Shown in pieces: positions 1 to 64,000 of a stretch of 64,000 bases of DNA; positions within the stretch are counted from its first letter, which is position 1, and every line of letters starts with the position of its first letter. Below the pieces are notes generated by a model, which was not told the origin of the DNA, did no database searches, and was given only the letters and a program-made list of their open reading frames with translations. A program made the translations under genes and the position numbers. Origin of the DNA: Nocardioides caldifontis (GTDB lineage: Bacteria; Actinomycetota; Actinomycetes; Propionibacteriales; Nocardioidaceae); assembly GCF_008087345.1 (NCBI RefSeq), contig NZ_VHIB01000001.1, forward strand, positions 620,001 to 684,000, given 5' to 3'.

Positions 1-594
1 TTCCCGTCGGAAGCCGCAGCGCGAGCCTGGTTCCACCACGACCCACCGCTGCGGGCCGACTCCGTGCTGGTCCGGACGATGGACCCCGCGCACCCGGGAA
101 CACCATCCGAGGACGGTGACCGCAGGCGAGGCCCGGCCTTCCAGGTGTTCGCCGATCCCTCCGAGCCCGATTTCCACGAGCTGGAGTTCATGGTGCCGAT
201 CGAGCGTGCGGAGGAAGCGCTCGGCGAGCTCCGCGAGATGCTGCTATCGGCCCATCCAGGGCACGCGTTGCCACTCGAGGTGCGCTTCGTCGCGGCCGAC
301 GACGCCTTCCTCAGCCCGTTCGCCGGCCGCGCCTCGTGCTCGATCTCGGTGTCAGGGGTGCTCGGCGAGGACAACGCCACCGTCTTCGCCGACTGCGAGC
401 GCGTCTTCGCCCGGTACGACGGCCGGCCGCACTGGGGCAAGTGGCACCCGTACGACGCCGCCGAGCTCGAACGGCTCTACCCGGATCTCGACCGGTTCCG
501 CAAGGTGCGCGAGGAGCTCGACCCGGGCGGCACCTTCACGAACCCCTACCTCGGCGCGCTGCTGGACCGTGCCCGCGAAGGAGCCGCCCGATGA
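1..594 (+). CDS. FAD-linked oxidase, D-arabinono-1,4-lactone/alditol oxidase family (5' truncated by window)
   Basis: The reading frame is open from base 1, so the FAD-binding N-terminal half lies outside the window. What remains is the C-terminal ALO domain: an HWGKW motif near 430-441, then a YP.L..F..VR..LDPGG.F.NPYL tail, both diagnostic of the aldonolactone/alditol oxidase branch of the VAO flavoprotein family. Family members oxidise a primary or secondary alcohol with O2 or a dehydrogenase acceptor and often carry covalent 8-alpha-histidyl FAD. The last bases overlap the next gene as ATGA, an aldehyde dehydrogenase, so an alcohol-to-aldehyde-to-acid pair is likely. An internal GTG at 64 exists but is not the true start. 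Substrate is unknown. Confidence 0.85.
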   Translation, partial: FPSEAAARAWFHHDPPLRADSVLVRTMDPAHPGTPSEDGDRRRGPAFQVFADPSEPDFHELEFMVPIERAEEALGELREMLLSAHPGHALPLEVRFVAADDAFLSPFAGRASCSISVSGVLGEDNATVFADCERVFARYDGRPHWGKWHPYDAAELERLYPDLDRFRKVREELDPGGTFTNPYLGALLDRAREGAAR

Positions 595-2030
595 GCCGCA
601 CCACCACTGTTCCTGGCCTCGCGAACCTCGTCGGAGGCGAGCAGGTCGAGTCCCGCTCCGGAGCCAGGCGCGCGGTCGTGGACCCCAGCACGGGGGAGCC
701 GTTCACCGACGCCCCCGACTCGACGCGGGAGGACGTCGAACGCGCGGTTGCGGCCGCCCGGCTCGCCGCCGGGAGCTGGTCGCAGACCACGCCGGCACAG
801 CGGGCGGAGGTGCTGCTCCGGCTCGCCGACCTGGTGACCGACCTGCGGGAGCCGCTCGTCGCCGACGACTCGCGCAACGCCGGCAAGCCGATCGGCACGG
901 TCGGCGACGAGGTCGACGCGGGAGCCGACTCCCTGCGCTACTTCGCGGGCGCTGCGCGTGTGCTCGAGGGCAAGGCGGCCGGCGAGTACCTGCCGGGGTA
1001 CACCTCGATGCTCCGCCGGGAACCGGTCGGCGTCGTCGGTCAGATCGCACCGTGGAACTACCCGGTGATGATGGCGCTCTGGAAGATCGGGCCGGCGCTC
1101 GCGGGCGGCAACACGGTGGTGCTCAAACCCGCCCCGGCCACGCCGGTCTCCACCCTGCGGCTCGCGGCGGCCGCCGCGGAGCTGCTCCCCCCAGGAGTGC
1201 TCAACGTCGTCGCGGGCGGCGACGAGGTCGGCGCGGCGCTCGTGGAGCACCCGGACGTCGACATGGTGTCGCTCACGGGCTCGGTGGCCACGGGCAAGGC
1301 GATCGCCAGGACCGCCGCCGACACGCTGAAGCGGGTCCACCTCGAGCTCGGAGGCAAGGCGCCGGTGGTCGTCTTCGACGACGCCGACGTGTCCGCCGCC
1401 GCGGCGGCGATCGTGGGTGGTGGCTTCTGGAACGCGGGGCAGGACTGCACAGCCGCGACGCGGGTGCTGGTGACACCGGCCCTCCACGACGAGCTGGTGG
1501 CGGCGGTCGTGCGCGGCGCCGAGGAGCTCGTCGTCGGGGACCCGTCGGCACCAGGCACGACGCTGGGGCCGCTCATCAGCGCGGCGCAGCGGGAGCGCGT
1601 GACAGGGCTCATCGGCCGACGTGCGCCGCGGGCCGAGGTGGTGACGGGTGGCCACCCCGTCGACCGCCCCGGGTTCTACTTCGAGCCGACGGTCGTCACC
1701 GGCCTCGAGCAGGGTGACGAGCTGGTCCAGGAGGAGATCTTCGGTCCGGTGGTCACGGTCCAGCGGGTCGCCGACGAGTCGGAGGCGGTGCGCGCGGCGA
1801 ACGCGACGCCGTACGGGCTGGTCGCCTCCGTGTGGACGCGTGACGTCGCCCGTGCCATGCGCATGTCGAAGGCGCTGCAGTTCGGCACCGTGTGGGTCAA
1901 CGACCACTTCCCGGTGACCCCCGAGATGCCCTTCGGTGGGTTCAAGCAGTCCGGCTACGGGAAGGACCTCTCGACCTACGCCCTCGAGGAGTACACCCTC
2001 CTCAAGCACGTGATGGTCAGCCATGGCTGA
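591..2030 (+). CDS. Aldehyde dehydrogenase (aminobutyraldehyde dehydrogenase-like)
   Basis: Predicted 479 aa, full length for the NAD(P)-dependent ALDH superfamily. Starts at ATG 591, overlapping the upstream stop (ATGA). Visible features are PWNYP near residue 165, the general-base Glu252 in LELGGK, and nucleophile Cys286 in GQDCTA. The GQDCTA form is typical of the PatD/aminobutyraldehyde branch. The enzyme would oxidise the aldehyde made by the preceding flavin oxidase to a carboxylate. The neighbouring acyl-CoA ligase on the other strand could then activate that acid. Family assignment is firm; the natural substrate is inferred only from context. Confidence 0.93.
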   Translation: MSRTTTVPGLANLVGGEQVESRSGARRAVVDPSTGEPFTDAPDSTREDVERAVAAARLAAGSWSQTTPAQRAEVLLRLADLVTDLREPLVADDSRNAGKPIGTVGDEVDAGADSLRYFAGAARVLEGKAAGEYLPGYTSMLRREPVGVVGQIAPWNYPVMMALWKIGPALAGGNTVVLKPAPATPVSTLRLAAAAAELLPPGVLNVVAGGDEVGAALVEHPDVDMVSLTGSVATGKAIARTAADTLKRVHLELGGKAPVVVFDDADVSAAAAAIVGGGFWNAGQDCTAATRVLVTPALHDELVAAVVRGAEELVVGDPSAPGTTLGPLISAAQRERVTGLIGRRAPRAEVVTGGHPVDRPGFYFEPTVVTGLEQGDELVQEEIFGPVVTVQRVADESEAVRAANATPYGLVASVWTRDVARAMRMSKALQFGTVWVNDHFPVTPEMPFGGFKQSGYGKDLSTYALEEYTLLKHVMVSHG

Positions 2031-2451
2031 GCCGGCCGCACCCCTGCTGCGTCGCCTCCACCACGTGGCGTTCGCCGAGGAGGAGGGCGCCCACCTGGTG
2101 CGGCGCCTGGTCGAGCTGTTCGGGCTCGAGGTGAGCAGCGAGGAGGAGGCGCCCGGGTTCGTCGAGCGCATGCTCCCGGTGGGCGAGTGCTGGCTGCAGG
2201 CGCTGGAGGCCACGGGTGACGGGGTGGTACGGCGGTCACTGGCCGGACGTGGTCCGGGGCTGCACCACATCGCCTTCGAGGTCGACGATCTCGCGGCGGT
2301 CCTCGACCACCTGCAGGCCCACGGTGTCGACCTGGTCGACCGGGAGCCCCGCCGGGGCGGAGGCGGCCACCGCATCGCGTTCGCCCACCCGCGTTCGTTC
2401 GGCGGCGTGCTGGTCGAGCTCGTCGAGAGCAGCGCACACGGCGAGCGCTGA
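2023..2451 (+). CDS. VOC-family protein (glyoxalase/methylmalonyl-CoA epimerase-like)
   Basis: 142 aa, overlapping the end of the aldehyde dehydrogenase by 8 nt. It has the single-chain VOC pattern: an N-terminal LHHVAFA strand, a GLHHIAFEVDD second module near residues 83-93, and a C-terminal HP..FGGVLVELVE strand. The metal-ligand positions (His in HHVAF, His in HHIAF, Glu in VELVE) match methylmalonyl-CoA epimerase and related isomerases/lyases. It may act on a later intermediate of the same pathway as the oxidase and dehydrogenase. It ends 4 nt from the convergent acyl-CoA ligase gene. Precise reaction unknown. Confidence 0.8.
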   Translation: MAEPAAPLLRRLHHVAFAEEEGAHLVRRLVELFGLEVSSEEEAPGFVERMLPVGECWLQALEATGDGVVRRSLAGRGPGLHHIAFEVDDLAAVLDHLQAHGVDLVDREPRRGGGGHRIAFAHPRSFGGVLVELVESSAHGER

Positions 2452-2455
2452 CAGG

Positions 2456-4117
2456 TCAGCGGTGCCCGCTGGCCCGAGTGCCGTCCCGCAGCACGTTGCG
2501 CCGGATCTTCCCGGTCTGCGTCTTGGGCAGGTCAGGGAGCACGTGCACGGTCCGGGGTGCCTTGTAGGCGGCGAGCCGGTCGCGGGTGTGCGCGATCAGC
2601 TCCTCGGGGGTGGCGGACGCCCCGGCCTTGAAGGACACGAACGCCGTCACGGCCTCCCCGCGGTAGTCGTCGGGCACACCGACGACGGCCGCCTCGTGCA
2701 CCGCCGGGTGGGTGTACAGGACGTCCTCGACCTCGCGGGGCCACACCTTGTAGCCGGAGGTGTTGATCTGGTCCTTGAGCCGGTCGACCAGGTAGACCCA
2801 GCCCGCCTCGTCCATGATCGCGCCGTCCCCGGTGTGCAGCCACCCGCCAGGGATCGTGGCGGCGGTCGCCTCGGGGTTGCGCCAGTAGCCGGGCACGATC
2901 TGGGGGCCGCGGAGGACGAGCTCGCCCTGCTTGCCCGGCCGCACCGGCTCCCCCGCGGTGTCGACGACGTCGGCTTCGAGGCCGGGCAGCGGGACACCGA
3001 CCGACAACGTGCCGCTCGCCTCGTGGACAGGGGCCTCGGCGCCGAGGGGGACGGCGATGACCCCCGACGACGTCTCCGTCATGCCGTAGATGTTGTGGAT
3101 GTAGACGCCGAAGCGGTCCCGGAACCGCTCGATCGTCGCGGGCGGGATCGGCGCGCCACCGCTGTAGAGCGACTTCAGCGAGGCGAAGTGCTCTCGCGAG
3201 GCGTGCGGCAACTGGTAGATCGCATTGAAAGCCGTGATCGAGCCGATCGTGAAAGTGACGCGGTGCTCGACGAAGGCCTCGATCGCGACCTCGGGGTGAA
3301 AGCGGCCGGCCATCACCAGCACCGCGTCGTGGAGCAACGCGATCGTGGCGTTGATGACCGCGCCGGTGATGTGGAACAGCGGCGCCGTCGCGAACACCGC
3401 GTCGCCGGGGCGGAGCTCGATCCACGCTGCATAGGTGCTGGTGACCGCCAGCAGGTTGGCGTGGGTGTTCATCGCGCCCTTCGGCGGCCCGGTCGTGCCG
3501 GAGGTGTAGGTCAGCAGGGCGACGTCGTCGCCGGTGACCTCGAGCGGCGCCGGCCGCTGCCCCCGGAACGCGACGAGCAGTTCCTCGAGGTCGTGCTCCG
3601 CGGCCGCCTCTCGTGCCGGAGCGTCGCCGAACACCCGGGCGTCGTCGCGGCTCTGGAACGCGCGCGGGGACGTGCTCACCAGCCACCGGGCGGAGCTGCC
3701 GCTGAGCGTCTCGGCCGTGGCTGCCGCGTCGACGTCGGTGCAGACGACCGCGACCGCCTCGGCGTCGTCGACCAGCCGCCGGAGCTCCTGACCGCGGTAC
3801 ATCGGGTTGAGGACGAGGGCGGTGGCCCCGAGCTTCCACAACGCCAGCATGGAGAGGGCGAACTGCGGGACGTTCTGGAGGCAGATGCCCACTCGGTCAC
3901 CTCGGCCGGTCCCCAAGGAGGCGTACGCCGCGGCCAGCGCGTCGGTGGTCTCGTCGACCTCCCGCACGGTCATGGTGGCGTCGAAGTAGGCGATGGCCGT
4001 CGCATCCGGCTCACGCGCGACGCGTGCCCGCCAGGCTTCGACGAGCGAGGAGTGGCGGACCGGCTCGGCAGCGGCGACCGCCTGGGTGTAGAGCGCCGTC
4101 CATCGCGGCTGGTCCAT
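2456..4117 (-). CDS. AMP-dependent acyl-CoA synthetase (class I adenylate-forming ligase)
   Basis: Predicted 553 aa. Contains the ANL-family P-loop YTSGTTGPPKGA, the YGMTETS motif, the HTGD hinge motif followed by DRLKDQI, and the C-terminal catalytic Lys in TGKIRR. It converts a carboxylic acid to acyl-AMP and then acyl-CoA. I chose ATG at 4117 because GGAGGAGG sits 6 nt upstream; a TTG at 4123 would be too close to that site. It lies 50 nt downstream of a TetR gene on the same strand, and both may be cotranscribed. The substrate could be the acid produced by the oxidase/ALDH pair across the convergent junction, but a medium- or long-chain fatty acid is equally possible. Confidence 0.92.
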   Translation of the reverse strand: MDQPRWTALYTQAVAAAEPVRHSSLVEAWRARVAREPDATAIAYFDATMTVREVDETTDALAAAYASLGTGRGDRVGICLQNVPQFALSMLALWKLGATALVLNPMYRGQELRRLVDDAEAVAVVCTDVDAAATAETLSGSSARWLVSTSPRAFQSRDDARVFGDAPAREAAAEHDLEELLVAFRGQRPAPLEVTGDDVALLTYTSGTTGPPKGAMNTHANLLAVTSTYAAWIELRPGDAVFATAPLFHITGAVINATIALLHDAVLVMAGRFHPEVAIEAFVEHRVTFTIGSITAFNAIYQLPHASREHFASLKSLYSGGAPIPPATIERFRDRFGVYIHNIYGMTETSSGVIAVPLGAEAPVHEASGTLSVGVPLPGLEADVVDTAGEPVRPGKQGELVLRGPQIVPGYWRNPEATAATIPGGWLHTGDGAIMDEAGWVYLVDRLKDQINTSGYKVWPREVEDVLYTHPAVHEAAVVGVPDDYRGEAVTAFVSFKAGASATPEELIAHTRDRLAAYKAPRTVHVLPDLPKTQTGKIRRNVLRDGTRASGHR

Positions 4118-4167
4118 CGGCAACCTCCTCCGTCAGGGCGGCCGAGCAGCCGGACCGCCCCCCTGTC

Positions 4168-4839
4168 CTACTGGTCGCGGTGCAGTAGCAGCCGCACGAT
4201 GTGCTCGACACGCCGGTCCCGGAAGGCCGGGGTCCAGGCCCGCTGCCCCATGCCGGCCACAATCGTGGCGTCGTGCTCGAGCGGGAAGTAGCACAGCCCG
4301 ATGAGGCTCAGGAACAGCTGCTCCGGCGCCTTGGTGGCCTCGGCGACACCAGCCCGGGTCATCAGGGCGACCATCCGGTCGGCGAACTTCTCGGAGTGGC
4401 GCGGCAGCTGCTCGCGCCTGCCGGCGTGCTCGAGCGCGTCGCGGGTCAGGAGCCACACGAATGAGGGGTTGTCCAGGAGGAAGTCGAGATAGCCGCGGAC
4501 GAGCAGCCGCAGCGCCCCCTCGCCGTCCTCGGGTGCGTTCTCCAGGAGCTGCTCAGCCGCGTTCGCGACGGCGTCGAGCGCCGCGTTGCGTCGGGCGAAG
4601 ACGCGCTGGAGGACGGCCCGATGCAGCTCCTCCTTGGAACCGAAGAAGTACCGCGGCAGCCCGACCGACACGTGTGCCCGCTGGGCGATGGCCGCGAGCG
4701 AGGCGCCCTGGAAGCCCAGGTCGGCGAAGAGCTGCTCGGCCGCGTCGAGGATCGCGGTGCGCGACCGCTCGGCGTCGCGCGACTTGCCGGTGCGTCGGCC
4801 TCCCGGCGGTGCGGCGATCGCGTCGCTCCTGGTCGTCAT
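4168..4839 (-). CDS. TetR-family transcriptional regulator
   Basis: 223 aa from ATG 4839. The N-terminal HTH spans roughly residues 20-66 (R.AILDAAEQLFA..GF.GASLA.IA..A.VS.G..R.YFGSK), followed by an all-helical ligand-binding region. A GTG-rich upstream extension to 4887 is open but lacks a ribosome site, while GGGGG lies just upstream of 4839. It is transcribed divergently from the ThiY-like transporter operon and is followed by the acyl-CoA ligase, so it probably controls one or both. The ligand is not predictable. Confidence 0.9.
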   Translation of the reverse strand: MTTRSDAIAAPPGGRRTGKSRDAERSRTAILDAAEQLFADLGFQGASLAAIAQRAHVSVGLPRYFFGSKEELHRAVLQRVFARRNAALDAVANAAEQLLENAPEDGEGALRLLVRGYLDFLLDNPSFVWLLTRDALEHAGRREQLPRHSEKFADRMVALMTRAGVAEATKAPEQLFLSLIGLCYFPLEHDATIVAGMGQRAWTPAFRDRRVEHIVRLLLHRDQ

Positions 4840-5105
4840 GGGACACCCCCGTAGGTCGTGGTCACGTGGCAGCGTACGGCAGCACAAGGGGCCGCCCCAG
4901 TCTTGTCGAGACTAACTATCTGGCTGCACAGTAAGTATTCCGAACCGCCGCCACCTCCGCTACTCTCGCGGTTCTTGACAGTTCTGTAGGCGGCGCCCAC
5001 CTCCTTGGGATTCGCAACTACATGACCGAACAGTTGAGCCGCTGCAACAGGTGACGCGGCCGCGACAGCTCCCGGCGCTCGGGACGACGACGATTGAGGT
5101 GGACG
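4840..5105. promoter_or_regulatory. Divergent intergenic region between TetR gene and transporter operon
   Basis: 266 nt with no credible gene. It must hold promoters for both directions. A TTGACA hexamer at 4975-4980 reads toward the operon but has no convincing -10 at 17 nt. The segment 4903-4940 is locally AT-rich (AGACTAACTATC, AGTAAGTATT) and is the likeliest operator/promoter core. I looked for a THI-box (TPP riboswitch) and found neither the CTGAGA nor the GATAATGCC-type core on the + strand. Confidence 0.4.
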
Positions 5106-6182
5106 ATGACGTTGGTGCAAGAGAGCCGTATCCGCACCGCCCTCGGCGCGCTCGTGCTCGTAGGTGCAGGAGCACTGGCCGGCTGCGGTTCCGACGACGC
5201 GGAGGCCGGCTCGGAGATGGAAGCCGGCGGCGGAGCCACCGGGGCTCCGGAACGGGTGCGGCTCGCCCTCGACTGGGTGCCGAACGCCAACCACACGGGG
5301 TTCTTCGTCGCCGACGAGAAGGGCTACTTCGAGGACGCCGGCCTCGACCTTGAGGTCATGCCGTACTCCCAGGCTCCTGCGGACACCGTGGTCAGCGCGG
5401 GCAAGGCCGAGTGCGGGGTGACGTCGCCGTCGTTCCTGGCACTGGCCGTGGGCAAGGGCGCGGACCTCAAGGCCGTGATGGGTGTGGTCCAGAAGCCGCT
5501 CGGGGCGCTCTACGTCCTCGCCGACTCGGAGTACGAGCGGCCGAGTGACCTCGAGGGGAAGACCTACGGGGGCTTCGGAGCCGCCGGAGACAAGGAGCTC
5601 GTCACCAGCCTGCTGCAGCACGACGGCGCGGACGGGAACTTCAAGTACGTCAACCTGCAGACCGGCACCCTGGAGGCGCTGCTGTCCGAGAAGGTCGACT
5701 TCGTCAACGCCTACCTGAACGTCGAGCCCTTCGTGGCGGAGGCGCGAGGCGTCGAGCTGCGGGCCTTCCCCTACACCGATGCCGGGATACCCGAGTTCCC
5801 CAACGTGGTCATCGCCTGCAACGGCGAGTGGCTCGCGGAGAACGAGGAGACCGCCAAGTCCTTCGTGGCCGCCGCCTCGGAGGGGTGGCAGTTCGTCCAG
5901 GACAACCCGGCCGACGCGGCCCAGGTGCTCGTCGACAGCAACCCTGACTCGTTCGCCACCGACGAGGCCAAGGCGGTGCCGACGAAGGGGTTGGAGCTCA
6001 TGGCTGCCGAGGGGTACATCGCCCGCGAGGGCAGCGCGCCGGGGTGCCTCTCCGTCTCCGCTCTCGAGGCGATGGCCGACCGGTACGACGAGGTCGGCTA
6101 CTTCGAGGCAGCCGGTCAGGCCAAGCCCGACATGGCCGCCATCGCCACCACCGACTACCTCCCCGAGGGCTGCGAGGAGTGA
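5106..6182 (+). CDS. ABC transporter substrate-binding lipoprotein, NMT1/THI5 (ThiY-like) family
   Basis: 358 aa. Start taken at ATG 5106 with AGGTGG 5 nt upstream; a TTG at 5094 is the alternative. A signal peptide ends in the lipobox LAGC with lipidated Cys27. The mature part begins with the LDWVPNANHTGFFVADEKGYF signature of THI5/NMT1-like binding proteins, which bind pyrimidines such as formylaminopyrimidine (ThiY), or riboflavin, or taurine-like ligands in relatives. It is first in an operon with an ATPase, a TenA-like protein and a permease. That organisation recalls thiamin-pyrimidine importers, but no TPP riboswitch is seen and later genes are degradative, so the ligand may be a nutrient rather than a vitamin to be salvaged. 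Confidence 0.9.
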   Translation: MTLVQESRIRTALGALVLVGAGALAGCGSDDAEAGSEMEAGGGATGAPERVRLALDWVPNANHTGFFVADEKGYFEDAGLDLEVMPYSQAPADTVVSAGKAECGVTSPSFLALAVGKGADLKAVMGVVQKPLGALYVLADSEYERPSDLEGKTYGGFGAAGDKELVTSLLQHDGADGNFKYVNLQTGTLEALLSEKVDFVNAYLNVEPFVAEARGVELRAFPYTDAGIPEFPNVVIACNGEWLAENEETAKSFVAAASEGWQFVQDNPADAAQVLVDSNPDSFATDEAKAVPTKGLELMAAEGYIAREGSAPGCLSVSALEAMADRYDEVGYFEAAGQAKPDMAAIATTDYLPEGCEE

Positions 6183-6186
6183 CGAC

Positions 6187-6993
6187 GTGGTGACCACCGG
6201 TCCTTCCGGCGTCGCGTCCGCGACCCCGCACATCGCGATCACCGACCTTCGTAAAGGGTTCCGCGGCCGCGACGGGGGATGGGTCCCCGTCCTCGACGGG
6301 CTCACGCTCGACGCACGCGACGGCGAGCTGGTCAGCATCCTGGGGCCCAGCGGTTCGGGGAAGAGCACGCTGCTGAACATCGTGGCGGGGCTCGACAAGG
6401 CTGACGGCGGCACACTCGCCGTCGAGGGCCGGCCGCTGGGGGCGGAGGACCACCCTGTCGCCTACATGCCGCAGAAGGACATGCTCTTCCCGTGGCGCTC
6501 CGTCTTGGAGAACGTCACCATGCCGCTCGAGCTGCAGGGGGTCGCCAAGCGGGCGGCCCGGGCCCGCGCCACCGAACTGCTGCCGCAGTTCGGCCTGGAG
6601 AGCTTCGCCGACGCGTACCCGTTCACCCTCTCCGGCGGCATGCGCCAGCGCGCCGCCCTGCTGCGGACAGTGATCCAGGACCGGTCGATCCTGCTGCTCG
6701 ACGAGCCCTTCGGTGCGCTCGACTCCCTGACCCGCTCGGCGATGCAGGAGTTCCTCCTGTCGATCTGGAGCCGTTTCCGCCGGACGATCCTGTTCATCAC
6801 CCACGACATCCGCGAAGCGGTGTACCTCTCCGACCGGGTCTTCGTGCTGAGCCCCCGCCCGGCGCGCGTGGCGTTGGAGGTCGAGATCGACCTGCCGCGA
6901 CCAAGGACCCTCGACGTGACGGTTACACCGGAGTTCGCGCAGTACGAGGCGACGCTTCTGCGCGCGCTCGCCCACCAGGCCGCACCCGCCTGA
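6187..6993 (+). CDS. ABC transporter ATP-binding protein (ThiZ/SsuB/TauB type)
   Basis: 268 aa from GTG 6187, with GAGGAG 7 nt upstream inside the end of the preceding gene. It carries Walker A GPSGSGKST, the Q-loop MPQKD, the signature LSGGMRQR and Walker B LLLDEPFGALD followed by the switch His in FITHD. The FPWRSVLENV stretch after the Q-loop is typical of nitrate/sulfonate/pyrimidine importers. It works with the lipoprotein upstream and the permease at 7717. The permease is separated from it only by the tenA-like gene, which indicates that uptake and TenA chemistry are coupled. Confidence 0.93.
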   Translation: MVTTGPSGVASATPHIAITDLRKGFRGRDGGWVPVLDGLTLDARDGELVSILGPSGSGKSTLLNIVAGLDKADGGTLAVEGRPLGAEDHPVAYMPQKDMLFPWRSVLENVTMPLELQGVAKRAARARATELLPQFGLESFADAYPFTLSGGMRQRAALLRTVIQDRSILLLDEPFGALDSLTRSAMQEFLLSIWSRFRRTILFITHDIREAVYLSDRVFVLSPRPARVALEVEIDLPRPRTLDVTVTPEFAQYEATLLRALAHQAAPA

Positions 6994-7039
6994 GCGACCA
7001 CCCGATTGTCACACCCACCGCCTACAGAGGAGCCACCCC

Positions 7040-7720
7040 ATGATCGTGAAGACGGACGCGACGACCAGCCGGCTCTGGGCCGCGATGGAGCCCTACTACC
7101 AGGGGATCGTTGAGCAACCGTTCCTGTGCGAGGCGCGGGAGGGGACCCTGCCGAAGGAGACCTTCAGCCGGTTCGTGGTGCAGGACGGCAAGTACCTCAG
7201 CGACTACGGCCGCTGCCTCGCCATGTGCGGAGCACGGGCCGGCAACGACGACGACCTCATCATGTTCTGCGAGGCGTCCTCCCGCGTTATCCACGTCGAG
7301 CGGACCATGCACGCGGAGTTCCTGGGCGAGCTCGGGCTCACGACCGAGGCCGCCGCCAAGGTCGACCGCTCGCCGACGCTCGTCGCCTACACCAGCTGGG
7401 TCAAGCAGGCGTGCGGGATGGGTGAGAGCCACGAGGCACTCGCCTCCGTGCTCCCGTGCTTCTGGATCTACTGCGAGGTCGGGCAGCACTTGAAGCGGCT
7501 CGGTGGCTCGAGTGACCCGCTCTACCAACGCTGGATCGACAAATACGCCGGCGACGCGTTCATCGACGCCACGCAACAGGCGGTCGACGCGTGCGGCCGG
7601 ATGGCCCGGCGCGTGGGCGAGGCGGGGCTGGAGGTGATGGTCGAGACCGTGCGGATGTCCGCTCGCTACGAGTGGATGTTCTGGGACTCGGCCTACCGCG
7701 ACGAGCAGTGGCCGGTATGA
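7040..7720 (+). CDS. tenA: TenA/THI-4 family protein (aminopyrimidine aminohydrolase / thiaminase II-like)
   Basis: 226 aa, typical length. All main catalytic positions of Bacillus TenA are in place: Asp49 and Tyr52 in QDGKY, Cys140 and Tyr144 in PCFWIY, and Glu211 in the C-terminal YEWMFWDSAY motif. TenA hydrolyses aminopyrimidines from degraded thiamin and can split thiamin into hydroxymethylpyrimidine and thiazole. It sits between the ATPase and permease genes of one importer and overlaps the permease start as ATGA. In a salvage setting thi genes would follow; here the downstream genes encode hydrolase, sulfurtransferase and molybdenum hydroxylase, which suggests a degradative role. Confidence 0.9.
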   Translation: MIVKTDATTSRLWAAMEPYYQGIVEQPFLCEAREGTLPKETFSRFVVQDGKYLSDYGRCLAMCGARAGNDDDLIMFCEASSRVIHVERTMHAEFLGELGLTTEAAAKVDRSPTLVAYTSWVKQACGMGESHEALASVLPCFWIYCEVGQHLKRLGGSSDPLYQRWIDKYAGDAFIDATQQAVDACGRMARRVGEAGLEVMVETVRMSARYEWMFWDSAYRDEQWPV

Positions 7721-8571
7721 AGGCGGCGGGCACCCTCGCGGCGCCGGCTCCCCGTCAGGACACGGGCGGCACGGCGCCAGGGCGTGCGCGTCCGCGACCC
7801 CTCGCCCGCAGGGCCAGCACCACGGCAGCGGCACTCGTCGTCCCCGTCCTGCTCCTGACGGTGTGGGAGATCTACCCGGCCGTCGCCGAGGTCGACCCCA
7901 CGGTCGTGCCCCGTCCGTCCCTTGTCCTCTCCCAGCTGTGGGAGTTCCGGGACCTGGCATGGGACCACGCCCGACAGACCGCCGCCGAGACCGTGATCGG
8001 CTTCAGCTGCTCGCTCGTGGTCGCGGCAGTTGTCGCTGCGTTGATGGACCGGCTGCTCTGGCTCAGGCGCGGGCTCTACCCGCTGCTCGTCGCGTCCCAG
8101 ACGGTGCCGATCATCGCGATCGCGCCGCTCATGATCATCTGGTTCGGCTTCGGCCTGATGCCGAAGGTCTTGATCGTCATCCTGGTCACGTTCTTCCCCA
8201 TCGTCGTCTCGCTGCTCGACGGGTTCGCCAGCACCGACCAGGAGGGGATGCGGCTGCTCCGCACGATGGGAGCCAGCTCGCGGCAGATCTTCTTCATGGT
8301 CCGGGTGCCCACGGCGTTGCCGCACTTCTTCACCGGGGTGCGGATCGCGATCACCTACGCCGTGACCGCGGCGATCGTCGCGGAGTACGTCGGGGCCGAG
8401 AAGGGGCTCGGAATCTGGATGATGATGTCGAAGTCGGCGTTCCAGACCGACCTCGTCTTCGCCGCGATCCTCATCACCGCCCTCATGAGCACGCTGCTCT
8501 TCCTGCTCGTCGGGCTGGTCGCCCGGCTGGTAATGCCGTGGTACTACGCCCAGCGGTCGGCCCGACGTTGA
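7717..8571 (+). CDS. ABC transporter permease (ThiX/SsuC/TauC type)
   Basis: 284 aa from ATG 7717, overlapping tenA by 4 nt. About six membrane segments follow a basic N-terminal tail of about 35 residues. The cytoplasmic coupling helix EAA-like motif (EGMRLLRTMGASSRQIFFMVRVP) is in the second half. This is the nitrate/sulfonate/taurine permease fold; one such subunit would homodimerise with two copies of the ATPase. It completes the three-gene importer begun at 5106. Confidence 0.93.
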   Translation: MKAAGTLAAPAPRQDTGGTAPGRARPRPLARRASTTAAALVVPVLLLTVWEIYPAVAEVDPTVVPRPSLVLSQLWEFRDLAWDHARQTAAETVIGFSCSLVVAAVVAALMDRLLWLRRGLYPLLVASQTVPIIAIAPLMIIWFGFGLMPKVLIVILVTFFPIVVSLLDGFASTDQEGMRLLRTMGASSRQIFFMVRVPTALPHFFTGVRIAITYAVTAAIVAEYVGAEKGLGIWMMMSKSAFQTDLVFAAILITALMSTLLFLLVGLVARLVMPWYYAQRSARR

Positions 8572-8632
8572 CCTGCACCACCCGGCGTCCGGGCAGTTCG
8601 GTCGCCCACATCGTCCTTTCGGAGGCAATGAG

Positions 8633-9424
8633 TTGTTCACCATCGAGCCCCTCGTCGTGGCTTACGGCCCGCACCGCGAGAAGAGCCGGTTCACCTACAT
8701 GCACAACGCCGGCGTCGCCATCGACATCCCCTACGTCTCATGGCTGGTCCGCGGCCAGGGGTTCGCGGCGCTGGTCGACGTCGGATGCAGCGCGGCCGAC
8801 TACGGGGAGCACATCCGGCCGGTGGACCGTGAGCTCGTTCACGTGGGCCAGGTTTTCGCCGACGTGGTCGACGTGAAACCTATCGAGTCGCACCTCCGCG
8901 AGCGAGGGATGAAGCCGTCGGACATCGACGTCACGATCCTGACCCACCTCGACTGGGACCACTGCATGACGATCGAGCCGTTCGCGGACAGCGAGATCCT
9001 GGTCCAGCGGCAGGAGTGGGACCTGACTCCGTCGCACGAGATGTTCGCGACGTCGTACGCCCCGGCCGAGCACTACAAGCGTGTCGAGGAGATGGGGCTG
9101 ACCAAGCTCGACGGTGACCACCAGCTCGCCGACGGGTTCGACCTGCTGCTCACGCCAGGCCACACCCACGGCGGCCAGTCGGCCGTCGTCAAGACGTCCG
9201 AGGGTACGTACGTCATCGCCGGCATGTGCGTGCTCAAGGAGAACTTCTACCCCTCCGAGGAGGAAGCGGAGCACTTCAAGGTCATCCCGCCCGGAGGTCA
9301 CACGGATCTCTTCCAGGCCTACGAGCAGATGGTCCGGTTGAAGGAGCTCGGCGGCGACAACGTCCTGCCGCTTCACATGACCGAGGCGTTCGACATGGGC
9401 CCCATCGGCTCGCTCTCCGAGTGA
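8633..9424 (+). CDS. Metallo-beta-lactamase-fold hydrolase (N-acyl-homoserine lactonase-like), TTG start
   Basis: 263 aa. The frame is opened by TTG 8633, placed 7 nt after GGAGG (8621-8625); the nearby ATG at 8628 is out of frame. The fold shows DVG near residue 45, the metal motif HLDWDH (His105, Asp107, Asp109, His110), TPGHTHG, and a final LPLHM. Position 107 is Asp where most family members have His. Relatives open lactones or hydrolyse cyclic amides/esters. In this operon a ring-opening hydrolase after hydroxylation is plausible. It overlaps the next gene as GTGA. Confidence 0.85.
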   Translation: MFTIEPLVVAYGPHREKSRFTYMHNAGVAIDIPYVSWLVRGQGFAALVDVGCSAADYGEHIRPVDRELVHVGQVFADVVDVKPIESHLRERGMKPSDIDVTILTHLDWDHCMTIEPFADSEILVQRQEWDLTPSHEMFATSYAPAEHYKRVEEMGLTKLDGDHQLADGFDLLLTPGHTHGGQSAVVKTSEGTYVIAGMCVLKENFYPSEEEAEHFKVIPPGGHTDLFQAYEQMVRLKELGGDNVLPLHMTEAFDMGPIGSLSE

Positions 9425-10257
9425 AAGCGCAGGCGAGGGCAGGGCTCTACCTCGAGCCCTCGGCGCTGGCCGAGATGCTCGACCGGCCCGACGTCCGCGT
9501 GGTCGACACCCGGGCTTCGCTCGCCGACGGCCCGGTCGGCAGGGAGATGTGGGCAGCCGGGCACGTCCCTGGCGCCGTCCACGCCGACTGGATCGAGGAC
9601 TGGGGCGTCACCATCGACGGCGTCGAGGGAATGCTCCCGGACTCCGAAGGCTTCGCGGAGGCGATGTGTCGACTGGGGATCGGCAACGACACCCTCGTGG
9701 TCGCCTACGACGACAACACGCTCTTCACGGCCTCGCGGCTGGCGTGGGCGCTCCTGCACTTCGGTCACGAACGGGTCGCCGTTCTGGACGGCGGTTTCCC
9801 GGCATGGCAGGAATCTGGGCTGCCCGTGTCGACCGACGAAGCCGACGGTTGCCCGGAGCCGAGGAGCTTCGAGGCCGGGGCTCCCGGCGGAGGCCGGCTG
9901 GAGATGCGGGACGTCCGCGCCCTCCTCGGGCGGGGCGCCGCGACGCTGGTCGACTGCCGCATGGACCAGACGTTCCACGCCTCGGAAGGGCGGATCCCGG
10001 GGGCGACCCGGTTGCCGTCGCCGTCCCTGGTGGGCGAGGACGGCCGCTTCAGGCGGGGAGACGAGGTGGCCGCCCTCGCGGCGGCGGCCGGGGTGAAGAA
10101 GAACGGCCCCACGGTCCTCTACTGCGGAGGCGGCGTCTCGGCCGCCGCCGTGCTGATCGCGTTGCGTGAAGCGGGTTTCGACGATCTCGCGTTGTACGAC
10201 GGCTCGTGGGCGGAGTGGTCCAGGCACACCGACAATCCCGTCGAGAGGCACCGGTGA
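9421..10257 (+). CDS. sseA: Thiosulfate/3-mercaptopyruvate sulfurtransferase (tandem rhodanese)
   Basis: 278 aa from GTG 9421, overlapping the previous stop. Two rhodanese domains: the N-terminal one (VVDTRAS, GHVPGAVHADW) is inactive, while the C-terminal one carries the active-site loop YCGGGVSAA with persulfidated Cys235, the CGxGV form typical of mercaptopyruvate/thiosulfate sulfurtransferases. It moves sulfane sulfur onto thiols or cyanide. Location in the middle of a heterocycle-type catabolic operon suggests it handles sulfur released from the substrate rather than serving general metabolism. Confidence 0.88.
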   Translation: MKAQARAGLYLEPSALAEMLDRPDVRVVDTRASLADGPVGREMWAAGHVPGAVHADWIEDWGVTIDGVEGMLPDSEGFAEAMCRLGIGNDTLVVAYDDNTLFTASRLAWALLHFGHERVAVLDGGFPAWQESGLPVSTDEADGCPEPRSFEAGAPGGGRLEMRDVRALLGRGAATLVDCRMDQTFHASEGRIPGATRLPSPSLVGEDGRFRRGDEVAALAAAAGVKKNGPTVLYCGGGVSAAAVLIALREAGFDDLALYDGSWAEWSRHTDNPVERHR

Positions 10258-10637
10258 ACCGACCCGCGGCTCCACCACCCCTGGGTGCGTACGCGCAGAC
10301 CCTCAGCGCTGCCGGGCTCTGCTTCTTCTCCGGTCAGGTGCCGGTCGACCCCGCCGGGGACGTCGTCGCCGAGGACGTCACCGCCCAGGCCGAGCAGGTC
10401 TTCACGAATCTCGCAGCATGTCTTGCGAGCGAGGGGCTGTCGATGGTGGACGTCGTCTCCCTCACGACATACCTGTGCGACGTCCTCGACGCCCCGACGG
10501 TCGCGGCCGTGCGTGGTCGTCACCTCGGTGACCACCGCCCCACGAGCACCGTCGTTGGGGTTTCGGAGCTCCTCGACCCGCGGTGGCGCCTGGAGGTGCA
10601 AGCGGTCGCGGTGAACCGGTCAACCCAGCAGCACTAA
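10254..10637 (+). CDS. RidA/YjgF family protein (enamine/imine deaminase-like)
   Basis: 127 aa, full length for the family, from GTG 10254 overlapping the previous gene as GTGA. Visible signatures are the start strand PLGAYAQTL, FFSGQVPVD, and a C-terminal R..LEVQAVAV strand holding the conserved carboxylate-binding Arg. RidA proteins hydrolyse reactive 2-aminoacrylate-type imines; catabolic paralogues are common in operons degrading N-heterocycles. Here it may clear an imine or enamine intermediate after ring opening. Confidence 0.85.
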   Translation: MNRPAAPPPLGAYAQTLSAAGLCFFSGQVPVDPAGDVVAEDVTAQAEQVFTNLAACLASEGLSMVDVVSLTTYLCDVLDAPTVAAVRGRHLGDHRPTSTVVGVSELLDPRWRLEVQAVAVNRSTQQH

Positions 10638-10653
10638 GGACAGGAGCACGCGC

Positions 10654-11286
10654 GTGCGCATCGACAACCAGTTCACCGTCCCCGCAACCCCCGAGCGGGC
10701 TTGGGAGTTCCTCACAGATCTGGGGCGAGTGGCCCCATGCCTCCCCGGCGCCACGGTGGAGTCGGTGGTAGGAGATGCGCTCACCGGCAGGGTGGCGCTG
10801 CGCATCGGGCCGATGAACATGACCTACGCGGGTGAGGCGAAGTTCGTCGTCAAGGACGACGCGAACAAGGTCGCGACGATCGAGGCCGGCGGCCGGGACG
10901 GCCGCGGCGGGGGGTCGGTGAAGGCGACGATCAAGGCCAGCCTGGCTGAGGCCGCCGACGGCACCGACGTGCTACTGACGACCGAGCTCGGGATGACCGG
11001 GCGTGTCGCCCAGCTGGGCCAAGGGCCGGTCAAGGAGCTCAGCACGAAGCTGATGGGGCAGTTCGCCGAGTGCCTCGCGGCCCGCATCGACGATCCCGAT
11101 CACGAGGCCGACGACGAGCAGCCGGCTCCGTCCCGGCGCGGCGGGGAACCCGTCGAGGCCATCGACCTCCTCGACGGCGCGATGCCGTCCCCAAAGGTGC
11201 TCACCGCTGCGGCTGGAGCGGTTGTGCTCGTCGTGCTCGGCGTGCTGCTACGCGGCCTCACCGGCCGCAAGGGGCGGAGCGCGTGA
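10654..11286 (+). CDS. CoxG-like SRPBCC protein with C-terminal membrane anchor
   Basis: 210 aa from GTG 10654. Residues 1-150 form the CoxG (carbon monoxide dehydrogenase subunit G) SRPBCC domain, recognisable by PATPERAWEFL, CLPGA and an NKVATIEAGGRD-type central part. A charged linker follows, then one membrane helix near residues 180-200 (LTAAAGAVVLVVLGVLL) and a basic end. CoxG anchors molybdenum hydroxylases to the membrane. It immediately precedes the three hydroxylase subunits and overlaps the first by one base, so it very likely positions that enzyme at the membrane. Confidence 0.88.
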   Translation: MRIDNQFTVPATPERAWEFLTDLGRVAPCLPGATVESVVGDALTGRVALRIGPMNMTYAGEAKFVVKDDANKVATIEAGGRDGRGGGSVKATIKASLAEAADGTDVLLTTELGMTGRVAQLGQGPVKELSTKLMGQFAECLAARIDDPDHEADDEQPAPSRRGGEPVEAIDLLDGAMPSPKVLTAAAGAVVLVVLGVLLRGLTGRKGRSA

Positions 11287-12158
11287 TGTCCGACGTCCTC
11301 ACGACCATGGCCTACGAGCGGGCTCGCACCCTCCCTGAAGCACTCGTGCTGCTGGGCGAGGGGGGCGAGGACGCCCGGCCGATCTCCGGTGGCCAGAGTC
11401 TCGTGCCGATGATGAACCTGGGCCTGTCGGCGCCCGCGTTCCTCGTGGACGTCTCCGGGATCCCGACGTTGCGCACGGTGGCAGTGGAGGGGGAGCACCT
11501 GCTCATCGGTGCGGCGGTCACCCATGCCGAGCTGCTCACCGACCCACTCGTTGCCGAGCACGCCCCGCTGCTGGTGAAGGCGGCCGCGCACGTCGGGAGC
11601 GTGAGGATCCGCAACCGCGGGACCATCGGAGGCTCGGTGGCGCACGGGGACCCGGCGGCCGAGCTGCCCCTCGGTTGCCACGTGCTCGAGGCGGACTACC
11701 GCGTCGAGAAGGTCTCCGGGGGAGAGTGGCGGCCGGCACGCCGGTTCTCCCTCGGCTATTACCAGACCGATCTTGCGCCCGGCGAGCTCGTCACGGCGGT
11801 GAGGGTAGCGCTGCGGCCGCGACACGGGTGGGGGTTCCAGGAGTACTCCCGCCGCGCGGGCGACTTCGCCTTGGCCTCGGCGGCCGCGGGCGTCCTGCTC
11901 GACGGCGAACGGATCTCGACAGTCGCGCTCGCCGTGACAGGTGCCGGCGACCGGCCGACGCGCCTGCTCGAGGTCGAGCAACGGCTCAGCGGGGTCCACG
12001 TCGAGGACGCCGAGCAGGCGCTCGGCGGCCTCGCCGGTGAGCTCGAGGTGGCCGACGACGCGTACTGCAGGGGCACCGACCGGGCCAGGTTGATCGAGGC
12101 GATGGCGGTGCGGGCGGTCCGCGACGCCTGCGCGGACGCGAGGAGGAACGAGGCATGA
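11286..12158 (+). CDS. Molybdenum hydroxylase FAD-binding (medium, CoxM-like) subunit
   Basis: 290 aa from ATG 11286 (TGATG junction with coxG; GTG 11283 is possible). Contains the FAD pyrophosphate loop AGGxS as SGGQSLVPMMNL, and the RNRGTIGGSVAHGDPAAE motif that binds FAD in CoxM/CutM-type subunits. It passes electrons from the iron-sulfur subunit to the acceptor. Gene order medium-small-large is the usual cox/cut order. Confidence 0.93.
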   Translation: MSDVLTTMAYERARTLPEALVLLGEGGEDARPISGGQSLVPMMNLGLSAPAFLVDVSGIPTLRTVAVEGEHLLIGAAVTHAELLTDPLVAEHAPLLVKAAAHVGSVRIRNRGTIGGSVAHGDPAAELPLGCHVLEADYRVEKVSGGEWRPARRFSLGYYQTDLAPGELVTAVRVALRPRHGWGFQEYSRRAGDFALASAAAGVLLDGERISTVALAVTGAGDRPTRLLEVEQRLSGVHVEDAEQALGGLAGELEVADDAYCRGTDRARLIEAMAVRAVRDACADARRNEA

Positions 12159-12631
12159 GCAGCGTCGAGACCACGATGACGCTCAACGGGAGAGTGGTGA
12201 CCGGGGATGCGCCGGCCGACACGACACTCGTGCGGTGGCTGCGCGAACAGGCTCACGCCTACGAGGTGAAGGAAGGGTGCAACGAGGGCACCTGCGGGAC
12301 CTGCACGGTCCTCGTCGACGGGCGCGCGGCGACCGGTTGCACGACGCTCGCGGTGCAGGTCGACGGCGCTGCCGTGGAGACCAGCGCCTCGCTGGCCGAC
12401 GGCGACGAGCCGAGCCCGCTGCAGGCGAAGTTCTGGGAGACCGGCGCCGCGCAGTGCGGCTTCTGCACCCAAGGGATGCTGATGTCGGCCGTGGAGCTGC
12501 TTCGCTCCGGTGAGCAGGTCACACCCGCCTCGGTGCGCGAGCACCTGCACGGGAACCTGTGCCGGTGCACCGGTTACCAAGCCATCGTCGACGCCGTCGT
12601 CAGGGCCGCGGAAGAGGGGGCGACCCGATGA
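12155..12631 (+). CDS. Molybdenum hydroxylase [2Fe-2S] (small, CoxS-like) subunit
   Basis: 158 aa from ATG 12155, overlapping the upstream gene by 4 nt. The N-terminal plant-type cluster ligands lie in EGCNEGTCGTC plus a Cys about 20 residues later; the second cluster is held by CGFCTQG and the CRCTGY motif. This is the standard two-cluster small subunit that links the molybdenum centre with FAD. Confidence 0.95.
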   Translation: MSSVETTMTLNGRVVTGDAPADTTLVRWLREQAHAYEVKEGCNEGTCGTCTVLVDGRAATGCTTLAVQVDGAAVETSASLADGDEPSPLQAKFWETGAAQCGFCTQGMLMSAVELLRSGEQVTPASVREHLHGNLCRCTGYQAIVDAVVRAAEEGATR

Positions 12632-14931
12632 CCGAGACGCTGCCGTCGACCGCCGATGCTCGCGGGACCCGGGTCGTGAACCACGGCGTGAAACGCCAGG
12701 ACTCCCTGGAGAAGCTGCTGGGCAAGACCCGTTACGCAGGTGACTTCGACGTCGCCGGCCAGCTGCACGCCCGGCTGGTCCGGTCGCCGGTCCCCTCGGC
12801 CCGCATCGTCTCGCGCGACGCCACGGCGGCGATGGACGTGCCTGGTGTGGTCGCGGTCCTCTTCGGCGAGGACGTACCGAACAACGACATCCCGACGAAC
12901 ACCGCCGGTATCAAGGGCCGGCCGCTACCTCCGTCCTGGGTACTGGCGGTGGACCGGGTCAGGTACCACGGCGAGCCGGTCGCGCTGGTCGTCGCGGAGA
13001 ACACCAGGGCGCTGGCGGCTGCCGAGGCGTTGGTGGACGTCGAGTATGACGTGCTGCCCGTCGTCTCCGACCCGGAGGCCGCGTTGGAGCACGACTCGTC
13101 CGAGGTGCACGAGGGTGGGAACCTGCTCAGCCAGTGGCGCATCGACCGCGGCGACGTCGACGGGGCCTTCGCTGACGCCCCGATCATCGTCGAGGGTCGC
13201 TACGAGGCGCAGGTGGTCGACCACGCCTACCTCGAGCCCGAGACGGGGATCGGCTGGCTGGACGACGAGGGCGTGATCAACATCCGGGTGTCCACCCAGG
13301 AGATCGAGCACTACCGACGGATCGCGCGCGTCGTCGGGTTGCCCGACGCCAAGGTGCGGGTCCAGGCGCCGTACCTGGGCGGCGGCTTCGGCGGCAAGGA
13401 GGACATGACCGTCGAGCCCTACATCGCGCTGGCGGTGCTGCGCACCGGACGCCCGGTGAAGATGGTGTGGAGCCGGCAGGAGTCCCTGACGGCACGGGCC
13501 AAACGGCATCCGGTGCGGATGCACTACCGCACCGCTGCGGCCGCGGACGGCACGCTGCTGGCTCACGACATCCAGATCGTCTCGGACGCCGGCGCCTACC
13601 CGCTGCTCAGCGGGTTCGTGCTGCTCTACATCACGCTGAACGCGGCCGGTCCCTACCGTTGCGACAACGTCCGGGTGCACTCGCGAGCGGCGTACACGAA
13701 CAACACGCCGGGGTCTGCGTTCCGCGGCTTCGGTGGGATGCAGCCGGTGCTCGCCTACGAAGCGCAGATCGACAAGGTCGCCGACGCAGCCGGCCTGGAC
13801 CGCGTCGAGGTCCGCAAGGCGAACGCCTTCGAGGCCGGTGACCGGATCCCGGCCGGCCAACGGATCGACACCGCCGTGTGGCTGCCGCAGTGCATCGACG
13901 CGGTGCTGGACGCGATTGGTCCCCGTCCTGTGCCGTCCTCTCCGGAGCACCGGGTGGGGCTCGGCCTGGCGTGCAACGTGCAGCCCTACGGGCGGGTGGC
14001 CTGGATGAACGACTCCGCCTCGGCCTGGGTGGGCTGCGAGCGTGACGGCGGCGTGGTCGTCAGGTGCGGTGTTCCCGACGTCGGCGGCGGGCAGGTGTCG
14101 TCGCTCGCCCAGATCGCCGCCGAAGTCCTGCACGTGCCGCTGGAGAAGGTGACCGTGCACTTCGGCGACAGCGCGCGGACGCCGCTGGCCGGACGCACCA
14201 CGGCGACGCGTCAGCTGTACATGTCCGGCAACGCCGTGCTCTCCGCCGCCGAGGAGCTGCGTGCGCAGCTGGTCCAGGGTGTCGTGAAGGGCACCGGCCA
14301 TGGCGCAGCCGACCTCACGCTCGCCGAAGGCGGGGTGCTCACCCCCGACGGTGTCGTCCCCCTGGCGGAGGTGGTGGCGATGTGCATGGCGAACGGCGTG
14401 GCGATCAACGCGATGAAGACCTACTTCGCGCCGACCGGCGAACCGGTGCGCGAGCTGGTGGACTCCGAGCGGATCGTCCCGGACTTCACCTTCGGCGCGC
14501 ATGCCGCCTACGTAGAGGTCGACACGAGGACCGGCGAGGTGCGCCCCCTGCGCTACGTGGCCGCGCACGACGTGGGCCGGGCGATCAACCCGCTGAGCGT
14601 CCGGGGCCAGATCGAGGGCGCCGTCGTCCAGGGGCTCGGCTACGCCCTGTCCGAACGCATCGTGTACGACGAGGGGGTCAACCTCACCGGGGCGTTCTAC
14701 CAGTACGCCATCCCGACTGCTGCCGACTGCCCCGAGATCGAGGTCAAGATCCTCGAGTCCGGTGAGGGCGTCGGGCCGTTCCATGCCCGAGGCATCGGCG
14801 AGCCGCCGATCGGACCCTGCGCCGCGACCATCGCCAGCGCGGTCGAGGACGCCGTGGGAGCACGCCCCACGACGCTCCCGATGCTGGCCGAGACGGTGCT
14901 CGCCTGTGTCGACGAGGGAGCGGCGCGATGA
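12628..14931 (+). CDS. Molybdenum hydroxylase large subunit (xanthine dehydrogenase/nicotinate hydroxylase type)
   Basis: 767 aa from ATG 12628, overlapping the small subunit. Has the MPT-cytosine-dinucleotide binding segments GGGFGGKED and GSAFRGFGG, and the catalytic Glu725 in IGEPPIGP. The AFRG loop differs from the Cys-containing CSFR loop of true aerobic CO dehydrogenase, so this is a hydroxylase for an aromatic N-heterocycle or aldehyde, not CODH. The enzyme inserts water-derived oxygen at an electron-poor ring carbon. In this operon the likely substrate is the imported heterocycle or a TenA product; that is inference. Confidence 0.92.
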   Translation: MTETLPSTADARGTRVVNHGVKRQDSLEKLLGKTRYAGDFDVAGQLHARLVRSPVPSARIVSRDATAAMDVPGVVAVLFGEDVPNNDIPTNTAGIKGRPLPPSWVLAVDRVRYHGEPVALVVAENTRALAAAEALVDVEYDVLPVVSDPEAALEHDSSEVHEGGNLLSQWRIDRGDVDGAFADAPIIVEGRYEAQVVDHAYLEPETGIGWLDDEGVINIRVSTQEIEHYRRIARVVGLPDAKVRVQAPYLGGGFGGKEDMTVEPYIALAVLRTGRPVKMVWSRQESLTARAKRHPVRMHYRTAAAADGTLLAHDIQIVSDAGAYPLLSGFVLLYITLNAAGPYRCDNVRVHSRAAYTNNTPGSAFRGFGGMQPVLAYEAQIDKVADAAGLDRVEVRKANAFEAGDRIPAGQRIDTAVWLPQCIDAVLDAIGPRPVPSSPEHRVGLGLACNVQPYGRVAWMNDSASAWVGCERDGGVVVRCGVPDVGGGQVSSLAQIAAEVLHVPLEKVTVHFGDSARTPLAGRTTATRQLYMSGNAVLSAAEELRAQLVQGVVKGTGHGAADLTLAEGGVLTPDGVVPLAEVVAMCMANGVAINAMKTYFAPTGEPVRELVDSERIVPDFTFGAHAAYVEVDTRTGEVRPLRYVAAHDVGRAINPLSVRGQIEGAVVQGLGYALSERIVYDEGVNLTGAFYQYAIPTAADCPEIEVKILESGEGVGPFHARGIGEPPIGPCAATIASAVEDAVGARPTTLPMLAETVLACVDEGAAR

Positions 14932-16331
14932 GCGCGGCGGAGTTCGCGCCCTCGTCGGCGGGGCTCGGCACCGTGGTCGTGCTCGAGACCCCGAGTCTGG
15001 GGGACCGGAGCTACCTCGTGCACGACGGTCGCGCCGCGTTCGTGGTCGACCCGCAGCGCGACATCGACCGGGTGCTGGAGTTGCTCGACCGCGAGAAGCT
15101 GTCTCTGACCCACGTCTTCGAGACCCACCTGCACAACGACTACGTCACCGGTGGTCTGGCGCTGGCGAGGGAGACCGGGGCGACGTACCTCCTCAACGGT
15201 CGCGAGGAGGTCTCCTTCGACCGTGAGCCGCTCCATGACGGACAGGTGCTCGACGTCGGCGACCGGATGGCGGTCGAGGTCGTGGCCACCCCGGGACACA
15301 CCTTTCACCACCTCTCCTACGTCCTGCAGGACACGGTCACGCAGCGACGTCAGGCGGTCTTCTCCGGGGGCTCGCTGCTCTACGGGTCGACCGGGCGGCC
15401 GGACCTCCTGGGCGAGGAGCACACCGAGCGGCTGGCGCAGCTGCAGCACAGCTCCGCCCATCGCCTGGGCGGCCTGGTGCCCGACGACGCGGTTCTCTAC
15501 CCGACCCACGGGTTCGGGTCGTTCTGCTCGGCCACCCAATCCGACGCGAGCCGCTCGACCATCGGTGCCGAACGCCGGTCCAACCCGGTGCTCGTCGACG
15601 ACCAAGCAACATACGTTCGCGACCTGCTGGCCGGCCTGGGTCCGTGGCCGGCGTACTACACGCACATCGCGCCGCTCAACAGCGCCGGCCCCGGACGCGC
15701 CGATCTCTCCTACCCTGAGACGGCCACCGCGGACGAGATCCGTCGACGTCTCGATGCAGGGGAGTGGGTCGTCGACCTGCGCAACCGCACGGCGTTCGCC
15801 GCCGGTCACGTGCCGGGGACCTTCAACTTCGGGCTCGACGGTTCCTTCGCCACCAACCTGGGCTGGTTGATCGACTGGGGCGTCCCCCTGACGTTGCTGG
15901 CGGCGCAGCCCGAGGACGTCGCTGCCGCGCAGCGCGAGCTCGTGCGGATCGGGATCGACCGGCCGGTGGCCGCGGCATCGGGTGACCCCCGACGGTGGAG
16001 CGAACATCGGCTGGTGTCCTTCGAGCTGGTCGACTTCGCCACGTTGGCCGACGTCCTCGGCCGGCGCCCTGTGGTCGTCGTGGACGTGCGACGGCACGAG
16101 GAGTTCGCGATCTCGCACGTCGACGGCGCCGTGAACGTGCCGCTGCACGAGCTCCGAGCACGCGCGGACGAGCTGCCGGACGGCGAGCTGTGGCTGCACT
16201 GCCAGAGCGGCTACCGCGCCTCGGTGGCCGCCTCGCTGCTGCACGCGGCAGGTCGGGACGTGGTCGCCGTCGACGACCACTTCACGGCAGCAGCCGTCGC
16301 CGGGCTCCGCCTGACGAGCGCGGAGGCATGA
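14928..16331 (+). CDS. Persulfide dioxygenase-like MBL domain fused to two rhodanese domains
   Basis: 467 aa from ATG 14928, overlapping the hydroxylase gene. Residues about 10-250 form an ETHE1-type metallo-beta-lactamase domain with THLHNDY and TPGHTFHH. A first rhodanese domain (about 265-355) has no Cys in its active loop and appears structural. The second (about 365-465) carries LHCQSGYR with Cys425. Such fusions oxidise persulfide sulfur to sulfite and shuttle sulfane sulfur. The next gene encodes a sulfite exporter, so a persulfide-to-sulfite-to-export route can be read directly from gene order. Confidence 0.88.
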   Translation: MSAAEFAPSSAGLGTVVVLETPSLGDRSYLVHDGRAAFVVDPQRDIDRVLELLDREKLSLTHVFETHLHNDYVTGGLALARETGATYLLNGREEVSFDREPLHDGQVLDVGDRMAVEVVATPGHTFHHLSYVLQDTVTQRRQAVFSGGSLLYGSTGRPDLLGEEHTERLAQLQHSSAHRLGGLVPDDAVLYPTHGFGSFCSATQSDASRSTIGAERRSNPVLVDDQATYVRDLLAGLGPWPAYYTHIAPLNSAGPGRADLSYPETATADEIRRRLDAGEWVVDLRNRTAFAAGHVPGTFNFGLDGSFATNLGWLIDWGVPLTLLAAQPEDVAAAQRELVRIGIDRPVAAASGDPRRWSEHRLVSFELVDFATLADVLGRRPVVVVDVRRHEEFAISHVDGAVNVPLHELRARADELPDGELWLHCQSGYRASVAASLLHAAGRDVVAVDDHFTAAAVAGLRLTSAEA

Positions 16332-17194
16332 CGCTCGCCGTCGTCCTGGTCCTCGCGCTGTTCGTGGGCGTCGCGCTCGGCGCCCTGGGGGGTGGCGGCT
16401 CGATCCTGACAGTGCCGATCCTCGTCTACGTCGCCGACCTCGAGCCGAAGCAGGCGATCGCCACGTCGCTGCTCGTGGTCGGGGTGACCTCGTGCGTGGG
16501 TGCGGTCACGCATGCCCGGGCAGGCAGGATCCGTTGGCGCACCGGGACGCTCTTCGGTACCGGGGGCATGGCCGGCGCCCTCGTCGGGGGCATCCTTGGT
16601 GGTCTCGTCCCCGGCCGGCTCCTGCTGGTGGGGTTTGCCGTGATGATGATCGCCACGTCCGCGGCCATGCTGCGCGGTGGTGCGGCGCTGCAGCCCGCCG
16701 AGGACGTCAAGGTCGTCCGCGCGGTCGTCGACGGCATCGGTGTCGGCCTGATCACCGGTCTGGTCGGCGCGGGAGGCGGGTTCCTCGTGGTGCCGGCGTT
16801 GGCGCTGCTGGGTGGGCTCTCCATGCCGACAGCCATCGGTACGTCGTTGGTCGTCATCGCGTTGAAGTCGGGCGCAGGGCTGGCGGGCTACCTCACGAGC
16901 GTCTCGATCCCGTGGGGCCTGGCCACGGCAGTGCTCGCGGCCGCGATCCTCGGCAGCGTCGTCGGGGGTCGGATCACCGGTGCGGTTGACGAGGACCGGC
17001 TCCGGAACATGTTCGGCTGGTTCGTGCTGACCATCGGCACCTTCATGCTTCTGGAGCAGGCGGCACCGTCGTCCTGGTTGCTGCCCGGAGCGGTCGTCCT
17101 CGCCCTGGGCGTGGTGGCGGTCGGCGGCTGGCGTTGGTCAGTCGCTCGCAGCGGCGTCCGGGCCCCACGACGACTGGCGCGCAAGCCGGGTTAG
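16328..17194 (+). CDS. TauE/SafE-family sulfite exporter-like membrane protein
   Basis: 288 aa from ATG 16328, overlapping the persulfide dioxygenase as ATGA. Around eight hydrophobic segments and the duplicated glycine-rich TauE motif (GALGGGGSILTVPIL near residues 17-31 and GLVGAGGGFLVVPAL near 142-156). Family members export sulfite, sulfoacetate or other small anions. As last gene of a series handling sulfane sulfur, sulfite export is the simplest job. Its TAG stop at 17192-17194 overlaps the TAA stop of the convergent permease gene. Confidence 0.85.
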   Translation: MTLAVVLVLALFVGVALGALGGGGSILTVPILVYVADLEPKQAIATSLLVVGVTSCVGAVTHARAGRIRWRTGTLFGTGGMAGALVGGILGGLVPGRLLLVGFAVMMIATSAAMLRGGAALQPAEDVKVVRAVVDGIGVGLITGLVGAGGGFLVVPALALLGGLSMPTAIGTSLVVIALKSGAGLAGYLTSVSIPWGLATAVLAAAILGSVVGGRITGAVDEDRLRNMFGWFVLTIGTFMLLEQAAPSSWLLPGAVVLALGVVAVGGWRWSVARSGVRAPRRLARKPG

Positions 17195-18117
17195 GCCAGG
17201 AGCGGTCTCCCGAGGTCGGTCGGCGCGTTCGACCGGCGGCCCATCACGACCCAGGCGGTCAGGGCCAGCAGGTACGGCGCCATCAGGAAGACCGCCGTCG
17301 GCACGTCTCCGCCGAAGCTCGCCTGCGCGACGAACTGCAGCGCGTCCGCCGCGCCGAACAGCACGGCACCCACTGCGACCCAAGCCGGGTGCCACCGGGC
17401 GAACATCGTCAGTGCGAGGACGAGGTACCCCCGACCGTCGACCAGGTTGTCGACGAACACCCCGCCGGAGTTGATGAGCACCAGCGCTGCACCGGCGGCT
17501 CCGGCCAGGGTGCCGTTGAGGACCATCACCCACATCCGCACCCGGAGCACGCGGATCCCCTTCGCCGACGCGGCTTCGGCGCCGTCGCCGGCTGCCCGTA
17601 CCAGCAGCCCGGTCCGGGTGCGGAAGAGCACGTAGACGGCGATCGGGGTCAGCACGTACAGCGCGTAGACGAGAAGGTTCTGGTCGAAGAGGACGCGGCC
17701 CAGCCAGGGGATGTCGGACAGCAGCGGGATCGCTCGCCTGTCGACGAGCGAGGTGTCCGGCACCGTCATCCCGGTCGGGAAGAGCTGGCGACGCAGGAGG
17801 CTGGTGGCGCCGAGCACGACGAGGTTGAACCCGATGCCCACGACGACCTGGTCGGCGCGGCAGAGGACCACCGCAGCGCCGTACATCCCACCAAGAGCGG
17901 CGGTGATCGCCGCTGCCGCGACGAACCCCACGACCAGGCTCCCGGAGGACACCGAGACGGCTGCGGCAGCGAAGGCACCGCTCAGCATCAACCCTTCGAT
18001 CCCGATGGTGAAGACGCCGGCACGCTGGGCGAAGGTCTCGCCCAGAGCTGCGAGCAGGATGGGTGCGGCCAGGCCGACCGCACTGGCCCAGAAGAAGGCC
18101 TCCACGAGGCTGTGCAT
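17191..18117 (-). CDS. ABC transporter permease, BmpA/NupQ (YufQ) type
   Basis: 308 aa from ATG 18117. About eight to ten hydrophobic segments of the branched-chain/ribose permease fold. Signature pieces are GETFAQRAGVFTIGIEGLMLSGAF near the N-terminus and KGIRVLRVRMWVM in the second half, both typical of the BmpA-NupOPQ nucleoside importers. Overlaps the upstream permease (stop TGA of 18117-19262 shares its ATG) so the pair is translationally coupled and forms a heterodimer. Its TAA stop overlaps the stop of the sulfite exporter on the opposite strand. Confidence 0.92.
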   Translation of the reverse strand: MHSLVEAFFWASAVGLAAPILLAALGETFAQRAGVFTIGIEGLMLSGAFAAAAVSVSSGSLVVGFVAAAAITAALGGMYGAAVVLCRADQVVVGIGFNLVVLGATSLLRRQLFPTGMTVPDTSLVDRRAIPLLSDIPWLGRVLFDQNLLVYALYVLTPIAVYVLFRTRTGLLVRAAGDGAEAASAKGIRVLRVRMWVMVLNGTLAGAAGAALVLINSGGVFVDNLVDGRGYLVLALTMFARWHPAWVAVGAVLFGAADALQFVAQASFGGDVPTAVFLMAPYLLALTAWVVMGRRSNAPTDLGRPLLA

Positions 18118-19262
18118 CAGGCGAGTCCTCGTCTCTTCACGCGCAGGGCCTGGAGCCCGGCGGCGCAGGCCAGCAGGACGATCGGTAGCCCCTCGACGAC
18201 GTAGGCGAGCGACGCGGTCACACCGACCTCCTGCTGGAGCCGCGTCGCGGCACTGAAGATGCCCCCGAACACCAGGGCGATGACCAGCGCTCGTCCTGGT
18301 CGCAGCGCCGCGAGGAAGGCGATCGCGAGCCCTTCGAAGCCGAATCCGGAGGAGAACCCCTGGATGAGCCGGAACTGCACGCCGAGCGTCTCGCCCGCTC
18401 CTGCCACCGCGCAGATCGCGCCGGAGATCAGCATGGCCAGGACCGTCAGCACCCCTACGTCCAGCTGCTGGTAACGGCTCGCGACGGCGTTGTGGCCGAT
18501 GCTGCGGAACCTGAGCCCGAGCGACGTGCGCTCGAGGAGGAGCCAGACGAGCAGCACGCAGACCAGGGCGATCGTGAAGCCGTAGTGGAGCCGGGTGAAG
18601 CCGAAGCGCGGCAGCTCGGCGTCGGCGATGACCCGCCGGGACTGGTTGAACGTGCTGTCGGGGTCCTTCATCGCGCCCTGCACGAGGAGCTGGACGAGGT
18701 ACACCGCGACGAAGTTGAGGAGCAGCGTGCTGATCAGCTCGTCGCACCCGCGCAGCACCTTCATGAGCGCCGCGATGCCGGCCCACAGGGCGCCGCACAC
18801 CATGGCCATCGCGACGGCGACCGGCAGCGCCAGCGGGCCCGGCAGGGAAGGAGCCAGGAACGCGCCGCCCAGTGCGGCACCGATGGCCCCGAGCTGCAGC
18901 TGGCCCTCGGCGCCCAGGTTGAACTGGCCGGCGCGAAGCGCCACGATCACGCCGATCGCGACGAGCAGCCGCGGCGTCGTGTAGACGAGGGTGTCGATCA
19001 ACCCCTGCTGCGACCCGACCGTGGCGCGTGCGGCCACGTCCACCGTCTCGGCGACCCCGCCGCCGGTCAGCACCACGAGCAGCAGACCGATGCCGAGGCT
19101 GACGACGAACGCTGCGGTGATGGCGGGCCAGGGACGGTCGAAGAGGGTGGCGAGCCGGCTGACCGCGCGCCGACGCGGATCCGTGGTCGTGGCCTCCGGG
19201 GTCTCCGGGGTCTCCGGGGTCTCCGGGACTGCAGTCACCGTCGGCGGGTTCGATCCGGTCAT
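18117..19262 (-). CDS. ABC transporter permease, BmpA/NupP (YufP) type
   Basis: 381 aa from ATG 19262. A 45-residue soluble N-terminal tail includes a PET-PET-PET-PE repeat, then about ten membrane segments. GQFNLGAEGQLQLGAIGA and GFGFEGLAIAFLA are signature segments of the nucleoside/BmpA-type permeases. Overlaps the ATPase gene stop by 4 nt and the second permease by one ATGA-like junction. Substrate is probably a nucleoside or nucleoside-like heterocycle. Confidence 0.92.
   Translation of the reverse strand: MTGSNPPTVTAVPETPETPETPEATTTDPRRRAVSRLATLFDRPWPAITAAFVVSLGIGLLLVVLTGGGVAETVDVAARATVGSQQGLIDTLVYTTPRLLVAIGVIVALRAGQFNLGAEGQLQLGAIGAALGGAFLAPSLPGPLALPVAVAMAMVCGALWAGIAALMKVLRGCDELISTLLLNFVAVYLVQLLVQGAMKDPDSTFNQSRRVIADAELPRFGFTRLHYGFTIALVCVLLVWLLLERTSLGLRFRSIGHNAVASRYQQLDVGVLTVLAMLISGAICAVAGAGETLGVQFRLIQGFSSGFGFEGLAIAFLAALRPGRALVIALVFGGIFSAATRLQQEVGVTASLAYVVEGLPIVLLACAAGLQALRVKRRGLA
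19194..19229 (-). repeat. 9-bp tandem repeat encoding (Pro-Glu-Thr)n
   Basis: About three to four copies of a CTCCGGGGT-type unit read on the + strand. On the minus strand it encodes the PET repeat in the N-terminal tail of the permease. Such repeats can change copy number by slippage without frameshift, since the unit is a multiple of three. Confidence 0.75.
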
Positions 19263-20830
19263 CCGCCACCTCCCACCATCAGGGCGGCCAGGGTGTCCCG
19301 TTCGGCGTCGGGGTCCGTGGACTGCCCGACCACCGCGCCGCCATACATGACCGCCACCCGGTCCGAGACCTCGACGACCTCGTCGAGGTCGCTGCCGAGG
19401 TAGACCACGCAGGTGCCCTGGGCGGCGACCTGGCGCAACCGGTCCAGCAGCTCGGCCGTGGCTCCGGGGTCGAGGCCGCGCGTGGCCTGGCTCGCCACGA
19501 GGACGCGCGGGGACTGGTCCAGGGCGCGGGCCAGCACCAGCTTCTGCTGGTTCCCGCCCGACAGCGACCGGGTCGGCGCGGCGGACGACCCGGCCACGAC
19601 GGCGAACTCGGAGATCGTCCGTTGTGCGTGCTGCCGCACGGCGCGCTTCTTCAGGAGCCCTCCGCGCGTGTAGCGGCCGAGCACCGGCAGCACGAGGTTG
19701 TCCTCGATGGAGAGGTCGAGGACGAGCGCCTCGCGGTGCCGGTCCTCGGGGACGATCGCCGTGCACGGCGCAAGGGTGCCGGGCCGCTGCGGCTGCCCGC
19801 AGGCTCGCACCGAGCCGGCGGCCGGGACCCGGATCCCGGCCAGGACCTCGACGAGCTCGTGCTGGCCGTTCCCCTCGACGCCGACGATGCCGAGGATCTC
19901 CCCCGGGAATGCCTCGAAGGTGAGGCGGTCGAGCCCCGTCGTCCCCGGCGCGGGCGGGACGACGAGCCCGTCCACCTCGAGCGCCGGCTCACTGGACCGG
20001 GACGTGGGCTGCTCCGGGAGGGGGACCGCTCCCGTCGTCGTGCCGCCCGGCACCACGCCCGTCAAGACGGTGGCGCCAGCGGACGCCTCGCGCCGCGCGG
20101 GGATGACGAGTCCGAGAACCTCGTCGGGGGTCGTGCGGGCGGTCTCGAGGGTGTCCACGAGCCGGCCCTTCCTCATCACCGAGATCGCGTCGCTGGCGGC
20201 GAAGACCTCACGCATGCGGTGGGTGATGAGGACGACCGCGCGTCCGTCGGCGGCTAGCTTGCGCAGCAGCCGGAACAACGGCTCGATCTCCGTGGGCGCG
20301 AGCACGGCGGTCGGCTCGTCGAGGATCACGACCCGGGAGTCCCGGTCGATCGCGGAAAGGATCTCCAGTCGCTGGCGATCGCCGAGCGACAGGTCACTCA
20401 CCCTGGCTTCGGCGTCGATGGTGATCCCGAGACGGTCGGCGAGCCGCTGCACATGACCAGCCGCGTGACGCTTGTCGTAGCGCCACCCGGTGTGCGCGGC
20501 CGCGAGCGTGACGGACTCGGCAACGGTCAACGACGGGATGAGCTGGTGGTGCTGGTGGACCATCGCGATCCCGAGGCCGAGGGCCTGCCGCGGCGACGTG
20601 ATCCGCACGTCGCGACCGTCGACGCTGATCCAGCCGGCGTCGGCGGGGTGCACGCCGTACACCACGTTCATCAGGGTCGACTTGCCGGCACCGTTCTCGC
20701 CCAGGAGGGCGTGGACCGTGCCGGCTGCCACGTCGAGGTCGACCTCCTGCACGGCACGGGTGGTACCGAAGGACCGGGAGATCCCGCGAAGGCTGAGCAC
20801 GGCAGCCCCCTCGCCCGAGTCGCGCTGCAC
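19259..20830 (-). CDS. ABC transporter ATP-binding protein with two ATPase domains (NupO/YufO type)
   Basis: 523 aa from GTG 20830, with GAGGAT 7 nt upstream. The N-terminal half has an intact Walker A GENGAGKST, signature LSLGDRQR and Walker B VVILDEPTAVLAP. The C-terminal half has a degenerate P-loop (GVEGNGQHEL), signature LSGGNQQK and a degenerate Walker B ending ATRGLD, as is normal for sugar/nucleoside-type dual ATPases. It powers the two permeases that follow. Confidence 0.94.
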   Translation of the reverse strand: MQRDSGEGAAVLSLRGISRSFGTTRAVQEVDLDVAAGTVHALLGENGAGKSTLMNVVYGVHPADAGWISVDGRDVRITSPRQALGLGIAMVHQHHQLIPSLTVAESVTLAAAHTGWRYDKRHAAGHVQRLADRLGITIDAEARVSDLSLGDRQRLEILSAIDRDSRVVILDEPTAVLAPTEIEPLFRLLRKLAADGRAVVLITHRMREVFAASDAISVMRKGRLVDTLETARTTPDEVLGLVIPARREASAGATVLTGVVPGGTTTGAVPLPEQPTSRSSEPALEVDGLVVPPAPGTTGLDRLTFEAFPGEILGIVGVEGNGQHELVEVLAGIRVPAAGSVRACGQPQRPGTLAPCTAIVPEDRHREALVLDLSIEDNLVLPVLGRYTRGGLLKKRAVRQHAQRTISEFAVVAGSSAAPTRSLSGGNQQKLVLARALDQSPRVLVASQATRGLDPGATAELLDRLRQVAAQGTCVVYLGSDLDEVVEVSDRVAVMYGGAVVGQSTDPDAERDTLAALMVGGGG

Positions 20831-20840
20831 CCGGCGATCC

Positions 20841-21842
20841 TCAGACCGCGGGGATCTCGGTCGAGCCGTCAGCGATCCCGTCGAGCACCTCGCGCGCCTT
20901 CTTCTCGACCGCGGCGTCGACGTTGTGGAACGGTGCGAAGTCGAAGGCGCCGCTCTGCGCGTTCATCTGCTCGATCTGCCCGTTCAACTCGTCGTTGGTG
21001 AACGCCTCGCCGATCTGGTCGAAGGCACCTTCCATGTCGACGGTGACGCTGGTGACGATCGCCGACGGGTACTTCGAGTTCTCGTCGAGGTACTCGCCCA
21101 GGCTCAGCGCGCCCTGGTCCGCAGCCGCCTGGTGCACACCCTGGCCGGCGAGATCGGCCATCGGGATGACGAAGTCCGCGCCGTCGTTGATCGTCTGGGC
21201 CGCGACCTGCTTGGCCTTCGCGACGTCGACGAAGGTGCCGGTCCAGACGGTGGAGACCTTGACGTCGGGGTTCACCGACTGTGCACCCTTCTCCGCGAGC
21301 GCCATGGCGCGCTCCGTCGACGGGATCTGCTCGCCGCCGAGGATCGAGATGTTGCCCTTCGGGCTGGCAAGCCCCCCGATCACGCCCTGCAGGTAGCCGG
21401 CCTGGTCCCAGTCGACCGACCACGCGCTGTAGTTGTCGAGCCCCTTGGTGTCCGTGGCGTAGGAGAAGAGCACGAACTCGGTGTCCGGGAACTCCGGTGC
21501 GATCTCCTCGATGGCAGCGGCGTACCCGCTCGAGTGGGTGATCACCATCGCGTAGCCATCCTGCGCGTACTGCCGGAGGAGGGCCGGCGCCCGCTCGTAG
21601 CTGGCCTCCTCGACGTAGTCGCAGTCGAAGTCGTACTTCTCGCACATCGCGGTGAAGGCGTCGTAGCCGGCGACGTCCCAGTTGCCCTGGTCGACGAACT
21701 GGGTGAACAGCGCGGCGACCTTGGGGGCGTCGCCGGACGACGAGCCGGTGCCCGCCTCCCGAGTGTCCTCCGAAGTCGTTCCCCCGCAGCCGACGAGGGC
21801 CGTGGCCAGGAGCAGTCCGAGAGCCGCTGTCGTCGTCTTCAT
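20841..21842 (-). CDS. BmpA/PnrA-family substrate-binding lipoprotein
   Basis: 333 aa from ATG 21842. Signal peptide with lipobox LVGC and lipidated Cys19, followed by a Ser/Gly/Thr-rich linker. The mature part starts KVAALFTQFVDQGNWD and continues in the PnrA/BMP fold (GYAMVITHSSGY, FVLFSYATD). Family members bind purine nucleosides; some actinobacterial ones bind other heterocycles. First gene of a four-gene minus-strand importer operon. The strict nucleoside motif residues could not be judged by eye. Confidence 0.92.
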   Translation of the reverse strand: MKTTTAALGLLLATALVGCGGTTSEDTREAGTGSSSGDAPKVAALFTQFVDQGNWDVAGYDAFTAMCEKYDFDCDYVEEASYERAPALLRQYAQDGYAMVITHSSGYAAAIEEIAPEFPDTEFVLFSYATDTKGLDNYSAWSVDWDQAGYLQGVIGGLASPKGNISILGGEQIPSTERAMALAEKGAQSVNPDVKVSTVWTGTFVDVAKAKQVAAQTINDGADFVIPMADLAGQGVHQAAADQGALSLGEYLDENSKYPSAIVTSVTVDMEGAFDQIGEAFTNDELNGQIEQMNAQSGAFDFAPFHNVDAAVEKKAREVLDGIADGSTEIPAV

Positions 21843-21865
21843 GTGGCAACCTCGCTTTAGATTTC

Positions 21866-21885
21866 AGATGTGATATCCCAGATGT
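21866..21885 (-). promoter_or_regulatory. Direct AGATGT repeats upstream of bmpA-like gene
   Basis: AGATGT occurs at 21866-21871 and again at 21880-21885 around a GATATC palindrome, in an AT-rich patch 24-43 nt upstream of the lipoprotein start codon. The AT content is unusual for this DNA. It may be a regulator site or the core promoter; no regulator gene adjoins it. Confidence 0.35.
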
Positions 21886-21948
21886 CGACCATAGAGACGG
21901 GCCTTCGTGCGGGTCAATGGTGTGCAGTGAAGTCGCAGGGCCGGCATC

Positions 21949-22731
21949 ATGTGTTCCGTGCCACCGGCTCTTCCCGCGATCTCGGACGGTGGGCGCGTCG
22001 TGCTCGTGACCGGCGGCGGCCGGGGGATCGGGCGCGCGGTGGTGGAGCGGTTCCGCGCCGAGGGGGCGGTGGTCGCGACGTGCGGTCGTGGCGAGCGGCC
22101 CCACCTCCCGGACGACGTGCTGTGGGTGCGCGCCAACGTCGGCGACCCCGTGGCAGTCGACGGCCTCCTCGCGCAGGTGGAGGCGGAGCTCGGGCCGGTC
22201 GCGGTGCTCGTCAACAACGCCGGGGCCCAGGTCGAGCGCACCGTCGCCGACTCGACCGACGACGACTGGGAGCGCGTGGTCGGCACCAACTGCCGGGGCG
22301 TCTTCAACCTCTGCCGCGCGGTCCTGCCCGAGATGTCGGAGCGTGGCGGCGTGATCGTCAACATCGGCTCGATCTCTGCCTTGGTCGCAGACCCGTCGAT
22401 GGCCCTCTACAACGCGTCGAAGGCGTTCGTCCACGGGCTCACGCGCTCCATCACCGTCGACCACGGCCCGGCCGTCCGCTGCAACACCGTCGCGCCCGGC
22501 TGGGTCGGGACCGAGATGGCCGGGGACGCCTTCGCCCTGGCGAGCGACGTCGACGCCGCTCGCGCCGACGCGGTCGCCCGGCACCCGGCCGGCCGGCTCG
22601 GCCGCCCCGAGGACGTGAGCGCGGTCGTCGCCTGGCTGGCCTCGGACGAGGCGGCGTTCGTGACCGGTCAGTGCTTCACCGTCGACGGCGGGCTGACGAG
22701 CGGCTCGCCCCTGCGCCCCACGCTCTTCTGA
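21949..22731 (+). CDS. Short-chain dehydrogenase/reductase (SDR)
   Basis: 260 aa from ATG 21949 (GTG 21958 is an alternative). Classical SDR: TGGGRGIG nucleotide-binding motif, NNAG, catalytic Ser in IGSIS and YNASK, and the C-terminal FVTGQCFTVDGG. Divergent from the BmpA-type transporter with about 106 nt between, so probably acts on the transported compound, for example oxidising a sugar or alcohol group. Cofactor and substrate unknown. Confidence 0.92.
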   Translation: MCSVPPALPAISDGGRVVLVTGGGRGIGRAVVERFRAEGAVVATCGRGERPHLPDDVLWVRANVGDPVAVDGLLAQVEAELGPVAVLVNNAGAQVERTVADSTDDDWERVVGTNCRGVFNLCRAVLPEMSERGGVIVNIGSISALVADPSMALYNASKAFVHGLTRSITVDHGPAVRCNTVAPGWVGTEMAGDAFALASDVDAARADAVARHPAGRLGRPEDVSAVVAWLASDEAAFVTGQCFTVDGGLTSGSPLRPTLF

Positions 22732-22751
22732 CATCTCCTGGCTCGGTAAGT

Positions 22752-22787
22752 GTTGAACCGCCGTTGGTGGCGCGAGCATCGGTGCAG
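22752..22787 (+). repeat. Left arm of 36-bp inverted repeat (REP-like core)
   Basis: Matches the reverse complement of 23172-23207 at 32 of 36 positions. Inside is a small palindrome whose complement reads GCGCCAC..ACGGCGGTTCAAC, a motif found again at 44675 and 57301-57357. Immediately downstream GTGCAG (22782-22787) and CTGCAC about 40 nt on could form a further stem. Confidence 0.75.
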
Positions 22788-22879
22788 TTGAGCTGTCCGG
22801 GAGCGATCCAGCGACGCAGCTGCACGGTATGACGGGCCGCAGACCCGGTCGGGTTGAGTCCCCGAGGCCCTCACCTATG

Positions 22880-22893
22880 GTTGAAATATCAAC
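22880..22893. promoter_or_regulatory. GTTGAAATATCAAC palindrome upstream of the 64-aa gene
   Basis: A 14-nt perfect inverted repeat (GTTGA-AATA-TCAAC), strongly AT-rich compared with surroundings, ending 23 nt before the start codon at 22917. Position fits an operator overlapping the -10 region of a short transcript. The cognate regulator is unknown. Confidence 0.45.
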
Positions 22894-22916
22894 AAACGCG
22901 TCGGAAGGAGCCTGCC

Positions 22917-23111
22917 ATGTCGACCATGACCCTCGTGAAGGAGCTCCAGCCGGTCCCGGCGGCTCGTGTGGAACCGGCCGTCGCCGAGCGCCTCGTGCTG
23001 CCGGAGGTCGAGAGGACCGTCGAGGCCGCGGAGCGTGTGACCCGGGCCGACATCGTCGACGTCTGGGGCCAGGACTCGTTCCCCGCCAGCGACGCCCCCG
23101 CCAACTGGTGA
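22917..23111 (+). CDS. Small acidic protein of unknown function (64 aa) with DSFPASDAPANW tail
   Basis: Start ATG 22917 is set by GAAGGAG 7 nt upstream; an in-frame extension to 22854 lacks such a site. No membrane segment or cysteine. The C-terminal QDSFPASDAPANW resembles a DSFPASDPP-type tail I recall on several small uncharacterised bacterial proteins, which argues that the gene is real. It lies between two inverted copies of a 36-bp repeat and has a palindrome over its promoter. Function unknown. Confidence 0.65.
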   Translation: MSTMTLVKELQPVPAARVEPAVAERLVLPEVERTVEAAERVTRADIVDVWGQDSFPASDAPANW

Positions 23112-23171
23112 GCTGACTCCGGCGGGTCATCCGGTGCAGTTGAGCGCTCCTACGGGTCTCGGAGAGCCCAC

Positions 23172-23207
23172 CTGCACTGATGCTCGCGCCACGAGGGGCG
23201 GTTCAAC
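23172..23207 (-). repeat. Right arm of 36-bp inverted repeat (REP-like core)
   Basis: Reverse-complement partner of 22752-22787 (32/36 identity). Contains the CGCCACGAGGGGCGG stem-loop followed by TTCAAC. It ends about 8 nt before the recognisable start of the truncated phosphatase, so it may mark an insertion or recombination endpoint. A GGTGCAGTTGAGC segment at 23133-23145 also repeats 22781-22793. Confidence 0.75.
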
Positions 23208-23214
23208 GCGAACG

Positions 23215-23754
23215 ACGCGCGCCAAGGGGCTGGAGGCGGTGCAGCTCGCGGGCACGGTGCTCGCGGCCTTCCGCAAGGCGGCGTTCGAACAGCCGGCGCT
23301 CGACGGGGTCGCGACCGAGCTCGACCGGCCGGTCCGGGCGGTCGCCGGCGACGAGGACTTCGTGACCGCGCTGCTGGTGGAGTTCCGCCCCGACGGCACG
23401 GTCCGGTTCGTCAACTGCGGCCACCACCCGCCGCTGCTGCTCTCGCCCCACGGCGTCCCGCCCCGCTTCGTCGACACCGGCGAGCCGCAGCCGCCGCTGG
23501 GGCTGGGGGTGAGGGGCACCAGCACGTCGCTGCACTGGTCGCCGGAGCAGCGGATGCTGCTCTACACCGACGGGCTCGTCGAGGCGCGTGACCGGAGCGG
23601 CGGCTTCTTCCCGCTCACCCAGTGGGCTCCGGTGCTGGTGGAGCCGTCGCTCGACGGCGCGCTGCAGGAGCTCCTCGCCGGGCTCCGCGACTTCTCCGGC
23701 GCGGAGGTCTCCGACGACGTGGCGCTGCTCCTCGCCGAGAACGTCCGGCGCTGA
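23215..23754 (+). pseudogene. SpoIIE/RsbU-type PP2C phosphatase, N-terminally truncated remnant
   Basis: The frame is open from 23134 but phosphatase similarity starts only at AKGLEAVQLAGTVL, the segment that normally follows the first metal-binding Asp motif (GGDxYD / GDVxGKG). The remainder is intact: EDFVTALLVEF, NCGHHPPLLL, a PLGLGV loop, LLYTDGLVEARD and a C-terminal DDVALLL. About the first third of the catalytic domain and any sensor domain are missing, including key metal ligands, so it should be inactive. Upstream codons are repeat DNA. A frameless fragment fused to the repeat is the best reading; expression as a new short protein cannot be excluded. Confidence 0.75.
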
Positions 23755-23761
23755 GCCGGCC

Positions 23762-24934
23762 TCAGTCGGAGCCGTCCAGCCAGCCCCGCACCACACGTCC
23801 GTGCTCGTCGAGGAGCGGCGGCGCGGTGTGGCCCCGCCGGGTGGTCTCGACCCCGCCGTCGCCGAAGAACCGCAGCGGCGGTCCGGGGAGCTGGATCCGC
23901 CCGAGGGTCGCGTGGTCGACGTCGACCAGCAGCCCCTGGCTCAGCGCCTGGTCCCAGCCGTAGACCTCGTCCAGCGTCCGCACCTTCCCCGCCGGTACGC
24001 CGATCTCGGCGAGCCGGGCCAGCAACGGCTCGGCGTCCCAGGTGGCGAAGAGCTCCTCGACCACCGCGATCGTGCGGTGCCGGTCGGCCACCCGCTCGGC
24101 GTTGGTCGCGAGCCCCTCGGTCGCCGGGTCCATCCCGAACCCCTCGCAGAGCCGCTTCCACAGCCCCTCGCTGCCGACCGCGATCTGCACCGCGCCGTCG
24201 CGGCAGTGGAAGAGTCCGTACGGCGCGATCGACGGGTGGTGGTTCCCTTGCGCCCGCCCGACCTCGCCGGCGACGGTCCACCGCGTGCCCTGGAAGGCGT
24301 GCACCCCGACGACCGCGGCCAGCAGGGAGGTCCGCACGACCTGCCCGGTGCCCGTCGACTGCCGCTCGTGGAGCGCCGCGAGCACGCCGTACGCGCCGTA
24401 CATCCCGGCCAGCAGGTCGGCGATCGGGACGCCGACGCGCTGCGGGTCGTCGGGGCCGGAGCCGGTCAGCGACATCAGCCCGGCCTCGCCCTGCGCGATC
24501 TGGTCGTAGCCGGCGCGGCCGCCCTCGGGCCCGTCGTGGCCGAAGCCGGTGATCGACAGCACCACCAGCCGCGGGTTGCGCTGCCGCAGCTCCTCGATGC
24601 CGAGCCCGAGCCTCTCGAGGACGCCGGTGCGGAAGTTCTCGACGAGGACGTCCGCCCGGTCGACGAGCCGCAGCAGCACGTCGCGGTCGCCGTCGTCCTT
24701 GAGGTCGAGCGCGACGGACTCCTTGTTGCGGTTCGTCGAGAGGAAGTACGTCGACTGCCGCGCCGTCTCGTCGCCGACGAACGGCGGTCCCCAGCCACGG
24801 GTGTCGTCGCCGTGGCCCGGTGCCTCGATCTTCACGACCCGCGCGCCGAGGTCGCCGAGCATCATCGTGGCGTGCGGCCCGGCGAGCGCCCGGGAGAGGT
24901 CGACGACCAGCACGCCGTCCAGCGGCCCGGTCAC
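23762..24934 (-). CDS. Class III CoA-transferase (CaiB/Frc family)
   Basis: 390 aa from GTG 24934, overlapping the transporter stop as GTGA. Family signatures: VVDLSRALAGPHATMMLGDLGA at the N-terminus, VENFRTGVLERLG, SITGFGHDGP, GYDQIAQGEAGLM, and the catalytic Asp in VPIADLLAGMYGAYG. Transfers CoA between two acids. Coupled to a MatC-like carboxylate transporter, so the imported acid is probably the CoA acceptor. The donor (succinyl-, acetyl- or formyl-CoA) cannot be read from sequence. Confidence 0.92.
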   Translation of the reverse strand: MTGPLDGVLVVDLSRALAGPHATMMLGDLGARVVKIEAPGHGDDTRGWGPPFVGDETARQSTYFLSTNRNKESVALDLKDDGDRDVLLRLVDRADVLVENFRTGVLERLGLGIEELRQRNPRLVVLSITGFGHDGPEGGRAGYDQIAQGEAGLMSLTGSGPDDPQRVGVPIADLLAGMYGAYGVLAALHERQSTGTGQVVRTSLLAAVVGVHAFQGTRWTVAGEVGRAQGNHHPSIAPYGLFHCRDGAVQIAVGSEGLWKRLCEGFGMDPATEGLATNAERVADRHRTIAVVEELFATWDAEPLLARLAEIGVPAGKVRTLDEVYGWDQALSQGLLVDVDHATLGRIQLPGPPLRFFGDGGVETTRRGHTAPPLLDEHGRVVRGWLDGSD

Positions 24935-26256
24935 GAGCCCCACCCCGGCAGCACCAGCGCGGCCCAGACGAGCAGCGGTCCGACCAGGACGACGATGACC
25001 GAGTAGGTCAGGATCTGCTTGTAGTACACGGGTTCCTCGATGGTGTCGGGCTTGTTCGCCAGCATCAGCGCGCCGTTGGTGGAGAACGGGCTGACGTCGA
25101 CGATCGTCGACGAGACCGCGAGGGCAGCGACGAACATCGCGGCGTTGATGCCGCCGTCCTCGATCAACGGCACGGCGATCGGGATGATCACCGGGAGCAG
25201 TGCGGTGGACGAGGCGAAGGCCGAGACCACGCCGCCGACGTAGCAGAGCACCAGGGCGCCGATCGCGACCGCGCCCAGCCCGGCCGCCCAGTTGCCGACG
25301 AACTCCGGGGACCCGGCGGTGGTGAGGATCGTGGCGTAGGTGCTCACCCCGGCCACCAGGAGCACGGTGGGCCAGGCGATCTGGCGCACGGCGTCCTTGT
25401 GCTCGTTGGCGCTCATCATCGCCAGCAGCACCGCGGCGGTGATCGAGACGAAGCCGATGTTCTTGTCGAACACCAGGGCGACGACCGCGACGCCCACGAA
25501 GGCAAGGAGCGTGAGCAGCTGGTCGCGTCGTACGCCGAGCGCCTGCGTGCCGCTCACCGCCGTCGCGCCCATGCCGCGGGCCGGCACGGTCTTTCCGCCG
25601 CGGTGCAGGTCCTCGGCGAGGTGGTCGTCCTCGTCGGGGTCGATGCGCATCGACATCAGCTTGCGGCCGCCGAGGAGCACGAAGAGGATCGCCGCCATCG
25701 CCGTGTTGACGAACAGGCTGGCGAGGAAGACCGCGATCTCGCTCGAGGGAAGCCCCGCGTCGGCCATCACGGAGTTGGTGATGGTGCCGTAGATGCTGAT
25801 CGGCGAGAAACCGCCGGCCTGGGCGCCGTGCACGACGAACATGCCCATCATCAGCGGGTTGATCGCGTAGCGGCCGGCGAACCCGAGGGCGATCGGGCCG
25901 ATGATCGCGCACGCCGCGGGGCTGACGGCGCCGATCGCGGTGAGCACCGCGGTCACCCCGAACATCACCCACGGGATCAGCGCCACCCGGCCGCCGACCG
26001 CCCGCACGGCCGTCCGGACGATGAGGTCGACGGTGCCGTTGTTCCTCGCGATCGCGAAGAGGTACGTCACCCCGATCAACGTCAGGATCAGGTCCCCGCT
26101 GACGCCGGCGAGGATCTCCTTCTCGTCCAGGTCCAGGGAGTACATGCCCACGAGCCACGCGGCGACGTACGCCAGCGCTCCCATGTTGATCGGCAGGACC
26201 GTGCCGACCACGAACAGGGCGACCAGTGCGAGGATCGCCACCCACTCCGGTCCCAT
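24931..26256 (-). CDS. MatC-like dicarboxylate/small-acid transporter (ion transporter superfamily)
   Basis: 441 aa. ATG 26256 chosen, with GGAGG 8 nt upstream; GTG 26265 overlaps that site. About 11-12 hydrophobic segments with a charged cytoplasmic loop near residues 220-250 (DPDEDDHLAEDLHRGGK). The SPISIYGTITNSVM and STIVDVSPFSTNGALMLA pseudo-repeat motifs match the MatC N-terminal family of malonate/dicarboxylate carriers. First gene of the operon with the CoA-transferase; divergent from a FadR-type regulator. Confidence 0.85.
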   Translation of the reverse strand: MGPEWVAILALVALFVVGTVLPINMGALAYVAAWLVGMYSLDLDEKEILAGVSGDLILTLIGVTYLFAIARNNGTVDLIVRTAVRAVGGRVALIPWVMFGVTAVLTAIGAVSPAACAIIGPIALGFAGRYAINPLMMGMFVVHGAQAGGFSPISIYGTITNSVMADAGLPSSEIAVFLASLFVNTAMAAILFVLLGGRKLMSMRIDPDEDDHLAEDLHRGGKTVPARGMGATAVSGTQALGVRRDQLLTLLAFVGVAVVALVFDKNIGFVSITAAVLLAMMSANEHKDAVRQIAWPTVLLVAGVSTYATILTTAGSPEFVGNWAAGLGAVAIGALVLCYVGGVVSAFASSTALLPVIIPIAVPLIEDGGINAAMFVAALAVSSTIVDVSPFSTNGALMLANKPDTIEEPVYYKQILTYSVIVVLVGPLLVWAALVLPGWGS

Positions 26257-26331
26257 GGGGACCACCTCCGGTAGGTCGAGTGACCGCGGTCACGTCGCTT
26301 GGATCAGTGGCCTAGCCTCTAGCCCTCTCGA

Positions 26332-26346
26332 CCTGTTGTCAATAGG
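26332..26346. promoter_or_regulatory. Probable FadR-type operator CCTGTTGTCAATAGG
   Basis: Near-perfect 15-nt palindrome (CCT-n-TTG-n-CAA-n-AGG) in the 98-nt gap between the divergent transporter and GntR genes, only 8 nt before the regulator's start. Size and symmetry fit FadR-subfamily GntR operators. It would repress the regulator itself and probably the transporter operon. Confidence 0.6.
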
Positions 26347-26354
26347 CTGTGGCC

Positions 26355-27062
26355 ATGGGCGACAAGGGGATCGCCGCGTCGATGGCGCCGCTGGCCAGGA
26401 CGCGGCTCTACGAGCAGGTGGCGGAGCAGATCTCGCGCTGGATCCAGGAGCACGGGCTGCGGCCCGGTGACCGGCTCCCGCCGGAGCGTGAGCTCGCCGC
26501 CCGGCTCGGCGTCAGCCGGGCGACGCTGAGCCAGGCCCTCGTCGCCCTCGAGGTGATCGGCGCCGTCGCCGTCCGCCACGGGGACGGGACGGTCGTCGCC
26601 GAACCGCCCGCCGCCGCCCGCATCGTCGAGGCGGTGCGCGCGCACGCCGGACGGCTGCCCGAGATCATCGAGACCAGGGACGCCCTCGAGACCAAGATCG
26701 CCGAGCTCGCTGCCCGGCGGCGCACCGAGGCCGACCTCGCCCGGATCGACGACGCGCTGCACGTGATGGAGGCCGACGTCGACGCCGGTGGTCGGGGCGT
26801 CGAGGGCGACGAGCTGTTCCACGCCGCGGTCACCGCTGCGGCGCACAGCCTGCTGCTCTCCCGGCTGATGGGCGAGATCGCCGACCTGATCCGGGAGACC
26901 CGCATCGAGTCGCTCTCCCAGCCGGACCGGCCGCGCTCGTCGCTGGCCGGCCACCGTGCCATCGCCGAGGCGATCCGCGCCGGCGACCCGGAGGCCGCCG
27001 CACGCGCCATGCACGCCCACGTCGAGATGGTCAGCGACGTGGCCGTCCTGCGGGCCCGGTGA
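26355..27062 (+). CDS. GntR-family regulator, FadR subfamily
   Basis: 235 aa from ATG 26355 (GTG 26349 also in frame; no clear ribosome site for either, so the message may be leaderless). Winged HTH in residues 12-80 (LYEQVAEQISRWI, RLPPERELAARLGVSRATL), then the FCD helical ligand domain with FHAAVTAAAHS and a metal-site-like H in GHRAIAEAI. Divergent from the carboxylate transporter/CoA-transferase pair and overlapping a TauE-like gene. Probably senses the imported acid or its CoA ester. Confidence 0.92.
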   Translation: MGDKGIAASMAPLARTRLYEQVAEQISRWIQEHGLRPGDRLPPERELAARLGVSRATLSQALVALEVIGAVAVRHGDGTVVAEPPAAARIVEAVRAHAGRLPEIIETRDALETKIAELAARRRTEADLARIDDALHVMEADVDAGGRGVEGDELFHAAVTAAAHSLLLSRLMGEIADLIRETRIESLSQPDRPRSSLAGHRAIAEAIRAGDPEAAARAMHAHVEMVSDVAVLRAR

Positions 27063-27820
27063 CGCCCCTCGAGCAGCTGGCGGTGCTCGCCGCGGGGCTG
27101 GGGTCGGGGATCCTCACCTCGACCGTCGGTGTCGCGTCCCTGCTCAGCTTCCCTGTGCTCGTCGCCGTCGGCCTGCCGCCCGTCGTCGCCAACGCGTCCA
27201 ACACCGTCGGGCTCACTCCCGGGGCGCTCAGCGGCTCGTGGGGCTACCGCACCGAGCTCCGCGAGCACCCGCGGGTCACCGCCGCCGTGCTCGGCACCTG
27301 CGCGGTCGGCTCGGTCGCCGGGGCGGTGCTGCTGCTTGCCCTGCCGGCCGCGGTGTTCGAGGGCATCGTGCCCTGGCTGATCCTCGGCACCTGCCTGCTC
27401 GTCGGCGCGCAGCCGCGGCTGTCCGGGTGGCTGCGGACCCGGCGGGGCGAGGAGGTGCCGGAGCGGCTGCACATGTCCTCGCCCACGCTGGGGTTCGCCA
27501 CCCTGACCGGCGTCTACGGCGGCTACTTCGGCGCCGGCTCCGGCGTGATGATGCTGGCCGTCCTCGGCCTCGGCACCGACCTGCCGTTCCGCGTCGCCAA
27601 CGCGCTCAAGACGCTCGCCGTGCTGGCGGCGAACCTCGTCGCCACGGTGATCTTCCTGGTCGCCGCCGACCTCGAGTGGCGCGCGGTGGCGCTGCTCGCG
27701 GCCGGCTCGATCTGTGGCGGGTACGTCGGTGCCCGCATCGGTCGACGGCTGCCGGCGCCCTTGCTGCGCGCGGGGATCGTCGTCGCGGGGGTCAGCGCCG
27801 CCGTGCTGCTCTGGCGCTGA
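27059..27820 (+). CDS. TauE/SafE-family membrane exporter
   Basis: 253 aa from GTG 27059, overlapping the GntR stop (GTGA). About eight hydrophobic segments, with TauE-like repeats GSGILTSTVGVASLLSFPVL near the N-terminus and GVYGGYFGAGSGVMMLAVLGLG in the second half. Exports small anions such as sulfite or organosulfonates in characterised relatives. Coupling to a regulator of a carboxylate pathway raises the possibility that the carboxylate contains sulfur, but no desulfonating enzyme is adjacent. Confidence 0.83.
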   Translation: MTPLEQLAVLAAGLGSGILTSTVGVASLLSFPVLVAVGLPPVVANASNTVGLTPGALSGSWGYRTELREHPRVTAAVLGTCAVGSVAGAVLLLALPAAVFEGIVPWLILGTCLLVGAQPRLSGWLRTRRGEEVPERLHMSSPTLGFATLTGVYGGYFGAGSGVMMLAVLGLGTDLPFRVANALKTLAVLAANLVATVIFLVAADLEWRAVALLAAGSICGGYVGARIGRRLPAPLLRAGIVVAGVSAAVLLWR

Positions 27821-27831
27821 CCGGTCGATCA

Positions 27832-27871
27832 GTCGCGTCAGGTCGCGGCAGGTCGCGTCAGGTCGCGTCAG
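27832..27871 (+). repeat. 10-bp tandem repeat GTCGCGTCAG x4
   Basis: Four consecutive copies of a 10-bp unit, the second with one mismatch (GTCGCGGCAG). It fills almost the whole gap between two convergent genes and touches the stop codon of the secreted endonuclease-fold gene. Probably a slippage-prone minisatellite. Confidence 0.85.
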
Positions 27872-29016
27872 GGCAGCCCGATGTCGGCCATGACGAGGTT
27901 GTGGTCCGAGGGGATCGGCCGCTTCATCCGCAGCGTCCTCGGGTGGAACTCGACCACGGTCTTCCACTTGTACACCGGCAGCCGGTTCGAGGCGAAGATG
28001 TAGTCCAGGTACGCCGCGCCGAGCTTCCGGTTGTCCTCGTGGCCGAACATGCTGACCTTCGGCCGGCCGCGGTTGTAGGAGCTGATCCACGCGTTGACGG
28101 TCTTCCGGGATCGCCGGTCCTTGATCCGGGCGACGCGGTAGCGCTGGTTGAGCACGTCGCCGAAGCCGTTCCGCCGCATGCGCGGCAGGAGCTTCTTCGT
28201 GATCGGGTTGTACTTCGAGGCGTTCATGTCGCCGGTCGCCACGATCGGGAGGTTGTTCTTCCCCTTGAGCACGTGGAGGTGGCGGATCATCTGCTTCCAC
28301 TGCCGGATCTTGGCCTTCTGGTTGGACGAGGTGATGTGCGTGGTGGTGAACAGGAACCGCTTGCCGGTGCGCCGGACCTCCATCACCGCCCACACGAGGG
28401 AACGGTTGCCGGCGGTCTTGCGGTAGCGGATCGCTCCGCTCCGCACGACGCGGTAGCGCTCGGAGTCGTAGAGGATCCGCGTCGCCTTCGAGGCCCCGCG
28501 GTCACGGTGCACGCACCGCTTGCCGCTGAAGGCGTTCCGGCAATTGTGCGCGGCGCGGGAGGTGAGCCGGTAGGGGACACCGGCCTTGGCGAGCGCACGC
28601 CTGAGGTCGAGGTACTGGTTCCACCCGTGCTTCCAGATCCCGCCGGGCCCGTTGTTGGCCTCCTGGATGCCGAGCACGCCGATGCGGTGGCGGACCACCT
28701 GGCGCACGATCGCCGCACGCCGCTTCGGCCAGGTCTTGCGGGCCTTGCGGTCGAAGATGACGTTCTTGATGTTGAAGCTGCCCACCCGGATCACCGACCG
28801 GCGCCGTTCGGTGCGGGACTCCGCATCCCCCTCGGGGTCCGGCTCCGGCTGGGTCGTGGGCTCGTCAGCAGGCGTCGCGGACGGTGGCTGGGACGGCGTT
28901 GCCGTGGGCTCCGGCACGGGCACCGGGTCGGCAGACGCGGGCAGCTGGTGGGCCGGCGCGAGGAGGCCGATCAGGACGAGGGCGGACGTTCCGGCAGAAA
29001 GGCGAAGTCGGAGCAC
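27868..29016 (-). CDS. Secreted endonuclease/exonuclease/phosphatase-fold protein
   Basis: 382 aa from GTG 29016, with GGTGGGG just upstream. Signal peptide (LSAGTSALVLIGLLAPAHQLPASA), then a Pro/Glu-rich linker of about 50 residues, then the EEP catalytic domain: VGSFNIKN, QEANNG, FTTTHITSS, ATGDMNASKYNP and a terminal SDHNLVMADI. These carry the metal Asn/Glu, catalytic Asp/Asn and the final Asp-His pair of the DNase I/exonuclease III/phosphodiesterase superfamily. Very basic composition of the catalytic part is compatible with nucleic acid binding. Likely an exported nuclease or phosphodiesterase. Confidence 0.87.
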   Translation of the reverse strand: MLRLRLSAGTSALVLIGLLAPAHQLPASADPVPVPEPTATPSQPPSATPADEPTTQPEPDPEGDAESRTERRRSVIRVGSFNIKNVIFDRKARKTWPKRRAAIVRQVVRHRIGVLGIQEANNGPGGIWKHGWNQYLDLRRALAKAGVPYRLTSRAAHNCRNAFSGKRCVHRDRGASKATRILYDSERYRVVRSGAIRYRKTAGNRSLVWAVMEVRRTGKRFLFTTTHITSSNQKAKIRQWKQMIRHLHVLKGKNNLPIVATGDMNASKYNPITKKLLPRMRRNGFGDVLNQRYRVARIKDRRSRKTVNAWISSYNRGRPKVSMFGHEDNRKLGAAYLDYIFASNRLPVYKWKTVVEFHPRTLRMKRPIPSDHNLVMADIGLP

Positions 29017-29062
29017 AGGTCCCCACCTTCCCGACACGAAGGAACTTTGTCCAGTTGACGAG

Positions 29063-29108
29063 AAAAAATGCGGGGAGCCCCCGACCACTTCGGTCGAGGG
29101 CTCCCCGC
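29063..29108 (-). terminator. Rho-independent terminator of the APC permease gene
   Basis: Stem arms GCGGGGAGCCC..CGACC and GGTCG.GGGCTCCCCGC (29070-29086 and 29092-29108) around a 5-nt loop, followed on the minus strand by a run of six T (29068-29063). Located 28 nt past the permease stop. The strongest intrinsic terminator in the window. Confidence 0.92.
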
Positions 29109-29135
29109 GTCGTGCTGCGGTGCGGTGACGGTCCG

Positions 29136-30662
29136 TCAGCGACGGGCGCCCACCGTCGGGCGGTCGCCCGGGATCGCGTCGGAGTACGGCGCCTCGCTCC
29201 GCCCGTACGTCGGGTGGACGGCCATGTAGACCAGGCCGAACCCGACCACGATGGCGGCCGAGATCCACACGATCCAGTTGTCGTACCACGGGACGTCGGG
29301 GGTCCGCGGCCACGCCATGTTGATCATCGCGATGACGCCGTAGGCCAGCGCTGCGATGTTCACCGGAAGCCCCCACTGGCCGAGGGTGTACTTGCCCGAC
29401 GGCACCCAGCCCTTCAGGCGGGCGCGCAGCGCGGCGAGCACCACCATCTGGAAGCCCAGGTAGATGCCGAAGGCCGCGAAGCTGATGATCTTGACCAGCG
29501 CGTCCTCGCTCACCTTGGAGCCGATGACGATCACGGCCGGCACGATCGCCGCGACCAGCAGGGCGTACGGCGGGACGTGGCGCGCGGCCGAGAACTTCTT
29601 CAGCAGCGCCGAGCCGATGATCATGTCGTCGCGGCCGTAGGAGTAGGCGAGCCGGGAGGCCGCGGCCTGCAGGCTCATCGCGCAGGAGAGGAACGAGATC
29701 AGCACGACGGCGAGGACGATCTTCGAGCCGAAGCTGCCGAACGCGTCGGTCAGCACGGCGCCCACCGGGTCGGGGTTCTCGCCCGAGATCACCGCGCCGA
29801 TGTCGGAGATCGACAGGATCAGCGAGAGGCAGACGAAGGTCGCGGCGGCACCACCGATGTAGATGGTGCGGCGCATCGCCTTCGGGATGATGCGGCCCGG
29901 GTCCGGGACCTCCTCGGCCACGTCGCCGCAGGCCTCGAAGCCGTAGTACTGGTAGACACCGAGCAGGGCGGCCGCCGCGAACGCGGGCAGGTAGCTGCCG
30001 TCCCCCTCGGTGCCGAAGGTGTCGAACAGGACGCCGAGCGACTGCTCGCGGTGGGAGACCAGGAGCCAGACGCCCACGACCAGGGCGCCGATGAGCTCGG
30101 CCGCGAAGCCGAACATCGCCACCGTGGCGAGCACCTTGGTGCCGAGCAGGTTGACGATCGTGGCGACGGCGAGGACACCGAGCGCACAGAGGATCGTGGT
30201 GTTCACCGTCGACTCGAACTCGAGCATCGTGGCCAGGTACGGACCGGCGCCGTAGGTCACCGAGGCGATCGTCGTCAGCAGCGCGACGAAGTAGACCCAC
30301 CCGGTCATCCAGGCGTACTTGCGGCCCCACAGCCGTCGCGCCCACGGGTAGACGCCGCCGGCGACGGGGAACTGCGCGACGACCTCGCTGAAGACGAGCG
30401 CGACCAGCAGCTGGCCGAGCCCGACGATCACGAGGCTCCAGATCATCGGCGGGCCGCCGGCCATCAGCGAGACGGCGAAGAGGCTGTAGATGCCGACCAC
30501 CGGCGACAGGTAGGTGAAGCCCAGCGAGAAGTTGGCCCACGGGCTCATCTCCCGCTTGAACTCCGACTGGTAGCCGAGGTTGGCGAGGTGGTGGGCATCG
30601 GCGTCGCGGTGGTGGAGGTAGTCGTCCTCCGCCTGCGAGCCGGCTGGTGTGGTGTCTGTCAT
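29136..30662 (-). CDS. APC-superfamily amino acid/amine permease
   Basis: 508 aa from ATG 30662 with GGGAG 5 nt upstream. Twelve or so membrane helices; N-terminal MSPWANFSLGFTYLSPVVGIYS and VAQFPVAGGVYPWARRLWGRKYAW are typical of amine/GABA-type APC permeases. The GFEACGDVAEEVPDP segment in helix 6 region is conserved in polyamine and ethanolamine transporters. Divergent from a GntR regulator and the amine-degrading P450 operon, so it likely imports the amine or aminoacid that operon consumes. Confidence 0.9.
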   Translation of the reverse strand: MTDTTPAGSQAEDDYLHHRDADAHHLANLGYQSEFKREMSPWANFSLGFTYLSPVVGIYSLFAVSLMAGGPPMIWSLVIVGLGQLLVALVFSEVVAQFPVAGGVYPWARRLWGRKYAWMTGWVYFVALLTTIASVTYGAGPYLATMLEFESTVNTTILCALGVLAVATIVNLLGTKVLATVAMFGFAAELIGALVVGVWLLVSHREQSLGVLFDTFGTEGDGSYLPAFAAAALLGVYQYYGFEACGDVAEEVPDPGRIIPKAMRRTIYIGGAAATFVCLSLILSISDIGAVISGENPDPVGAVLTDAFGSFGSKIVLAVVLISFLSCAMSLQAAASRLAYSYGRDDMIIGSALLKKFSAARHVPPYALLVAAIVPAVIVIGSKVSEDALVKIISFAAFGIYLGFQMVVLAALRARLKGWVPSGKYTLGQWGLPVNIAALAYGVIAMINMAWPRTPDVPWYDNWIVWISAAIVVGFGLVYMAVHPTYGRSEAPYSDAIPGDRPTVGARR

Positions 30663-30866
30663 CGTGACTCCCAGGTGTGCCAGGCGGTGCCTCCGCCGGC
30701 AGGGCTGAGCACTCCGGACGTGCGTGCTCGGCTGAGCGGGAAACCTACAAGCGTGGCGGATTTGCTGGCAAGGGGTCGATCGGGCAGTTTTCTCTGGGAC
30801 GCTGGGCGCGGCATTGTTCAGCCCTGAGGTTCCCGAACGTGCCGTCGACGTGTGGAGGTGGGGGTC
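30663..30866. promoter_or_regulatory. Divergent intergenic region, APC permease / GntR
   Basis: 204 nt without a gene. Promoters for both directions must be here. I saw no long palindrome; the stretch GCAGTTTTCTC (30784-30794) is the only AT-leaning patch. Confidence 0.3.
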
Positions 30867-31610
30867 GTGTCCTTCGACCTGACCTCGTTGATCGCGCCGC
30901 TGGCGTCGGCCGGCAGGGCGGAGGAGGTGACCCTCCGGCTCACCGAGGCGATCCATCTCGGCATCCTCGGTGACGGTCAGCAGCTGCCCGCCGAGTCGGA
31001 GTTCGCCCAGCAGCTGGGGGTCTCTCCGATGACCCTGCGCGAGGCGATCGCCAATCTCCGGGACCAGGGACTGGTCGAGACCAGGCGGGGACGCAGCGGC
31101 GGCACCTTCGTGCGCCGCGCGCTCGAGCCGCCGACCGCCCCGGACCGGCGTCGGCTGCAGGGGATGACCGTCTCCTCGCTACGCGACCTCGCCGACGAGC
31201 TCGCGGCGGTCTCGGGTGCCGCCGCACGGCTCGCCGCCGACCGGTGCACCCCTTCCGACCTGCGGAGGATCTACTCGCTCGTCGAGCAGATGGCCGGCGC
31301 GACGACCCGTGGCAGCCGGATGAAGGCCGACAGCCGGTTCCACATCGAGGTGGCGATGAGCTCGCAGTCCGAGCGGCTGACGCGCCACGAAGTGCGGCTG
31401 CAGGGTGAGATCGCCGGGCTGCTGTGGCTCGGCTCGCTCCCGGAGGAGGAGGTCGGCGCGATGGCGCGCGAGCACCACGAGATCGCCACCGCGATCGCGG
31501 AGGAGAACGGCGAGCGCGCGCGGTTGATGGCCGAGCGCCACGTGCGGCGCAACCTGCGCCGGATCATCGCCTCGCACCTCGCGCTCGTCGACACCGGCGG
31601 TGCCGCATGA
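30867..31610 (+). CDS. GntR-family regulator, FadR subfamily
   Basis: 247 aa. GTG 30867 is favoured because GGAGG lies 8 nt upstream; GTG 30852 would place that site inside the gene. The winged HTH occupies residues 20-85 (LRLTEAIHLGIL, LPAESEFAQQLGVSPMTLREAIANL), followed by an FCD domain with DSRFHIEVA and EHHEIATAI. Cotranscribed with a Cache-domain protein and upstream of the P450 operon. In mycobacterial cyclic-amine loci a GntR-type repressor controls the P450 gene; the palindrome at 32337 is a candidate site for this one. Confidence 0.92.
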   Translation: MSFDLTSLIAPLASAGRAEEVTLRLTEAIHLGILGDGQQLPAESEFAQQLGVSPMTLREAIANLRDQGLVETRRGRSGGTFVRRALEPPTAPDRRRLQGMTVSSLRDLADELAAVSGAAARLAADRCTPSDLRRIYSLVEQMAGATTRGSRMKADSRFHIEVAMSSQSERLTRHEVRLQGEIAGLLWLGSLPEEEVGAMAREHHEIATAIAEENGERARLMAERHVRRNLRRIIASHLALVDTGGAA

Positions 31611-32314
31611 GCGCAGGGAAGCCTGCCGGCTTCGACACGGCCCTCGCAGGCATCGAGCGGCTCTTCGACGGCCACCTCGGCCGGCTCCGCCAGCTCGCCG
31701 CCCACGTCGCCGAGGCGGCCGGACGCGGTCCGCTCACCGAGCGACGCATCGAGCCGGTCCGTGACGAGCTCCTCCGGTGGCTCGACGAGGACGAGGTCGC
31801 CTGGGGGTACGGATTCGTCGCGGCGCCCGGGGTGGTCGACGGCAAGCCGAGGTACCTCTTCTGGTTCCAGCGGACCGGCCGCGAGTTCCGCCGGCTCCAG
31901 CTCAACTTCGACATCGACGACGTCAACGTCTACGACTACCTGCACATGGACTGGTACGCCGGCGCGGCGCAGAAGCGCGGCGAGGTGGTGCACGGTCCCT
32001 GGGTGGACTACACCGGCTCCGGCCAGTACGTCCTGACCGCGGCGGTCCCCGTCACGTACGGCGATCAGTTCCTCGGCATCGCCGGCGGTGACCTCCTCGT
32101 CAGCAGGCTCGAGCGGCGGCTGCTCCCGACGCTGAAGTCGGTGGCGGCCGAAGCCGTGCTGGTCAACGCGAACCGGCAGGTCGTGGTCTCCAACTCCCCG
32201 CGCTGGATCCCCGGCGACCGGCTCCGCACCCACCCGCTGGACAGCGACGTCTTCAGCACCGTCGCCCCGGTCGTCGAGGGCAGCGGCTGGGCGCTCGCGG
32301 TCCCCTCGGCCTGA
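31607..32314 (+). CDS. Soluble Cache (PDC)-domain protein
   Basis: 235 aa from ATG 31607, overlapping the GntR gene (ATGA). No signal peptide or membrane helix. Residues 60-190 show a Cache pattern: LFWFQRTG, MDWYAGAAQ, HGPWVDYTGSGQYVLTAAVPV and FLGIAGGDLLVSRLE. Cache domains normally sense extracellular amines, amino acids or carboxylates in receptors; here it is a free cytosolic domain paired with a regulator. It may be a ligand-binding accessory to the GntR protein. Function not established. Confidence 0.75.
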   Translation: MSAGKPAGFDTALAGIERLFDGHLGRLRQLAAHVAEAAGRGPLTERRIEPVRDELLRWLDEDEVAWGYGFVAAPGVVDGKPRYLFWFQRTGREFRRLQLNFDIDDVNVYDYLHMDWYAGAAQKRGEVVHGPWVDYTGSGQYVLTAAVPVTYGDQFLGIAGGDLLVSRLERRLLPTLKSVAAEAVLVNANRQVVVSNSPRWIPGDRLRTHPLDSDVFSTVAPVVEGSGWALAVPSA

Positions 32315-32336
32315 TCGACCGGGTGGATCGGTTCCG

Positions 32337-32374
32337 GTCAACCTGTTGACATCAAACCGCCAGGGTTAGAGGAT
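32337..32374 (+). promoter_or_regulatory. Promoter and operator of the P450 operon
   Basis: GTCAAC-CT-GTTGAC (32337-32350) is a perfect 6+6 inverted repeat that overlaps a TTGACA -35 hexamer (32346-32351). GAGGAT at 32369-32374 would be the -10 with 17-nt spacing. A repressor bound here would block RNA polymerase. The neighbouring GntR protein is the obvious candidate. Confidence 0.6.
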
Positions 32375-32414
32375 TTCGCCCACTCGACGTTCCCGACAGA
32401 GAGCCGAGCCCTCT

Positions 32415-33614
32415 ATGTCCACCGCCACGATCGACTCCGCGCCCTTCCTGGACGTGGCCGACCCGTCGTTCTCCATCACCTCCGACGTGGTCAAGCAGGC
32501 CCGCGAGCAGAGCTGGTACGCCCGCACGCCGTACGGACTCGCGATCCTCCGGTACGACGAGGTGAGCCGGCTGCTCAAGCACCCGAAGCTCCGGCAGGGG
32601 AGCCTCTCCTGGCCGGCGCACAACGGCGTGACCGAGGGGCCCTTCGCGGACTGGTTCGCGAGCTGGATCCTCAACAAGGAGGGCGAGGAGCACCACCGGC
32701 TGCGCCGGTTGATGAACCCCGCGTTCTCCAAGAAGCTGATCAGCGGCCTGGTGCCGCGGTTCCAGGCGCTCGCGTCCGAGCTGATCGACGGCTTCGCCGA
32801 CCGCGGCCGCTGCGAGTTCGTCAGCGAGTTCGCCGAGCCCTACGCCGCGCGGGTCATCGCGATCATGCTCGGCCTCCCCGAGGAGGAGTGGCCGATCATC
32901 GCCCGCGAGTCGGCGACCATCGGGCTCGCGCTCGGCGTCACCATCAAGCAGGACCTGCCGAAGATCGAGGCGGCGCTCCAGCGGCTCTACGACTACGCCG
33001 ACGGGCTCATCGAGGACCGCCGCGAGAACCCGCGCGAGGACTTCGTGACCGCGCTGGTCACGGCCCACCGCGACAAGGACTCGCTCTCCTTCCAGGAGCT
33101 CCGTGACGGCCTGGTGCTGCTGATCTTCGGCGGCTTCGACACCACGCGGAACCAGCTCGGCCTCGCGATGCGCACCTTCGTCGACCACCCCGACCAGTGG
33201 CGGCTGCTCGCCGCGCGACCCGAGCTCGGCGGCGCCGCCGTCGAAGAGGTCATGCGGGTCAACCCGACCGTGCGCTGGGTGACCCGAGAGGCCCTGGAGA
33301 CCTTCGAGTACCAGGGGCTGACGATCGAGGGCGGCACCACCGTCCACCTGTTCAGCGAGTCCGCCGGCACCGACCCGCGGGTCTTCGGCGAGCCGTCGTT
33401 CGACCTCACCGCCGAGCGGATGCCGCACTTCGGCTTCGGCGGGGGCGCGCACCACTGCCTCGGCCACTTCGTCGCGCGCAGCGACATGAGCGAGGCCCTG
33501 CCCCTGCTCGCGGAGCGGATGCCGGGGCTGCGGCTCGACGGCGAGGGCACCTGGCTCCCCGACTCGGGCAACACGGGCCCGATCACGCTGCCGCTCGCCT
33601 TCGACCGCGACTGA
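32415..33614 (+). CDS. Cytochrome P450, cyclic-amine (CYP151/P450mor-like) monooxygenase
   Basis: 399 aa from ATG 32415. I-helix GGFDTTRNQL supplies the oxygen-activating acid/Thr pair, ExxR is EVMR, and the heme loop FGFGGGAHHCLG places Cys348 as thiolate ligand. Followed by its own [3Fe-4S] ferredoxin, ferredoxin reductase and a glutamine-synthetase-like gene, the order described for the morpholine/piperidine/pyrrolidine P450 loci of mycobacteria. It would hydroxylate the carbon next to the ring nitrogen, giving a hemiaminal that opens to an amino-aldehyde. P450 identity is certain; the cyclic-amine substrate is inferred from context. Confidence 0.92.
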   Translation: MSTATIDSAPFLDVADPSFSITSDVVKQAREQSWYARTPYGLAILRYDEVSRLLKHPKLRQGSLSWPAHNGVTEGPFADWFASWILNKEGEEHHRLRRLMNPAFSKKLISGLVPRFQALASELIDGFADRGRCEFVSEFAEPYAARVIAIMLGLPEEEWPIIARESATIGLALGVTIKQDLPKIEAALQRLYDYADGLIEDRRENPREDFVTALVTAHRDKDSLSFQELRDGLVLLIFGGFDTTRNQLGLAMRTFVDHPDQWRLLAARPELGGAAVEEVMRVNPTVRWVTREALETFEYQGLTIEGGTTVHLFSESAGTDPRVFGEPSFDLTAERMPHFGFGGGAHHCLGHFVARSDMSEALPLLAERMPGLRLDGEGTWLPDSGNTGPITLPLAFDRD

Positions 33615-33657
33615 CCCGCACCCACCCACGAACCGCCTCACCGACAGCGAGGAACCC

Positions 33658-33849
33658 ATGCAGATCACCGTCGACATGAAGCGCTGCCAGGACCACGGGC
33701 AGTGCGCCATCGCCGCTCCCGACGTCTTCCGGATCAACGACGAGGGCCGTCTCGAGTACGAGCCCACCGCCGACGAGTCGCTGCGCGACGAGGTCGAGGA
33801 GGCGGCGGACGTCTGCCCCGTCCAGGCCATCGCGCTGCTGGACGGGTGA
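33658..33849 (+). CDS. [3Fe-4S] ferredoxin
   Basis: 63 aa. Ligands follow the CX2HX2C...CP pattern: Cys10, His13 in place of the usual second Cys, Cys16, and Cys53 in DVCPVQAI, so a 3Fe-4S cluster is expected. This is the ferredoxin type that serves actinobacterial P450s, and the gene lies between the P450 and its reductase. Ribosome site GAGGAA precedes ATG 33658. Confidence 0.95.
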   Translation: MQITVDMKRCQDHGQCAIAAPDVFRINDEGRLEYEPTADESLRDEVEEAADVCPVQAIALLDG

Positions 33850-33855
33850 TCCCCG

Positions 33856-35121
33856 ATGAGTGAGCCGGGCGCGCACGGTGCCGGCGTCGTCGTGGTCGGC
33901 GGGTCCCTCGCCGGGCTGCGCGCCGCCGAGCAGCTGCGGGCCGCCGGCCACGACGGGCCGCTCCGCGTGGTGGGCGAGGAGCCGCACCTGCCCTACAACC
34001 GGCCGCCACTCTCCAAGGAGGTGCTCGGCGACCCGGGCGACTCCGACCTCGAGCGGCTCCACGGGCTCGTGGCGTTCCGTCGCCGCGCGTCGGTCGCCGA
34101 CGTCGACTTCGTCCTCGGCGCCCGCGTCGAGGGCTCCGACCTCGAGGCCCGCAAGCTGCGGCTGGCCGACGGCACCCACCTCGGCTACGACGGCCTCGTG
34201 GTCGCCACCGGGCTCCGGCCCCGGCGGCTCGACCTGCCCGGCCCGTCGCTGGGTCGCTACGTGATCCGCACGCTGGACGACGTCATCACGCTGCGGCTCC
34301 GACTGGCCGGCGCCACCGACCCCCGCGTCGTCGTCGTGGGCGGCGGCTTCATCGGCACCGAGACCGCCTGCACCCTGTTGAAGCTCGGCTGCGACGTGAC
34401 CGTGGTCGAGCCGTTCGGCGCTCCGATGGAGCGGGTCCTCGGCGCTGACCTCGCGCTCGCCGTCCAGCGCCACCTCACCGCGCAGGGCGTCCGCTTCCTC
34501 ACCGGGGTGGGCGTCAGCGGCTTCACCGGTGAGGCCCACGTCGCGGGCGTGACGCTCTCCGACGGCCGTGAGCTCCCGGCCGACCTGGTCGTCGAGGCGG
34601 TCGGCTCGGTGTGCAACACCGAGTGGCTCGAGGGCAACCCCGGCCTCGACCTCACCGACGGGGTCCTCTGCGACGACCGGCTCCGCGTCGTCGGCGCCTC
34701 CCGCACGGTAGCGGTCGGCGACATCGCCCGGTTCCCCAACGTGCTCGTCGACGACGTACCCCGTCGCGTCGAGCACTGGTCGATCCCCACCGACACCGCG
34801 AAGCGGGCGGCGCCGACCCTCGTCGCCCTGCTGCGCGGCGAGGAGCCCGACACCACGCCGTTCGTGCCGGTGCCGTCGTTCTGGAGCGACCAGCTCGACC
34901 TGCGCTTCCAGAGCTTCGGCTCGCCCGGCCTCGCCGACGAGGTCGAGCTCGCCGAGGGCGACCTCGACCGGCTCGCCGACGGCGTGCTCGCGCTCTACCA
35001 CCGCACCGTCGCCGGGGAGCGCCGCCACGTCGGCACCGTCGCGGTCAACCTGCCTCCGAAACGGCAGCGCGAGCTCCGCGCCGCCTTCCTCCAGCCCGAC
35101 CTCTCGAAAGGGACCCGATGA
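33856..35121 (+). CDS. FAD-dependent ferredoxin reductase
   Basis: 421 aa from ATG 33856, six bases after the ferredoxin. N-terminal FAD motif VVVVGGSLAGLRAAEQLR, PYNRPPLSK, a second dinucleotide motif VVVVGGGFIGTE near residue 160 for NADH, and the FAD-contacting AVGDIARFP near 288. It is of the putidaredoxin/rhodocoxin reductase type and supplies electrons from NAD(P)H through the ferredoxin to the P450. Confidence 0.95.
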   Translation: MSEPGAHGAGVVVVGGSLAGLRAAEQLRAAGHDGPLRVVGEEPHLPYNRPPLSKEVLGDPGDSDLERLHGLVAFRRRASVADVDFVLGARVEGSDLEARKLRLADGTHLGYDGLVVATGLRPRRLDLPGPSLGRYVIRTLDDVITLRLRLAGATDPRVVVVGGGFIGTETACTLLKLGCDVTVVEPFGAPMERVLGADLALAVQRHLTAQGVRFLTGVGVSGFTGEAHVAGVTLSDGRELPADLVVEAVGSVCNTEWLEGNPGLDLTDGVLCDDRLRVVGASRTVAVGDIARFPNVLVDDVPRRVEHWSIPTDTAKRAAPTLVALLRGEEPDTTPFVPVPSFWSDQLDLRFQSFGSPGLADEVELAEGDLDRLADGVLALYHRTVAGERRHVGTVAVNLPPKRQRELRAAFLQPDLSKGTR

Positions 35122-36500
35122 CCACCGACCTCGACCAGCACCGGGAGCTCAACGCCGCTCCCGGCGCTCTCGACGCCGCTCGTGCCGCCATCGCTCAGCA
35201 CGGCGTCAAGTACGTCTACTTCCAGGCGGTCACCGTCACCGGCCGTGTCGTCGGCAAGGTGGTGCCCGTGCAGCAGCTCGAGCGCCTCGCGGTGCGCGGC
35301 GTCCAGCAGCACCGCACCGCGGTGTCCAACCTCCAGGCGACCCGTGAGGGCCACCTGATGGGTGGTGGCGTCGAGGCCGCGGAGTACACCGCGGTCCCCG
35401 ACCTCGACACGTTCGCGGTGCTCCCGTGGGACAGCAACGTCGCCCGGGTCTTCTGCCGGCTCTACGAGCCCGACCACGTCCCCGGCATCGGGGGCGCGGC
35501 GCTCGCCGTCGACTGCCGCGGGGTGTTCCGCCGGATGCACGAGCAGTTCAGCGCCCGCACCGGGCTCGAGCTGCGCACCGGCACCGAGCCGGAGATGACG
35601 TGGGAGGGCCCCGGACGCGAGGCGGTCTTCCGCCCCGAGTCGTCGCCGGCGTACCACATCGAGCACCTCGAGAAGAACCGCGACATCTACGACCGGGTGA
35701 TCACCTACGCCCAGGCGCTCGGCTTCGAGATGGTCGAGGGCGACTACGAGGACTCGGGGCAGATCGAGCTGAACTGGATGTTCGACCGGGCGGAGATCAC
35801 CGCCGACCGGCTCGTCACCTACCGCCAGATCTGCAAGCAGGTCGCCCGCGAGCTGGGCATCTCGGCGAGCTTCATGCCGAAGCCGGCGACCGGGATGATG
35901 GGCAACGGCTGCCACCACAACTGGAGCCTGTGGCGCGACGGGCAGAACATCCTCGTCGAGGAGGGCGTCACCGAGCTGCACCTCAGCGAGCAGGGCAAGC
36001 ACGCGCTCGGCGGGCTGCTGAGCCACTCCGCCGGCGCGATGGCGGTCATGGGCCCGACGGTGAACTCCTACAAGCGCTACTGGGACGCCGGTCAGTTCGC
36101 GCCCTCGCAGATCAACTGGGGGCTGGACAACAAGACCTGCACCGTGCGGCTCTCCGCCAACGGCCGGCTCGAGTACAAGCTCCCGGACGCGAGCGTCAAC
36201 CCGTACCTCTCCCACGCGGTGCTCCTGGCCGCGATCGACGACGGGCTCAAGAACGCCATCGACCCGGGAGCCCCGCAGGTCGGCTCGAGCTACGGCACCG
36301 AGGGTCAGGCGGCTTTCGACCCGCTGCCGCTGACCCTCGGCGAGGCGCTCGCGGCGTTCGACCGCGACAGCTACCTCAAGGAGTCGCTGGGCAGCGAGCT
36401 CTCGGACCTGTACCTCGAGTACAAGCGCGACGAGTGGGCGCGGTTCTGCGGGACCGTGACCGAGTGGGAGCGGGACACCTACTGGGACGACCTGCCGTGA
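35118..36500 (+). CDS. Glutamine synthetase-like gamma-glutamyl-amine ligase (PuuA/GlnA3 family)
   Basis: 460 aa from ATG 35118, overlapping the reductase. Type I GS fold with TGTEPEM, GQIELNW, the ATP/Glu segment MGNGCHHNWSL, the glutamate flap region NSYKRYW, and RLE..LPDASVNPYL. Family members ligate glutamate to amines. No adenylylation Tyr motif typical of GlnA was noted. In this operon it would trap the free amino group of the ring-opened product or another amine as a gamma-glutamyl amide. Equivalent genes adjoin the mycobacterial P450mor operon. Confidence 0.93.
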   Translation: MTTDLDQHRELNAAPGALDAARAAIAQHGVKYVYFQAVTVTGRVVGKVVPVQQLERLAVRGVQQHRTAVSNLQATREGHLMGGGVEAAEYTAVPDLDTFAVLPWDSNVARVFCRLYEPDHVPGIGGAALAVDCRGVFRRMHEQFSARTGLELRTGTEPEMTWEGPGREAVFRPESSPAYHIEHLEKNRDIYDRVITYAQALGFEMVEGDYEDSGQIELNWMFDRAEITADRLVTYRQICKQVARELGISASFMPKPATGMMGNGCHHNWSLWRDGQNILVEEGVTELHLSEQGKHALGGLLSHSAGAMAVMGPTVNSYKRYWDAGQFAPSQINWGLDNKTCTVRLSANGRLEYKLPDASVNPYLSHAVLLAAIDDGLKNAIDPGAPQVGSSYGTEGQAAFDPLPLTLGEALAAFDRDSYLKESLGSELSDLYLEYKRDEWARFCGTVTEWERDTYWDDLP

Positions 36501-36529
36501 CGGTGGCCGGAGAGAGCGAGAAGGACGAG

Positions 36530-37228
36530 ATGAGCAACCCCCTGCGGCTGGCCTGCATCGACGCCGACGCCCCGCCGTTGTTCCTGCCGATCGACGAAGC
36601 CGGCAACCGCGAGGGTTACGAGCCGGCGGTCGCCCGGCTCCTCGCCGAGGAGCTCGGCCGCCCGCTGGAGTGGGTGGTGGTGCCGTGGAACGACATGCTC
36701 CCGTCGGCGCAGCGCCACGAGGTCGACGGTGTCCTCTGCGGGCAGGGGATCATCCCGTCGCGCCTGGAGCAGGTCGACTTCACCCGCCCCTACGGCGTCT
36801 TCCACGAGGGCGTCCTGATCCGTCGCGGTGAGGGCGTCTCCGGGCCGGAGGACCTGGTGGGCAAACGCGTCGCCGCGATCGCCGCTTCCGCGAACATGAC
36901 GCTCGCGGAGTCCTTCGAGGGCGCCGAGGTGGTGCCCTTCGGCGGTGAGTCCGACGACGTCTACGCCGAGATGCTCGAGGCGCTGCGGACCGGCGAGGTG
37001 GACGCGGTCGTCGACGACGACGTCGTCTTCGTGCCGCTCGGCGAGGCCGACCCGACCTTCGAGCTGGCGTTCACCGTGCAGACCGGCAACCGCTGGGGCA
37101 TCGGCGTCGCCAAGGACCGGCCGGAGACGCTGGCCGAGCTCGACGGTGCGCTCGCACGGATCATCGAGGACGGCCGGCTCCGCAAGGCGTGGGAGGAGTG
37201 GCTGCCGACGCTCGACTACCCGTTCTGA
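36530..37228 (+). CDS. Solute-binding-fold (SBP_bac_3) protein lacking a signal peptide
   Basis: 232 aa from ATG 36530, with GAAGGA 5 nt upstream; GTG 36497, overlapping the upstream stop as GTGA, is an alternative. Starts directly with LRLACIDADAPPLFL and continues as the amino-acid binding fold (VDGVLCGQGIIPSRLEQVDFTRPYG, DLVGKRVAAI). There is no export signal, lipobox or adjoining ABC permease. It is probably cytosolic, either a ligand chaperone/sensor or an enzyme of the cyclohexadienyl-dehydratase kind. Function unknown. Confidence 0.8.
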   Translation: MSNPLRLACIDADAPPLFLPIDEAGNREGYEPAVARLLAEELGRPLEWVVVPWNDMLPSAQRHEVDGVLCGQGIIPSRLEQVDFTRPYGVFHEGVLIRRGEGVSGPEDLVGKRVAAIAASANMTLAESFEGAEVVPFGGESDDVYAEMLEALRTGEVDAVVDDDVVFVPLGEADPTFELAFTVQTGNRWGIGVAKDRPETLAELDGALARIIEDGRLRKAWEEWLPTLDYPF

Positions 37229-37274
37229 CGGGACGAGCGGCAACCACGGGAAGACGGAGAGGACGAGGAGACAA

Positions 37275-38000
37275 GTGCGCCCCCTGATCGGCGTGGTCGG
37301 CCGCAGGTCACAACGGCTCGACGTGCTGCGGTTCAGCGGCACGATCGCGGCGGAGGCGATCTGCGAGGCGGTGTGGGCCGGCGGAGGTGAACCGCTGGTG
37401 CTCCACGGCCCCGACGGCGACCCCACGGCTGAGCTCGGCAGCCGGCTCCAGCGGTTCGACGGCATCCTGCTGCCGGGAGGTGCCGACCTCGACCCGCGGA
37501 GGTACGGCGCCGCGCCGGTGCCGACCGACCAGCCCCCGGTGGAGCACCAGGACACCCTCGACCTCGCGGTCGCGAAGGTCGTCGTGGCCACCGGGATGCC
37601 GACGCTGGCCGTGTGCCGGGGGATGCAGGTCCTCAACGTCGCCCTCGGCGGGACGCTGGTCGTGGACCTGCCCGCCTCCGAGGTCGACCACCGATGCTCG
37701 GTGCACGACGTGGTCGTGGATCCCGGCTCCCGGCTCCACGATGTAGTCGGAGCGACAAGGATCCCGGTGTCGTCCTACCACCACCAGGCGCTCGACGCCG
37801 TCGCACCCGGGCTCGAGGTCGTCGCCCGGGCGGACGACGGGGTCGTCGAGGCGGTGCAGCACGCCACCGCCGACGTGCTCGGTGTGCAGTGGCACCCCGA
37901 GGACCTGGCGACCACCTCCGCCACCGACGCCGCCCTCTTCGTGGACCTCGCGGAGCGGGCCCGCCACCACCGGATGACCAGGGAAGGAGCCGCTGCATGA
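37275..38000 (+). CDS. PuuD-like gamma-glutamyl hydrolase (class I glutamine amidotransferase fold), copy 1
   Basis: 241 aa from GTG 37275, with GAGGAG 4 nt upstream. Contains DGILLPGGADLDPRRYG, the nucleophile elbow AVCRGMQVLN, SYHHQAL and the catalytic His/Glu pair in VQWHPED. Known PuuD enzymes release GABA from gamma-glutamyl-GABA. Here it would remove the glutamyl group added by the upstream ligase. Overlaps the second copy as ATGA. Confidence 0.92.
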   Translation: MRPLIGVVGRRSQRLDVLRFSGTIAAEAICEAVWAGGGEPLVLHGPDGDPTAELGSRLQRFDGILLPGGADLDPRRYGAAPVPTDQPPVEHQDTLDLAVAKVVVATGMPTLAVCRGMQVLNVALGGTLVVDLPASEVDHRCSVHDVVVDPGSRLHDVVGATRIPVSSYHHQALDAVAPGLEVVARADDGVVEAVQHATADVLGVQWHPEDLATTSATDAALFVDLAERARHHRMTREGAAA

Positions 38001-38788
38001 ACGCCGACGCGCCCGTCGTACGACGCGACGAGGTGGAGGCCACCCCGCCGGGTGGCACGCCCGGCGGCACCAGCGTGGCGGTCCTGGTCTCGCTCAACTT
38101 CCCGGACCTCACCCCACCCGTCGCCGACCTCGTGCGCCGGTTCACCGGCTGCGCCCTGCAGACGCTGGCCGACCTGGGGGCGTCGTACGAGCTGTTCGAC
38201 ACCTCGAGCCCGCTCGCCGACCCGACCGCGGTGACCGCCCACGACCGGCTCCTGGTCCTCGGCGGCGGCGACGTGTCGGCGACCTGCTGGGGCGGCAGCG
38301 ACGACGACGTCCCGAACTCCTACGGCGTCGACCGGCGCGCCGACGACGACAGCATCGCCGCGATCCGGGCCGCCGCCGACGCGGGCGTGCCGGTGCTCGC
38401 GATCTGCCGGGGGGCCCAGCTCCTCAACGTCACCTACGGCGGCACGATCGTCCCCGACATCACCGACTACGTGCTCCACCGCGGCGGCCCGGGCGAGGCG
38501 ATGTTCCTCGACGAGAAGGTGTCGCTGACCCCGGGGACCCGGCTGCACGACCTCTTCGGCACGACGCGGCTCACCGTCCGCTCGGGCCACCACCAGGCGG
38601 TCGACAGGGTCGCCGAAGGGTTCCGGGTGGCCGCCGTCGCCGACGACGGGGTGGTCGAGGCCATCGAGCATCCCTCGAAGTGGCTCGTCGGCGTCCAGTG
38701 GCACCCTGAGGACGACGACGGACCGGAGGCGGACCGGCTCCGCCTCTTCGAGGCGTTCCTCTCGGGGGACCCCGGTCGCACCGACTGA
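37997..38788 (+). CDS. PuuD-like gamma-glutamyl hydrolase, copy 2 (divergent)
   Basis: 263 aa from ATG 37997. Same fold as the preceding protein with nucleophile elbow AICRGAQLLN, SGHHQAV and VQWHPEDDD, but the N-terminal half differs: a longer leader, and GGGDVSATCWGG in place of the PGGAD loop. Two non-identical copies side by side suggest different gamma-glutamyl substrates, or a heteromer. Confidence 0.9.
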   Translation: MNADAPVVRRDEVEATPPGGTPGGTSVAVLVSLNFPDLTPPVADLVRRFTGCALQTLADLGASYELFDTSSPLADPTAVTAHDRLLVLGGGDVSATCWGGSDDDVPNSYGVDRRADDDSIAAIRAAADAGVPVLAICRGAQLLNVTYGGTIVPDITDYVLHRGGPGEAMFLDEKVSLTPGTRLHDLFGTTRLTVRSGHHQAVDRVAEGFRVAAVADDGVVEAIEHPSKWLVGVQWHPEDDDGPEADRLRLFEAFLSGDPGRTD

Positions 38789-38839
38789 CGTCACCCGATA
38801 GACATGTCCAGCGAAGTTCCTTCCACGACCGGAGGCACG

Positions 38840-40186
38840 ATGACCACCTACGCAGTCCGCGACCCGCGCGGCGGGGCCGACCCCGAGCCCTACCCGACCG
38901 CCACCGACGAGGAGATCCAGGCCGCGATCGCCGCTGCCCACAAGGCCCACCGCGAGTGGTCGCGCAAGACCACCGTCGAGGAGCGGGCCGCGCTGGTGCG
39001 CCGCGTCGGCGACCTGCACCTCGAGCGTCGCGACGAGCTGGCCGAGATCACCGTCCGCGAGATGGGCAAGCCGTGGGAGGAGGCCACGGGCGAGGTCGAG
39101 TTCAGCGCGGCGATCTACCACTACTACGCCGACAACGCCCCGACCTTCCTGGCCGACGAGCCGATCGAGCTGCTCGACGGCACCGGCTCGGCGATGATCC
39201 GCCGCGCCTCGCTCGGCGTGCTCATCGGGATCATGCCGTGGAACTTCCCGACCTACCAGGTCGCCCGCTTCGCCGGCCCGAACCTCGCGGTGGGCAACAC
39301 GATCCTTCTCAAGCACGCGCCGCAGTGCCCGGCCACCGCCGCCGCGCTCCAGCAGCTCTACCTCGACGCCGGGTTCCCCGAGGGCGCCTACGTCAACGTC
39401 TACGCCACCAACGAGCAGGTCGCCGACGTGATCGCGGACCCGCGGGTCCAGGGCGTCTCGCTGACCGGGTCCGAGCGCGCCGGTGCGGCCGTCGCCGAGA
39501 TCGCGGGGCGCAACCTCAAGAAGGTCGTGCTCGAGCTCGGCGGCTCCGACCCGTTCATCGTCCTGGGCAGCAATGACATGGACGCCACCGTCGAGGCGGC
39601 GATCGCGGCGCGGTGCGGCAACACCGGCCAGGCATGCAACGCCGGCAAGCGGATCATCGTGCTGGACTCGCTGTACGACGAGTTCGTCGAGAAGTTCAAC
39701 GCGAAGATGACCAGCGAGGAGCTGGTGAGCACTCCGCTGTCCTCCGAGGCGGCCGCGAAGCGGCTCACCGAGCAGGTGGAGCAGGCGGTCAGCGGCGGCG
39801 CGGTGCTCCGCTCGGCCGGCGACCCGCACGACGCCTTCGTGCCGTCCGGCGTCCTCGAGGGCGTGACCAAGGACAACCCGGTCTTCCACCAGGAGCTGTT
39901 CGGACCGGTGGCGATGGTGTTCAAGGTCGGCTCCGAGGAGGAGGCGATCGAGCTCGCCAACGACACCCCCTACGGCCTCGGCTCCTACGTCTTCACCCCC
40001 GACCCGGAGCAGGCCCAGCGCGTCGCCGACCAGCTGGACGTCGGCATGGTGTTCATCAACGGCGTCGACGCCGACGGTGTCGAGCTGCCCTTCGGTGGCG
40101 TCAAGCGCTCCGGCTTCGGGCGTGAGCTGGGCCGCTACGGCATCGAGGAGTTCGTCAACAAGAAGATGATCCGCACGATCGCATGA
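38840..40186 (+). CDS. gabD: Succinate-/glutarate-semialdehyde dehydrogenase (GabD type)
   Basis: 448 aa. ATG 38840 with GGAGG 4 nt upstream; ATG 38804 lacks one. ALDH signatures: MPWNFPTYQ, general base Glu232 in LELGGSDPF, nucleophile Cys266 in GQACNAGKR. The LLKHAPQCP segment is typical of actinobacterial GabD1-like semialdehyde dehydrogenases. With glutaryl-CoA dehydrogenase downstream, glutarate semialdehyde is as likely a substrate as succinate semialdehyde. Confidence 0.9.
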   Translation: MTTYAVRDPRGGADPEPYPTATDEEIQAAIAAAHKAHREWSRKTTVEERAALVRRVGDLHLERRDELAEITVREMGKPWEEATGEVEFSAAIYHYYADNAPTFLADEPIELLDGTGSAMIRRASLGVLIGIMPWNFPTYQVARFAGPNLAVGNTILLKHAPQCPATAAALQQLYLDAGFPEGAYVNVYATNEQVADVIADPRVQGVSLTGSERAGAAVAEIAGRNLKKVVLELGGSDPFIVLGSNDMDATVEAAIAARCGNTGQACNAGKRIIVLDSLYDEFVEKFNAKMTSEELVSTPLSSEAAAKRLTEQVEQAVSGGAVLRSAGDPHDAFVPSGVLEGVTKDNPVFHQELFGPVAMVFKVGSEEEAIELANDTPYGLGSYVFTPDPEQAQRVADQLDVGMVFINGVDADGVELPFGGVKRSGFGRELGRYGIEEFVNKKMIRTIA

Positions 40187-41688
40187 CCGACACGTCGTAC
40201 GACCCCCGCACCGGCGCCCCCGTCGCGCAGGCCGAGGACACGGACCCGGAGGAGCTCCGGGCCGTCCTCGGCCGTGCCGCCGCTGCGGCGCCGCTGGCCG
40301 CTGCGGCCAGCCCCCGCACTCGGCTCGCCTGGCTGTCCGCGGTCGCCGAGGCGCTCGAGGCGCACGCCGACGAGCTGACCGGGCTGGCCGACCAGGAGAC
40401 GGCGCTGGGAGTCGCACGGTTGTCGGGCGAGGTCGCCCGAGCCGCCGCGCAGCTGCGGTTCTACGGCGAGGTGGCCGTGGAAGGCTCCTTCGTCGGGCTC
40501 ACGGTCGACGAGGCGACGGAGACCACGCCCCGGCTGGTGCGGGTCAACCGCCCGCTCGGCCCGGTCGCGGTCTTCGGCGCGAGCAACTTCCCCTTCGCGT
40601 TCAGCGTGCTGGGCAACGACACCGGGGCGGCGATCGCGGCTGGCTGCCCGGTGGTCGCCAAGGCGCATCCGGCGCACCTCGGGCTGAGCCTGCGGCAGGC
40701 GGAGCTGGCGCGGGCGGCGCTGGCCTCCGCCGGCGCGCCGGAGGGGCTGTTCCAGCTCGTCGTCGGGCACCGGACCGGAGTCGAGCTCGTGCAGGCACCG
40801 GAGATCACCGCGGTCGCCTTCACCGGTTCGCAGAGCGGCGGGATGGCGCTGTGGCGGCTGGCCAACGAGCGCGAGGTCGTGATCCCGGTGTACGCCGAGA
40901 TGGGCACCGTGAACCCGGTCGTGGTGACCCGTCCCGGGGCTGCCGAGATGGCCACGGTGGCCGAGGGGTTCGTCGGCTCCTTCACGTTGGGCAACGGTCA
41001 GTTCTGCACCAAGCCCGGCTTGATGCTGGCCCCCGCCGGGACCGGTGCGGCGGAGGCGGTCGGCGAGGCCCTGCGTGCGGCCGCGCCTTCGCCGGTGATG
41101 CTGACGCAGGGGATCGCCGAGTCCGTGACTGCCGGGATCGGTCAGCTCGAGGACGCCGGCGCCGAGGTCGTCGCGCGCGTCGACCCTTCGGGCGAGGGGT
41201 GGTCGGCGCCGGCCGCGGTGCTCCGCGCCGGGACCAGCGCGCTCAAGCCGGGGAGCCGGCTGCTCGAGGAGTGCTTCGGGGCGGTGGCGCTGGTCTGCGA
41301 GTACTCCTCCGACGAGGAGCTCCGCGAGGCGCTGTCGACGCTGCAGTCGTCGCTGGCCGCGAGCGTGATCACCGGCGGCGCCGACGACCAGGAGGCCGCC
41401 GCGCTGGTCGACGGCCTGTCCCAGAAGGTCGGCCGGGTCGTCGTCGACGGGTGGCCGACCGGTGTGGCGTTCACCTGGGCGCAGCAGCACGGCGGCCCGT
41501 GGCCGTCGACCTCGGTCCCGTCGGCGACCTCGGTCGGGGCGGCCGGGCTCGAGCGGTTCGTGCGGCCGGTGACCTACCAGTCCGCGCACGACGGGCTGCT
41601 GCCGCCCGAGGCCCGCGCCGACGACCCCTGGGCGCTGCCGCGCCGCGTCGACGGGCGCCTCGTCCCCGCCGGGGAGCCGGGTTCGTGA
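40183..41688 (+). CDS. Aldehyde dehydrogenase, alpha-ketoglutarate-semialdehyde dehydrogenase family
   Basis: 501 aa, overlapping the previous ALDH as ATGA. Carries FGASNFPFAFS, VAFTGSQSGGMAL and nucleophile Cys275 in GQFCTKPG, and the family end motif WPTGVAFTWAQQHGGPWPST. These mark the KGSADH/fatty-aldehyde branch. The general base position reads YAEMGTVNP. It may oxidise the first amino-aldehyde from ring opening while GabD handles the later dicarboxylic semialdehyde; assignment of steps is inference. Confidence 0.88.
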   Translation: MTDTSYDPRTGAPVAQAEDTDPEELRAVLGRAAAAAPLAAAASPRTRLAWLSAVAEALEAHADELTGLADQETALGVARLSGEVARAAAQLRFYGEVAVEGSFVGLTVDEATETTPRLVRVNRPLGPVAVFGASNFPFAFSVLGNDTGAAIAAGCPVVAKAHPAHLGLSLRQAELARAALASAGAPEGLFQLVVGHRTGVELVQAPEITAVAFTGSQSGGMALWRLANEREVVIPVYAEMGTVNPVVVTRPGAAEMATVAEGFVGSFTLGNGQFCTKPGLMLAPAGTGAAEAVGEALRAAAPSPVMLTQGIAESVTAGIGQLEDAGAEVVARVDPSGEGWSAPAAVLRAGTSALKPGSRLLEECFGAVALVCEYSSDEELREALSTLQSSLAASVITGGADDQEAAALVDGLSQKVGRVVVDGWPTGVAFTWAQQHGGPWPSTSVPSATSVGAAGLERFVRPVTYQSAHDGLLPPEARADDPWALPRRVDGRLVPAGEPGS

Positions 41689-42854
41689 TCCTTCCCCTGA
41701 GCGGGATCCTGGTCGCCGACTTCAGCCGGGTGCTGGCGGGCCCGCTGGCGGCGGCGACCCTCGCCGACCTCGGTGCCGAGGTGGTCAAGGTCGAGCGCCC
41801 CGGCGTCGGTGACGACACCCGGGCGTGGGGGCCGCCGTGGACGGCGTCCTCGAGCTCCTACTTCGAGTGCGCCAACAGGTCGAAGCGGTCGGTCGAGCTC
41901 GACCTGGCCGCCCCGGAGGACCTGGCGCTGGCGCGTGAGCTGGCCTCCCGGTGCGACGTGCTGGTGGAGAACTTCAAGGCCGGCACCCTGGCGCGCCGGG
42001 GGCTCGGCTACGACGACGTCGCGGCGGTGAACCCGGGCGTGGTCTACGCGTCGATCACCGGCTTCGGCAGCGGCGCGGGCGCGGAGCTGCCCGGCTACGA
42101 CTTCCTGGTCCAGGCGGTCGGCGGGCTGATGAGCATCACCGGTGACGCGGAGCCGACGAAGGCCGGCGTGGCGCTGGTCGACGTGCTGACCTCCAAGGAC
42201 GCCGTCGTCGGGATCCTGGCGGCGCTGCAGGCGCGGGAGCGGACCGGCCGCGGCCAGCACGTCGAGGTGAACCTGCTCTCCAGCCTGCTGGGCTCGCTGG
42301 CCAACCAGGCGTCGTCGTACCTCACGACCGGGCGGTCGCCGGGGCGGATGGGCAACCGGCACCCCTCGATCGCGCCGTACGAGACCTTGCAGGCCAAGGA
42401 CGGCCACCTCGCGGTGTGCTGCGGCAACGACCGGCAGTTCCGCGCGTTCGCCGCGGCGCTCGAGGTGCCGGCGCTGGCCGACGACCCGAGGTTCGCCACC
42501 AACCCCGATCGGGTCGCGCACCGCGACGAGCTGGTCGCCGCGCTCGAGGCTGCGCTGGCCGCCGACACCGTCGACGGGTGGACGAAGCGGCTCACCGACG
42601 TCGGCGTGCCCGCCGGTCCCGTCGGCACGGTCGCCGACGGCTTCGCCCTCGCCGAGCGGCTCGGCCTCGACCCGACCGTCGAGGTCGGCGAGCGACGGCC
42701 GCCCCAGGTCCGGAGCCCGCTGCGGTTCTCGGACACCCCGATCACCCGCTACACCGCCCCGCCTTCGCTGGGCGAGCACAACGACGACGTACGCCGCTGG
42801 CTGACGCGACCCGGCGGGACACCCCGCACCACACCCGAGGAGACGCCCCGATGA
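41685..42854 (+). CDS. Class III CoA-transferase, probable glutarate/succinyl-CoA transferase
   Basis: 389 aa from GTG 41685, overlapping the ALDH stop (GTGA). Signatures VADFSRVLAGPLAAATLADLGA, VENFKAGTLARRGLG, SITGFGSG, GYDFLVQAVGGLM and catalytic Asp in ALVDVLTSKDAVVG. Followed immediately by glutaryl-CoA dehydrogenase; this pairing mirrors the glutarate-CoA transferase/GCDH couple of other organisms, so glutarate is the probable acceptor. Confidence 0.9.
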   Translation: MILPLSGILVADFSRVLAGPLAAATLADLGAEVVKVERPGVGDDTRAWGPPWTASSSSYFECANRSKRSVELDLAAPEDLALARELASRCDVLVENFKAGTLARRGLGYDDVAAVNPGVVYASITGFGSGAGAELPGYDFLVQAVGGLMSITGDAEPTKAGVALVDVLTSKDAVVGILAALQARERTGRGQHVEVNLLSSLLGSLANQASSYLTTGRSPGRMGNRHPSIAPYETLQAKDGHLAVCCGNDRQFRAFAAALEVPALADDPRFATNPDRVAHRDELVAALEAALAADTVDGWTKRLTDVGVPAGPVGTVADGFALAERLGLDPTVEVGERRPPQVRSPLRFSDTPITRYTAPPSLGEHNDDVRRWLTRPGGTPRTTPEETPR

Positions 42855-44044
42855 GCACCACCACCCGGAAGCTGCCGCCGTTCGAGCCGCTGGACCCCGC
42901 CGGCATCGACGACCTGCTGACCGCCGACGAGAAGGCCGTGCGCTCCTCGGTGCGCCAGCTGTGCGCCGACAAGGTCGACCCCTACGTCGCGGACTGGTTC
43001 GAGCGCGGTCAGCTCGACGACCCGCGCGGGCTCGCCAAGGAGCTCGGCTCGCTGGGGCTGCTCGGGATGCACCTCGAGGGCTACGGCTGCGCCGGGATGT
43101 CGGCCACCGAGTACGGCGTCGCCTGCCTCGAGCTCGAGGCCTCCGACTCGGGGATCCGGTCGCTGGTCTCGGTGCAGGGGTCGCTGGCGATGTTCGCGAT
43201 CTGGCGTTGGGGCAGCGAGGAGCAGAAGCAGGAGTGGCTGCCGCGGATGGCCGCCGGCGAGGCGATCGGCTGCTTCGGCCTGACCGAGCCCGACATCGGC
43301 TCCGACCCGGGCAGCATGCGGACCCGGGCCCGCAAGGACGGCTCCGACTGGGTGCTCGAGGGCCGCAAGATGTGGATCACCAACGGCACGATCGCCGACG
43401 TCGCGGTGGTCTGGGCGCAGACCGACGAGGGCGTGCGCGGGTTCGTGGTCCCGACCGACACCCCGGGCTTCAGCGCGCCGGAGATCAAGCACAAGCAGTC
43501 GCTGCGCGCCTCGGTGACGAGCGAGCTGGTCCTCGACGGGGTGCGGCTGCCGGAGTCCGCGGCGTTCCCGGAGGTGCGCGGGCTGAAGGGGCCGCTGAGC
43601 TGCCTCAACGAGGCCCGCTACGGCATCGTGTGGGGGGCGATGGGGGCTGCCCGCTCCTCGCTCGCCGCGGCGCTGTCCTACGCAGGCGAGCGGATCCAGT
43701 TCGGCAAGCCGATCTCGGCGTTCCAGATGACCCAGCAGAAGCTGGTCGACATGAACCTCGAGTACACCAAGGGCGTGCTCCTCGCGCTGCACCTCGGCCG
43801 CCGCAAGGACGCCGGCACGTTGCGCCCGGAGCAGGTCAGCCTCGGCAAGCTCAACAACGTGCGCGAGGCGATCGAGATCTGCCGCACCGCGCGCACGATC
43901 CTGGGCGCCAACGGGATCTCGCTGGAGTACCCCGTGATCCGGCACGCCAACAACCTCGAGTCGGTGCTCACCTACGAGGGCACCGTCGAGATGCACACCC
44001 TCGTGCTCGGCCAGGCGATGACCGGGCAGAACGCCTTCCGCTGA
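42851..44044 (+). CDS. gcdH: Glutaryl-CoA dehydrogenase (acyl-CoA dehydrogenase family)
   Basis: 397 aa from ATG 42851, overlapping the CoA-transferase. FAD-site GCFGLTEPDIGSDPGSM, KMWITNG, NEARYGIVWGAMGAA, and catalytic Glu376 in LTYEGTVEMH, followed by LVLGQAMTGQNAF. The ARYGI.WG.MGAA and TYEGT..MH..VLG..MTG stretches match glutaryl-CoA dehydrogenases rather than straight-chain acyl-CoA dehydrogenases. It would give crotonyl-CoA and CO2. Last gene of the operon beginning at the P450. Confidence 0.9.
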   Translation: MSTTTRKLPPFEPLDPAGIDDLLTADEKAVRSSVRQLCADKVDPYVADWFERGQLDDPRGLAKELGSLGLLGMHLEGYGCAGMSATEYGVACLELEASDSGIRSLVSVQGSLAMFAIWRWGSEEQKQEWLPRMAAGEAIGCFGLTEPDIGSDPGSMRTRARKDGSDWVLEGRKMWITNGTIADVAVVWAQTDEGVRGFVVPTDTPGFSAPEIKHKQSLRASVTSELVLDGVRLPESAAFPEVRGLKGPLSCLNEARYGIVWGAMGAARSSLAAALSYAGERIQFGKPISAFQMTQQKLVDMNLEYTKGVLLALHLGRRKDAGTLRPEQVSLGKLNNVREAIEICRTARTILGANGISLEYPVIRHANNLESVLTYEGTVEMHTLVLGQAMTGQNAFR

Positions 44045-44050
44045 CCCGCG

Positions 44051-44075
44051 GGGCGGCCCCGCGCTGGGGCCGCCC
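44051..44075 (+). terminator. Hairpin terminator after the P450-gcdH operon
   Basis: Perfect 10-bp stem GGGCGGCCCC / GGGGCCGCCC with loop GCGCT, six bases past the gcdH stop. No T-run follows (CTCTAG), as is usual for high-GC actinobacterial hairpins. Confidence 0.65.
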
Positions 44076-44089
44076 TCTAGGCTGCCCAC

Positions 44090-44668
44090 GTGGCGAAGCG
44101 GTCGGAGGGGCTCCCGGAGAAGGACCGCCAGGAGCGGATCCTCGACGCCGTCCTCCACCTCCTCGCCGAGGGCGGCATCTCCGCGGTCAGCATGCGGGCG
44201 GTCGCGCGTGAGGCAGGGGTCTCGCTCGGGCTGGTGAACTACCACTACGCCGACAAGACCCGGCTCATCGCGGCCGCCCTGCGGCGCATCGAGGCGCAGG
44301 ACATCGCCCTGCTCGAGCCGGACGCGGACCTCGCGCCGGAGGAGCGGCTCCGGAAGGCGCTGGCCCGGGTGGCCGACCCCGAGTTCCTCACCACGGCGTA
44401 CCTCTCGCTGCGGCTCCAGCTGTGGGCGCTCGCCCAGGCCCACGAGGAGTTCGAGCAGATCAACACTGACGCCCAGAAGCGCTACCGCGCCGAGCTCGCC
44501 CGGCTGATCCGGGCCGCGCGTCCCGAGCTCAGCCGGGCCGATGCCGCCCGGCGGGCGGCCGACATCGACGTCGTGCAGAACGGCCTCTGGCTCACCGCGC
44601 TGCTCGGCCTCGACCGGAGGTCGATCGCGCGCAGCGTCGAGCGGTGCGTCTCCATCGCGCTCGAGTGA
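44090..44668 (+). CDS. TetR-family regulator (BetI-like)
   Basis: 192 aa from GTG 44090. HTH in residues 14-58 (RQERILDAVLHLLAEGGISAVSMRAVAREAGVSLGLVNYHYADK). The LVNYHYADK recognition end and a C-terminal QNGLWLTALLG segment resemble BetI-type and RutR-like TetR proteins. TAGGCT at 44079-44084 is close enough to be the -10 of a leaderless transcript. It sits upstream of a quaternary-amine Rieske oxygenase, with two TetR-like half-operators in between. Confidence 0.9.
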   Translation: MAKRSEGLPEKDRQERILDAVLHLLAEGGISAVSMRAVAREAGVSLGLVNYHYADKTRLIAAALRRIEAQDIALLEPDADLAPEERLRKALARVADPEFLTTAYLSLRLQLWALAQAHEEFEQINTDAQKRYRAELARLIRAARPELSRADAARRAADIDVVQNGLWLTALLGLDRRSIARSVERCVSIALE

Positions 44669-44674
44669 GCCCTC

Positions 44675-44697
44675 GCGCCACGAAGGGCGACTGAACG
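44675..44697 (+). repeat. REP-like palindrome, GCGCCACGAAGGGCG type
   Basis: Same core as the arms at 22752/23172 and the pair at 57301-57357: GCGCCACGA-n-GGGCG followed by a CT.AAC-like tail. Located directly after the TetR stop codon; its 3' end overlaps the first putative operator. Confidence 0.5.
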
Positions 44698-44728
44698 AAC
44701 GTACGGCGGGGGATTGAACGATCGTCCA
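44692..44728. promoter_or_regulatory. Two TetR-type operator-like repeats upstream of the Rieske oxygenase gene
   Basis: TGAACGAACGTACG at 44692-44705 and TGAACGATCGTCCA at 44715-44728 share TGAACGA and a partly palindromic GAACG-n-CGT form, spaced 23 nt apart (two helical turns). They lie 20-57 nt before ATG 44749, where a repressor would block transcription. The BetI-like TetR gene just upstream is the expected binder. Confidence 0.55.
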
Positions 44729-44748
44729 GACGCTCGTACTCTCCCGTC

Positions 44749-45948
44749 ATGACACCAGTGACCGCCGAGGACGTGCGCCGGATCGGGCAGGGGTTCCACG
44801 AGGACCCGGCGAGGTCCATGTCGCTGCGGGCCGAGGCCTACACCGACCCCCGCTGGCTGGACGCCGACGTGCAGGGGATCTTCGCCCGCACGTGGCAGTG
44901 GCTCTGCCACGTCGGGAAGCTGCGCGCACCGGGCAGCTACGTGTCGGCGACCGTGGCCGGGATGCCCGTCGCCGTCGTGCGCGGCCGTGACGGCGGGCTG
45001 CGTGCCTTCTACAACGTCTGCAAGCACCGGGCCCACGAGCTGCTCTCCGGCTCGGGCACGACCCGCAACATCGTCTGCCCTTACCACGCGTGGACCTACG
45101 GGCTCGACGGCTCGCTCAAGGCCGCCCGCCGTGCGGACCGCATGGAGACCTTCGACAAGAGCGAGATCTGCCTCGACCAGGTGCAGGTCGAGGAGTTCGG
45201 CGGCATGGTCTACGTGAACCTCGACCCCTCGGCGGCCCCGCTGCGGCAGCAGGCCGGGGACCTCGCGGAGGACATCGCACGCTGGGCGCCTGACGTCGCC
45301 GACCTCACCCACGCGAAGCGGCTGACCTACGACGTCGCGTCCAACTGGAAGAACGTCATCGACAACTTCCTCGAGTGCTACCACTGCCACGTCGCCCACA
45401 AGGAGTTCGTCGACCTCGTCGACATGGACACCTACGAAGTACGGACGCACGGCATCTGGTCGAGCCACTTCGCCGAGGCCGGCAAGCACGAGAACGCCGC
45501 CTACGACGTCTCCGAGGCCTCGGTCACCGAGCACGCGGTCTGGTGGCTGTGGCCCAACACCTGCCTGCTCCGCTACCCCGGGCGCGGCAACTTCATGGTC
45601 TTCCAGGTGCTTCCCGCCGGCGTCGACCGGACCCTGGAGACCTGGGACTTCTTCCTCGAGACGACCGAGCTGGAGCCCGCCGAGGAGGAGTCGGTCCGCT
45701 ACATCGACGACGTCCTCCAGCAGCAGGACATCGCGATCGTGGAGAGCGTCCAGCGGGGGATGGCGACGCCGGCGTACGATCAGGGGCGGATCGTCTACGA
45801 CCCGGCCGGCTCGGGGCTCTCCGAGCACGGCGTCCACCACTTCCACGGGCTCGTCCTCGACGCCTACCGGTCGCTGGTCCAGCCGTCCGAGGACCCCGCC
45901 GACCAGCCCCTCCGCCCCGCCGTCCGTACCGCCGTCCGTACCGCCTAG
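44749..45948 (+). CDS. Rieske non-heme iron oxygenase alpha subunit, quaternary-amine type (CntA/GbcA-like)
   Basis: 399 aa from ATG 44749. Rieske ligands Cys91-x-His93 and Cys110-x2-His113 (CKH, CPYH). The catalytic iron site is NFLECYHCHVAH with His212 and His217, and an Asp in LQQQDIAIVE. Glu209 takes the place of the usual bridging Asp, as in carnitine monooxygenase CntA and relatives that act on quaternary amines. Candidate substrates are carnitine, glycine betaine or a similar betaine. No reductase subunit is adjacent. The C-terminus ends in a duplicated AVRT. Confidence 0.9.
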   Translation: MTPVTAEDVRRIGQGFHEDPARSMSLRAEAYTDPRWLDADVQGIFARTWQWLCHVGKLRAPGSYVSATVAGMPVAVVRGRDGGLRAFYNVCKHRAHELLSGSGTTRNIVCPYHAWTYGLDGSLKAARRADRMETFDKSEICLDQVQVEEFGGMVYVNLDPSAAPLRQQAGDLAEDIARWAPDVADLTHAKRLTYDVASNWKNVIDNFLECYHCHVAHKEFVDLVDMDTYEVRTHGIWSSHFAEAGKHENAAYDVSEASVTEHAVWWLWPNTCLLRYPGRGNFMVFQVLPAGVDRTLETWDFFLETTELEPAEEESVRYIDDVLQQQDIAIVESVQRGMATPAYDQGRIVYDPAGSGLSEHGVHHFHGLVLDAYRSLVQPSEDPADQPLRPAVRTAVRTA

Positions 45949-45956
45949 GAGCCGTC

Positions 45957-46886
45957 GTGGCGAAGCCGGTCATCATCACCTGCGCCCCCACCGGGGGCAT
46001 CCACACGCCGACGATGTCGCCGCACCTGCCGGTGACGCCCGACGAGATCGCGGCCGCGGCGATCGAGGCGGCCGAGGCGGGGGCGGCGATCATCCACCTC
46101 CACGCCCGCGACCCCGAGACCGGCCGTCCGGACCCGAGACCCGAGCTCTTCCTCGACTTCATGGGGCAGATCGGGGCGGCGACCGACGCGGTGCTCAACG
46201 TCTCCACGGGCGGCGGGCTCGGCATGACCCGCGAGGAGCGGCTGCGGGCCGCGGTCGCGACCTCGCCGGAGATGGCCTCGCTCAACGTCGGCTCGCTGAA
46301 CTTCGGGATCTTCCCGATGCTGGAGAAGTACTCCTCGTGGAAGCACGAGTGGGAGCCGGAGTTCCTCGAGATGACCCGGGACTTCATCTTCCGGAACACC
46401 TTCGCCGACCTCGAGCACGTCGTGAAGGAGCTCCGCCACGGCCACGGCACCCGGTTCGAGTTCGAGTGCTACGACCTCGGCCACCTCTACAACCTGGCCT
46501 GGCTGATCGACCAGGGGTGGCTCGAGCCGCCGTTCTTCGTCCAGATGGTCTTCGGCGTGCTCGGCGGCGTCGGCGCGGACCTCGACAACCTCCAGCACAT
46601 GCACACGATCGCCGAGAAGCTGTTCGGCGACGACTACGAGTGGTCGGTGCTCGCCGCCGGCCGCCACCAGATGTCGTTCGCCACGCAGGCCGCGATGCTC
46701 GGCGGCAACCTGCGGGTCGGGATGGAGGACAGCCTCTTCATCGGCCCCGGCGAGCTGACCCCGTCCAACGCCGCGCAGGTCACCAAGATCCGCGGGATCG
46801 TCGAGGCTCTCGGCCACACCGTCGCCACCCCGGCGGAGGCCCGCGAGCGGCTGGGGCTGAAGGGAGCCGACCGTGTCACCTTCTGA
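45957..46886 (+). CDS. BKACE (DUF849) enzyme, probable dehydrocarnitine cleavage enzyme
   Basis: 309 aa from GTG 45957, with AGGAG 5 nt upstream. Beta-keto acid cleavage family: IITCAPTGGIHTPTMSPHLP, zinc-ligand His47 and His49 in IIHLHARDP, VSTGGGLGM and MEDSLFIGPGELTPSNAAQV. Family members condense a beta-keto acid with acetyl-CoA. Pairing with a carnitine-dehydrogenase-like gene that overlaps its 3' end suggests 3-dehydrocarnitine as substrate, giving betainyl-CoA and acetoacetate. Confidence 0.9.
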   Translation: MAKPVIITCAPTGGIHTPTMSPHLPVTPDEIAAAAIEAAEAGAAIIHLHARDPETGRPDPRPELFLDFMGQIGAATDAVLNVSTGGGLGMTREERLRAAVATSPEMASLNVGSLNFGIFPMLEKYSSWKHEWEPEFLEMTRDFIFRNTFADLEHVVKELRHGHGTRFEFECYDLGHLYNLAWLIDQGWLEPPFFVQMVFGVLGGVGADLDNLQHMHTIAEKLFGDDYEWSVLAAGRHQMSFATQAAMLGGNLRVGMEDSLFIGPGELTPSNAAQVTKIRGIVEALGHTVATPAEARERLGLKGADRVTF

Positions 46887-47853
46887 GGCGACCGCTTCTG
46901 AGGCGAACCCTTCTGAGGCGACCGGGCACGTCGCCGCCTTGGGCGGTGGGCTGATCGGCCGCAGCTGGACGGCGCTCTTCCTCGCCGCCGGCAGGTCGGT
47001 CAGGGTCTACGACCCCGACCCGGCTGCCGAGCCGCGCGTCCGCGGGGCCGTCGGAGAAGCGTGGCCGGTCCTGCAGCAGCTCGGGCTGGTCACCACCGAC
47101 GACCCGGAGGGCCGGTTGTCGTTCTGCGACGACCCACGCGAGGCGGTCGCCGGCGCCGGATTCGTGCAGGAGAGCATCCCGGAGCGGCTGCCGCTGAAGC
47201 ACGAGCTGTACGCCGCGATCGAGCCCGCGCTCGCCGAGGGCACGGTCGTCGCCTCGTCGGCGTCGGGGCTGACCCTCTCCGAGCTCCAGCAGGGGTGGTC
47301 GGACCCGGGCCGGCTGGTTCTCGGCCACCCGTTCAACCCTCCGCACCTGATCCCGCTGGTCGAGGTGATGGGCAACGACCGCACCGACCCGGGCGTGGTG
47401 GCCGCGGGGCGCGCCTTCTACGAGTCGGTCGGCAAGGTCACCATCGAGGTCCGGCGCGAGGTCCCCGGCCACGTCGCCAACCGGCTCCAGGCCGCGCTGT
47501 GGCGCGAGGCGATCCATCTGGTCGAGGAGGGCGTGGCGACGGTCGAGGACGTCGACACCGCGGTCTCCTCGGGGCCCGGGCTCCGGTGGGCGGTGATGGG
47601 GCCGACGCTGCTGTTCCACCTCGGCGGCGACGACGGCGGTCTCGCGACGTTCTGCGAGAGGTACGCCGACAGCTTCAACCGGTGGTGGGACGACCTCGGC
47701 ACCCCGCGGCTCGACGCCGAGACCGCACGTCGGCTGGTCGACGGTCTCGCCGCGTCCCGGCCCGGCGACCACGCGGAGCTCGTCGCCCGGCGGGACGAGC
47801 GGCTGGCAGCCGTCGTCGCCGCGACGCACGGCTCCGACGACGGCAGCCGCTGA
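46873..47853 (+). CDS. 3-hydroxyacyl-CoA dehydrogenase family protein, probable L-carnitine dehydrogenase
   Basis: 326 aa from GTG 46873, overlapping the BKACE gene by 14 nt. After an odd 18-residue repetitive leader it has the Rossmann motif ALGGGLIGRSW, ESIPERLPLKHELYA, HPFNPPHLIPLVEVM and the C-terminal domain motif VPGHVANRLQAALWREAIHLV. The HPFNPP.L.PLVEV and GP..RWA.MGP..LFHL.GG stretches match carnitine dehydrogenases. Together with BKACE it would turn carnitine into betainyl-CoA; the Rieske enzyme may then demethylate the betaine. Confidence 0.88.
   Translation: MSPSEATASEANPSEATGHVAALGGGLIGRSWTALFLAAGRSVRVYDPDPAAEPRVRGAVGEAWPVLQQLGLVTTDDPEGRLSFCDDPREAVAGAGFVQESIPERLPLKHELYAAIEPALAEGTVVASSASGLTLSELQQGWSDPGRLVLGHPFNPPHLIPLVEVMGNDRTDPGVVAAGRAFYESVGKVTIEVRREVPGHVANRLQAALWREAIHLVEEGVATVEDVDTAVSSGPGLRWAVMGPTLLFHLGGDDGGLATFCERYADSFNRWWDDLGTPRLDAETARRLVDGLAASRPGDHAELVARRDERLAAVVAATHGSDDGSR
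46881..46925 (+). repeat. 15-bp tandem repeat at the BKACE/dehydrogenase junction
   Basis: Three copies of TTCTGAGGCGA plus 4 nt, starting at 46881, 46896 and 46911. The first copy contains the TGA stop of the BKACE gene; in the dehydrogenase frame the units encode PSEAT-ASEAN-PSEAT. Copy number changes would keep the second frame open, so this looks like a recent duplication of the junction. Confidence 0.85.
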
Positions 47854-47905
47854 GCAGTTCCTCCGATGCGCCGCGCGGTGACGACCCCCGGCCTACCCTC
47901 GCGGG

Positions 47906-48649
47906 GTGACGATCGCGCGAAGGGTCAGGTCGGTGCTGGTGCTCGTGGTCGCGCTGGCCCTCGTCGGGCTGGCGCCGACCGGCTCGGCCTCCGGCAAGCA
48001 GCGGCCGCGCTACCCGTGGCACACCCGGATCGTCGCGACGACCTTCTGGGTGGGGGAGATCTTCGACGCGGACGCCGAGGACGGCAGCCAGATGATCTCG
48101 ACCTACGACGACCACTGGTACGAGAGCTACGGCGGCTGCGACGGACGGATCAGGAAGGGCGTCTGCACCACGGAGCGGCGGTTCAAGAGGGACGGCTGGT
48201 TCCCGCGCCACATGACGCCAAAACAGAACCCCTTCTACCTCGACCTTCCGTACGACGACCTCAACGACCCGGTCGGGTTCCGCCGCCGGGGAGACGTCAT
48301 CCCGTGGGCGAGCCGACCTCGCTACGCCCGCCAGGTCGACAATCCCGACGTCAGCCTGATGAAGAACCGGTGGGTGCAGCTCCGGTCGCGCGGCCGCACC
48401 TGCTACGGCCAGATCCAGGACGCCGGACCCGGCAGGTACCACGACGCGCGTTACGTCTTCGGCCGCCGTGACGCCCGCCCGGCGTCGAAGCGCCACAACA
48501 ACGCCGGGATGGACGTCTCCCCGGCGCTCAACGGCTGCCTGGGGTTCCGTTCGCTGAACGGCGACCGGGACAAGGTGTCGTGGCGGTTCGTCGAGTTCCG
48601 GGACGTGCCGCGTGGTCCCTGGCGGAGGATCGTCACCCGCTCCCGCTGA
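47906..48649 (+). CDS. Secreted protein, double-psi-beta-barrel-like, unknown function
   Basis: 247 aa from GTG 47906. Signal peptide VLVLVVALALVGLAPTGSAS, then a mature domain rich in Trp, Tyr and Asp with four or so cysteines (GGCDG, GVCTT, TCYGQ, NGCLGF). WVQLRSRGRTCYGQIQDAGP and NNAGMDVSPALNGCLGF recall the double-psi beta barrel of expansin/RlpA-like proteins, where such Asp and Gly positions are conserved. Likely exported and disulfide-bonded. I do not recognise a named family. Confidence 0.7.
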   Translation: MTIARRVRSVLVLVVALALVGLAPTGSASGKQRPRYPWHTRIVATTFWVGEIFDADAEDGSQMISTYDDHWYESYGGCDGRIRKGVCTTERRFKRDGWFPRHMTPKQNPFYLDLPYDDLNDPVGFRRRGDVIPWASRPRYARQVDNPDVSLMKNRWVQLRSRGRTCYGQIQDAGPGRYHDARYVFGRRDARPASKRHNNAGMDVSPALNGCLGFRSLNGDRDKVSWRFVEFRDVPRGPWRRIVTRSR

Positions 48650-48681
48650 GCGGCTCACCCGGCACTGCACCGGGCATGGCA

Positions 48682-48719
48682 GAGGCGCCCAGCCGACGGG
48701 GGAGACAACTGGGCGCCTC
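48682..48719. terminator. 11-bp stem hairpin terminator
   Basis: Perfect inverted repeat GAGGCGCCCAG / CTGGGCGCCTC with a 16-nt loop, 33 nt after the secreted-protein stop. No T-run on the + side. Most likely ends the upstream transcript. Confidence 0.6.
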
Positions 48720-48782
48720 GAGACCTATGCTCCGGAGAATGCTTGCCGTCTACAAGGGACTTTGGTCAGGCATGATGCACCG

Positions 48783-49259
48783 ATGAGCATCCAGGACATC
48801 GGACCAGCGCCGCAGAGCTTCCAGCTCGAGGAGGCCACGGTCACCAACCGCAACTACCGGACGGTGGCGTGGACGGGGCGCTACCTCCAGCTGACCCTCA
48901 TGTCGATCCCGCCCGGGGAGGACATCGGCCTCGAGGCGCACCCGGAGACCGACCAGTTCCTCCGGCTCGACGCCGGCCGCGGTCGCGTGCAGATGGGGCC
49001 CGCCGAGGACCAGCTCGACTTCGAGCAGGAGGTCGAGGACGGCTGGGCGGTCATGGTGCCGGCCGGCACCTGGCACAACATCACCAACATCGGTGACGAG
49101 CCCATGCAGGTCTACGCCGTCTACGCGCCCGTGCACCACGCTCCCGGGATCGTGCAGAAGACCGCCGACGACGCCGAGCGGGACGAGGAGTCCGGCGCGG
49201 ACGAGCCGCCGCAGTGGTCGGTGCAGCCCGAGGAGCAGCCCGAGGACGAGCACGCCTGA
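48783..49259 (+). CDS. Cupin-domain protein
   Basis: 158 aa from ATG 48783. Beta-barrel cupin in residues 30-120: IPPGEDIGLEAHPETDQFLRLDAG gives the first metal motif with the conserved Glu-x-His spacing, and MVPAGTWHNITNIG the second with His. Followed by an acidic, Pro/Glu-rich tail of about 35 residues. Resembles stress- or sugar-related cupins of actinobacteria that are usually monocistronic. Function uncertain. Confidence 0.85.
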   Translation: MSIQDIGPAPQSFQLEEATVTNRNYRTVAWTGRYLQLTLMSIPPGEDIGLEAHPETDQFLRLDAGRGRVQMGPAEDQLDFEQEVEDGWAVMVPAGTWHNITNIGDEPMQVYAVYAPVHHAPGIVQKTADDAERDEESGADEPPQWSVQPEEQPEDEHA

Positions 49260-49270
49260 CCGCTGCTCGC

Positions 49271-49289
49271 CCACCCGCCGTACGGGTGG
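49271..49289. terminator. Small hairpin after the cupin gene
   Basis: CCACCCG / CGGGTGG, 7-bp perfect stem with loop CCGTA, 11 nt past the stop codon. Short and without a T-run, so a weak candidate. Confidence 0.4.
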
Positions 49290-49400
49290 TCTGGGGCCGT
49301 CAGGTGAGCGGTGCGCGCCCGTCCGTTCGGCCCGTATCCCGCCGCCGGAGCCGCGCCTAACGTCGTCACGCAGGGTTCGGGTCCTGGAGGTGAGACGGCG

Positions 49401-49688
49401 GTGAGCACGCGACCGGACGGGCCGCTGCGGCCGTACCTCTTCACCGTCACCAGCGAGGTCGGCCGCGAGATCCACCTCGCGCTGCGGGCACGCACCGGCG
49501 TGCGCGACCGGTTCACGTTGTGCGGGCTCCCGGCCGCCGGACCGCAGGCGGCCGGCGCCTTCCTCGACCTCGGCTGCCACGACTGCGCGCTGCTCGCCGA
49601 CGACAGCGGGCTGCGGGTGGCCGGGGACGACGAGGGCGCCGCGGTCAGCATCGAGGCGTTCCTCCGCCGCCACCCCGAGCGGCGCTGA
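49401..49688 (+). CDS. Small cysteine-containing hypothetical protein
   Basis: 95 aa from GTG 49401, with GGAGG 10 nt upstream; an in-frame extension to 49311 is less likely. Three cysteines: one in TLCGLPA and two in GCHDCALLA, an arrangement that could bind a metal. No membrane segment. Unrecognised. Ends 89 nt before the two-component operon. Confidence 0.6.
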   Translation: MSTRPDGPLRPYLFTVTSEVGREIHLALRARTGVRDRFTLCGLPAAGPQAAGAFLDLGCHDCALLADDSGLRVAGDDEGAAVSIEAFLRRHPERR

Positions 49689-49717
49689 GCGCGGCTGGGG
49701 GGACCCGCCGCCCCGAG

Positions 49718-49734
49718 TTCAGCCCAGCTTCAGC
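49718..49734 (+). promoter_or_regulatory. TTCAGC direct repeats upstream of the response regulator operon
   Basis: TTCAGC at 49718-49723 and 49729-49734, spaced 11 nt start to start. OmpR/PhoB-type regulators bind such one-turn direct repeats. The same hexamer recurs before the PepSY gene at 51805, so an autoregulated regulon is likely. Confidence 0.6.
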
Positions 49735-49777
49735 ACCGGCCGGGTGCAATGGTGGTCCCTGAGCACCCGGAGGACTG

Positions 49778-50455
49778 ATGCGCGTTCTTGTCGTCGACGA
49801 CGAGCAGCGGCTCGCGCGGTCGCTGCGCATCGGGCTCGAGGCCGAGGGGTTCGCGGTGGACCTCGCCCACGACGGCACCGACGGGCTGTGGCTGGCACGC
49901 GAGCACGACTACGACGCGATCGTGCTCGACCTGATGCTGCCCGGCATCAGCGGCTACAAGGTGTGCGAGACGCTGCGCGCGGAGAAGGACTGGACGCCGA
50001 TCCTCATGCTCACCGCGAAGGACGGCGAGTGGGACCAGGTCGAGGGGCTCGACACCGGCGCCGACGACTACCTCACCAAGCCGTTCTCGTTCCCGGTGCT
50101 GGTCGCCCGGCTCCGCGCGATCATCCGCCGCGGAGCCCGCGAGCGGCCGACCGAGCTGGTGCTCGGCGACATCCGGGTCGACCCCGCGGCACGCCGCGTC
50201 TGGCGCGGCGACGTGGAGATCGAGCTGACCGCACGGGAGTTCTCGCTGTTCGCCTTCCTGGCCCGGCACAAGGGCGACGTCGTCTCCAAGCGGCAGATCC
50301 TCGAGGCGGTGTGGGACGTCGACTTCGAGGGCGACCCGAACATCGTCGAGGTCTACGTCCGCCACCTGCGCAACAAGGTCGACCGGCCGTTCGGCCGCGC
50401 CGCGATCCAGACGCTGCGAGGCGCCGGCTACCGGTTGGCGAGCGACGGTGGCTGA
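49778..50455 (+). CDS. OmpR/PhoB-family response regulator
   Basis: 225 aa from ATG 49778. Receiver domain residues 1-115 with acidic pocket DDEQ, phospho-acceptor Asp51 in VLDLMLPG, T of MLTAKD and Lys in LTKPF. C-terminal winged helix with ARRVWRGDVEIELTAREFSLFAFLARHKGDVVSKRQIL. Overlaps the histidine kinase gene. Architecture and the PepSY partner recall CseB/MtrA-like or metal/antibiotic-stress systems, but no specific homologue can be named. Confidence 0.95.
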   Translation: MRVLVVDDEQRLARSLRIGLEAEGFAVDLAHDGTDGLWLAREHDYDAIVLDLMLPGISGYKVCETLRAEKDWTPILMLTAKDGEWDQVEGLDTGADDYLTKPFSFPVLVARLRAIIRRGARERPTELVLGDIRVDPAARRVWRGDVEIELTAREFSLFAFLARHKGDVVSKRQILEAVWDVDFEGDPNIVEVYVRHLRNKVDRPFGRAAIQTLRGAGYRLASDGG

Positions 50456-51797
50456 GCCGCGCTGGGCGCGCGCCTCGATCCGGCTGCGCACGACGGCTGC
50501 CGCCGTGCTGGTGGTCGCGGTCGGGCTGCTCGCCGGCGCGGTCGCGCTGGTCCTGTTGGTGCGCGGCTCCCTCGCCGACGGCGTCGAGACGGGCGCCGAG
50601 CAGCGGGCGTCCGCGCTGGCCGCGGAGGTCGAGGCGGGACGGATGCCCGAGGGGGCGCCCACCGACGACGAGGACGACGACCCCGAGGAGCTCGTCTGGC
50701 AGGTGGTCGGCGCCGACGGGGCCGTGGTCGCCGGCTCGCAGCCGTTGCCCTTCGTGCTTCCGACCGGCGAGCGGGACGACCTGGACATCCCCGGGGCGGA
50801 CCACCCCTACCTCGTGGTCGCCGAGGAGGCGGAGCGGGTCGGCGAACGGTTCACGGTCGTGGTCGCCGCCTCCCGCGAAGAGGTCGAGGACTCCACCGCC
50901 GCCCTCCTCGCACCGCTCGCGGTCGGGTTGCCGCTGCTCCTCCTGCTCGTCGGTGCGACCACCTGGGTGGTGGTGACGCGCGCCCTCGCGCCGGTCGAGC
51001 GGATCCGGGGCGAGGTCGACCGGATCACCGGCTCCCGGCTCGACCGCCGGGTGCCCGAGCCGCCCGCGGAGGACGAGGTCCGGCGGCTGGCGCGCACCAT
51101 GAACCGGATGCTCGATCGGCTCGAGCGCGCGCGGGACCGCCAGCAACAGTTCGTCGCCGACGCGTCCCACGAGCTGCGCTCGCCGCTCTCGAGCATCCGG
51201 CAGACCGCCGAGGTGGCGCGGGCCCATCCCGGTGCGCTCCCCGAGGGCGAGCTCGCCGACGCGGTGCTCGAGGAGTCCGCCCGGATGCAGCGGCTCGTCG
51301 AGCAGCTGCTGCTGCTCACCCGGGCCGACGAGGGCGCGCTCGCCCGCACGCCGCACGACGTCGACCTCGACGACCTGGCGCTGGCCGAGGCCGAGCGGGT
51401 ACGCCGGACCGGGACCGCCGTCGACACGGCCGGCGTCGCCGCGGGGCGGGTGAGGGGCGACGCCGGCGCGCTCGGGCAGGTCGTCCGCAACCTCGTCGAC
51501 AACGCCGCCCGGCACGCCGCGAGCGCGGTCGCGCTCACCGTGCGCGAGGTCGGCGACCACGTCGAGCTGCTCGTCGACGACGACGGGGCCGGCGTGCCCG
51601 AGGCCGACCGGCAGCGGGTCTTCGAGAGGTTCGTGCGGCTCGACGAGGCGCGGGCGCGCGACGCCGGGGGGAGCGGGCTCGGGCTGGCCATCGTCCGGGA
51701 CGTGGTGACTGCCCACGGCGGATCGGTGGAGGTCGGGGCGGCTCCCCTGGGCGGTGCGCGGTTCGTCGTACGGCTGCCGGCGGCAAGCGGACGCTGA
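50448..51797 (+). CDS. Sensor histidine kinase
   Basis: 449 aa from GTG 50448. Membrane helices near residues 18-42 and 160-182 flank an extracytoplasmic domain of about 115 residues that has an acidic loop (TDDEDDDPEE). Then HAMP, the H-box DASHELRSP with His241, N-box NLVDNAARHA, G1 DDDGAGVPE, F-box and G2 GGSGLGLAI. The acidic sensor loop could bind a cation. Partner of the upstream regulator. Confidence 0.95.
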   Translation: MAEPRWARASIRLRTTAAAVLVVAVGLLAGAVALVLLVRGSLADGVETGAEQRASALAAEVEAGRMPEGAPTDDEDDDPEELVWQVVGADGAVVAGSQPLPFVLPTGERDDLDIPGADHPYLVVAEEAERVGERFTVVVAASREEVEDSTAALLAPLAVGLPLLLLLVGATTWVVVTRALAPVERIRGEVDRITGSRLDRRVPEPPAEDEVRRLARTMNRMLDRLERARDRQQQFVADASHELRSPLSSIRQTAEVARAHPGALPEGELADAVLEESARMQRLVEQLLLLTRADEGALARTPHDVDLDDLALAEAERVRRTGTAVDTAGVAAGRVRGDAGALGQVVRNLVDNAARHAASAVALTVREVGDHVELLVDDDGAGVPEADRQRVFERFVRLDEARARDAGGSGLGLAIVRDVVTAHGGSVEVGAAPLGGARFVVRLPAASGR

Positions 51798-51804
51798 ACG
51801 CGGC

Positions 51805-51830
51805 TTCAGCGGCGTTCAGGTGGCCTTCAG
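51805..51830 (+). promoter_or_regulatory. Triple TTCAG direct repeats upstream of the PepSY-like gene
   Basis: TTCAG at 51805, 51815 and 51826, spaced 10 and 11 nt. Matches the pair before the response regulator, and lies 75-105 nt before GTG 51909. Probable binding array of the adjoining OmpR-type regulator. Confidence 0.6.
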
Positions 51831-51908
51831 CGACCGGGGCGCACCGTAGGGGAGTACCTGGGGCCTGAGCTCGAGCCTGGGCCCCCGCACCCGACGAGAG
51901 GAACCCCC

Positions 51909-52490
51909 GTGAAGAAGCCGAACCTCCGCAGCAAGCGCGTCATCGTCCCCGGCATCGCCCTGGTCGCCGCCCTGGCCGTCGGCGGCACCGTGTGGACCGC
52001 CACCGCCGACGACGTCCGCGGCGACGAGCGGGACCGGGTCGGTGCTGCCGCCCTCGAGGCGGTCGGTGGCGGCACGGTCCTCGAGGTCGAGACCAGCGAC
52101 GACCCGGGCGAGGCCTACGAGGTCGACGTACGCGCCGACGACGGCACCGAGCACGACGTGGCGCTCGACGACCAGCTGGAGGTGGTCAGCCAGCACGCCG
52201 ACGACAGCGATGACGACAGCGACCGCGACGACGACGCGGACGACGCGGACGACGCGGACGACGCGGACGACGCGGACGACGCGGACGACCGTGCGCTCTC
52301 CACCGCCGAGCGCGCCGCCGCCGAGAGGGCCGCGCTCGACGCCGTCGGTGGCGGCACCGTCCTCGAGGTCGAGGCCAGCGACGACCGGGGCGAGGCCTAC
52401 GAGGTCTCGGTCCGTGCCGACGACGGCACCGAGTGGGACGTCGACCTGGACGCCGACCACGAGGTCGTCCGCAAGCAGAAGGACGACTGA
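51909..52490 (+). CDS. Exported PepSY-like protein with two repeats and an acidic (Asp-Asp-Ala)n linker
   Basis: 193 aa from GTG 51909. N-terminal basic stretch plus one hydrophobic helix (signal or anchor), then two near-identical PepSY-type units, each with AALxAVGGGTVLEVExSDDxGEAYEV.VRADDGTE. Between them is a long run of Asp and Ala. PepSY proteins next to two-component systems often modulate the kinase or protease activity in the envelope. The acidic linker could bind cations. Probable target of the regulator because the same direct repeats are present in both promoters. Confidence 0.85.
   Translation: MKKPNLRSKRVIVPGIALVAALAVGGTVWTATADDVRGDERDRVGAAALEAVGGGTVLEVETSDDPGEAYEVDVRADDGTEHDVALDDQLEVVSQHADDSDDDSDRDDDADDADDADDADDADDADDRALSTAERAAAERAALDAVGGGTVLEVEASDDRGEAYEVSVRADDGTEWDVDLDADHEVVRKQKDD
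52226..52290 (+). repeat. 9-bp tandem repeat encoding (Asp-Asp-Ala)n
   Basis: About seven copies of GACGACGCG within the PepSY-like gene. In frame and a multiple of three, so slippage would only lengthen or shorten the acidic linker. Confidence 0.9.
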
Positions 52491-52515
52491 CCCGGTCCCT
52501 GCGCCGGAACAGCGA

Positions 52516-52551
52516 AGCCCCGCCCGGTCGGGGTGAGGTCCGGGCGGGGCT
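52516..52551 (+). terminator. 12-bp stem hairpin terminator after the PepSY-like gene
   Basis: Perfect inverted repeat AGCCCCGCCCGG / CCGGGCGGGGCT with a 12-nt loop, 26 nt past the stop codon. No T-run. Confidence 0.75.
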
Positions 52552-52951
52552 CGTGCCGGCTCGGCCGGCGCACTGCTCGTGACCCCCGTGGAGCCACGTT
52601 GCCGACGTCCCGGGTGGGGTGGGGTGATGGGGTGGTCCCGGACCGCCGGCGCGGCACGTGAGTGCCTCCTGGGGATGAATGTGACGGATGGTGCGGCCAG
52701 TTGCAAGTCGGTGTCCGTGATCCGGCCCCGCCACGCTGGGGCTTCCCAACGCCGCACAGGGGACGAAAAGGACGAGGTCTGGTAGAACGGAACTGCTTCG
52801 GGTAAGACCGGTGAACCGCGGGAATGACAGCTCAAGGACGGCCGGAAGGACAGCCTTGGTGAGCGATCCAGCAACCGACCCGGCACCCAGCTCGGCAGCC
52901 ACGCCCGCGACGGGGTGGGACCGCGTCGGCTGACCGCCTTGCCTGTGTCTG
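52552..52951. other. 400-nt gene-free interval
   Basis: No coding frame with recognisable features on either strand. The segment 52781-52920 contains short self-complementary stretches (for example CGGTGAACCG at 52809-52818) and could be a structured leader for the TetR gene, but it matches no riboswitch class I can name. I see no tRNA-like fold. Confidence 0.3.
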
Positions 52952-52977
52952 TTAGGTTATTGCCTAAAGGCATTAGG
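52952..52977. promoter_or_regulatory. Triple TTAGG/CCTAA half-site operator
   Basis: TTAGG (52952-52956), CCTAA (52963-52967) and TTAGG (52973-52977) alternate in orientation at 10-11 nt steps, forming two overlapping palindromes immediately upstream of a TetR gene. Very AT-rich for this DNA and probably covering its own promoter, hence autoregulation. Confidence 0.65.
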
Positions 52978-52991
52978 AACGAGGGAGAGTG

Positions 52992-53597
52992 GTGGCACGC
53001 GCGGGGCTGAGCCGCGACCGCATCGTCGAGGCGGCCGCCGAGCTCGCGGACGAGGTCGGCTTCGCGCAGGTGACCCTGTCGGCGGTCGCGAGGAGGTTCG
53101 GCGTGCAGGTCGCGAGCCTCTACGCGCACGTCGACGGCGCCGACGACCTGCGAGCCGGCGTCGCGTGCCTCGCCCTGGAGGAGCTCGCTGACACAGCGGG
53201 CGGCGCGCTGGCCGGCCGGTCCGGTCGGGACGCGCTGGTCGTCCTCGGCGACGTGTACCGCGACTACGCCGCCGCGCACCCCGGGCGCTACGACGCTGCC
53301 CGCTTCCCCCTCGACCCCGCAACCGCCGCGGCGAGCGCCGGCCCGCGGCTCGCGGAGCTCACCCGCGCGGTGCTCCGCGGCTACCACCTCGGCCGTGCCG
53401 ACGAGACCCACGCCGTGCGGCTGCTCGGCAGCGTCTTCCACGGGTTCACCAGCCTCGAGGCCGCCGGCGGCTTCAGCCACAGCCGCCCGGCCAGCTCGAC
53501 GAGCTGGGCGCGGATCCTCGACGGCCTCGACGTCCTCCTCCGCAGCTGGGCCGCCGACGCCCCCGACCACTCCCACGCCCGAAGGACCACCCGATGA
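52992..53597 (+). CDS. TetR-family regulator
   Basis: 201 aa from GTG 52992 (GTG 52989 equally possible; GAGGGAG just upstream). HTH in residues 7-52: LSRDRIVEAAAELADEVGFAQVTLSAVARRFGVQVASLYAHVDG. The C-terminal part has a W-H-G-type FHGFTSLEAAGGF segment. Overlaps the downstream hydrolase gene, which it probably regulates together with itself. Confidence 0.92.
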   Translation: MARAGLSRDRIVEAAAELADEVGFAQVTLSAVARRFGVQVASLYAHVDGADDLRAGVACLALEELADTAGGALAGRSGRDALVVLGDVYRDYAAAHPGRYDAARFPLDPATAAASAGPRLAELTRAVLRGYHLGRADETHAVRLLGSVFHGFTSLEAAGGFSHSRPASSTSWARILDGLDVLLRSWAADAPDHSHARRTTR

Positions 53598-54754
53598 CGA
53601 TGACGACGGTCCCGCTCACCAGTGCGCTGCTCCGCGGCGCGCTCGACCTGCAGACGACCGCCCGAGGGCTCGTGCCGCGCCGGCTCCCCGCCTGGGAGGT
53701 GGCGCAGGCCGGGGACGGCCAGCTCGCGATGGCCGAGTCGCAGCCCTCCGGCGTACGACTGGTGATGGCCACCGCCGCGACCACGCTCGAGCTCGACACG
53801 ATCCCCACCAAGCGGGAGTACGCCGGCGCGCCCCGGCGACCCGACGGCGTCTACGAGCTCCTCGTCGACGGGGAACCGTTCGGCCGGTCGACCGCGGACG
53901 GCGGTGACGTGGTCGCGATCGACATGGCGACCGGAGGGTTCGAGCACCGGCCGGGCGCGCCGGCCACGGTCCGGTTCGACGGGCTGCCCGCGGGTGAGAA
54001 GCGGGTCGAGCTCTGGCTGCCGCACGACGAGACCACCGTGCTGGTCGCGCTGCGCGCCGACGCTCCTGTCGACCCCGTACCCGCGGACGCGCCGGTCTGG
54101 CTCCACCACGGCAGCTCGATCAGCCACGGCTCCAACGCCACCCACCCCACCGGCACCTGGCCCGCCGTCGCTGCCCGGCTCGCCGGCGTCGACCTGCTCA
54201 ACCTCGGCTTCGGCGGCAGCGCGCTGCTCGACCCGTTCGTCGCGCGGGTGGTACGTGACACCCCGGCCGACCGGATCAGCCTCAAGCTCGGCATCAACGT
54301 GGTGAACCAGGACCTGATGCGGGCGCGGGCGTTCCGGACCGCCGTGCACGGCTACCTCGACACGATCCGCGACGGCCACCCGACCACGCCGCTGCTCGTC
54401 GTCTCGCCGGTCCTCTGCCCGATGCACGAGGAGGTGCCGGGCCCGAGCGGGTTCGACACCAGCGCGCTGGCCGAGGGGCGGCTGTCCTTCGTCGCGACCG
54501 GCGACCCCGCCGAGGTGGCCGCCGGGAAGCTGACCCTCCGGGTGGTCAGGGAGGTTCTCCGCGAGGTCGTCGAGCAGCGTGCCGCCGACGACCCGGCGCT
54601 CTTCCACCTCGACGGGCGTGAGCTCTACGGCGAGGGCGACGCCGAGGCGCTGCCCCTCCCCGACGCGCTCCACCCCGACGGGGCGACCCACCGGCTCATG
54701 GGCGAGCGGTTCGCGCGGCTCGCGTTCGGCGACGGAGGGCCGCTTGCCCGCTGA
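53594..54754 (+). CDS. SGNH/GDSL-family hydrolase
   Basis: 386 aa from ATG 53594, overlapping TetR. Residues 1-165 form a beta-rich N-terminal domain; the SGNH domain follows with HGSSISHGSN (likely nucleophile Ser175), oxyanion Gly in FGGSALLDP, Asn in LGINVVNQ and the Asp-x2-His in DALHPDGATH. The first block has Ser in place of the usual Asp before the nucleophile. No signal peptide, so an intracellular esterase or lipase acting on a small acyl ester is expected. Confidence 0.85.
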   Translation: MTMTTVPLTSALLRGALDLQTTARGLVPRRLPAWEVAQAGDGQLAMAESQPSGVRLVMATAATTLELDTIPTKREYAGAPRRPDGVYELLVDGEPFGRSTADGGDVVAIDMATGGFEHRPGAPATVRFDGLPAGEKRVELWLPHDETTVLVALRADAPVDPVPADAPVWLHHGSSISHGSNATHPTGTWPAVAARLAGVDLLNLGFGGSALLDPFVARVVRDTPADRISLKLGINVVNQDLMRARAFRTAVHGYLDTIRDGHPTTPLLVVSPVLCPMHEEVPGPSGFDTSALAEGRLSFVATGDPAEVAAGKLTLRVVREVLREVVEQRAADDPALFHLDGRELYGEGDAEALPLPDALHPDGATHRLMGERFARLAFGDGGPLAR

Positions 54755-54766
54755 CATCCCCCTGGG

Positions 54767-54793
54767 TGTCACAGGACGCGGCCGGCCGGCGTC
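54767..54793 (+). promoter_or_regulatory. ECF41 sigma-factor promoter
   Basis: TGTCACA (54767-54773), 16-nt spacer, CGTC (54790-54793), identical to the consensus reported for ECF41 sigma factors. It lies 33 nt upstream of the AhpD-like gene whose operon encodes the ECF41 factor, so the pair is autoregulated. Confidence 0.85.
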
Positions 54794-54825
54794 TTCATGT
54801 CGACCGAGTCGACACAGGAGGAACG

Positions 54826-55413
54826 ATGACCGAGAACGCGCGAGTCCCCATGGCCGACATGTCCGGGGTCCAGGGCCGGCTGCTGACGCTGGCGGTCCGC
54901 AAGAAGCTGGGCCGGGTGCCGGAGAGCGTCGCGCGGATGTGGCACCACCCCAGGGTCTTCAAGGACATGGCCCGGGCCGGTGCCCGCAGCGAGAAGTGGG
55001 ACCGGGTCGACCCCTCGTTGGGGGCGCTCGCGGTGATGGCCGCCGCGGCACACATCGGCTGCAGCATGTGCCTGGACCTCAACTACTTCCTGGCCCGGAC
55101 CCGCGGGCTCGACGTCGACAAGGCGCGGGAGGTGCCGCGCTGGCGGGAGTCGTCGCTCTACACCCCGCTCGAACGGCTCGTGATGGAGTACGCCGAGGCG
55201 GTCAGCGGCACGCCCCCGGCCGTCACCGACGAGCTCTCGGCGGCGCTGCTCGAGGAGCTCGGACCCGACGGGCTGATCGAGGTGACTGCGAGGATCGGGT
55301 TCATGAACCTGGCAGCGCGGACCAACGTCGCGCTCGGGATCCGCTCCGAGCACTTCGCCGACTCCTGCGGCCTGCCGCCCCTCACCGAGCGGCCGGCCGC
55401 CGCGGCGTCGTGA
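54826..55413 (+). CDS. Carboxymuconolactone decarboxylase/AhpD-like protein (ECF41 partner)
   Basis: 195 aa from ATG 54826 with GGAGG 4 nt upstream. All-helical CMD fold with redox pair Cys79-Ser-Met-Cys82 in the CSMCLDLN motif and an ARIGFMNLAARTNVALGI segment. Such proteins are the standard genomic partner (COE group) of ECF41 sigma factors and may transmit redox or metabolite state. Overlaps the sigma gene as GTGA. Confidence 0.92.
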   Translation: MTENARVPMADMSGVQGRLLTLAVRKKLGRVPESVARMWHHPRVFKDMARAGARSEKWDRVDPSLGALAVMAAAAHIGCSMCLDLNYFLARTRGLDVDKAREVPRWRESSLYTPLERLVMEYAEAVSGTPPAVTDELSAALLEELGPDGLIEVTARIGFMNLAARTNVALGIRSEHFADSCGLPPLTERPAAAAS

Positions 55414-56285
55414 GCAGCGACCCCTACCTCGACCACCGGAACCTGCTGTTCACGGTGGCCTACGAGATGCTCGGCTCCGCCGCCGACGCCGAGGACGTCC
55501 TCCAGGAGTCCTGGGTGAAGTGGTCGCAGGTCGACCGGTCCGCGGTGCGCGACCCGCGCAGCTACCTTGTCCGGATCGTCACGCGGACCGCGCTCGACCG
55601 GCTCCGGACGGTGGCGCGCCGCCGGGAGGAGTACGTCGGCCCCTGGCTCCCCGAGCCGCTGCTGACCGCTCCCGACGTCGCCGAGGACGCCGAGCTCGCC
55701 GACAGCCTCTCGACGGCGATGCTCCTCGTCCTCGAGACGCTGACGCCGACCGAACGGGCGGTCTTCCTGCTCCGCGAGGTCTTCGAGCTCGGCTACGACG
55801 AGCTCGCGGAGGCGGTCGGGAAGAGCGAGCCCGCGGTGCGCCAGATCGCCAGCCGGGCGCGGGCGCACGTCGCGGCCCGCCGACCGCGGGCCGCGGCCAC
55901 CCGCGCCGAGACCGCCCGTGCGCTGGAGGCGTTCCTGCACGCGTTGGAGACCGGCGACCTCCAGCCGCTCGTCGACCTGCTCGCCCCGGACGTCGTGGCG
56001 CTCGGCGACGGCGGCGGGGTCAAGCAGGCGCTCCCGCGGCCGGTGGTCGGGGCGGACAAGGTGGCCGCGCTGATGCGCGTCGGCGTCCGCGGCGTCCGGG
56101 AGCTCGGCATGACCGGCTCGCTCGTCGAGGTCAACGGCTGGCCGGCGGTGCTGGTGCGGGTCGGCGACGAGGTCGACGCGGTGGTCACCCTGCGGGTCGA
56201 GGACGGCCTGGTGTCCGGGATCTACACCGTCCGGAACCCCGAGAAGCTGTCCGGCGTGCTCGAGGTCGCCACCCTGGCCCGCTGA
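55410..56285 (+). CDS. sigJ: ECF41 RNA polymerase sigma factor (SigJ-like)
   Basis: 291 aa from GTG 55410. Region 2 YLDHRNLLFTVAYEMLGSAADAEDVLQESWVKW, region 4 LTPTERAVFLLREVFELGYDELAEAVGKSEPAVRQIASRAR, then a SnoaL-like C-terminal domain that replaces an anti-sigma factor. The ECF41 hallmark motifs DGGG (residues about 200) and NPEKL near the end are present. Recognises the promoter at 54767. Confidence 0.95.
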   Translation: MSSDPYLDHRNLLFTVAYEMLGSAADAEDVLQESWVKWSQVDRSAVRDPRSYLVRIVTRTALDRLRTVARRREEYVGPWLPEPLLTAPDVAEDAELADSLSTAMLLVLETLTPTERAVFLLREVFELGYDELAEAVGKSEPAVRQIASRARAHVAARRPRAAATRAETARALEAFLHALETGDLQPLVDLLAPDVVALGDGGGVKQALPRPVVGADKVAALMRVGVRGVRELGMTGSLVEVNGWPAVLVRVGDEVDAVVTLRVEDGLVSGIYTVRNPEKLSGVLEVATLAR

Positions 56286-56337
56286 CGAGGGCGGGAACGC
56301 GTCCGGGGCGTGGCGGGGGCGTGGCACGATCCCTCGC

Positions 56338-56787
56338 ATGGCTCCACGTGTCCACCAGCTCCGGCTGGTCGTCGAGGCGGACGACTACGACGAGGCGGTC
56401 CGGTTCTTCCGCGAAGTGCTCGGGATGCCCGAGGAGGCGGCCTTCGCCGAGGGCGGCGACGACCGGGTCGTGATCCTCGAGGCCGGCCGTGCCACGCTCG
56501 AGATCGCCAGCCCGGCGCACAAGCGGGCGATCGACGAGATCGAGACCGACGGGCTGACCGGCTCGTCGATCCGTGTCGCCCTCGAGGTCGACGACGCGCG
56601 CGCGACCACCGACGCCGCCGTGGCGGCCGGTGCCGCGCTGCAGGCCTCCCCGCGAGAGACCCCGTGGCGGTCGCTGAACTCGCGCATCGCCGCGCCGGCC
56701 GGTCTCGAGGTCACTTTGTTCGAGGAGCTCGAGGACGCGGCGACCCGTCGGCAGCGCCCGGGGTTCGCCACCGACGCCGACCGCTGA
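56338..56787 (+). CDS. VOC-family protein
   Basis: 149 aa from ATG 56338. Glyoxalase/bleomycin-resistance fold with HQLRLVVEADDYDEAVRFFREVLGMPE, VVILEAGRATLEIA and a C-terminal RIAAPAGLEVTLFEEL. Single-domain VOC proteins dimerise and may be enzymes or drug-binding proteins. Monocistronic here. Confidence 0.88.
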   Translation: MAPRVHQLRLVVEADDYDEAVRFFREVLGMPEEAAFAEGGDDRVVILEAGRATLEIASPAHKRAIDEIETDGLTGSSIRVALEVDDARATTDAAVAAGAALQASPRETPWRSLNSRIAAPAGLEVTLFEELEDAATRRQRPGFATDADR

Positions 56788-56808
56788 TCGGCCCTCCGGC
56801 CGAGGCGG

Positions 56809-57219
56809 TCAGTCGCCGGTGCCGACGTCGACCATCCACGGCACGCCGAACTTGTCGACGCACATGCCGAACGTGTCGCCCCACATCTGCTTCTCGAAGG
56901 GCATCGTCACCGTGCCGCCGGAGGACAGCTTCTCCCAGTAGCCGGTCAGCTCGGCCTCGTCGGTGCCGCTGAGGCTGACCGAGATCGCGGTGCCCTGGGA
57001 CGGCGCGTCACCGGGGGTGTCGCTGGCCATCAGCACGAAGCCGGAGTCGGTCTTGAGCATCGCGTGCATGACGTCGTTGTCGGAGAGCCCCTCGGGCGCA
57101 CCGCCGTACTCCCCGAAGGTGCTGATCTGCAGCTCGCCGCCGAACACCGACTGGTAGAACTCCATCGCCTCCCGGGCGGTGTCGTGGAAGCTCAGGTAAG
57201 GGTTGAGACGCGAGGCCAT
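56809..57219 (-). CDS. PhnB-like VOC protein
   Basis: 136 aa from ATG 57219 with GAAGGAG 7 nt upstream. Begins NPYLSFHDTAREAMEFYQSVFGGEL, contains VLMASDTP and ends QMWGDTFGMCVDKFGVPWMVDV, the signature of the PhnB/3-demethylubiquinone-methyltransferase-like VOC group. Function of this group is mostly unknown. Convergent with the preceding VOC gene, 21 nt apart. Confidence 0.92.
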   Translation of the reverse strand: MASRLNPYLSFHDTAREAMEFYQSVFGGELQISTFGEYGGAPEGLSDNDVMHAMLKTDSGFVLMASDTPGDAPSQGTAISVSLSGTDEAELTGYWEKLSSGGTVTMPFEKQMWGDTFGMCVDKFGVPWMVDVGTGD

Positions 57220-57300
57220 CGCGGGCTCCTTCACTGCTGGTGGGCTTTCCGGCACCGTAGGCCCGCCCTCCGACAGTCCGCCACGGTCGCGTGGTCCCCC

Positions 57301-57323
57301 GCCGCCACGAGGGGCGGCTCGAC
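57301..57323 (+). repeat. REP-like palindrome copy (CGCCACGAGGGGCGGCTC)
   Basis: Stem CGCC/GGCG with the same core and flanks (GCCACGAGGGGCGG-CTCGAC) as the repeats at 23172, 44675 and 57334. Confidence 0.65.
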
Positions 57324-57333
57324 ACGAATCACG

Positions 57334-57357
57334 GCGCCACGAGTGGCGGCTCGGCGG
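57334..57357 (+). repeat. REP-like palindrome copy with perfect stem (CGCCAC-GA-GTGGCG)
   Basis: Perfect 6+6 stem with a 2-nt centre, 33 nt after the previous copy in the same orientation. Best-preserved member of the family in this window. Confidence 0.7.
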
Positions 57358-57374
57358 AGACGACATCGTTGTGG

Positions 57375-57427
57375 AAATCGTTATCGACAACGATTGACAC
57401 CGGCGGAGCGGGTGCGGAAACGTTCGG
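57375..57427 (+). promoter_or_regulatory. LacI-controlled promoter region of the sugar operon
   Basis: AATCGTT-ATCGAC-AACGATT (57375-57394) is a perfect 7+7 inverted repeat overlapping a TTGACA -35 (57393-57398). A second LacI-like box GGAAACGTTCGG with central AACGTT lies at 57415-57426, about where the -10 must be. Two sites that bracket the promoter fit repression by the LacI protein encoded in the same operon. Confidence 0.7.
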
Positions 57428-57479
57428 GCCAACGTGGTCCACGTCACACCGGGCGTGGCGCAACGAAGGGACTGTCTCG

Positions 57480-58772
57480 ATGCCTAGGAAGACGCGCTCC
57501 GCAGCACTCGCTGCCCTCTGCGCCGGGGTCCTGGTCACCACCGCGGCCTGTGGCGGCGGGGATGACTCCTCGGAGGGTGGCGACGGTTCGACCATCACCT
57601 GGTGGCACAACAGCAACAACGAGCCCGGCAAGGGCTACTACGAGCAGGTCGCGAAGGACTTCGAGGCCGACCACCCCGGGATCGACGTCCAGGTCTCGGC
57701 CATGGCCCACGAGGACATGGTCGACAAGCTCGAGGCGGCCTTCCAGTCCGGTGACGTCCCGGACGTCTACATGGAGCGCGGCGGCGGCGAGCTCGCCGAC
57801 CACGTCGAGGCCGGGCTGGTCCGCGACCTCTCCGAGGACGCCGCGGACGAGATCGAGGCGATCGGTGGCTCGGTCGACGGCTGGCAGGTGGACGGCCAGA
57901 CCTACGCGCTGCCGTTCTCGGTCGGCGTCGTGGGCTACTGGTACAACACCGAGCTCTTCGAGAAGGCCGGCATCGAGGCACCCCCGACCACCATGGGCGA
58001 GCTGTACGACGTCGTCGACCAGCTCAAGGCCGCCGACATCACCCCGATCTCGGTCGGCGCCGGTGACAAGTGGCCGGCCGCCCACTACTGGTACTACACC
58101 GCTCTCCGCTCCTGCTCGCAGGACGTCCTCTCCCAGGCGATCACCGACCGCGACCTCTCCGACCCGTGCTTCGTGAAGGCCGGCGAGGTGCTCGAGGAGC
58201 TGCTCGCGCAGGAGCCGTTCAACCCCGGCTTCCTGACCACACCCGCGCAGGAGGGCGCCACCTCGGCGTCCGGGCTGCTCGCGACCGGCAAGGTGGCGAT
58301 GGAGCTCCAGGGCCACTGGGAGCCCGGCGTGATGCAGGGGCTGACCGACGACGGCAAGGGGCTCGGCGCGAAGACCGGCTGGTTCCCGTTCCCGGCCGTC
58401 GAGGGCGGTGCGGGAGACCCGGAGGCCCAGCTCGGTGGCGGTGACGCCTGGGCGGTCGCCGAGAGCGCGCCCGACGAGGCGGTCGACCTGGTGAAGTACC
58501 TGCTCTCCGACGAGGTCCAGAAGGGGTTCGCGGAGAACGACATGGGGCTGCCGACGAACCCGGCGGCGACCGGCTCGGTCTCCGACCCGGCGCTCGCCGA
58601 GCTGATCGAGGTGCGTGACGCGGCACCGTTCGTCCAGCTGTACTTCGACACGGAGTTCGGCACCTCGGTGGGCGGCGCCATGAACGACACCATCGCGCTG
58701 CTGTTCGCCGGCAAGGCGTCCCCGCAGGAGGTCGTCGACGCGACGCAGCAGGCTGCCGACCAGGAGGGGTGA
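57480..58772 (+). CDS. ABC sugar-binding lipoprotein (extracellular family 1)
   Basis: 430 aa from ATG 57480. Signal peptide with lipobox TAAC and lipidated Cys24 followed by a Gly/Asp/Ser linker. Mature fold starts TITWWHNSNNEPGKGYYEQVAKDFEADHPGIDV and continues in the carbohydrate-binding pattern (PDVYMERGGGEL, ALPFSVGVVGYWYNTELFEKAGIEAPPTTMGE). Binds an oligosaccharide, probably a beta-linked one given the GH3 enzyme in the operon. Confidence 0.95.
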   Translation: MPRKTRSAALAALCAGVLVTTAACGGGDDSSEGGDGSTITWWHNSNNEPGKGYYEQVAKDFEADHPGIDVQVSAMAHEDMVDKLEAAFQSGDVPDVYMERGGGELADHVEAGLVRDLSEDAADEIEAIGGSVDGWQVDGQTYALPFSVGVVGYWYNTELFEKAGIEAPPTTMGELYDVVDQLKAADITPISVGAGDKWPAAHYWYYTALRSCSQDVLSQAITDRDLSDPCFVKAGEVLEELLAQEPFNPGFLTTPAQEGATSASGLLATGKVAMELQGHWEPGVMQGLTDDGKGLGAKTGWFPFPAVEGGAGDPEAQLGGGDAWAVAESAPDEAVDLVKYLLSDEVQKGFAENDMGLPTNPAATGSVSDPALAELIEVRDAAPFVQLYFDTEFGTSVGGAMNDTIALLFAGKASPQEVVDATQQAADQEG

Positions 58773-58779
58773 GCTGACC

Positions 58780-59766
58780 GTGGCGCAGACGGGAGCCGTC
58801 GCACCCGCGGCACCCGCCGCCGCTGAACCGGTCGCCCGACGCGCGGTGTCGCGCCGGGCGACCGGCCACCCCGCGGGCTCGGGCGGCTGGCGGAAGCGGC
58901 TCGAGATCCTCCTGTTCGTGACGCCGGCGCTGGCCCTCATGGCGGTCTTCGTCGTCTGGCCGGTGGTGGCGGCCGTGCGGATGTCGTTCTTCCGCTGGAA
59001 GGGCTTCGGCCCGATGGACGACTTCGTCGGCTGGAACAACTACGCACTGGTCCTCAAGGACCAGGTCTTCACCGACGCGGTGATGCACAACTTCGTCATC
59101 GTCGTGCTCTCGCTGCTCGTGCAGCTCCCGCTGGGCCTCGCGATCGCGCTGCTGCTCAACCGCAAGATCCGGATGCGGGGGCTGCTCCGCACCATCGTCT
59201 TCGTGCCCTACGTCGTGGCCGAGGTCATCGCCGGCGTGGTCTGGTTCCAGCTCCTCCAGCCCGGCTACGGCGTCGTCGACGGGTTGGTCTCCGCGGTCGG
59301 GCTCACCCCGCCCGAACAGGGGTTCCTCGGCACCCCGTCGCTCACCCTGTGGACCCTCTTCGTGGTGCTCACCTGGAAGTACCTCGGCATGGCGATCCTG
59401 CTCTTCCTCGCCGGGCTGCAGGGCGTCCCCGACGAGCTCTACGAGGCGGCGCAGATCGACGGCGCCTCGTGGTGGCAGGCCCAGCGCCGCATCGCGATCC
59501 CGCTGCTCGGCCCGACCATGCGCACCTGGGCGTTCCTGTCGATGATCGGCTCGCTCCAGCTCTTCGACCTGGTCTGGGTGCTCACCGGGGGCGGCCCCGC
59601 GAACGCCACGACCACCATGGCGACGTACCTCGTCAACCAGGGCACCGCCCGCAGCAACTACGGCATCGCCGGCGCCGCGTCCGTGGTGCTCTTCGTGGTG
59701 GCGTTCGTGATGGCGGTGCTCTACCAGATCTTCGTGCTCCGTCGCGACACGACCGAGGCCCGGTGA
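58780..59766 (+). CDS. Sugar ABC transporter permease (MalF type)
   Basis: 328 aa from GTG 58780, with GGAGG 14 nt upstream. Basic N-terminal tail, six membrane segments, and the EAA loop EAAQIDGASWWQAQRRIAIPLLGP near residue 225. Pairs with the next permease. Confidence 0.94.
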   Translation: MAQTGAVAPAAPAAAEPVARRAVSRRATGHPAGSGGWRKRLEILLFVTPALALMAVFVVWPVVAAVRMSFFRWKGFGPMDDFVGWNNYALVLKDQVFTDAVMHNFVIVVLSLLVQLPLGLAIALLLNRKIRMRGLLRTIVFVPYVVAEVIAGVVWFQLLQPGYGVVDGLVSAVGLTPPEQGFLGTPSLTLWTLFVVLTWKYLGMAILLFLAGLQGVPDELYEAAQIDGASWWQAQRRIAIPLLGPTMRTWAFLSMIGSLQLFDLVWVLTGGGPANATTTMATYLVNQGTARSNYGIAGAASVVLFVVAFVMAVLYQIFVLRRDTTEAR

Positions 59767-59774
59767 GGAGCGAG

Positions 59775-60647
59775 ATGGCCACCGTCACGACCTCAGCCGG
59801 TCCGGCCCGCGCGCCCCGCCGCAGCCGCACCTTCGGCGGCGGCGGCCCGCTGGTCTACGGCCTCGCGGCCGTCGTCGTCGCGCTCACCCTCGGCCCGGTG
59901 CTGTACGGCGCGCTCGGCGGGTTCCGCACCAACGAGCAGCTCGCCCGCGACCCTGCCGGGCTCCCGGACCCGTGGGTGTTCTCGAACTACCAGGGCGTCC
60001 TCACCAACGACGCCTTCTGGCGCTACGCGGTCAACTCGACGGTGGTCGCGGTCGTCACCACCGTGGTGGCCGTCCTGTTCGGAGTGATGGCGGCCTACCC
60101 GCTGGCCCGCTACCAGTTCCGCCTCCGCGAGCCGCTGTTCCTCGTCTTCGTCCTCGGGCTACTCTTCCCGGCCGCGGTCGCGATCATCCCGCTGTTCATC
60201 CTCGTCACGCGTGACCTCGGGCTGGGCAACACCTGGTGGGGTGTCGCCCTGCCGCAGGCGGCCTTCGCGTTGCCGATGACCGTGGTGATCCTGCGTCCGT
60301 TCCTCATGGCCATCCCCCGGGAGCTCGAGGAGGCGGCGCTCATCGACGGCGCCAGCCGTGTCGGCGTCTTCTGGCGGATCGCGCTGCCGCTCTCCGCGCC
60401 GGGGATGATCACCGTCGGTGTGCTCGCGTTCGTCGCGTCGTGGAACGCCTACCTGCTGCCGCTGCTCCTGCTCCGCGACGAGATGCGCACGCTGCCGCTC
60501 GGGGTCGCCGACTACTCCACCGAGCACTCCGCGGACACCGCGGGTGTCCTCGCGTTCACGACGATCGCGATGATCCCTGCACTGGTGCTGTTCCTCGCAC
60601 TGCAGAAGCGGATCGTGAGCGGGCTCCAGGGAGCGGTGAAGGGATGA
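59775..60647 (+). CDS. Sugar ABC transporter permease (MalG type)
   Basis: 290 aa. ATG 59775 has GGAG close by; GTG 59763 overlaps the previous stop and is an alternative. Six membrane segments and the EAA loop EEAALIDGASRVGVFWRIALPLSAPG. Forms the transmembrane channel with the upstream permease. No ATPase is encoded, so it must share an MsiK-like ATPase from elsewhere, as is common for actinobacterial sugar importers. Confidence 0.94.
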   Translation: MATVTTSAGPARAPRRSRTFGGGGPLVYGLAAVVVALTLGPVLYGALGGFRTNEQLARDPAGLPDPWVFSNYQGVLTNDAFWRYAVNSTVVAVVTTVVAVLFGVMAAYPLARYQFRLREPLFLVFVLGLLFPAAVAIIPLFILVTRDLGLGNTWWGVALPQAAFALPMTVVILRPFLMAIPRELEEAALIDGASRVGVFWRIALPLSAPGMITVGVLAFVASWNAYLLPLLLLRDEMRTLPLGVADYSTEHSADTAGVLAFTTIAMIPALVLFLALQKRIVSGLQGAVKG

Positions 60648-61714
60648 GTCAGGAGGTGGGTCCACGCGTGCAACGGACGACCGGCAACCGGGTGACCATG
60701 CAGCAGGTCGCCGCGGAGGCCGGCGTCTCGGTCTCCACGGTCTCGAAGGTGATCAACGGCCGCTACGGCGTCGCGAGCGAGACGTTCGAGCACGTCACCG
60801 AGGTGATCAACCGGCTCGGCTACGAGGCGAGCCTCGTCGCGCGGAGCCTGCGCAACAGCCGCACCAACGTGATCGGCGTGCTCGTCGCCGACTTCGAGCC
60901 GTTCAGCACCGAGGTGCTCAAGGGCGCTGCCGACGCCATCCGCGGGACCGGCTACGAGCTGGTCGCCTACTCCGCCGGCGGTCGCGTCGACGAGCACGTG
61001 GGGTGGGAGCGCCGCTACCTCTCCCGGGTGATGGGCACCCTCGTCGACGGGGCGGTGCTGGTCACCCCCACCGTCACCGACGTGCAGTACGACGGTCCGG
61101 TGGTCGCGGTCGACCCGCACACCGGCCCCTCCCGGCTGCCCACCGTGGCCGCCGACAACCTCCAGGGCGCACGGCTCGGCGTGGAGCACCTGCTGGAGCT
61201 GGGCCACACCCGGATCGGCATGGTCACCGGCCGGCCCGACCTGATCTCCGCCCAGCTGCGCGAGCGGGGGTACCGCGAGGCGCTGGCCATGGCCGGCGTC
61301 CCCGTCGACGAGGCGCTGCTGGAGCGCGGGGCCTACGAGACCGACCTCGGCAAGGCCGCGGCCCGTGCGCTGCTGATGCTGCCCGAGCCGCCGACCGCGA
61401 TCTTCGCGGCGAACGACCTCACCGCGCTCGCCACCCTCGAGGCGGCCGCCGAGCTCGGCCTCGACGTGCCCGGCGACCTGTCGGTGGTGGGCTTCGACAA
61501 CATCCCGGAGTCCGCCCTCGCGCACCCGCCGATCACCACCGTCCAGCAGCCGATCCGGCGGATGGGCCACGACGCGATCGCCATGCTCGTCGCCCTGATC
61601 GCCGGCGACGAGCTCGCGGAGACCCACCCGATCCTCGACACCACCCTCGTCGTACGCCGCTCGACGGCACCGCCCCGCACCCCGCGGGACACCGCACCCG
61701 GAGGAACCAGATGA
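60644..61714 (+). CDS. LacI-family transcriptional repressor
   Basis: 356 aa from ATG 60644, overlapping the permease (ATGA). N-terminal HTH VTMQQVAAEAGVSVSTVSKVINGRYGVA with hinge helix LVARSLRNSRT, then the periplasmic-binding-like ligand domain (IGVLVADFEPF, VAVDPHTGP, FAANDLTALATLEAA, SVVGFDNIPESA). It should bind the palindromes at 57375-57427 and release on binding the sugar. Confidence 0.95.
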   Translation: MSQEVGPRVQRTTGNRVTMQQVAAEAGVSVSTVSKVINGRYGVASETFEHVTEVINRLGYEASLVARSLRNSRTNVIGVLVADFEPFSTEVLKGAADAIRGTGYELVAYSAGGRVDEHVGWERRYLSRVMGTLVDGAVLVTPTVTDVQYDGPVVAVDPHTGPSRLPTVAADNLQGARLGVEHLLELGHTRIGMVTGRPDLISAQLRERGYREALAMAGVPVDEALLERGAYETDLGKAAARALLMLPEPPTAIFAANDLTALATLEAAAELGLDVPGDLSVVGFDNIPESALAHPPITTVQQPIRRMGHDAIAMLVALIAGDELAETHPILDTTLVVRRSTAPPRTPRDTAPGGTR

Positions 61715-63999
61715 CCGACTTGTGGCGCGACCCCGCCGCGCCCGCCGACGCGCGCGTGGCCGACCTGGTGGCGCGGATGACCCTGGAGGAGAAGGTCGCC
61801 CAGCTGTCGGGCGTCTGGGGCGTCGACCCCGACGTCGGCGACATGGCGCCGATGCTCCGCGACGGGATGGGGGAGATGGCTCCCTGGGCCGAGGTGATCG
61901 CCGACGGGCTGGGCCAGCTGACCCGGCCGTTCGGCACCGAGCCCGTCGACCCGGTCGCGGGGGCGCGGGCGCTCGCGGAGCGGCAGCGGCAGGTGGTCGC
62001 GGCCAACCGGTTCGGGATCCCGGCGCAGGTGCACGAGGAGTGCCTGACCGGGCTCAACGCCTGGCAGGCGACGATCTACCCGTCCCCGCTCTGCTGGGCG
62101 GCGTCCTTCGACCCCGGCCTCGTGGAGCGGATGGCGGCGCGGATCGGTGCCGACCTGCGCTCCCTCGGCGTCCACCAGGGGCTCGCCCCCGTCCTCGACG
62201 TCGCCCGGGACCTCCGCTGGGGACGCGTCGAGGAGACGCTGGGCGAGGACCCGTTCCTCGCCGGGCTGGTCGGCGCCGCCTACGTCCGCGGTCTCGAGGG
62301 CGCCGGCGTCGTGGCGACGCTGAAGCACTTCGCCGGCTACGCCTCCTCGCGCGCGGCGCGCAACATGGCCCCGGTGGCCATCGGGCCGCGCGAGCTCGCC
62401 GACGTGGTGCTGCCGCCGTTCGAGATGGCGCTGCAGGCCGGTGCCCGCTCGGTGATGAACTCCTACACCGACACCGACGGCGTGCCCGCGGCGGCCGACC
62501 CGGCGCTGCTGACCACGCTGCTGCGGGACACGTTCGGCTTCACCGGCACGGTCGTCGCCGACTACTTCTCGATCGCGTTCCTCCGCACGCTGCACAAGGT
62601 CGCGGAGAGCACCGAGGAGGCCGCCCGGCTCGCCCTCGAGGCCGGGATCGACGTCGAGCTGCCCTCCCCGAACGCCTACGCCGGGCCGCTGCTCGCCGCG
62701 GTCGCCGCCGGCCGCGTCGACGAGAAGCTGGTCGACCGGGCGCTGTTCCGGGTGCTGCAGCAGAAGTGCGAGCTCGGGCTCCTCGACCCCGGCTGGGCAC
62801 CCGCCGAGCCGGCCGAGGTCGACCTCGACTCCGCCGAGGCGCGGCAGCTCGCCCTCGAGGTGGCCCGCCGCTCGGTGGTGCTGCTCGCCAACGACGGGAC
62901 GCTGCCGCTCGCCGCCGACCGTCGCCTCGCCGTCGTCGGGCCGCGCGCGGACACCCACGAGGCGATGCTCGGCTGCTACTCGTTCCCGATGCACGTCCTG
63001 GTCCACTACGACGACGTCGACCGGGGCGTCGAGATCCGCACCGTGCGCGAGGCGCTCGCCGACGGCTTCGACGTCACCTACGCGCAGGGGTGCCCGGTCC
63101 TCGGCGGCACCGACGAGCAGATCGCCGAGGCGGTGGCCGCCGCGGCGCAGGCCGACGTGTGCGTCGCGGTGCTCGGCGACCAGGCCGGCCTGTTCGGCGG
63201 CGGCACCTCCGGCGAGGGGTGCGACGTCGCCGACCTTCGGCTCCCCGGTCGCCAGGAGGAGCTCCTCGAGGCGCTGCTCGCCACCGGCACCCCGGTGGTC
63301 GCGGTGCTCCTCGTCGGCCGCCCCTACGACCTCAGCCGACAGGTCGACCGGCTGGCCGCGGTCGTCTGCGGCTTCTTCCCCGGCGAGGAGGGCGCCCAGG
63401 CCCTGGCGGACGTCCTCGCCGGACGGGTCGCGCCGTCCGGTCGGCTGCCGGTCAGCTTCCCGGGCGCCGGCTCCACGCAGCCGTCCACCTACCTCGCCCC
63501 GCCGCTCGGGCTCCGCAACGAGGTCAGCACGGTCGACCCCACGCCGCTGTTCCCCTTCGGCCACGGCTTGTCGTACGGCGCCGCCACCTGGGGGTCGGTC
63601 GACGTGGTGACCGGGTCCCGGTGGCCGACCGACGGGGCGTGCGAGCTGGTGGTCGAGCTCGCCAACGACGAGGAGCGGTCCGTGTCCGAGGTGGTGCAGG
63701 TGTACCTGCACGACGTGGCTGCGTCCGTCGTACGCCCGGAGCAGCAGCTGGTCGGCGCGGCGCGCGTCGACCTCGACCCCGGCGCCCGGGCCCGCGTGCG
63801 GTTCACCCTCCCCGCCGACCTCACGTCGTTCACCGGACGGGAGCTGGTCCGGATCGTGGAGCCGGGCGCCGTCGAGCTGCGGGTCGGCGCCTCCAGCGCG
63901 GACCTGCGGGCGGTGCTCCCGCTCGACCTCGTCGGCCCGTCGCGCCAGGTCGGCACGGAGCGGGCGATGGAGCCGGTCGTGGTCGTCGAGCACCTCTGA
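61711..63999 (+). CDS. Glycoside hydrolase family 3 (beta-glucosidase/beta-xylosidase)
   Basis: 762 aa from ATG 61711, overlapping lacI, with GAGGAA upstream. GH3 N-terminal barrel with KHFAGY, and nucleophile Asp284 in VVADYFSIAF; (alpha/beta)6 domain with VVLLANDGTLPL and GTSGEGCDVADL; C-terminal fibronectin-III-like domain (SEVVQVYLHD). The ADYF.IAFL.TLH form is common in beta-xylosidase-like GH3 enzymes. No signal peptide, so it acts on imported oligosaccharide in the cytoplasm. Ends one base before the window edge. Confidence 0.95.
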   Translation: MTDLWRDPAAPADARVADLVARMTLEEKVAQLSGVWGVDPDVGDMAPMLRDGMGEMAPWAEVIADGLGQLTRPFGTEPVDPVAGARALAERQRQVVAANRFGIPAQVHEECLTGLNAWQATIYPSPLCWAASFDPGLVERMAARIGADLRSLGVHQGLAPVLDVARDLRWGRVEETLGEDPFLAGLVGAAYVRGLEGAGVVATLKHFAGYASSRAARNMAPVAIGPRELADVVLPPFEMALQAGARSVMNSYTDTDGVPAAADPALLTTLLRDTFGFTGTVVADYFSIAFLRTLHKVAESTEEAARLALEAGIDVELPSPNAYAGPLLAAVAAGRVDEKLVDRALFRVLQQKCELGLLDPGWAPAEPAEVDLDSAEARQLALEVARRSVVLLANDGTLPLAADRRLAVVGPRADTHEAMLGCYSFPMHVLVHYDDVDRGVEIRTVREALADGFDVTYAQGCPVLGGTDEQIAEAVAAAAQADVCVAVLGDQAGLFGGGTSGEGCDVADLRLPGRQEELLEALLATGTPVVAVLLVGRPYDLSRQVDRLAAVVCGFFPGEEGAQALADVLAGRVAPSGRLPVSFPGAGSTQPSTYLAPPLGLRNEVSTVDPTPLFPFGHGLSYGAATWGSVDVVTGSRWPTDGACELVVELANDEERSVSEVVQVYLHDVAASVVRPEQQLVGAARVDLDPGARARVRFTLPADLTSFTGRELVRIVEPGAVELRVGASSADLRAVLPLDLVGPSRQVGTERAMEPVVVVEHL

Positions 64000-64000
64000 T

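Follow-up and report, generated by a model that had tools for sequence, protein, structure and literature searches.

A 39-kb island (approximate length; C1:598506-637194) on contig NZ_VHIB01000001.1 (here C1) of Nocardioides caldifontis is, on balance, likely to take up and break down thiamine-derived pyrimidine, judging from its gene content. Its downstream third is an operon at 5106-17194 of the window, the whole 64,000-nucleotide stretch analyzed (positions 620,001 to 684,000). A preliminary description of the window had proposed catabolism of a sulfur-containing heterocycle, possibly thiamine or its thiazole. Four clustered TenA genes, two THI5-type importers, no ThiC or above-cut-off ThiE in the host, no TPP riboswitch in the island, and a conserved core argue for the pyrimidine half. 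The thiazole half is plausible from gene content in a single genome, since sulfur genes are mostly missing from the seven other clusters found, and a branch for thiazole or another sulfur heterocycle in the host is accordingly put forward as doubtful.

Four TenA genes in one island

The island had been described as lying within the window. Its operon stood, but its start did not: the first gene lies 21.5 kb before the window, and C1:598506-619359, outside the window, holds TenA1, TenA2, TenA3, the first THI5-type importer and the conserved core. The 4.8 Mb host genome (99.65% complete) has four TenA genes in all, and these fall inside 27.5 kb. The window operon consists of 13 genes on the + strand in a single tightly packed run (intergenic gaps of 4, 46, -4, 61, -4, -4, 16, -1, -4, -4, -4 and -4 bases), spacing that bears out the single operon proposed earlier. 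The Rid start was taken as GTG 10254, overlapping the sulfurtransferase stop; a start at 10338 would give a gap of 80. A four-gene BMP-type ABC importer next to the operon is possibly part of the island, and in the relative G701, 50-60% relatives of its genes lie 8-13 kb from TenA1. GC content is 0.69-0.73 over window positions 1-30000, which does not point to recent import into that part. A search for palindromic regulator sites yielded short repeats only.

Each of the four TenA copies has a PF03070 domain with Cys135 and Glu205. Eight residues were compared (D44, Y47, Y112, C135, Y139, Y163, E205 and F208; B. subtilis numbering). All eight are intact in TenA2 and in TenA4, the window copy for which complete catalytic residues had been claimed, and seven of the eight in TenA3. 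TenA1, TenA2 and TenA3 pass the thiaminase II equivalog cut-off (TIGR04306, 130 bits); TenA4, with 119 bits, falls below it. Asp44, a residue of the pyrimidine pocket, is present in TenA2, TenA3 and TenA4, and is Asn in TenA1. Across the clusters described below, TenA1 has Asn44 in all seven copies, versus Asp in 118 of 120 background matches, and position 163 is F or W in 7/7. The TenA1 copies form a distinct clade (support 97/81) and may represent a new TenA branch with a diagnostic residue.

TenA4 had no match at E 1e-10 in any of four congeners. When it was used as bait, the best 80 of 499 relatives were each at most 45% identical; among the loci of these 80, none carried the sulfur operon, two (L076 and L080) had CoxMSL-like matches, and one (L129) had a THI5 importer near TenA. 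On plasmids, every match to TenA4, M20a, SBP2, the MBL protein or the M29-like protein was below 60% identity. None of twenty TenA loci from the host's family resembles the cluster; the nearest, L056, has weak matches to AH2 and one ABC ATPase and nothing else. In Nonomuraea, TenA and an MBL match lie close together, but this TenA adjoins a ThiD-like gene (by eye), and the locus was rejected as such a cluster.

The two THI5-type ABC importers are represented by SBP1 upstream and SBP2 in the window operon. SBP2 matches 4nmy (E 2.9e-32), the FAMP-binding protein 3ix1 (E 2.7e-28) and also yeast-type THI5 enzymes; with its neighboring ATPase and permease genes it agrees with the importer named in the preliminary description. 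THI5/NMT1 proteins as a group serve many different substrates. Three loci in the host's own family (L168-L170) have a THI5/NMT1 protein paired with a Mo-hydroxylase-like enzyme and show no TenA match.

A conserved cluster upstream of the window

The upstream part, half of the island, is a conserved cluster that seven more genomes of the class share. Of 394 class genomes, 7, the host among them, have it around M20a, and G824 makes eight; the core is spread over four families. Searching around G433 (35 genomes) and G656 (17 genomes) turned up no further clusters. The cluster comprises a THI5-type ABC importer (8/8), TenA (TenA1 in 7/8; no TenA was found in G670), aldehyde dehydrogenase (ALDH1, 8/8), M20 and other amidohydrolases and an LLM oxidoreductase, with a B12 mutase in five of the eight. 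M20a is of the ArgE/DapE type (171 bits, under the cut-off of 217.6). The mutase has separate B12-binding and large subunits; the RQYAG and LARKT stretches, which presumably contain the equivalents of Tyr89 and Arg207 of methylmalonyl-CoA-type mutases, are kept in 4/4 aligned copies.

The iron ligands of the 2,5-dihydroxypyridine dioxygenase NicX are His265, His318 and Asp320. The product of C1:610983 matches NicX over nearly its full length (E 1.6e-7) and keeps its HLD stretch, but in 6/6 copies Glu takes the place of the first iron His, and a NicX-type ring dioxygenase was rejected. Because of this Glu, and because the acidic and His positions of the M29 motif are kept, we read it as an M29-type metallohydrolase.

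Accessory genes differ between clusters. G701 has an MST-like sulfurtransferase and an NtaA/DmoA-family monooxygenase beside TenA1; G433 and G687 have a Rieske oxygenase; G599 has, besides an NtaA/DmoA-type monooxygenase, a RutA-like enzyme (E 1.4e-68; 232 bits, short of the 498 cut-off). Where the host island has ADH, relatives have a GMC oxidase (scanned in G599). In the seven other genomes, tblastn covered 40-99 kb per genome and gave no match at E 1e-5 to the MBL hydrolase, CoxG, Mo hydroxylase, MBL-rhodanese fusion or TauE; one MST-like gene in G701 and one Rid gene in G670 were the only sulfur-gene matches. On the question of whether homologous loci lose tenA or the sulfur genes, the outcome is split: TenA1 is retained in 7/8, and the sulfur genes are mostly missing from the stretches covered in the seven others.

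The island could instead break down some other pyrimidine or N-heterocycle, such as a pyrimidine antivitamin, an imidazole or a 2-methylpyrimidine used as a drug or pesticide, TenA having taken on a new hydrolytic role. The unusual positions 44 and 163 in all seven TenA1 copies suggest that TenA1 may bind a ligand unlike that of standard TenA, and enzymes such as amidohydrolases and the M29/NicX-like protein serve in heterocycle breakdown generally. We nevertheless consider this rather unlikely given the residues preserved in TenA2, TenA4 and, with one exception, TenA3, the two THI5 importers, and the presence of TenA1 in nearly every cluster.

Oxidases and sulfur genes of the window

Table 1. 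Features of the window, in window coordinates
Feature	Position	Strand	Basis
ALO, AldO/xylitol-oxidase-like FAD alcohol oxidase	1..594	+	TIGR01679, 2vfr
ALDH2	591..2030	+	PF00171; PRK13473 above cut-off
VOC/glyoxalase-fold protein	2023..2451	+	PF13669
Acyl-CoA ligase	2456..4117	-	NCBIfam acyl-CoA synthetases; 25 among the matches listed, all under cut-off
TetR-type regulator adjoining operon	4168..4839	-	named by eye from sequence
SBP2, THI5/ThiY-type lipoprotein	5106..6182	+	PF09084 E 1.5e-52; 4nmy; 3ix1
ABC ATPase	6187..6993	+	PF00005
TenA4	7040..7720	+	PF03070; eight checked residues intact
ABC permease	7717..8571	+	PF00528
MBL-fold hydrolase, metal motif altered (HLDWDH)	8633..9424	+	PF00753; AiiA alignment
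Two-domain sulfurtransferase, MST-like loop CGGGVS	9421..10257	+	1urh E 1.6e-38
Rid-family protein without PAR arginine	10254..10637	+	PF01042
CoxG-like protein, hydrophobic stretch at C-terminus	10654..11286	+	PF06240; sequence
Mo hydroxylase, all three subunits	11286..14931	+	family profile matches
Mo hydroxylase FAD subunit	11286-12158	+	
Mo hydroxylase 2Fe-2S subunit	12155-12631	+	
Mo hydroxylase Mo subunit	12628-14931	+	
MBL-rhodanese fusion (ETHE1-like), GD -> GG	14928..16331	+	
TauE/SafE-type permease	16328..17194	+	PF01925
BMP-type ABC importer, four genes	17191..21842	-	PF02608, PF00005, PF02653 for 3/4 genes

The preliminary description had listed an FAD alcohol oxidase fragment at the start of the window. 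The gene is in fact complete (C1:619365-620594, 409 aa); it starts 635 bases before the window and is cut solely by the window edge. Its product scores 339 bits against TIGR01679 (cut-off 292) and aligns over its full length with 2vfr (E 9.2e-39), keeping the GSGHS and HWGK stretches of AldO. The ALDH and acyl-CoA ligase named in the same block are both present by profile, the ligase scoring below cut-off for the NCBIfam models listed. The CoxG-anchored Mo ring hydroxylase was recovered as a CoxG-like gene followed by FAD, 2Fe-2S and Mo subunits encoded together; its likeness to CO dehydrogenase did not hold, as the scores favor the xanthine-dehydrogenase type (475 bits versus at most 319 for CO dehydrogenase, with no NCBIfam cut-off reached). 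Aerobic CO oxidation was rejected: the large subunit is xanthine-dehydrogenase-like, and the CO dehydrogenase models give 222.7 and 319 bits against cut-offs of 991 and 950.

Textbook active-site residues are missing in three of the enzymes. The iron ligands of the persulfide dioxygenase ETHE1 are two His and one Asp; the proposed persulfide-dioxygenase/rhodanese protein is an MBL-rhodanese fusion in which GG stands opposite GD of its best PDB match, 3tp9, replacing the ligand Asp by Gly. The PAR arginine has a role in the imine deaminase RidA, and the protein named RidA belongs to the Rid family with PTS where the two best PDB matches show PAR. AiiA-type MBL lactonases bind metal through an HxHxDH motif and a later Asp. 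The MBL-fold hydrolase has neither, with HLDWDH against HLHWDH or HLHFDH of AiiA and Gly opposite the Asp in the AiiA TIDAS stretch. Its match to 4-pyridoxolactonase is weak (44 bits, cut-off 325). The sulfurtransferase is, as described, a protein of two rhodanese domains, its CGGGVS loop nearer to CGSGVT of 1urh (3-mercaptopyruvate sulfurtransferase) than to CRKGVT; at 153 bits it misses the equivalog cut-off of 250. The sulfite exporter was likewise recovered, as a TauE/SafE-type permease.

These genes could form a second unit, unrelated to a conserved pyrimidine island that ends at about 2451 or at the SBP2 start and devoted to a non-thiamine sulfur compound or S-heterocycle. Five kinds of gene in the operon are unmatched in the stretches of the seven other genomes, a separate TetR-type gene stands beside it, and among 293 genomes of the order nothing close to the MBL protein turned up, the next relative being 33% identical. 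Yet TenA4 and a THI5 importer share the tight operon with the sulfur genes, and G701 too places a sulfurtransferase and a monooxygenase next to TenA1, which makes two unrelated neighbors improbable.

Thiamine synthesis in the host

ThiC gave no match in the host, while 13/14 control genomes were positive, and the best ThiE score was 20.7 bits, under the cut-off of 27; from these searches the host seems unable to make vitamin B1. No TPP riboswitch reached the Rfam gathering threshold in the island (window, L007, L008); the host's only one lies elsewhere in the genome, before a ThiB-like protein (named by eye). None was found in the scanned stretches of 6/7 other clusters, and two of four stand-alone TenA-SBP-permease-ATPase modules have one.

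Therefore thiamine salvage, in which degraded thiamine would enter through a ThiXYZ-type system and be processed by an M20 deformylase and TenA so that HMP becomes available again for making the cofactor, is improbable: the protein families match the known route described in PMC10470507 and PMC5627462, and three TenA copies pass the thiaminase II cut-off, but freed HMP would have no visible use in so complete a genome without ThiC and above-cut-off ThiE, the island has no riboswitch, and four TenA and about 25 more catabolic-type genes are surplus to need. For a host that seems unable to make the vitamin, destruction of intact thiamine could be costly, and the true food may therefore be degraded thiamine only.

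Discussion

In the pyrimidine catabolism that we favor, two THI5-type ABC systems would bring in thiamine-derived pyrimidines, M20a would strip the N-acyl group, and TenA2 and TenA4 would release hydroxymethylpyrimidine. Its 5-hydroxymethyl group could be converted to a carboxylate by an alcohol dehydrogenase or oxidase (ADH in the host, GMC oxidase in relatives) with ALDH1. AH1b/AH1a may deaminate the ring, and TenA1 may handle a pyrimidine modified at the site that Asp44 usually contacts, e.g. 4-oxo. Reduction, opening and hydrolysis of the ring would fall to the LLM enzyme, AH2, M20b and the M29-like protein; CaiB and the B12 mutase would pass a branched dicarboxylate to central metabolism. 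A sulfur half, in the host only, might use ALO and ALDH2 to oxidise the hydroxyethyl side chain, the Mo hydroxylase to hydroxylate thiazole at C2 and the MBL enzyme to open it. The MST-like enzyme might then remove sulfur from an alpha-mercaptoketone, leaving levulinate or 5-hydroxy-2-pentanone, with sulfur disposal by the MBL-rhodanese fusion and TauE. Tentatively, and jointly, we suggest a complete B1-eating route, with pyrimidines and thiazole mineralised and Asn44 TenA recruited for altered pyrimidine in a host without synthesis or reassembly, and a patchily kept pyrimidine core coupled to differing oxidative modules by genome.

ThiXYZ-YlmB-TenA (Jenkins et al. 2007) salvages base-degraded thiamine, as described in PMC5627462. 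The island shares with this system the THI5/ThiY-type importer with ABC partners, an M20-family enzyme and TenA; it differs in the missing riboswitch, the lack of an above-cut-off ThiE, the four TenA genes and many additional enzymes for oxidation, hydrolysis and CoA-linked steps. The island also resembles the reductive Pyd and oxidative Rut routes of pyrimidine catabolism in its amidohydrolases, M20-type enzymes and LLM flavoenzymes, and relative G599 adds a RutA-like protein; to our knowledge, TenA, a THI5 importer, a B12 mutase and oxidation of alcohol and aldehyde groups belong to neither route. In vitamin B6 catabolism the heterocycle is oxidised at hydroxymethyl groups and opened afterwards, the same order as proposed here. 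A bacterial thiamin dehydrogenase, in work attributed to Kenney in 1976 and Gomez-Moreno in 1979, is reportedly a flavoprotein acting on the hydroxyethyl side chain; ALO, an FAD oxidase with the AldO GSGHS stretch, would resemble it in predicted activity.

Since the late 1960s, studies have followed how bacteria degrade thiamine, with thiamine acetic acid, thiazole acetic acid and hydroxymethylpyrimidine as products. Genes for the downstream steps were not found in the literature searched, from which subscription journals were mostly absent, nor was a published gene set like this one, in line with the earlier claim that no such operon had been described. A Brevibacterium cluster (PMC6467879) was rejected as a match; that paper concerns a YkoCDE-type transporter and histamine. 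The conserved cluster, with its diagnostic TenA subfamily, makes this old question testable. M20a and Asn44 TenA1 are candidate markers for environmental vitamin B1 loss, and genes labelled thiaminase II or HMP transporter may be catabolic rather than salvage genes.

The Operon Is the Tail of a Larger Island

Gene calls and spacing in the N. caldifontis genome (4.81 Mb, 33 contigs, 99.65% complete; the window is 71% G+C) confirmed a co-directional, closely spaced operon at window positions 5106-17194. Family searches assigned it a THI5/NMT1 lipoprotein (SBP2), an ABC ATPase and permease, TenA4, an MBL hydrolase, a two-domain sulfurtransferase, a Rid protein, a CoxG-like protein, three Mo hydroxylase subunits, an MBL-rhodanese fusion and a TauE permease. 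This + strand operon, noted in the preliminary description, proved to be the tail of a larger island reaching upstream of the window, from 598506 to at least 637194 on contig NZ_VHIB01000001.1 (C1). The supposed alcohol oxidase fragment is a whole gene, cut only by the window edge.

A PF03070 search of the whole genome gave four TenA (thiaminase II-like) genes, all within C1:600217-627699; had the genes been scattered independently over 4.8 Mb, the probability of finding all four within 27.5 kb would be on the order of 1e-6 (4 x 0.0057^3). The island also holds two complete THI5 importers, amidohydrolases AH1a, AH1b and AH2, two M20 enzymes, an M29/NicX-like protein, a B12-dependent mutase pair, a CaiB CoA-transferase, an LLM oxidoreductase, an ADH, two ALDHs, a complete AldO-like FAD oxidase, an acyl-CoA ligase and regulators.

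Island genes that begin before the window, with C1 coordinates (the window is C1:620001-684000; subtract 620000 for window positions)
Feature	Position	Strand	Assignment
AH1a	598506-600044	-	ATZ/TRZ-type amidohydrolase
TenA1	600178-600846	+	PF03070; TIGR04306 142.8 bits (cut-off 130)
First THI5-type importer	600942-603639	+	ATPase, permease, lipoprotein SBP1
TenA2	603636-604331	+	TIGR04306 136 bits
M20a	604474-605679	+	ArgE/DapE type
B12-binding subunit	605687-606109	+	TIGR00640, TIGR00641 above cut-off (both mutase subunits)
Mutase large subunit	606106-607692	+	As preceding row
CaiB	607725-608885	+
M20b	608882-609988	+
LLM	609988-610986	+
M29/NicX-like	610983-611981	+
GntR	612018-612689	+
AH1b	612735-614051	-
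Second GntR	614172-614876	+	Named by eye
Zn-ADH	614969-615988	-
ALDH1	616050-617525	-
AH2	617623-618630	+	Amidohydro_2; nearest solved structures are 4-oxalomesaconate hydratase and decarboxylases
TenA3	618706-619359	+	TIGR04306 148 bits
ALO	619365-620594	+	AldO-like FAD oxidase

Tail to tail with the operon lies a BMP-type ABC importer (window 17191-21842, - strand), which may take up a related nucleoside-like compound; relatives of all four of its proteins, at 50-60%, lie 8-13 kb from TenA1 in genome G701. Two further blocks were read by eye. Window 29136-37228 (APC permease, GntR, P450, ferredoxin, FAD reductase, glutamine-synthetase-like and glutamine-amidotransferase-like genes) is perhaps an amine catabolic block, and window 41685-47853 (CaiB, acyl-CoA dehydrogenase, TetR, thiolase, BKACE-like and hydroxyacyl-CoA/carnitine-dehydrogenase-like genes) perhaps a carnitine-type one.

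A Core around M20a Recurs in Four Families

M20a is a sharp marker: of 394 genomes sampled from the class, seven carry it, the host included, with 73-79% identity between the six other copies and that of the host, and no further genome among the 394 reached E 1e-60 (at most four candidates scored per genome). Searching 150 genomes of the G599 family returned G599 and G824; 35 genomes around G433 and 17 around G656 yielded no additional clusters. The resulting eight genomes span four families (f1, f21, f39 and f41), and gene content around M20a is conserved across them.

Type 1 clusters (G433, G687, G701 and G656) run AH2, AH1a, M29-like, AH1b, GntR, LLM, M20b, CaiB, mutase, B12-binding, M20a, SBP1, permease, ATPase, ALDH1, TenA1, and their enzymes and transporters are 41-79% identical to the host proteins. 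All these genes are present in the host, several at moved positions. The ALDH1-TenA1 end of G687 and G656 sits on a separate contig, at contig ends, and both clusters are probably continuous across the break. The second piece of G656 encodes ALDH1 (69%), an inserted ADH (60%), TenA1 (52%) and a second TenA (40%). Type 2 clusters (G599 and G824) comprise M29-like, LLM, M20a, GntR, ALDH1 and a TenA-containing THI5 importer operon, together with AH1b, a GMC oxidase, AH2, TenA1, an aminotransferase and an amidase (oxidase, aminotransferase and amidase from family scans of the G599 copies). They lack the mutase block, and their importer proteins are just 33-55% identical to those of the host. No TenA match was found in G670, whose cluster is interrupted by short contigs. 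In total, the THI5 importer and ALDH1 each occur in 8/8 clusters, TenA1 in 7/8 and the mutase block in 5/8.

Cluster TenA1 Proteins Form a Distinct Branch

All seven cluster TenA1 copies have Asn at position 44 (B. subtilis numbering), where Asp is presumably a pyrimidine contact in TenA. Of 120 background TenA matches, 118 have Asp here; the other two have Ser (a truncated match) and Asn (the TenA1 of the G599 cluster). At position 163, all seven copies carry Phe or Trp instead of Tyr (background: Tyr 115, Trp 4, Phe 1). In the tree, the TenA1 copies form one clade (support 97/81) with TenA3 as sister (99/98) and TenA2 and TenA4 apart, subject to the program's warning that long branches, TenA3 included, are possibly misplaced. 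The simplest inference from Asn44 is that the TenA1 substrate is altered in or close to its 4-amino group; the presence of two deaminase-type amidohydrolases would be consistent with this.

Divergent TenA genes occur elsewhere. An uncultured Rubrobacteraceae locus (L129) has three TenA-like genes, two very divergent, and a THI5 importer in ~10 kb; three Thermomicrobiaceae loci (L110, L111, L112) have a divergent second TenA ~4 kb from a standard one, with an ABC-ATPase-like match between.

Salvage versus Breakdown

Salvage is described in PMC10470507 and PMC5627462; several observations speak against it here. ThiC had no match in the host genome (control genomes: 13/14 with matches), and the best ThiE match was sub-threshold (20.7 bits versus a cut-off of 27). 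HMP released here would therefore have no visible route for rejoining to thiazole, and the host seems to be auxotrophic for thiamine. Its one TPP riboswitch (C1:1098423-1098529) precedes a ThiB-like protein (by eye), far from the island. No TPP riboswitch was found in the island or in the scanned stretches of the G433, G687, G701, G656, G599 and G824 clusters. By contrast, among four stand-alone TenA-SBP-permease-ATPase modules in another family, two carry one (L155 and L159) and two do not (L157 and L158).

A Proposed Sulfur Branch in One Genome

Among solved structures, the sulfurtransferase is closest to 3-mercaptopyruvate sulfurtransferase 1urh; its CGGGVS loop resembles CGSGVT of that enzyme, unlike CRKGVT of a thiosulfate enzyme. 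3-Mercaptopyruvate is an alpha-mercaptoketone. In the proposed route, the Mo hydroxylase would place a hydroxyl on C2 of a 4-methylthiazole, and the ring would then be hydrolysed; loss of CO2 and ammonia would give an alpha-mercaptoketone, and removal of sulfur levulinate (were the side chain oxidised beforehand) or 5-hydroxy-2-pentanone.

Typical residues are missing from three of the assigned catalysts, which argues against this thiazole chemistry: PAR is replaced by PTS in the Rid protein and GD by GG in the ETHE1-like MBL-rhodanese fusion, and the MBL enzyme has HLDWDH with Gly opposite a later AiiA Asp. THI5 importers also pair with a Mo-hydroxylase-like enzyme in three stretches of the host family with no TenA match (L168, L169, L170), which calls for caution.

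Searches of 40-99 kb per genome in the seven other cluster genomes gave no tblastn match (E 1e-5) to the MBL hydrolase, CoxG, Mo hydroxylase, MBL-rhodanese, TauE or ALO. The sole Rid match (G670, 34%) lies on a different contig from M20a, and one genome has an MST-like protein (G701, 33%). The best MBL match among 293 genomes of the order was 33%, and the best 80 of 499 TenA4 relatives included no relative of the whole operon. In G701, the MST-like protein and an NtaA/DmoA-family monooxygenase adjoin TenA1, and a Rieske oxygenase adjoins it in G433 (by eye) and G687 (family scan). G599 encodes NtaA/DmoA-type enzymes together with a flavin-reductase-like and a RutA-like protein, and G824 has similar NtaA/DmoA-like and LLM genes close to those places (by eye). 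These cases are no more than suggestive of a link between TenA and sulfur or ring oxidation.

A search of largely open-access literature for thiamine or thiazole catabolic genes returned nothing relevant. Two papers cite a bacterial thiamin dehydrogenase that reportedly carries a covalent flavin; the island oxidase retains the GSGHS stretch of AldO and, as a lead, may be its counterpart.

The earlier proposal of thiamine catabolism thus divides: the pyrimidine half is supported by comparative evidence, and the thiazole half is a good hypothesis from one genome. Mineralisation of whole thiamine by the island seems rather doubtful. Breakdown of thiamine or its products is the best explanation of the island, and one towards which we lean for the pyrimidine half.
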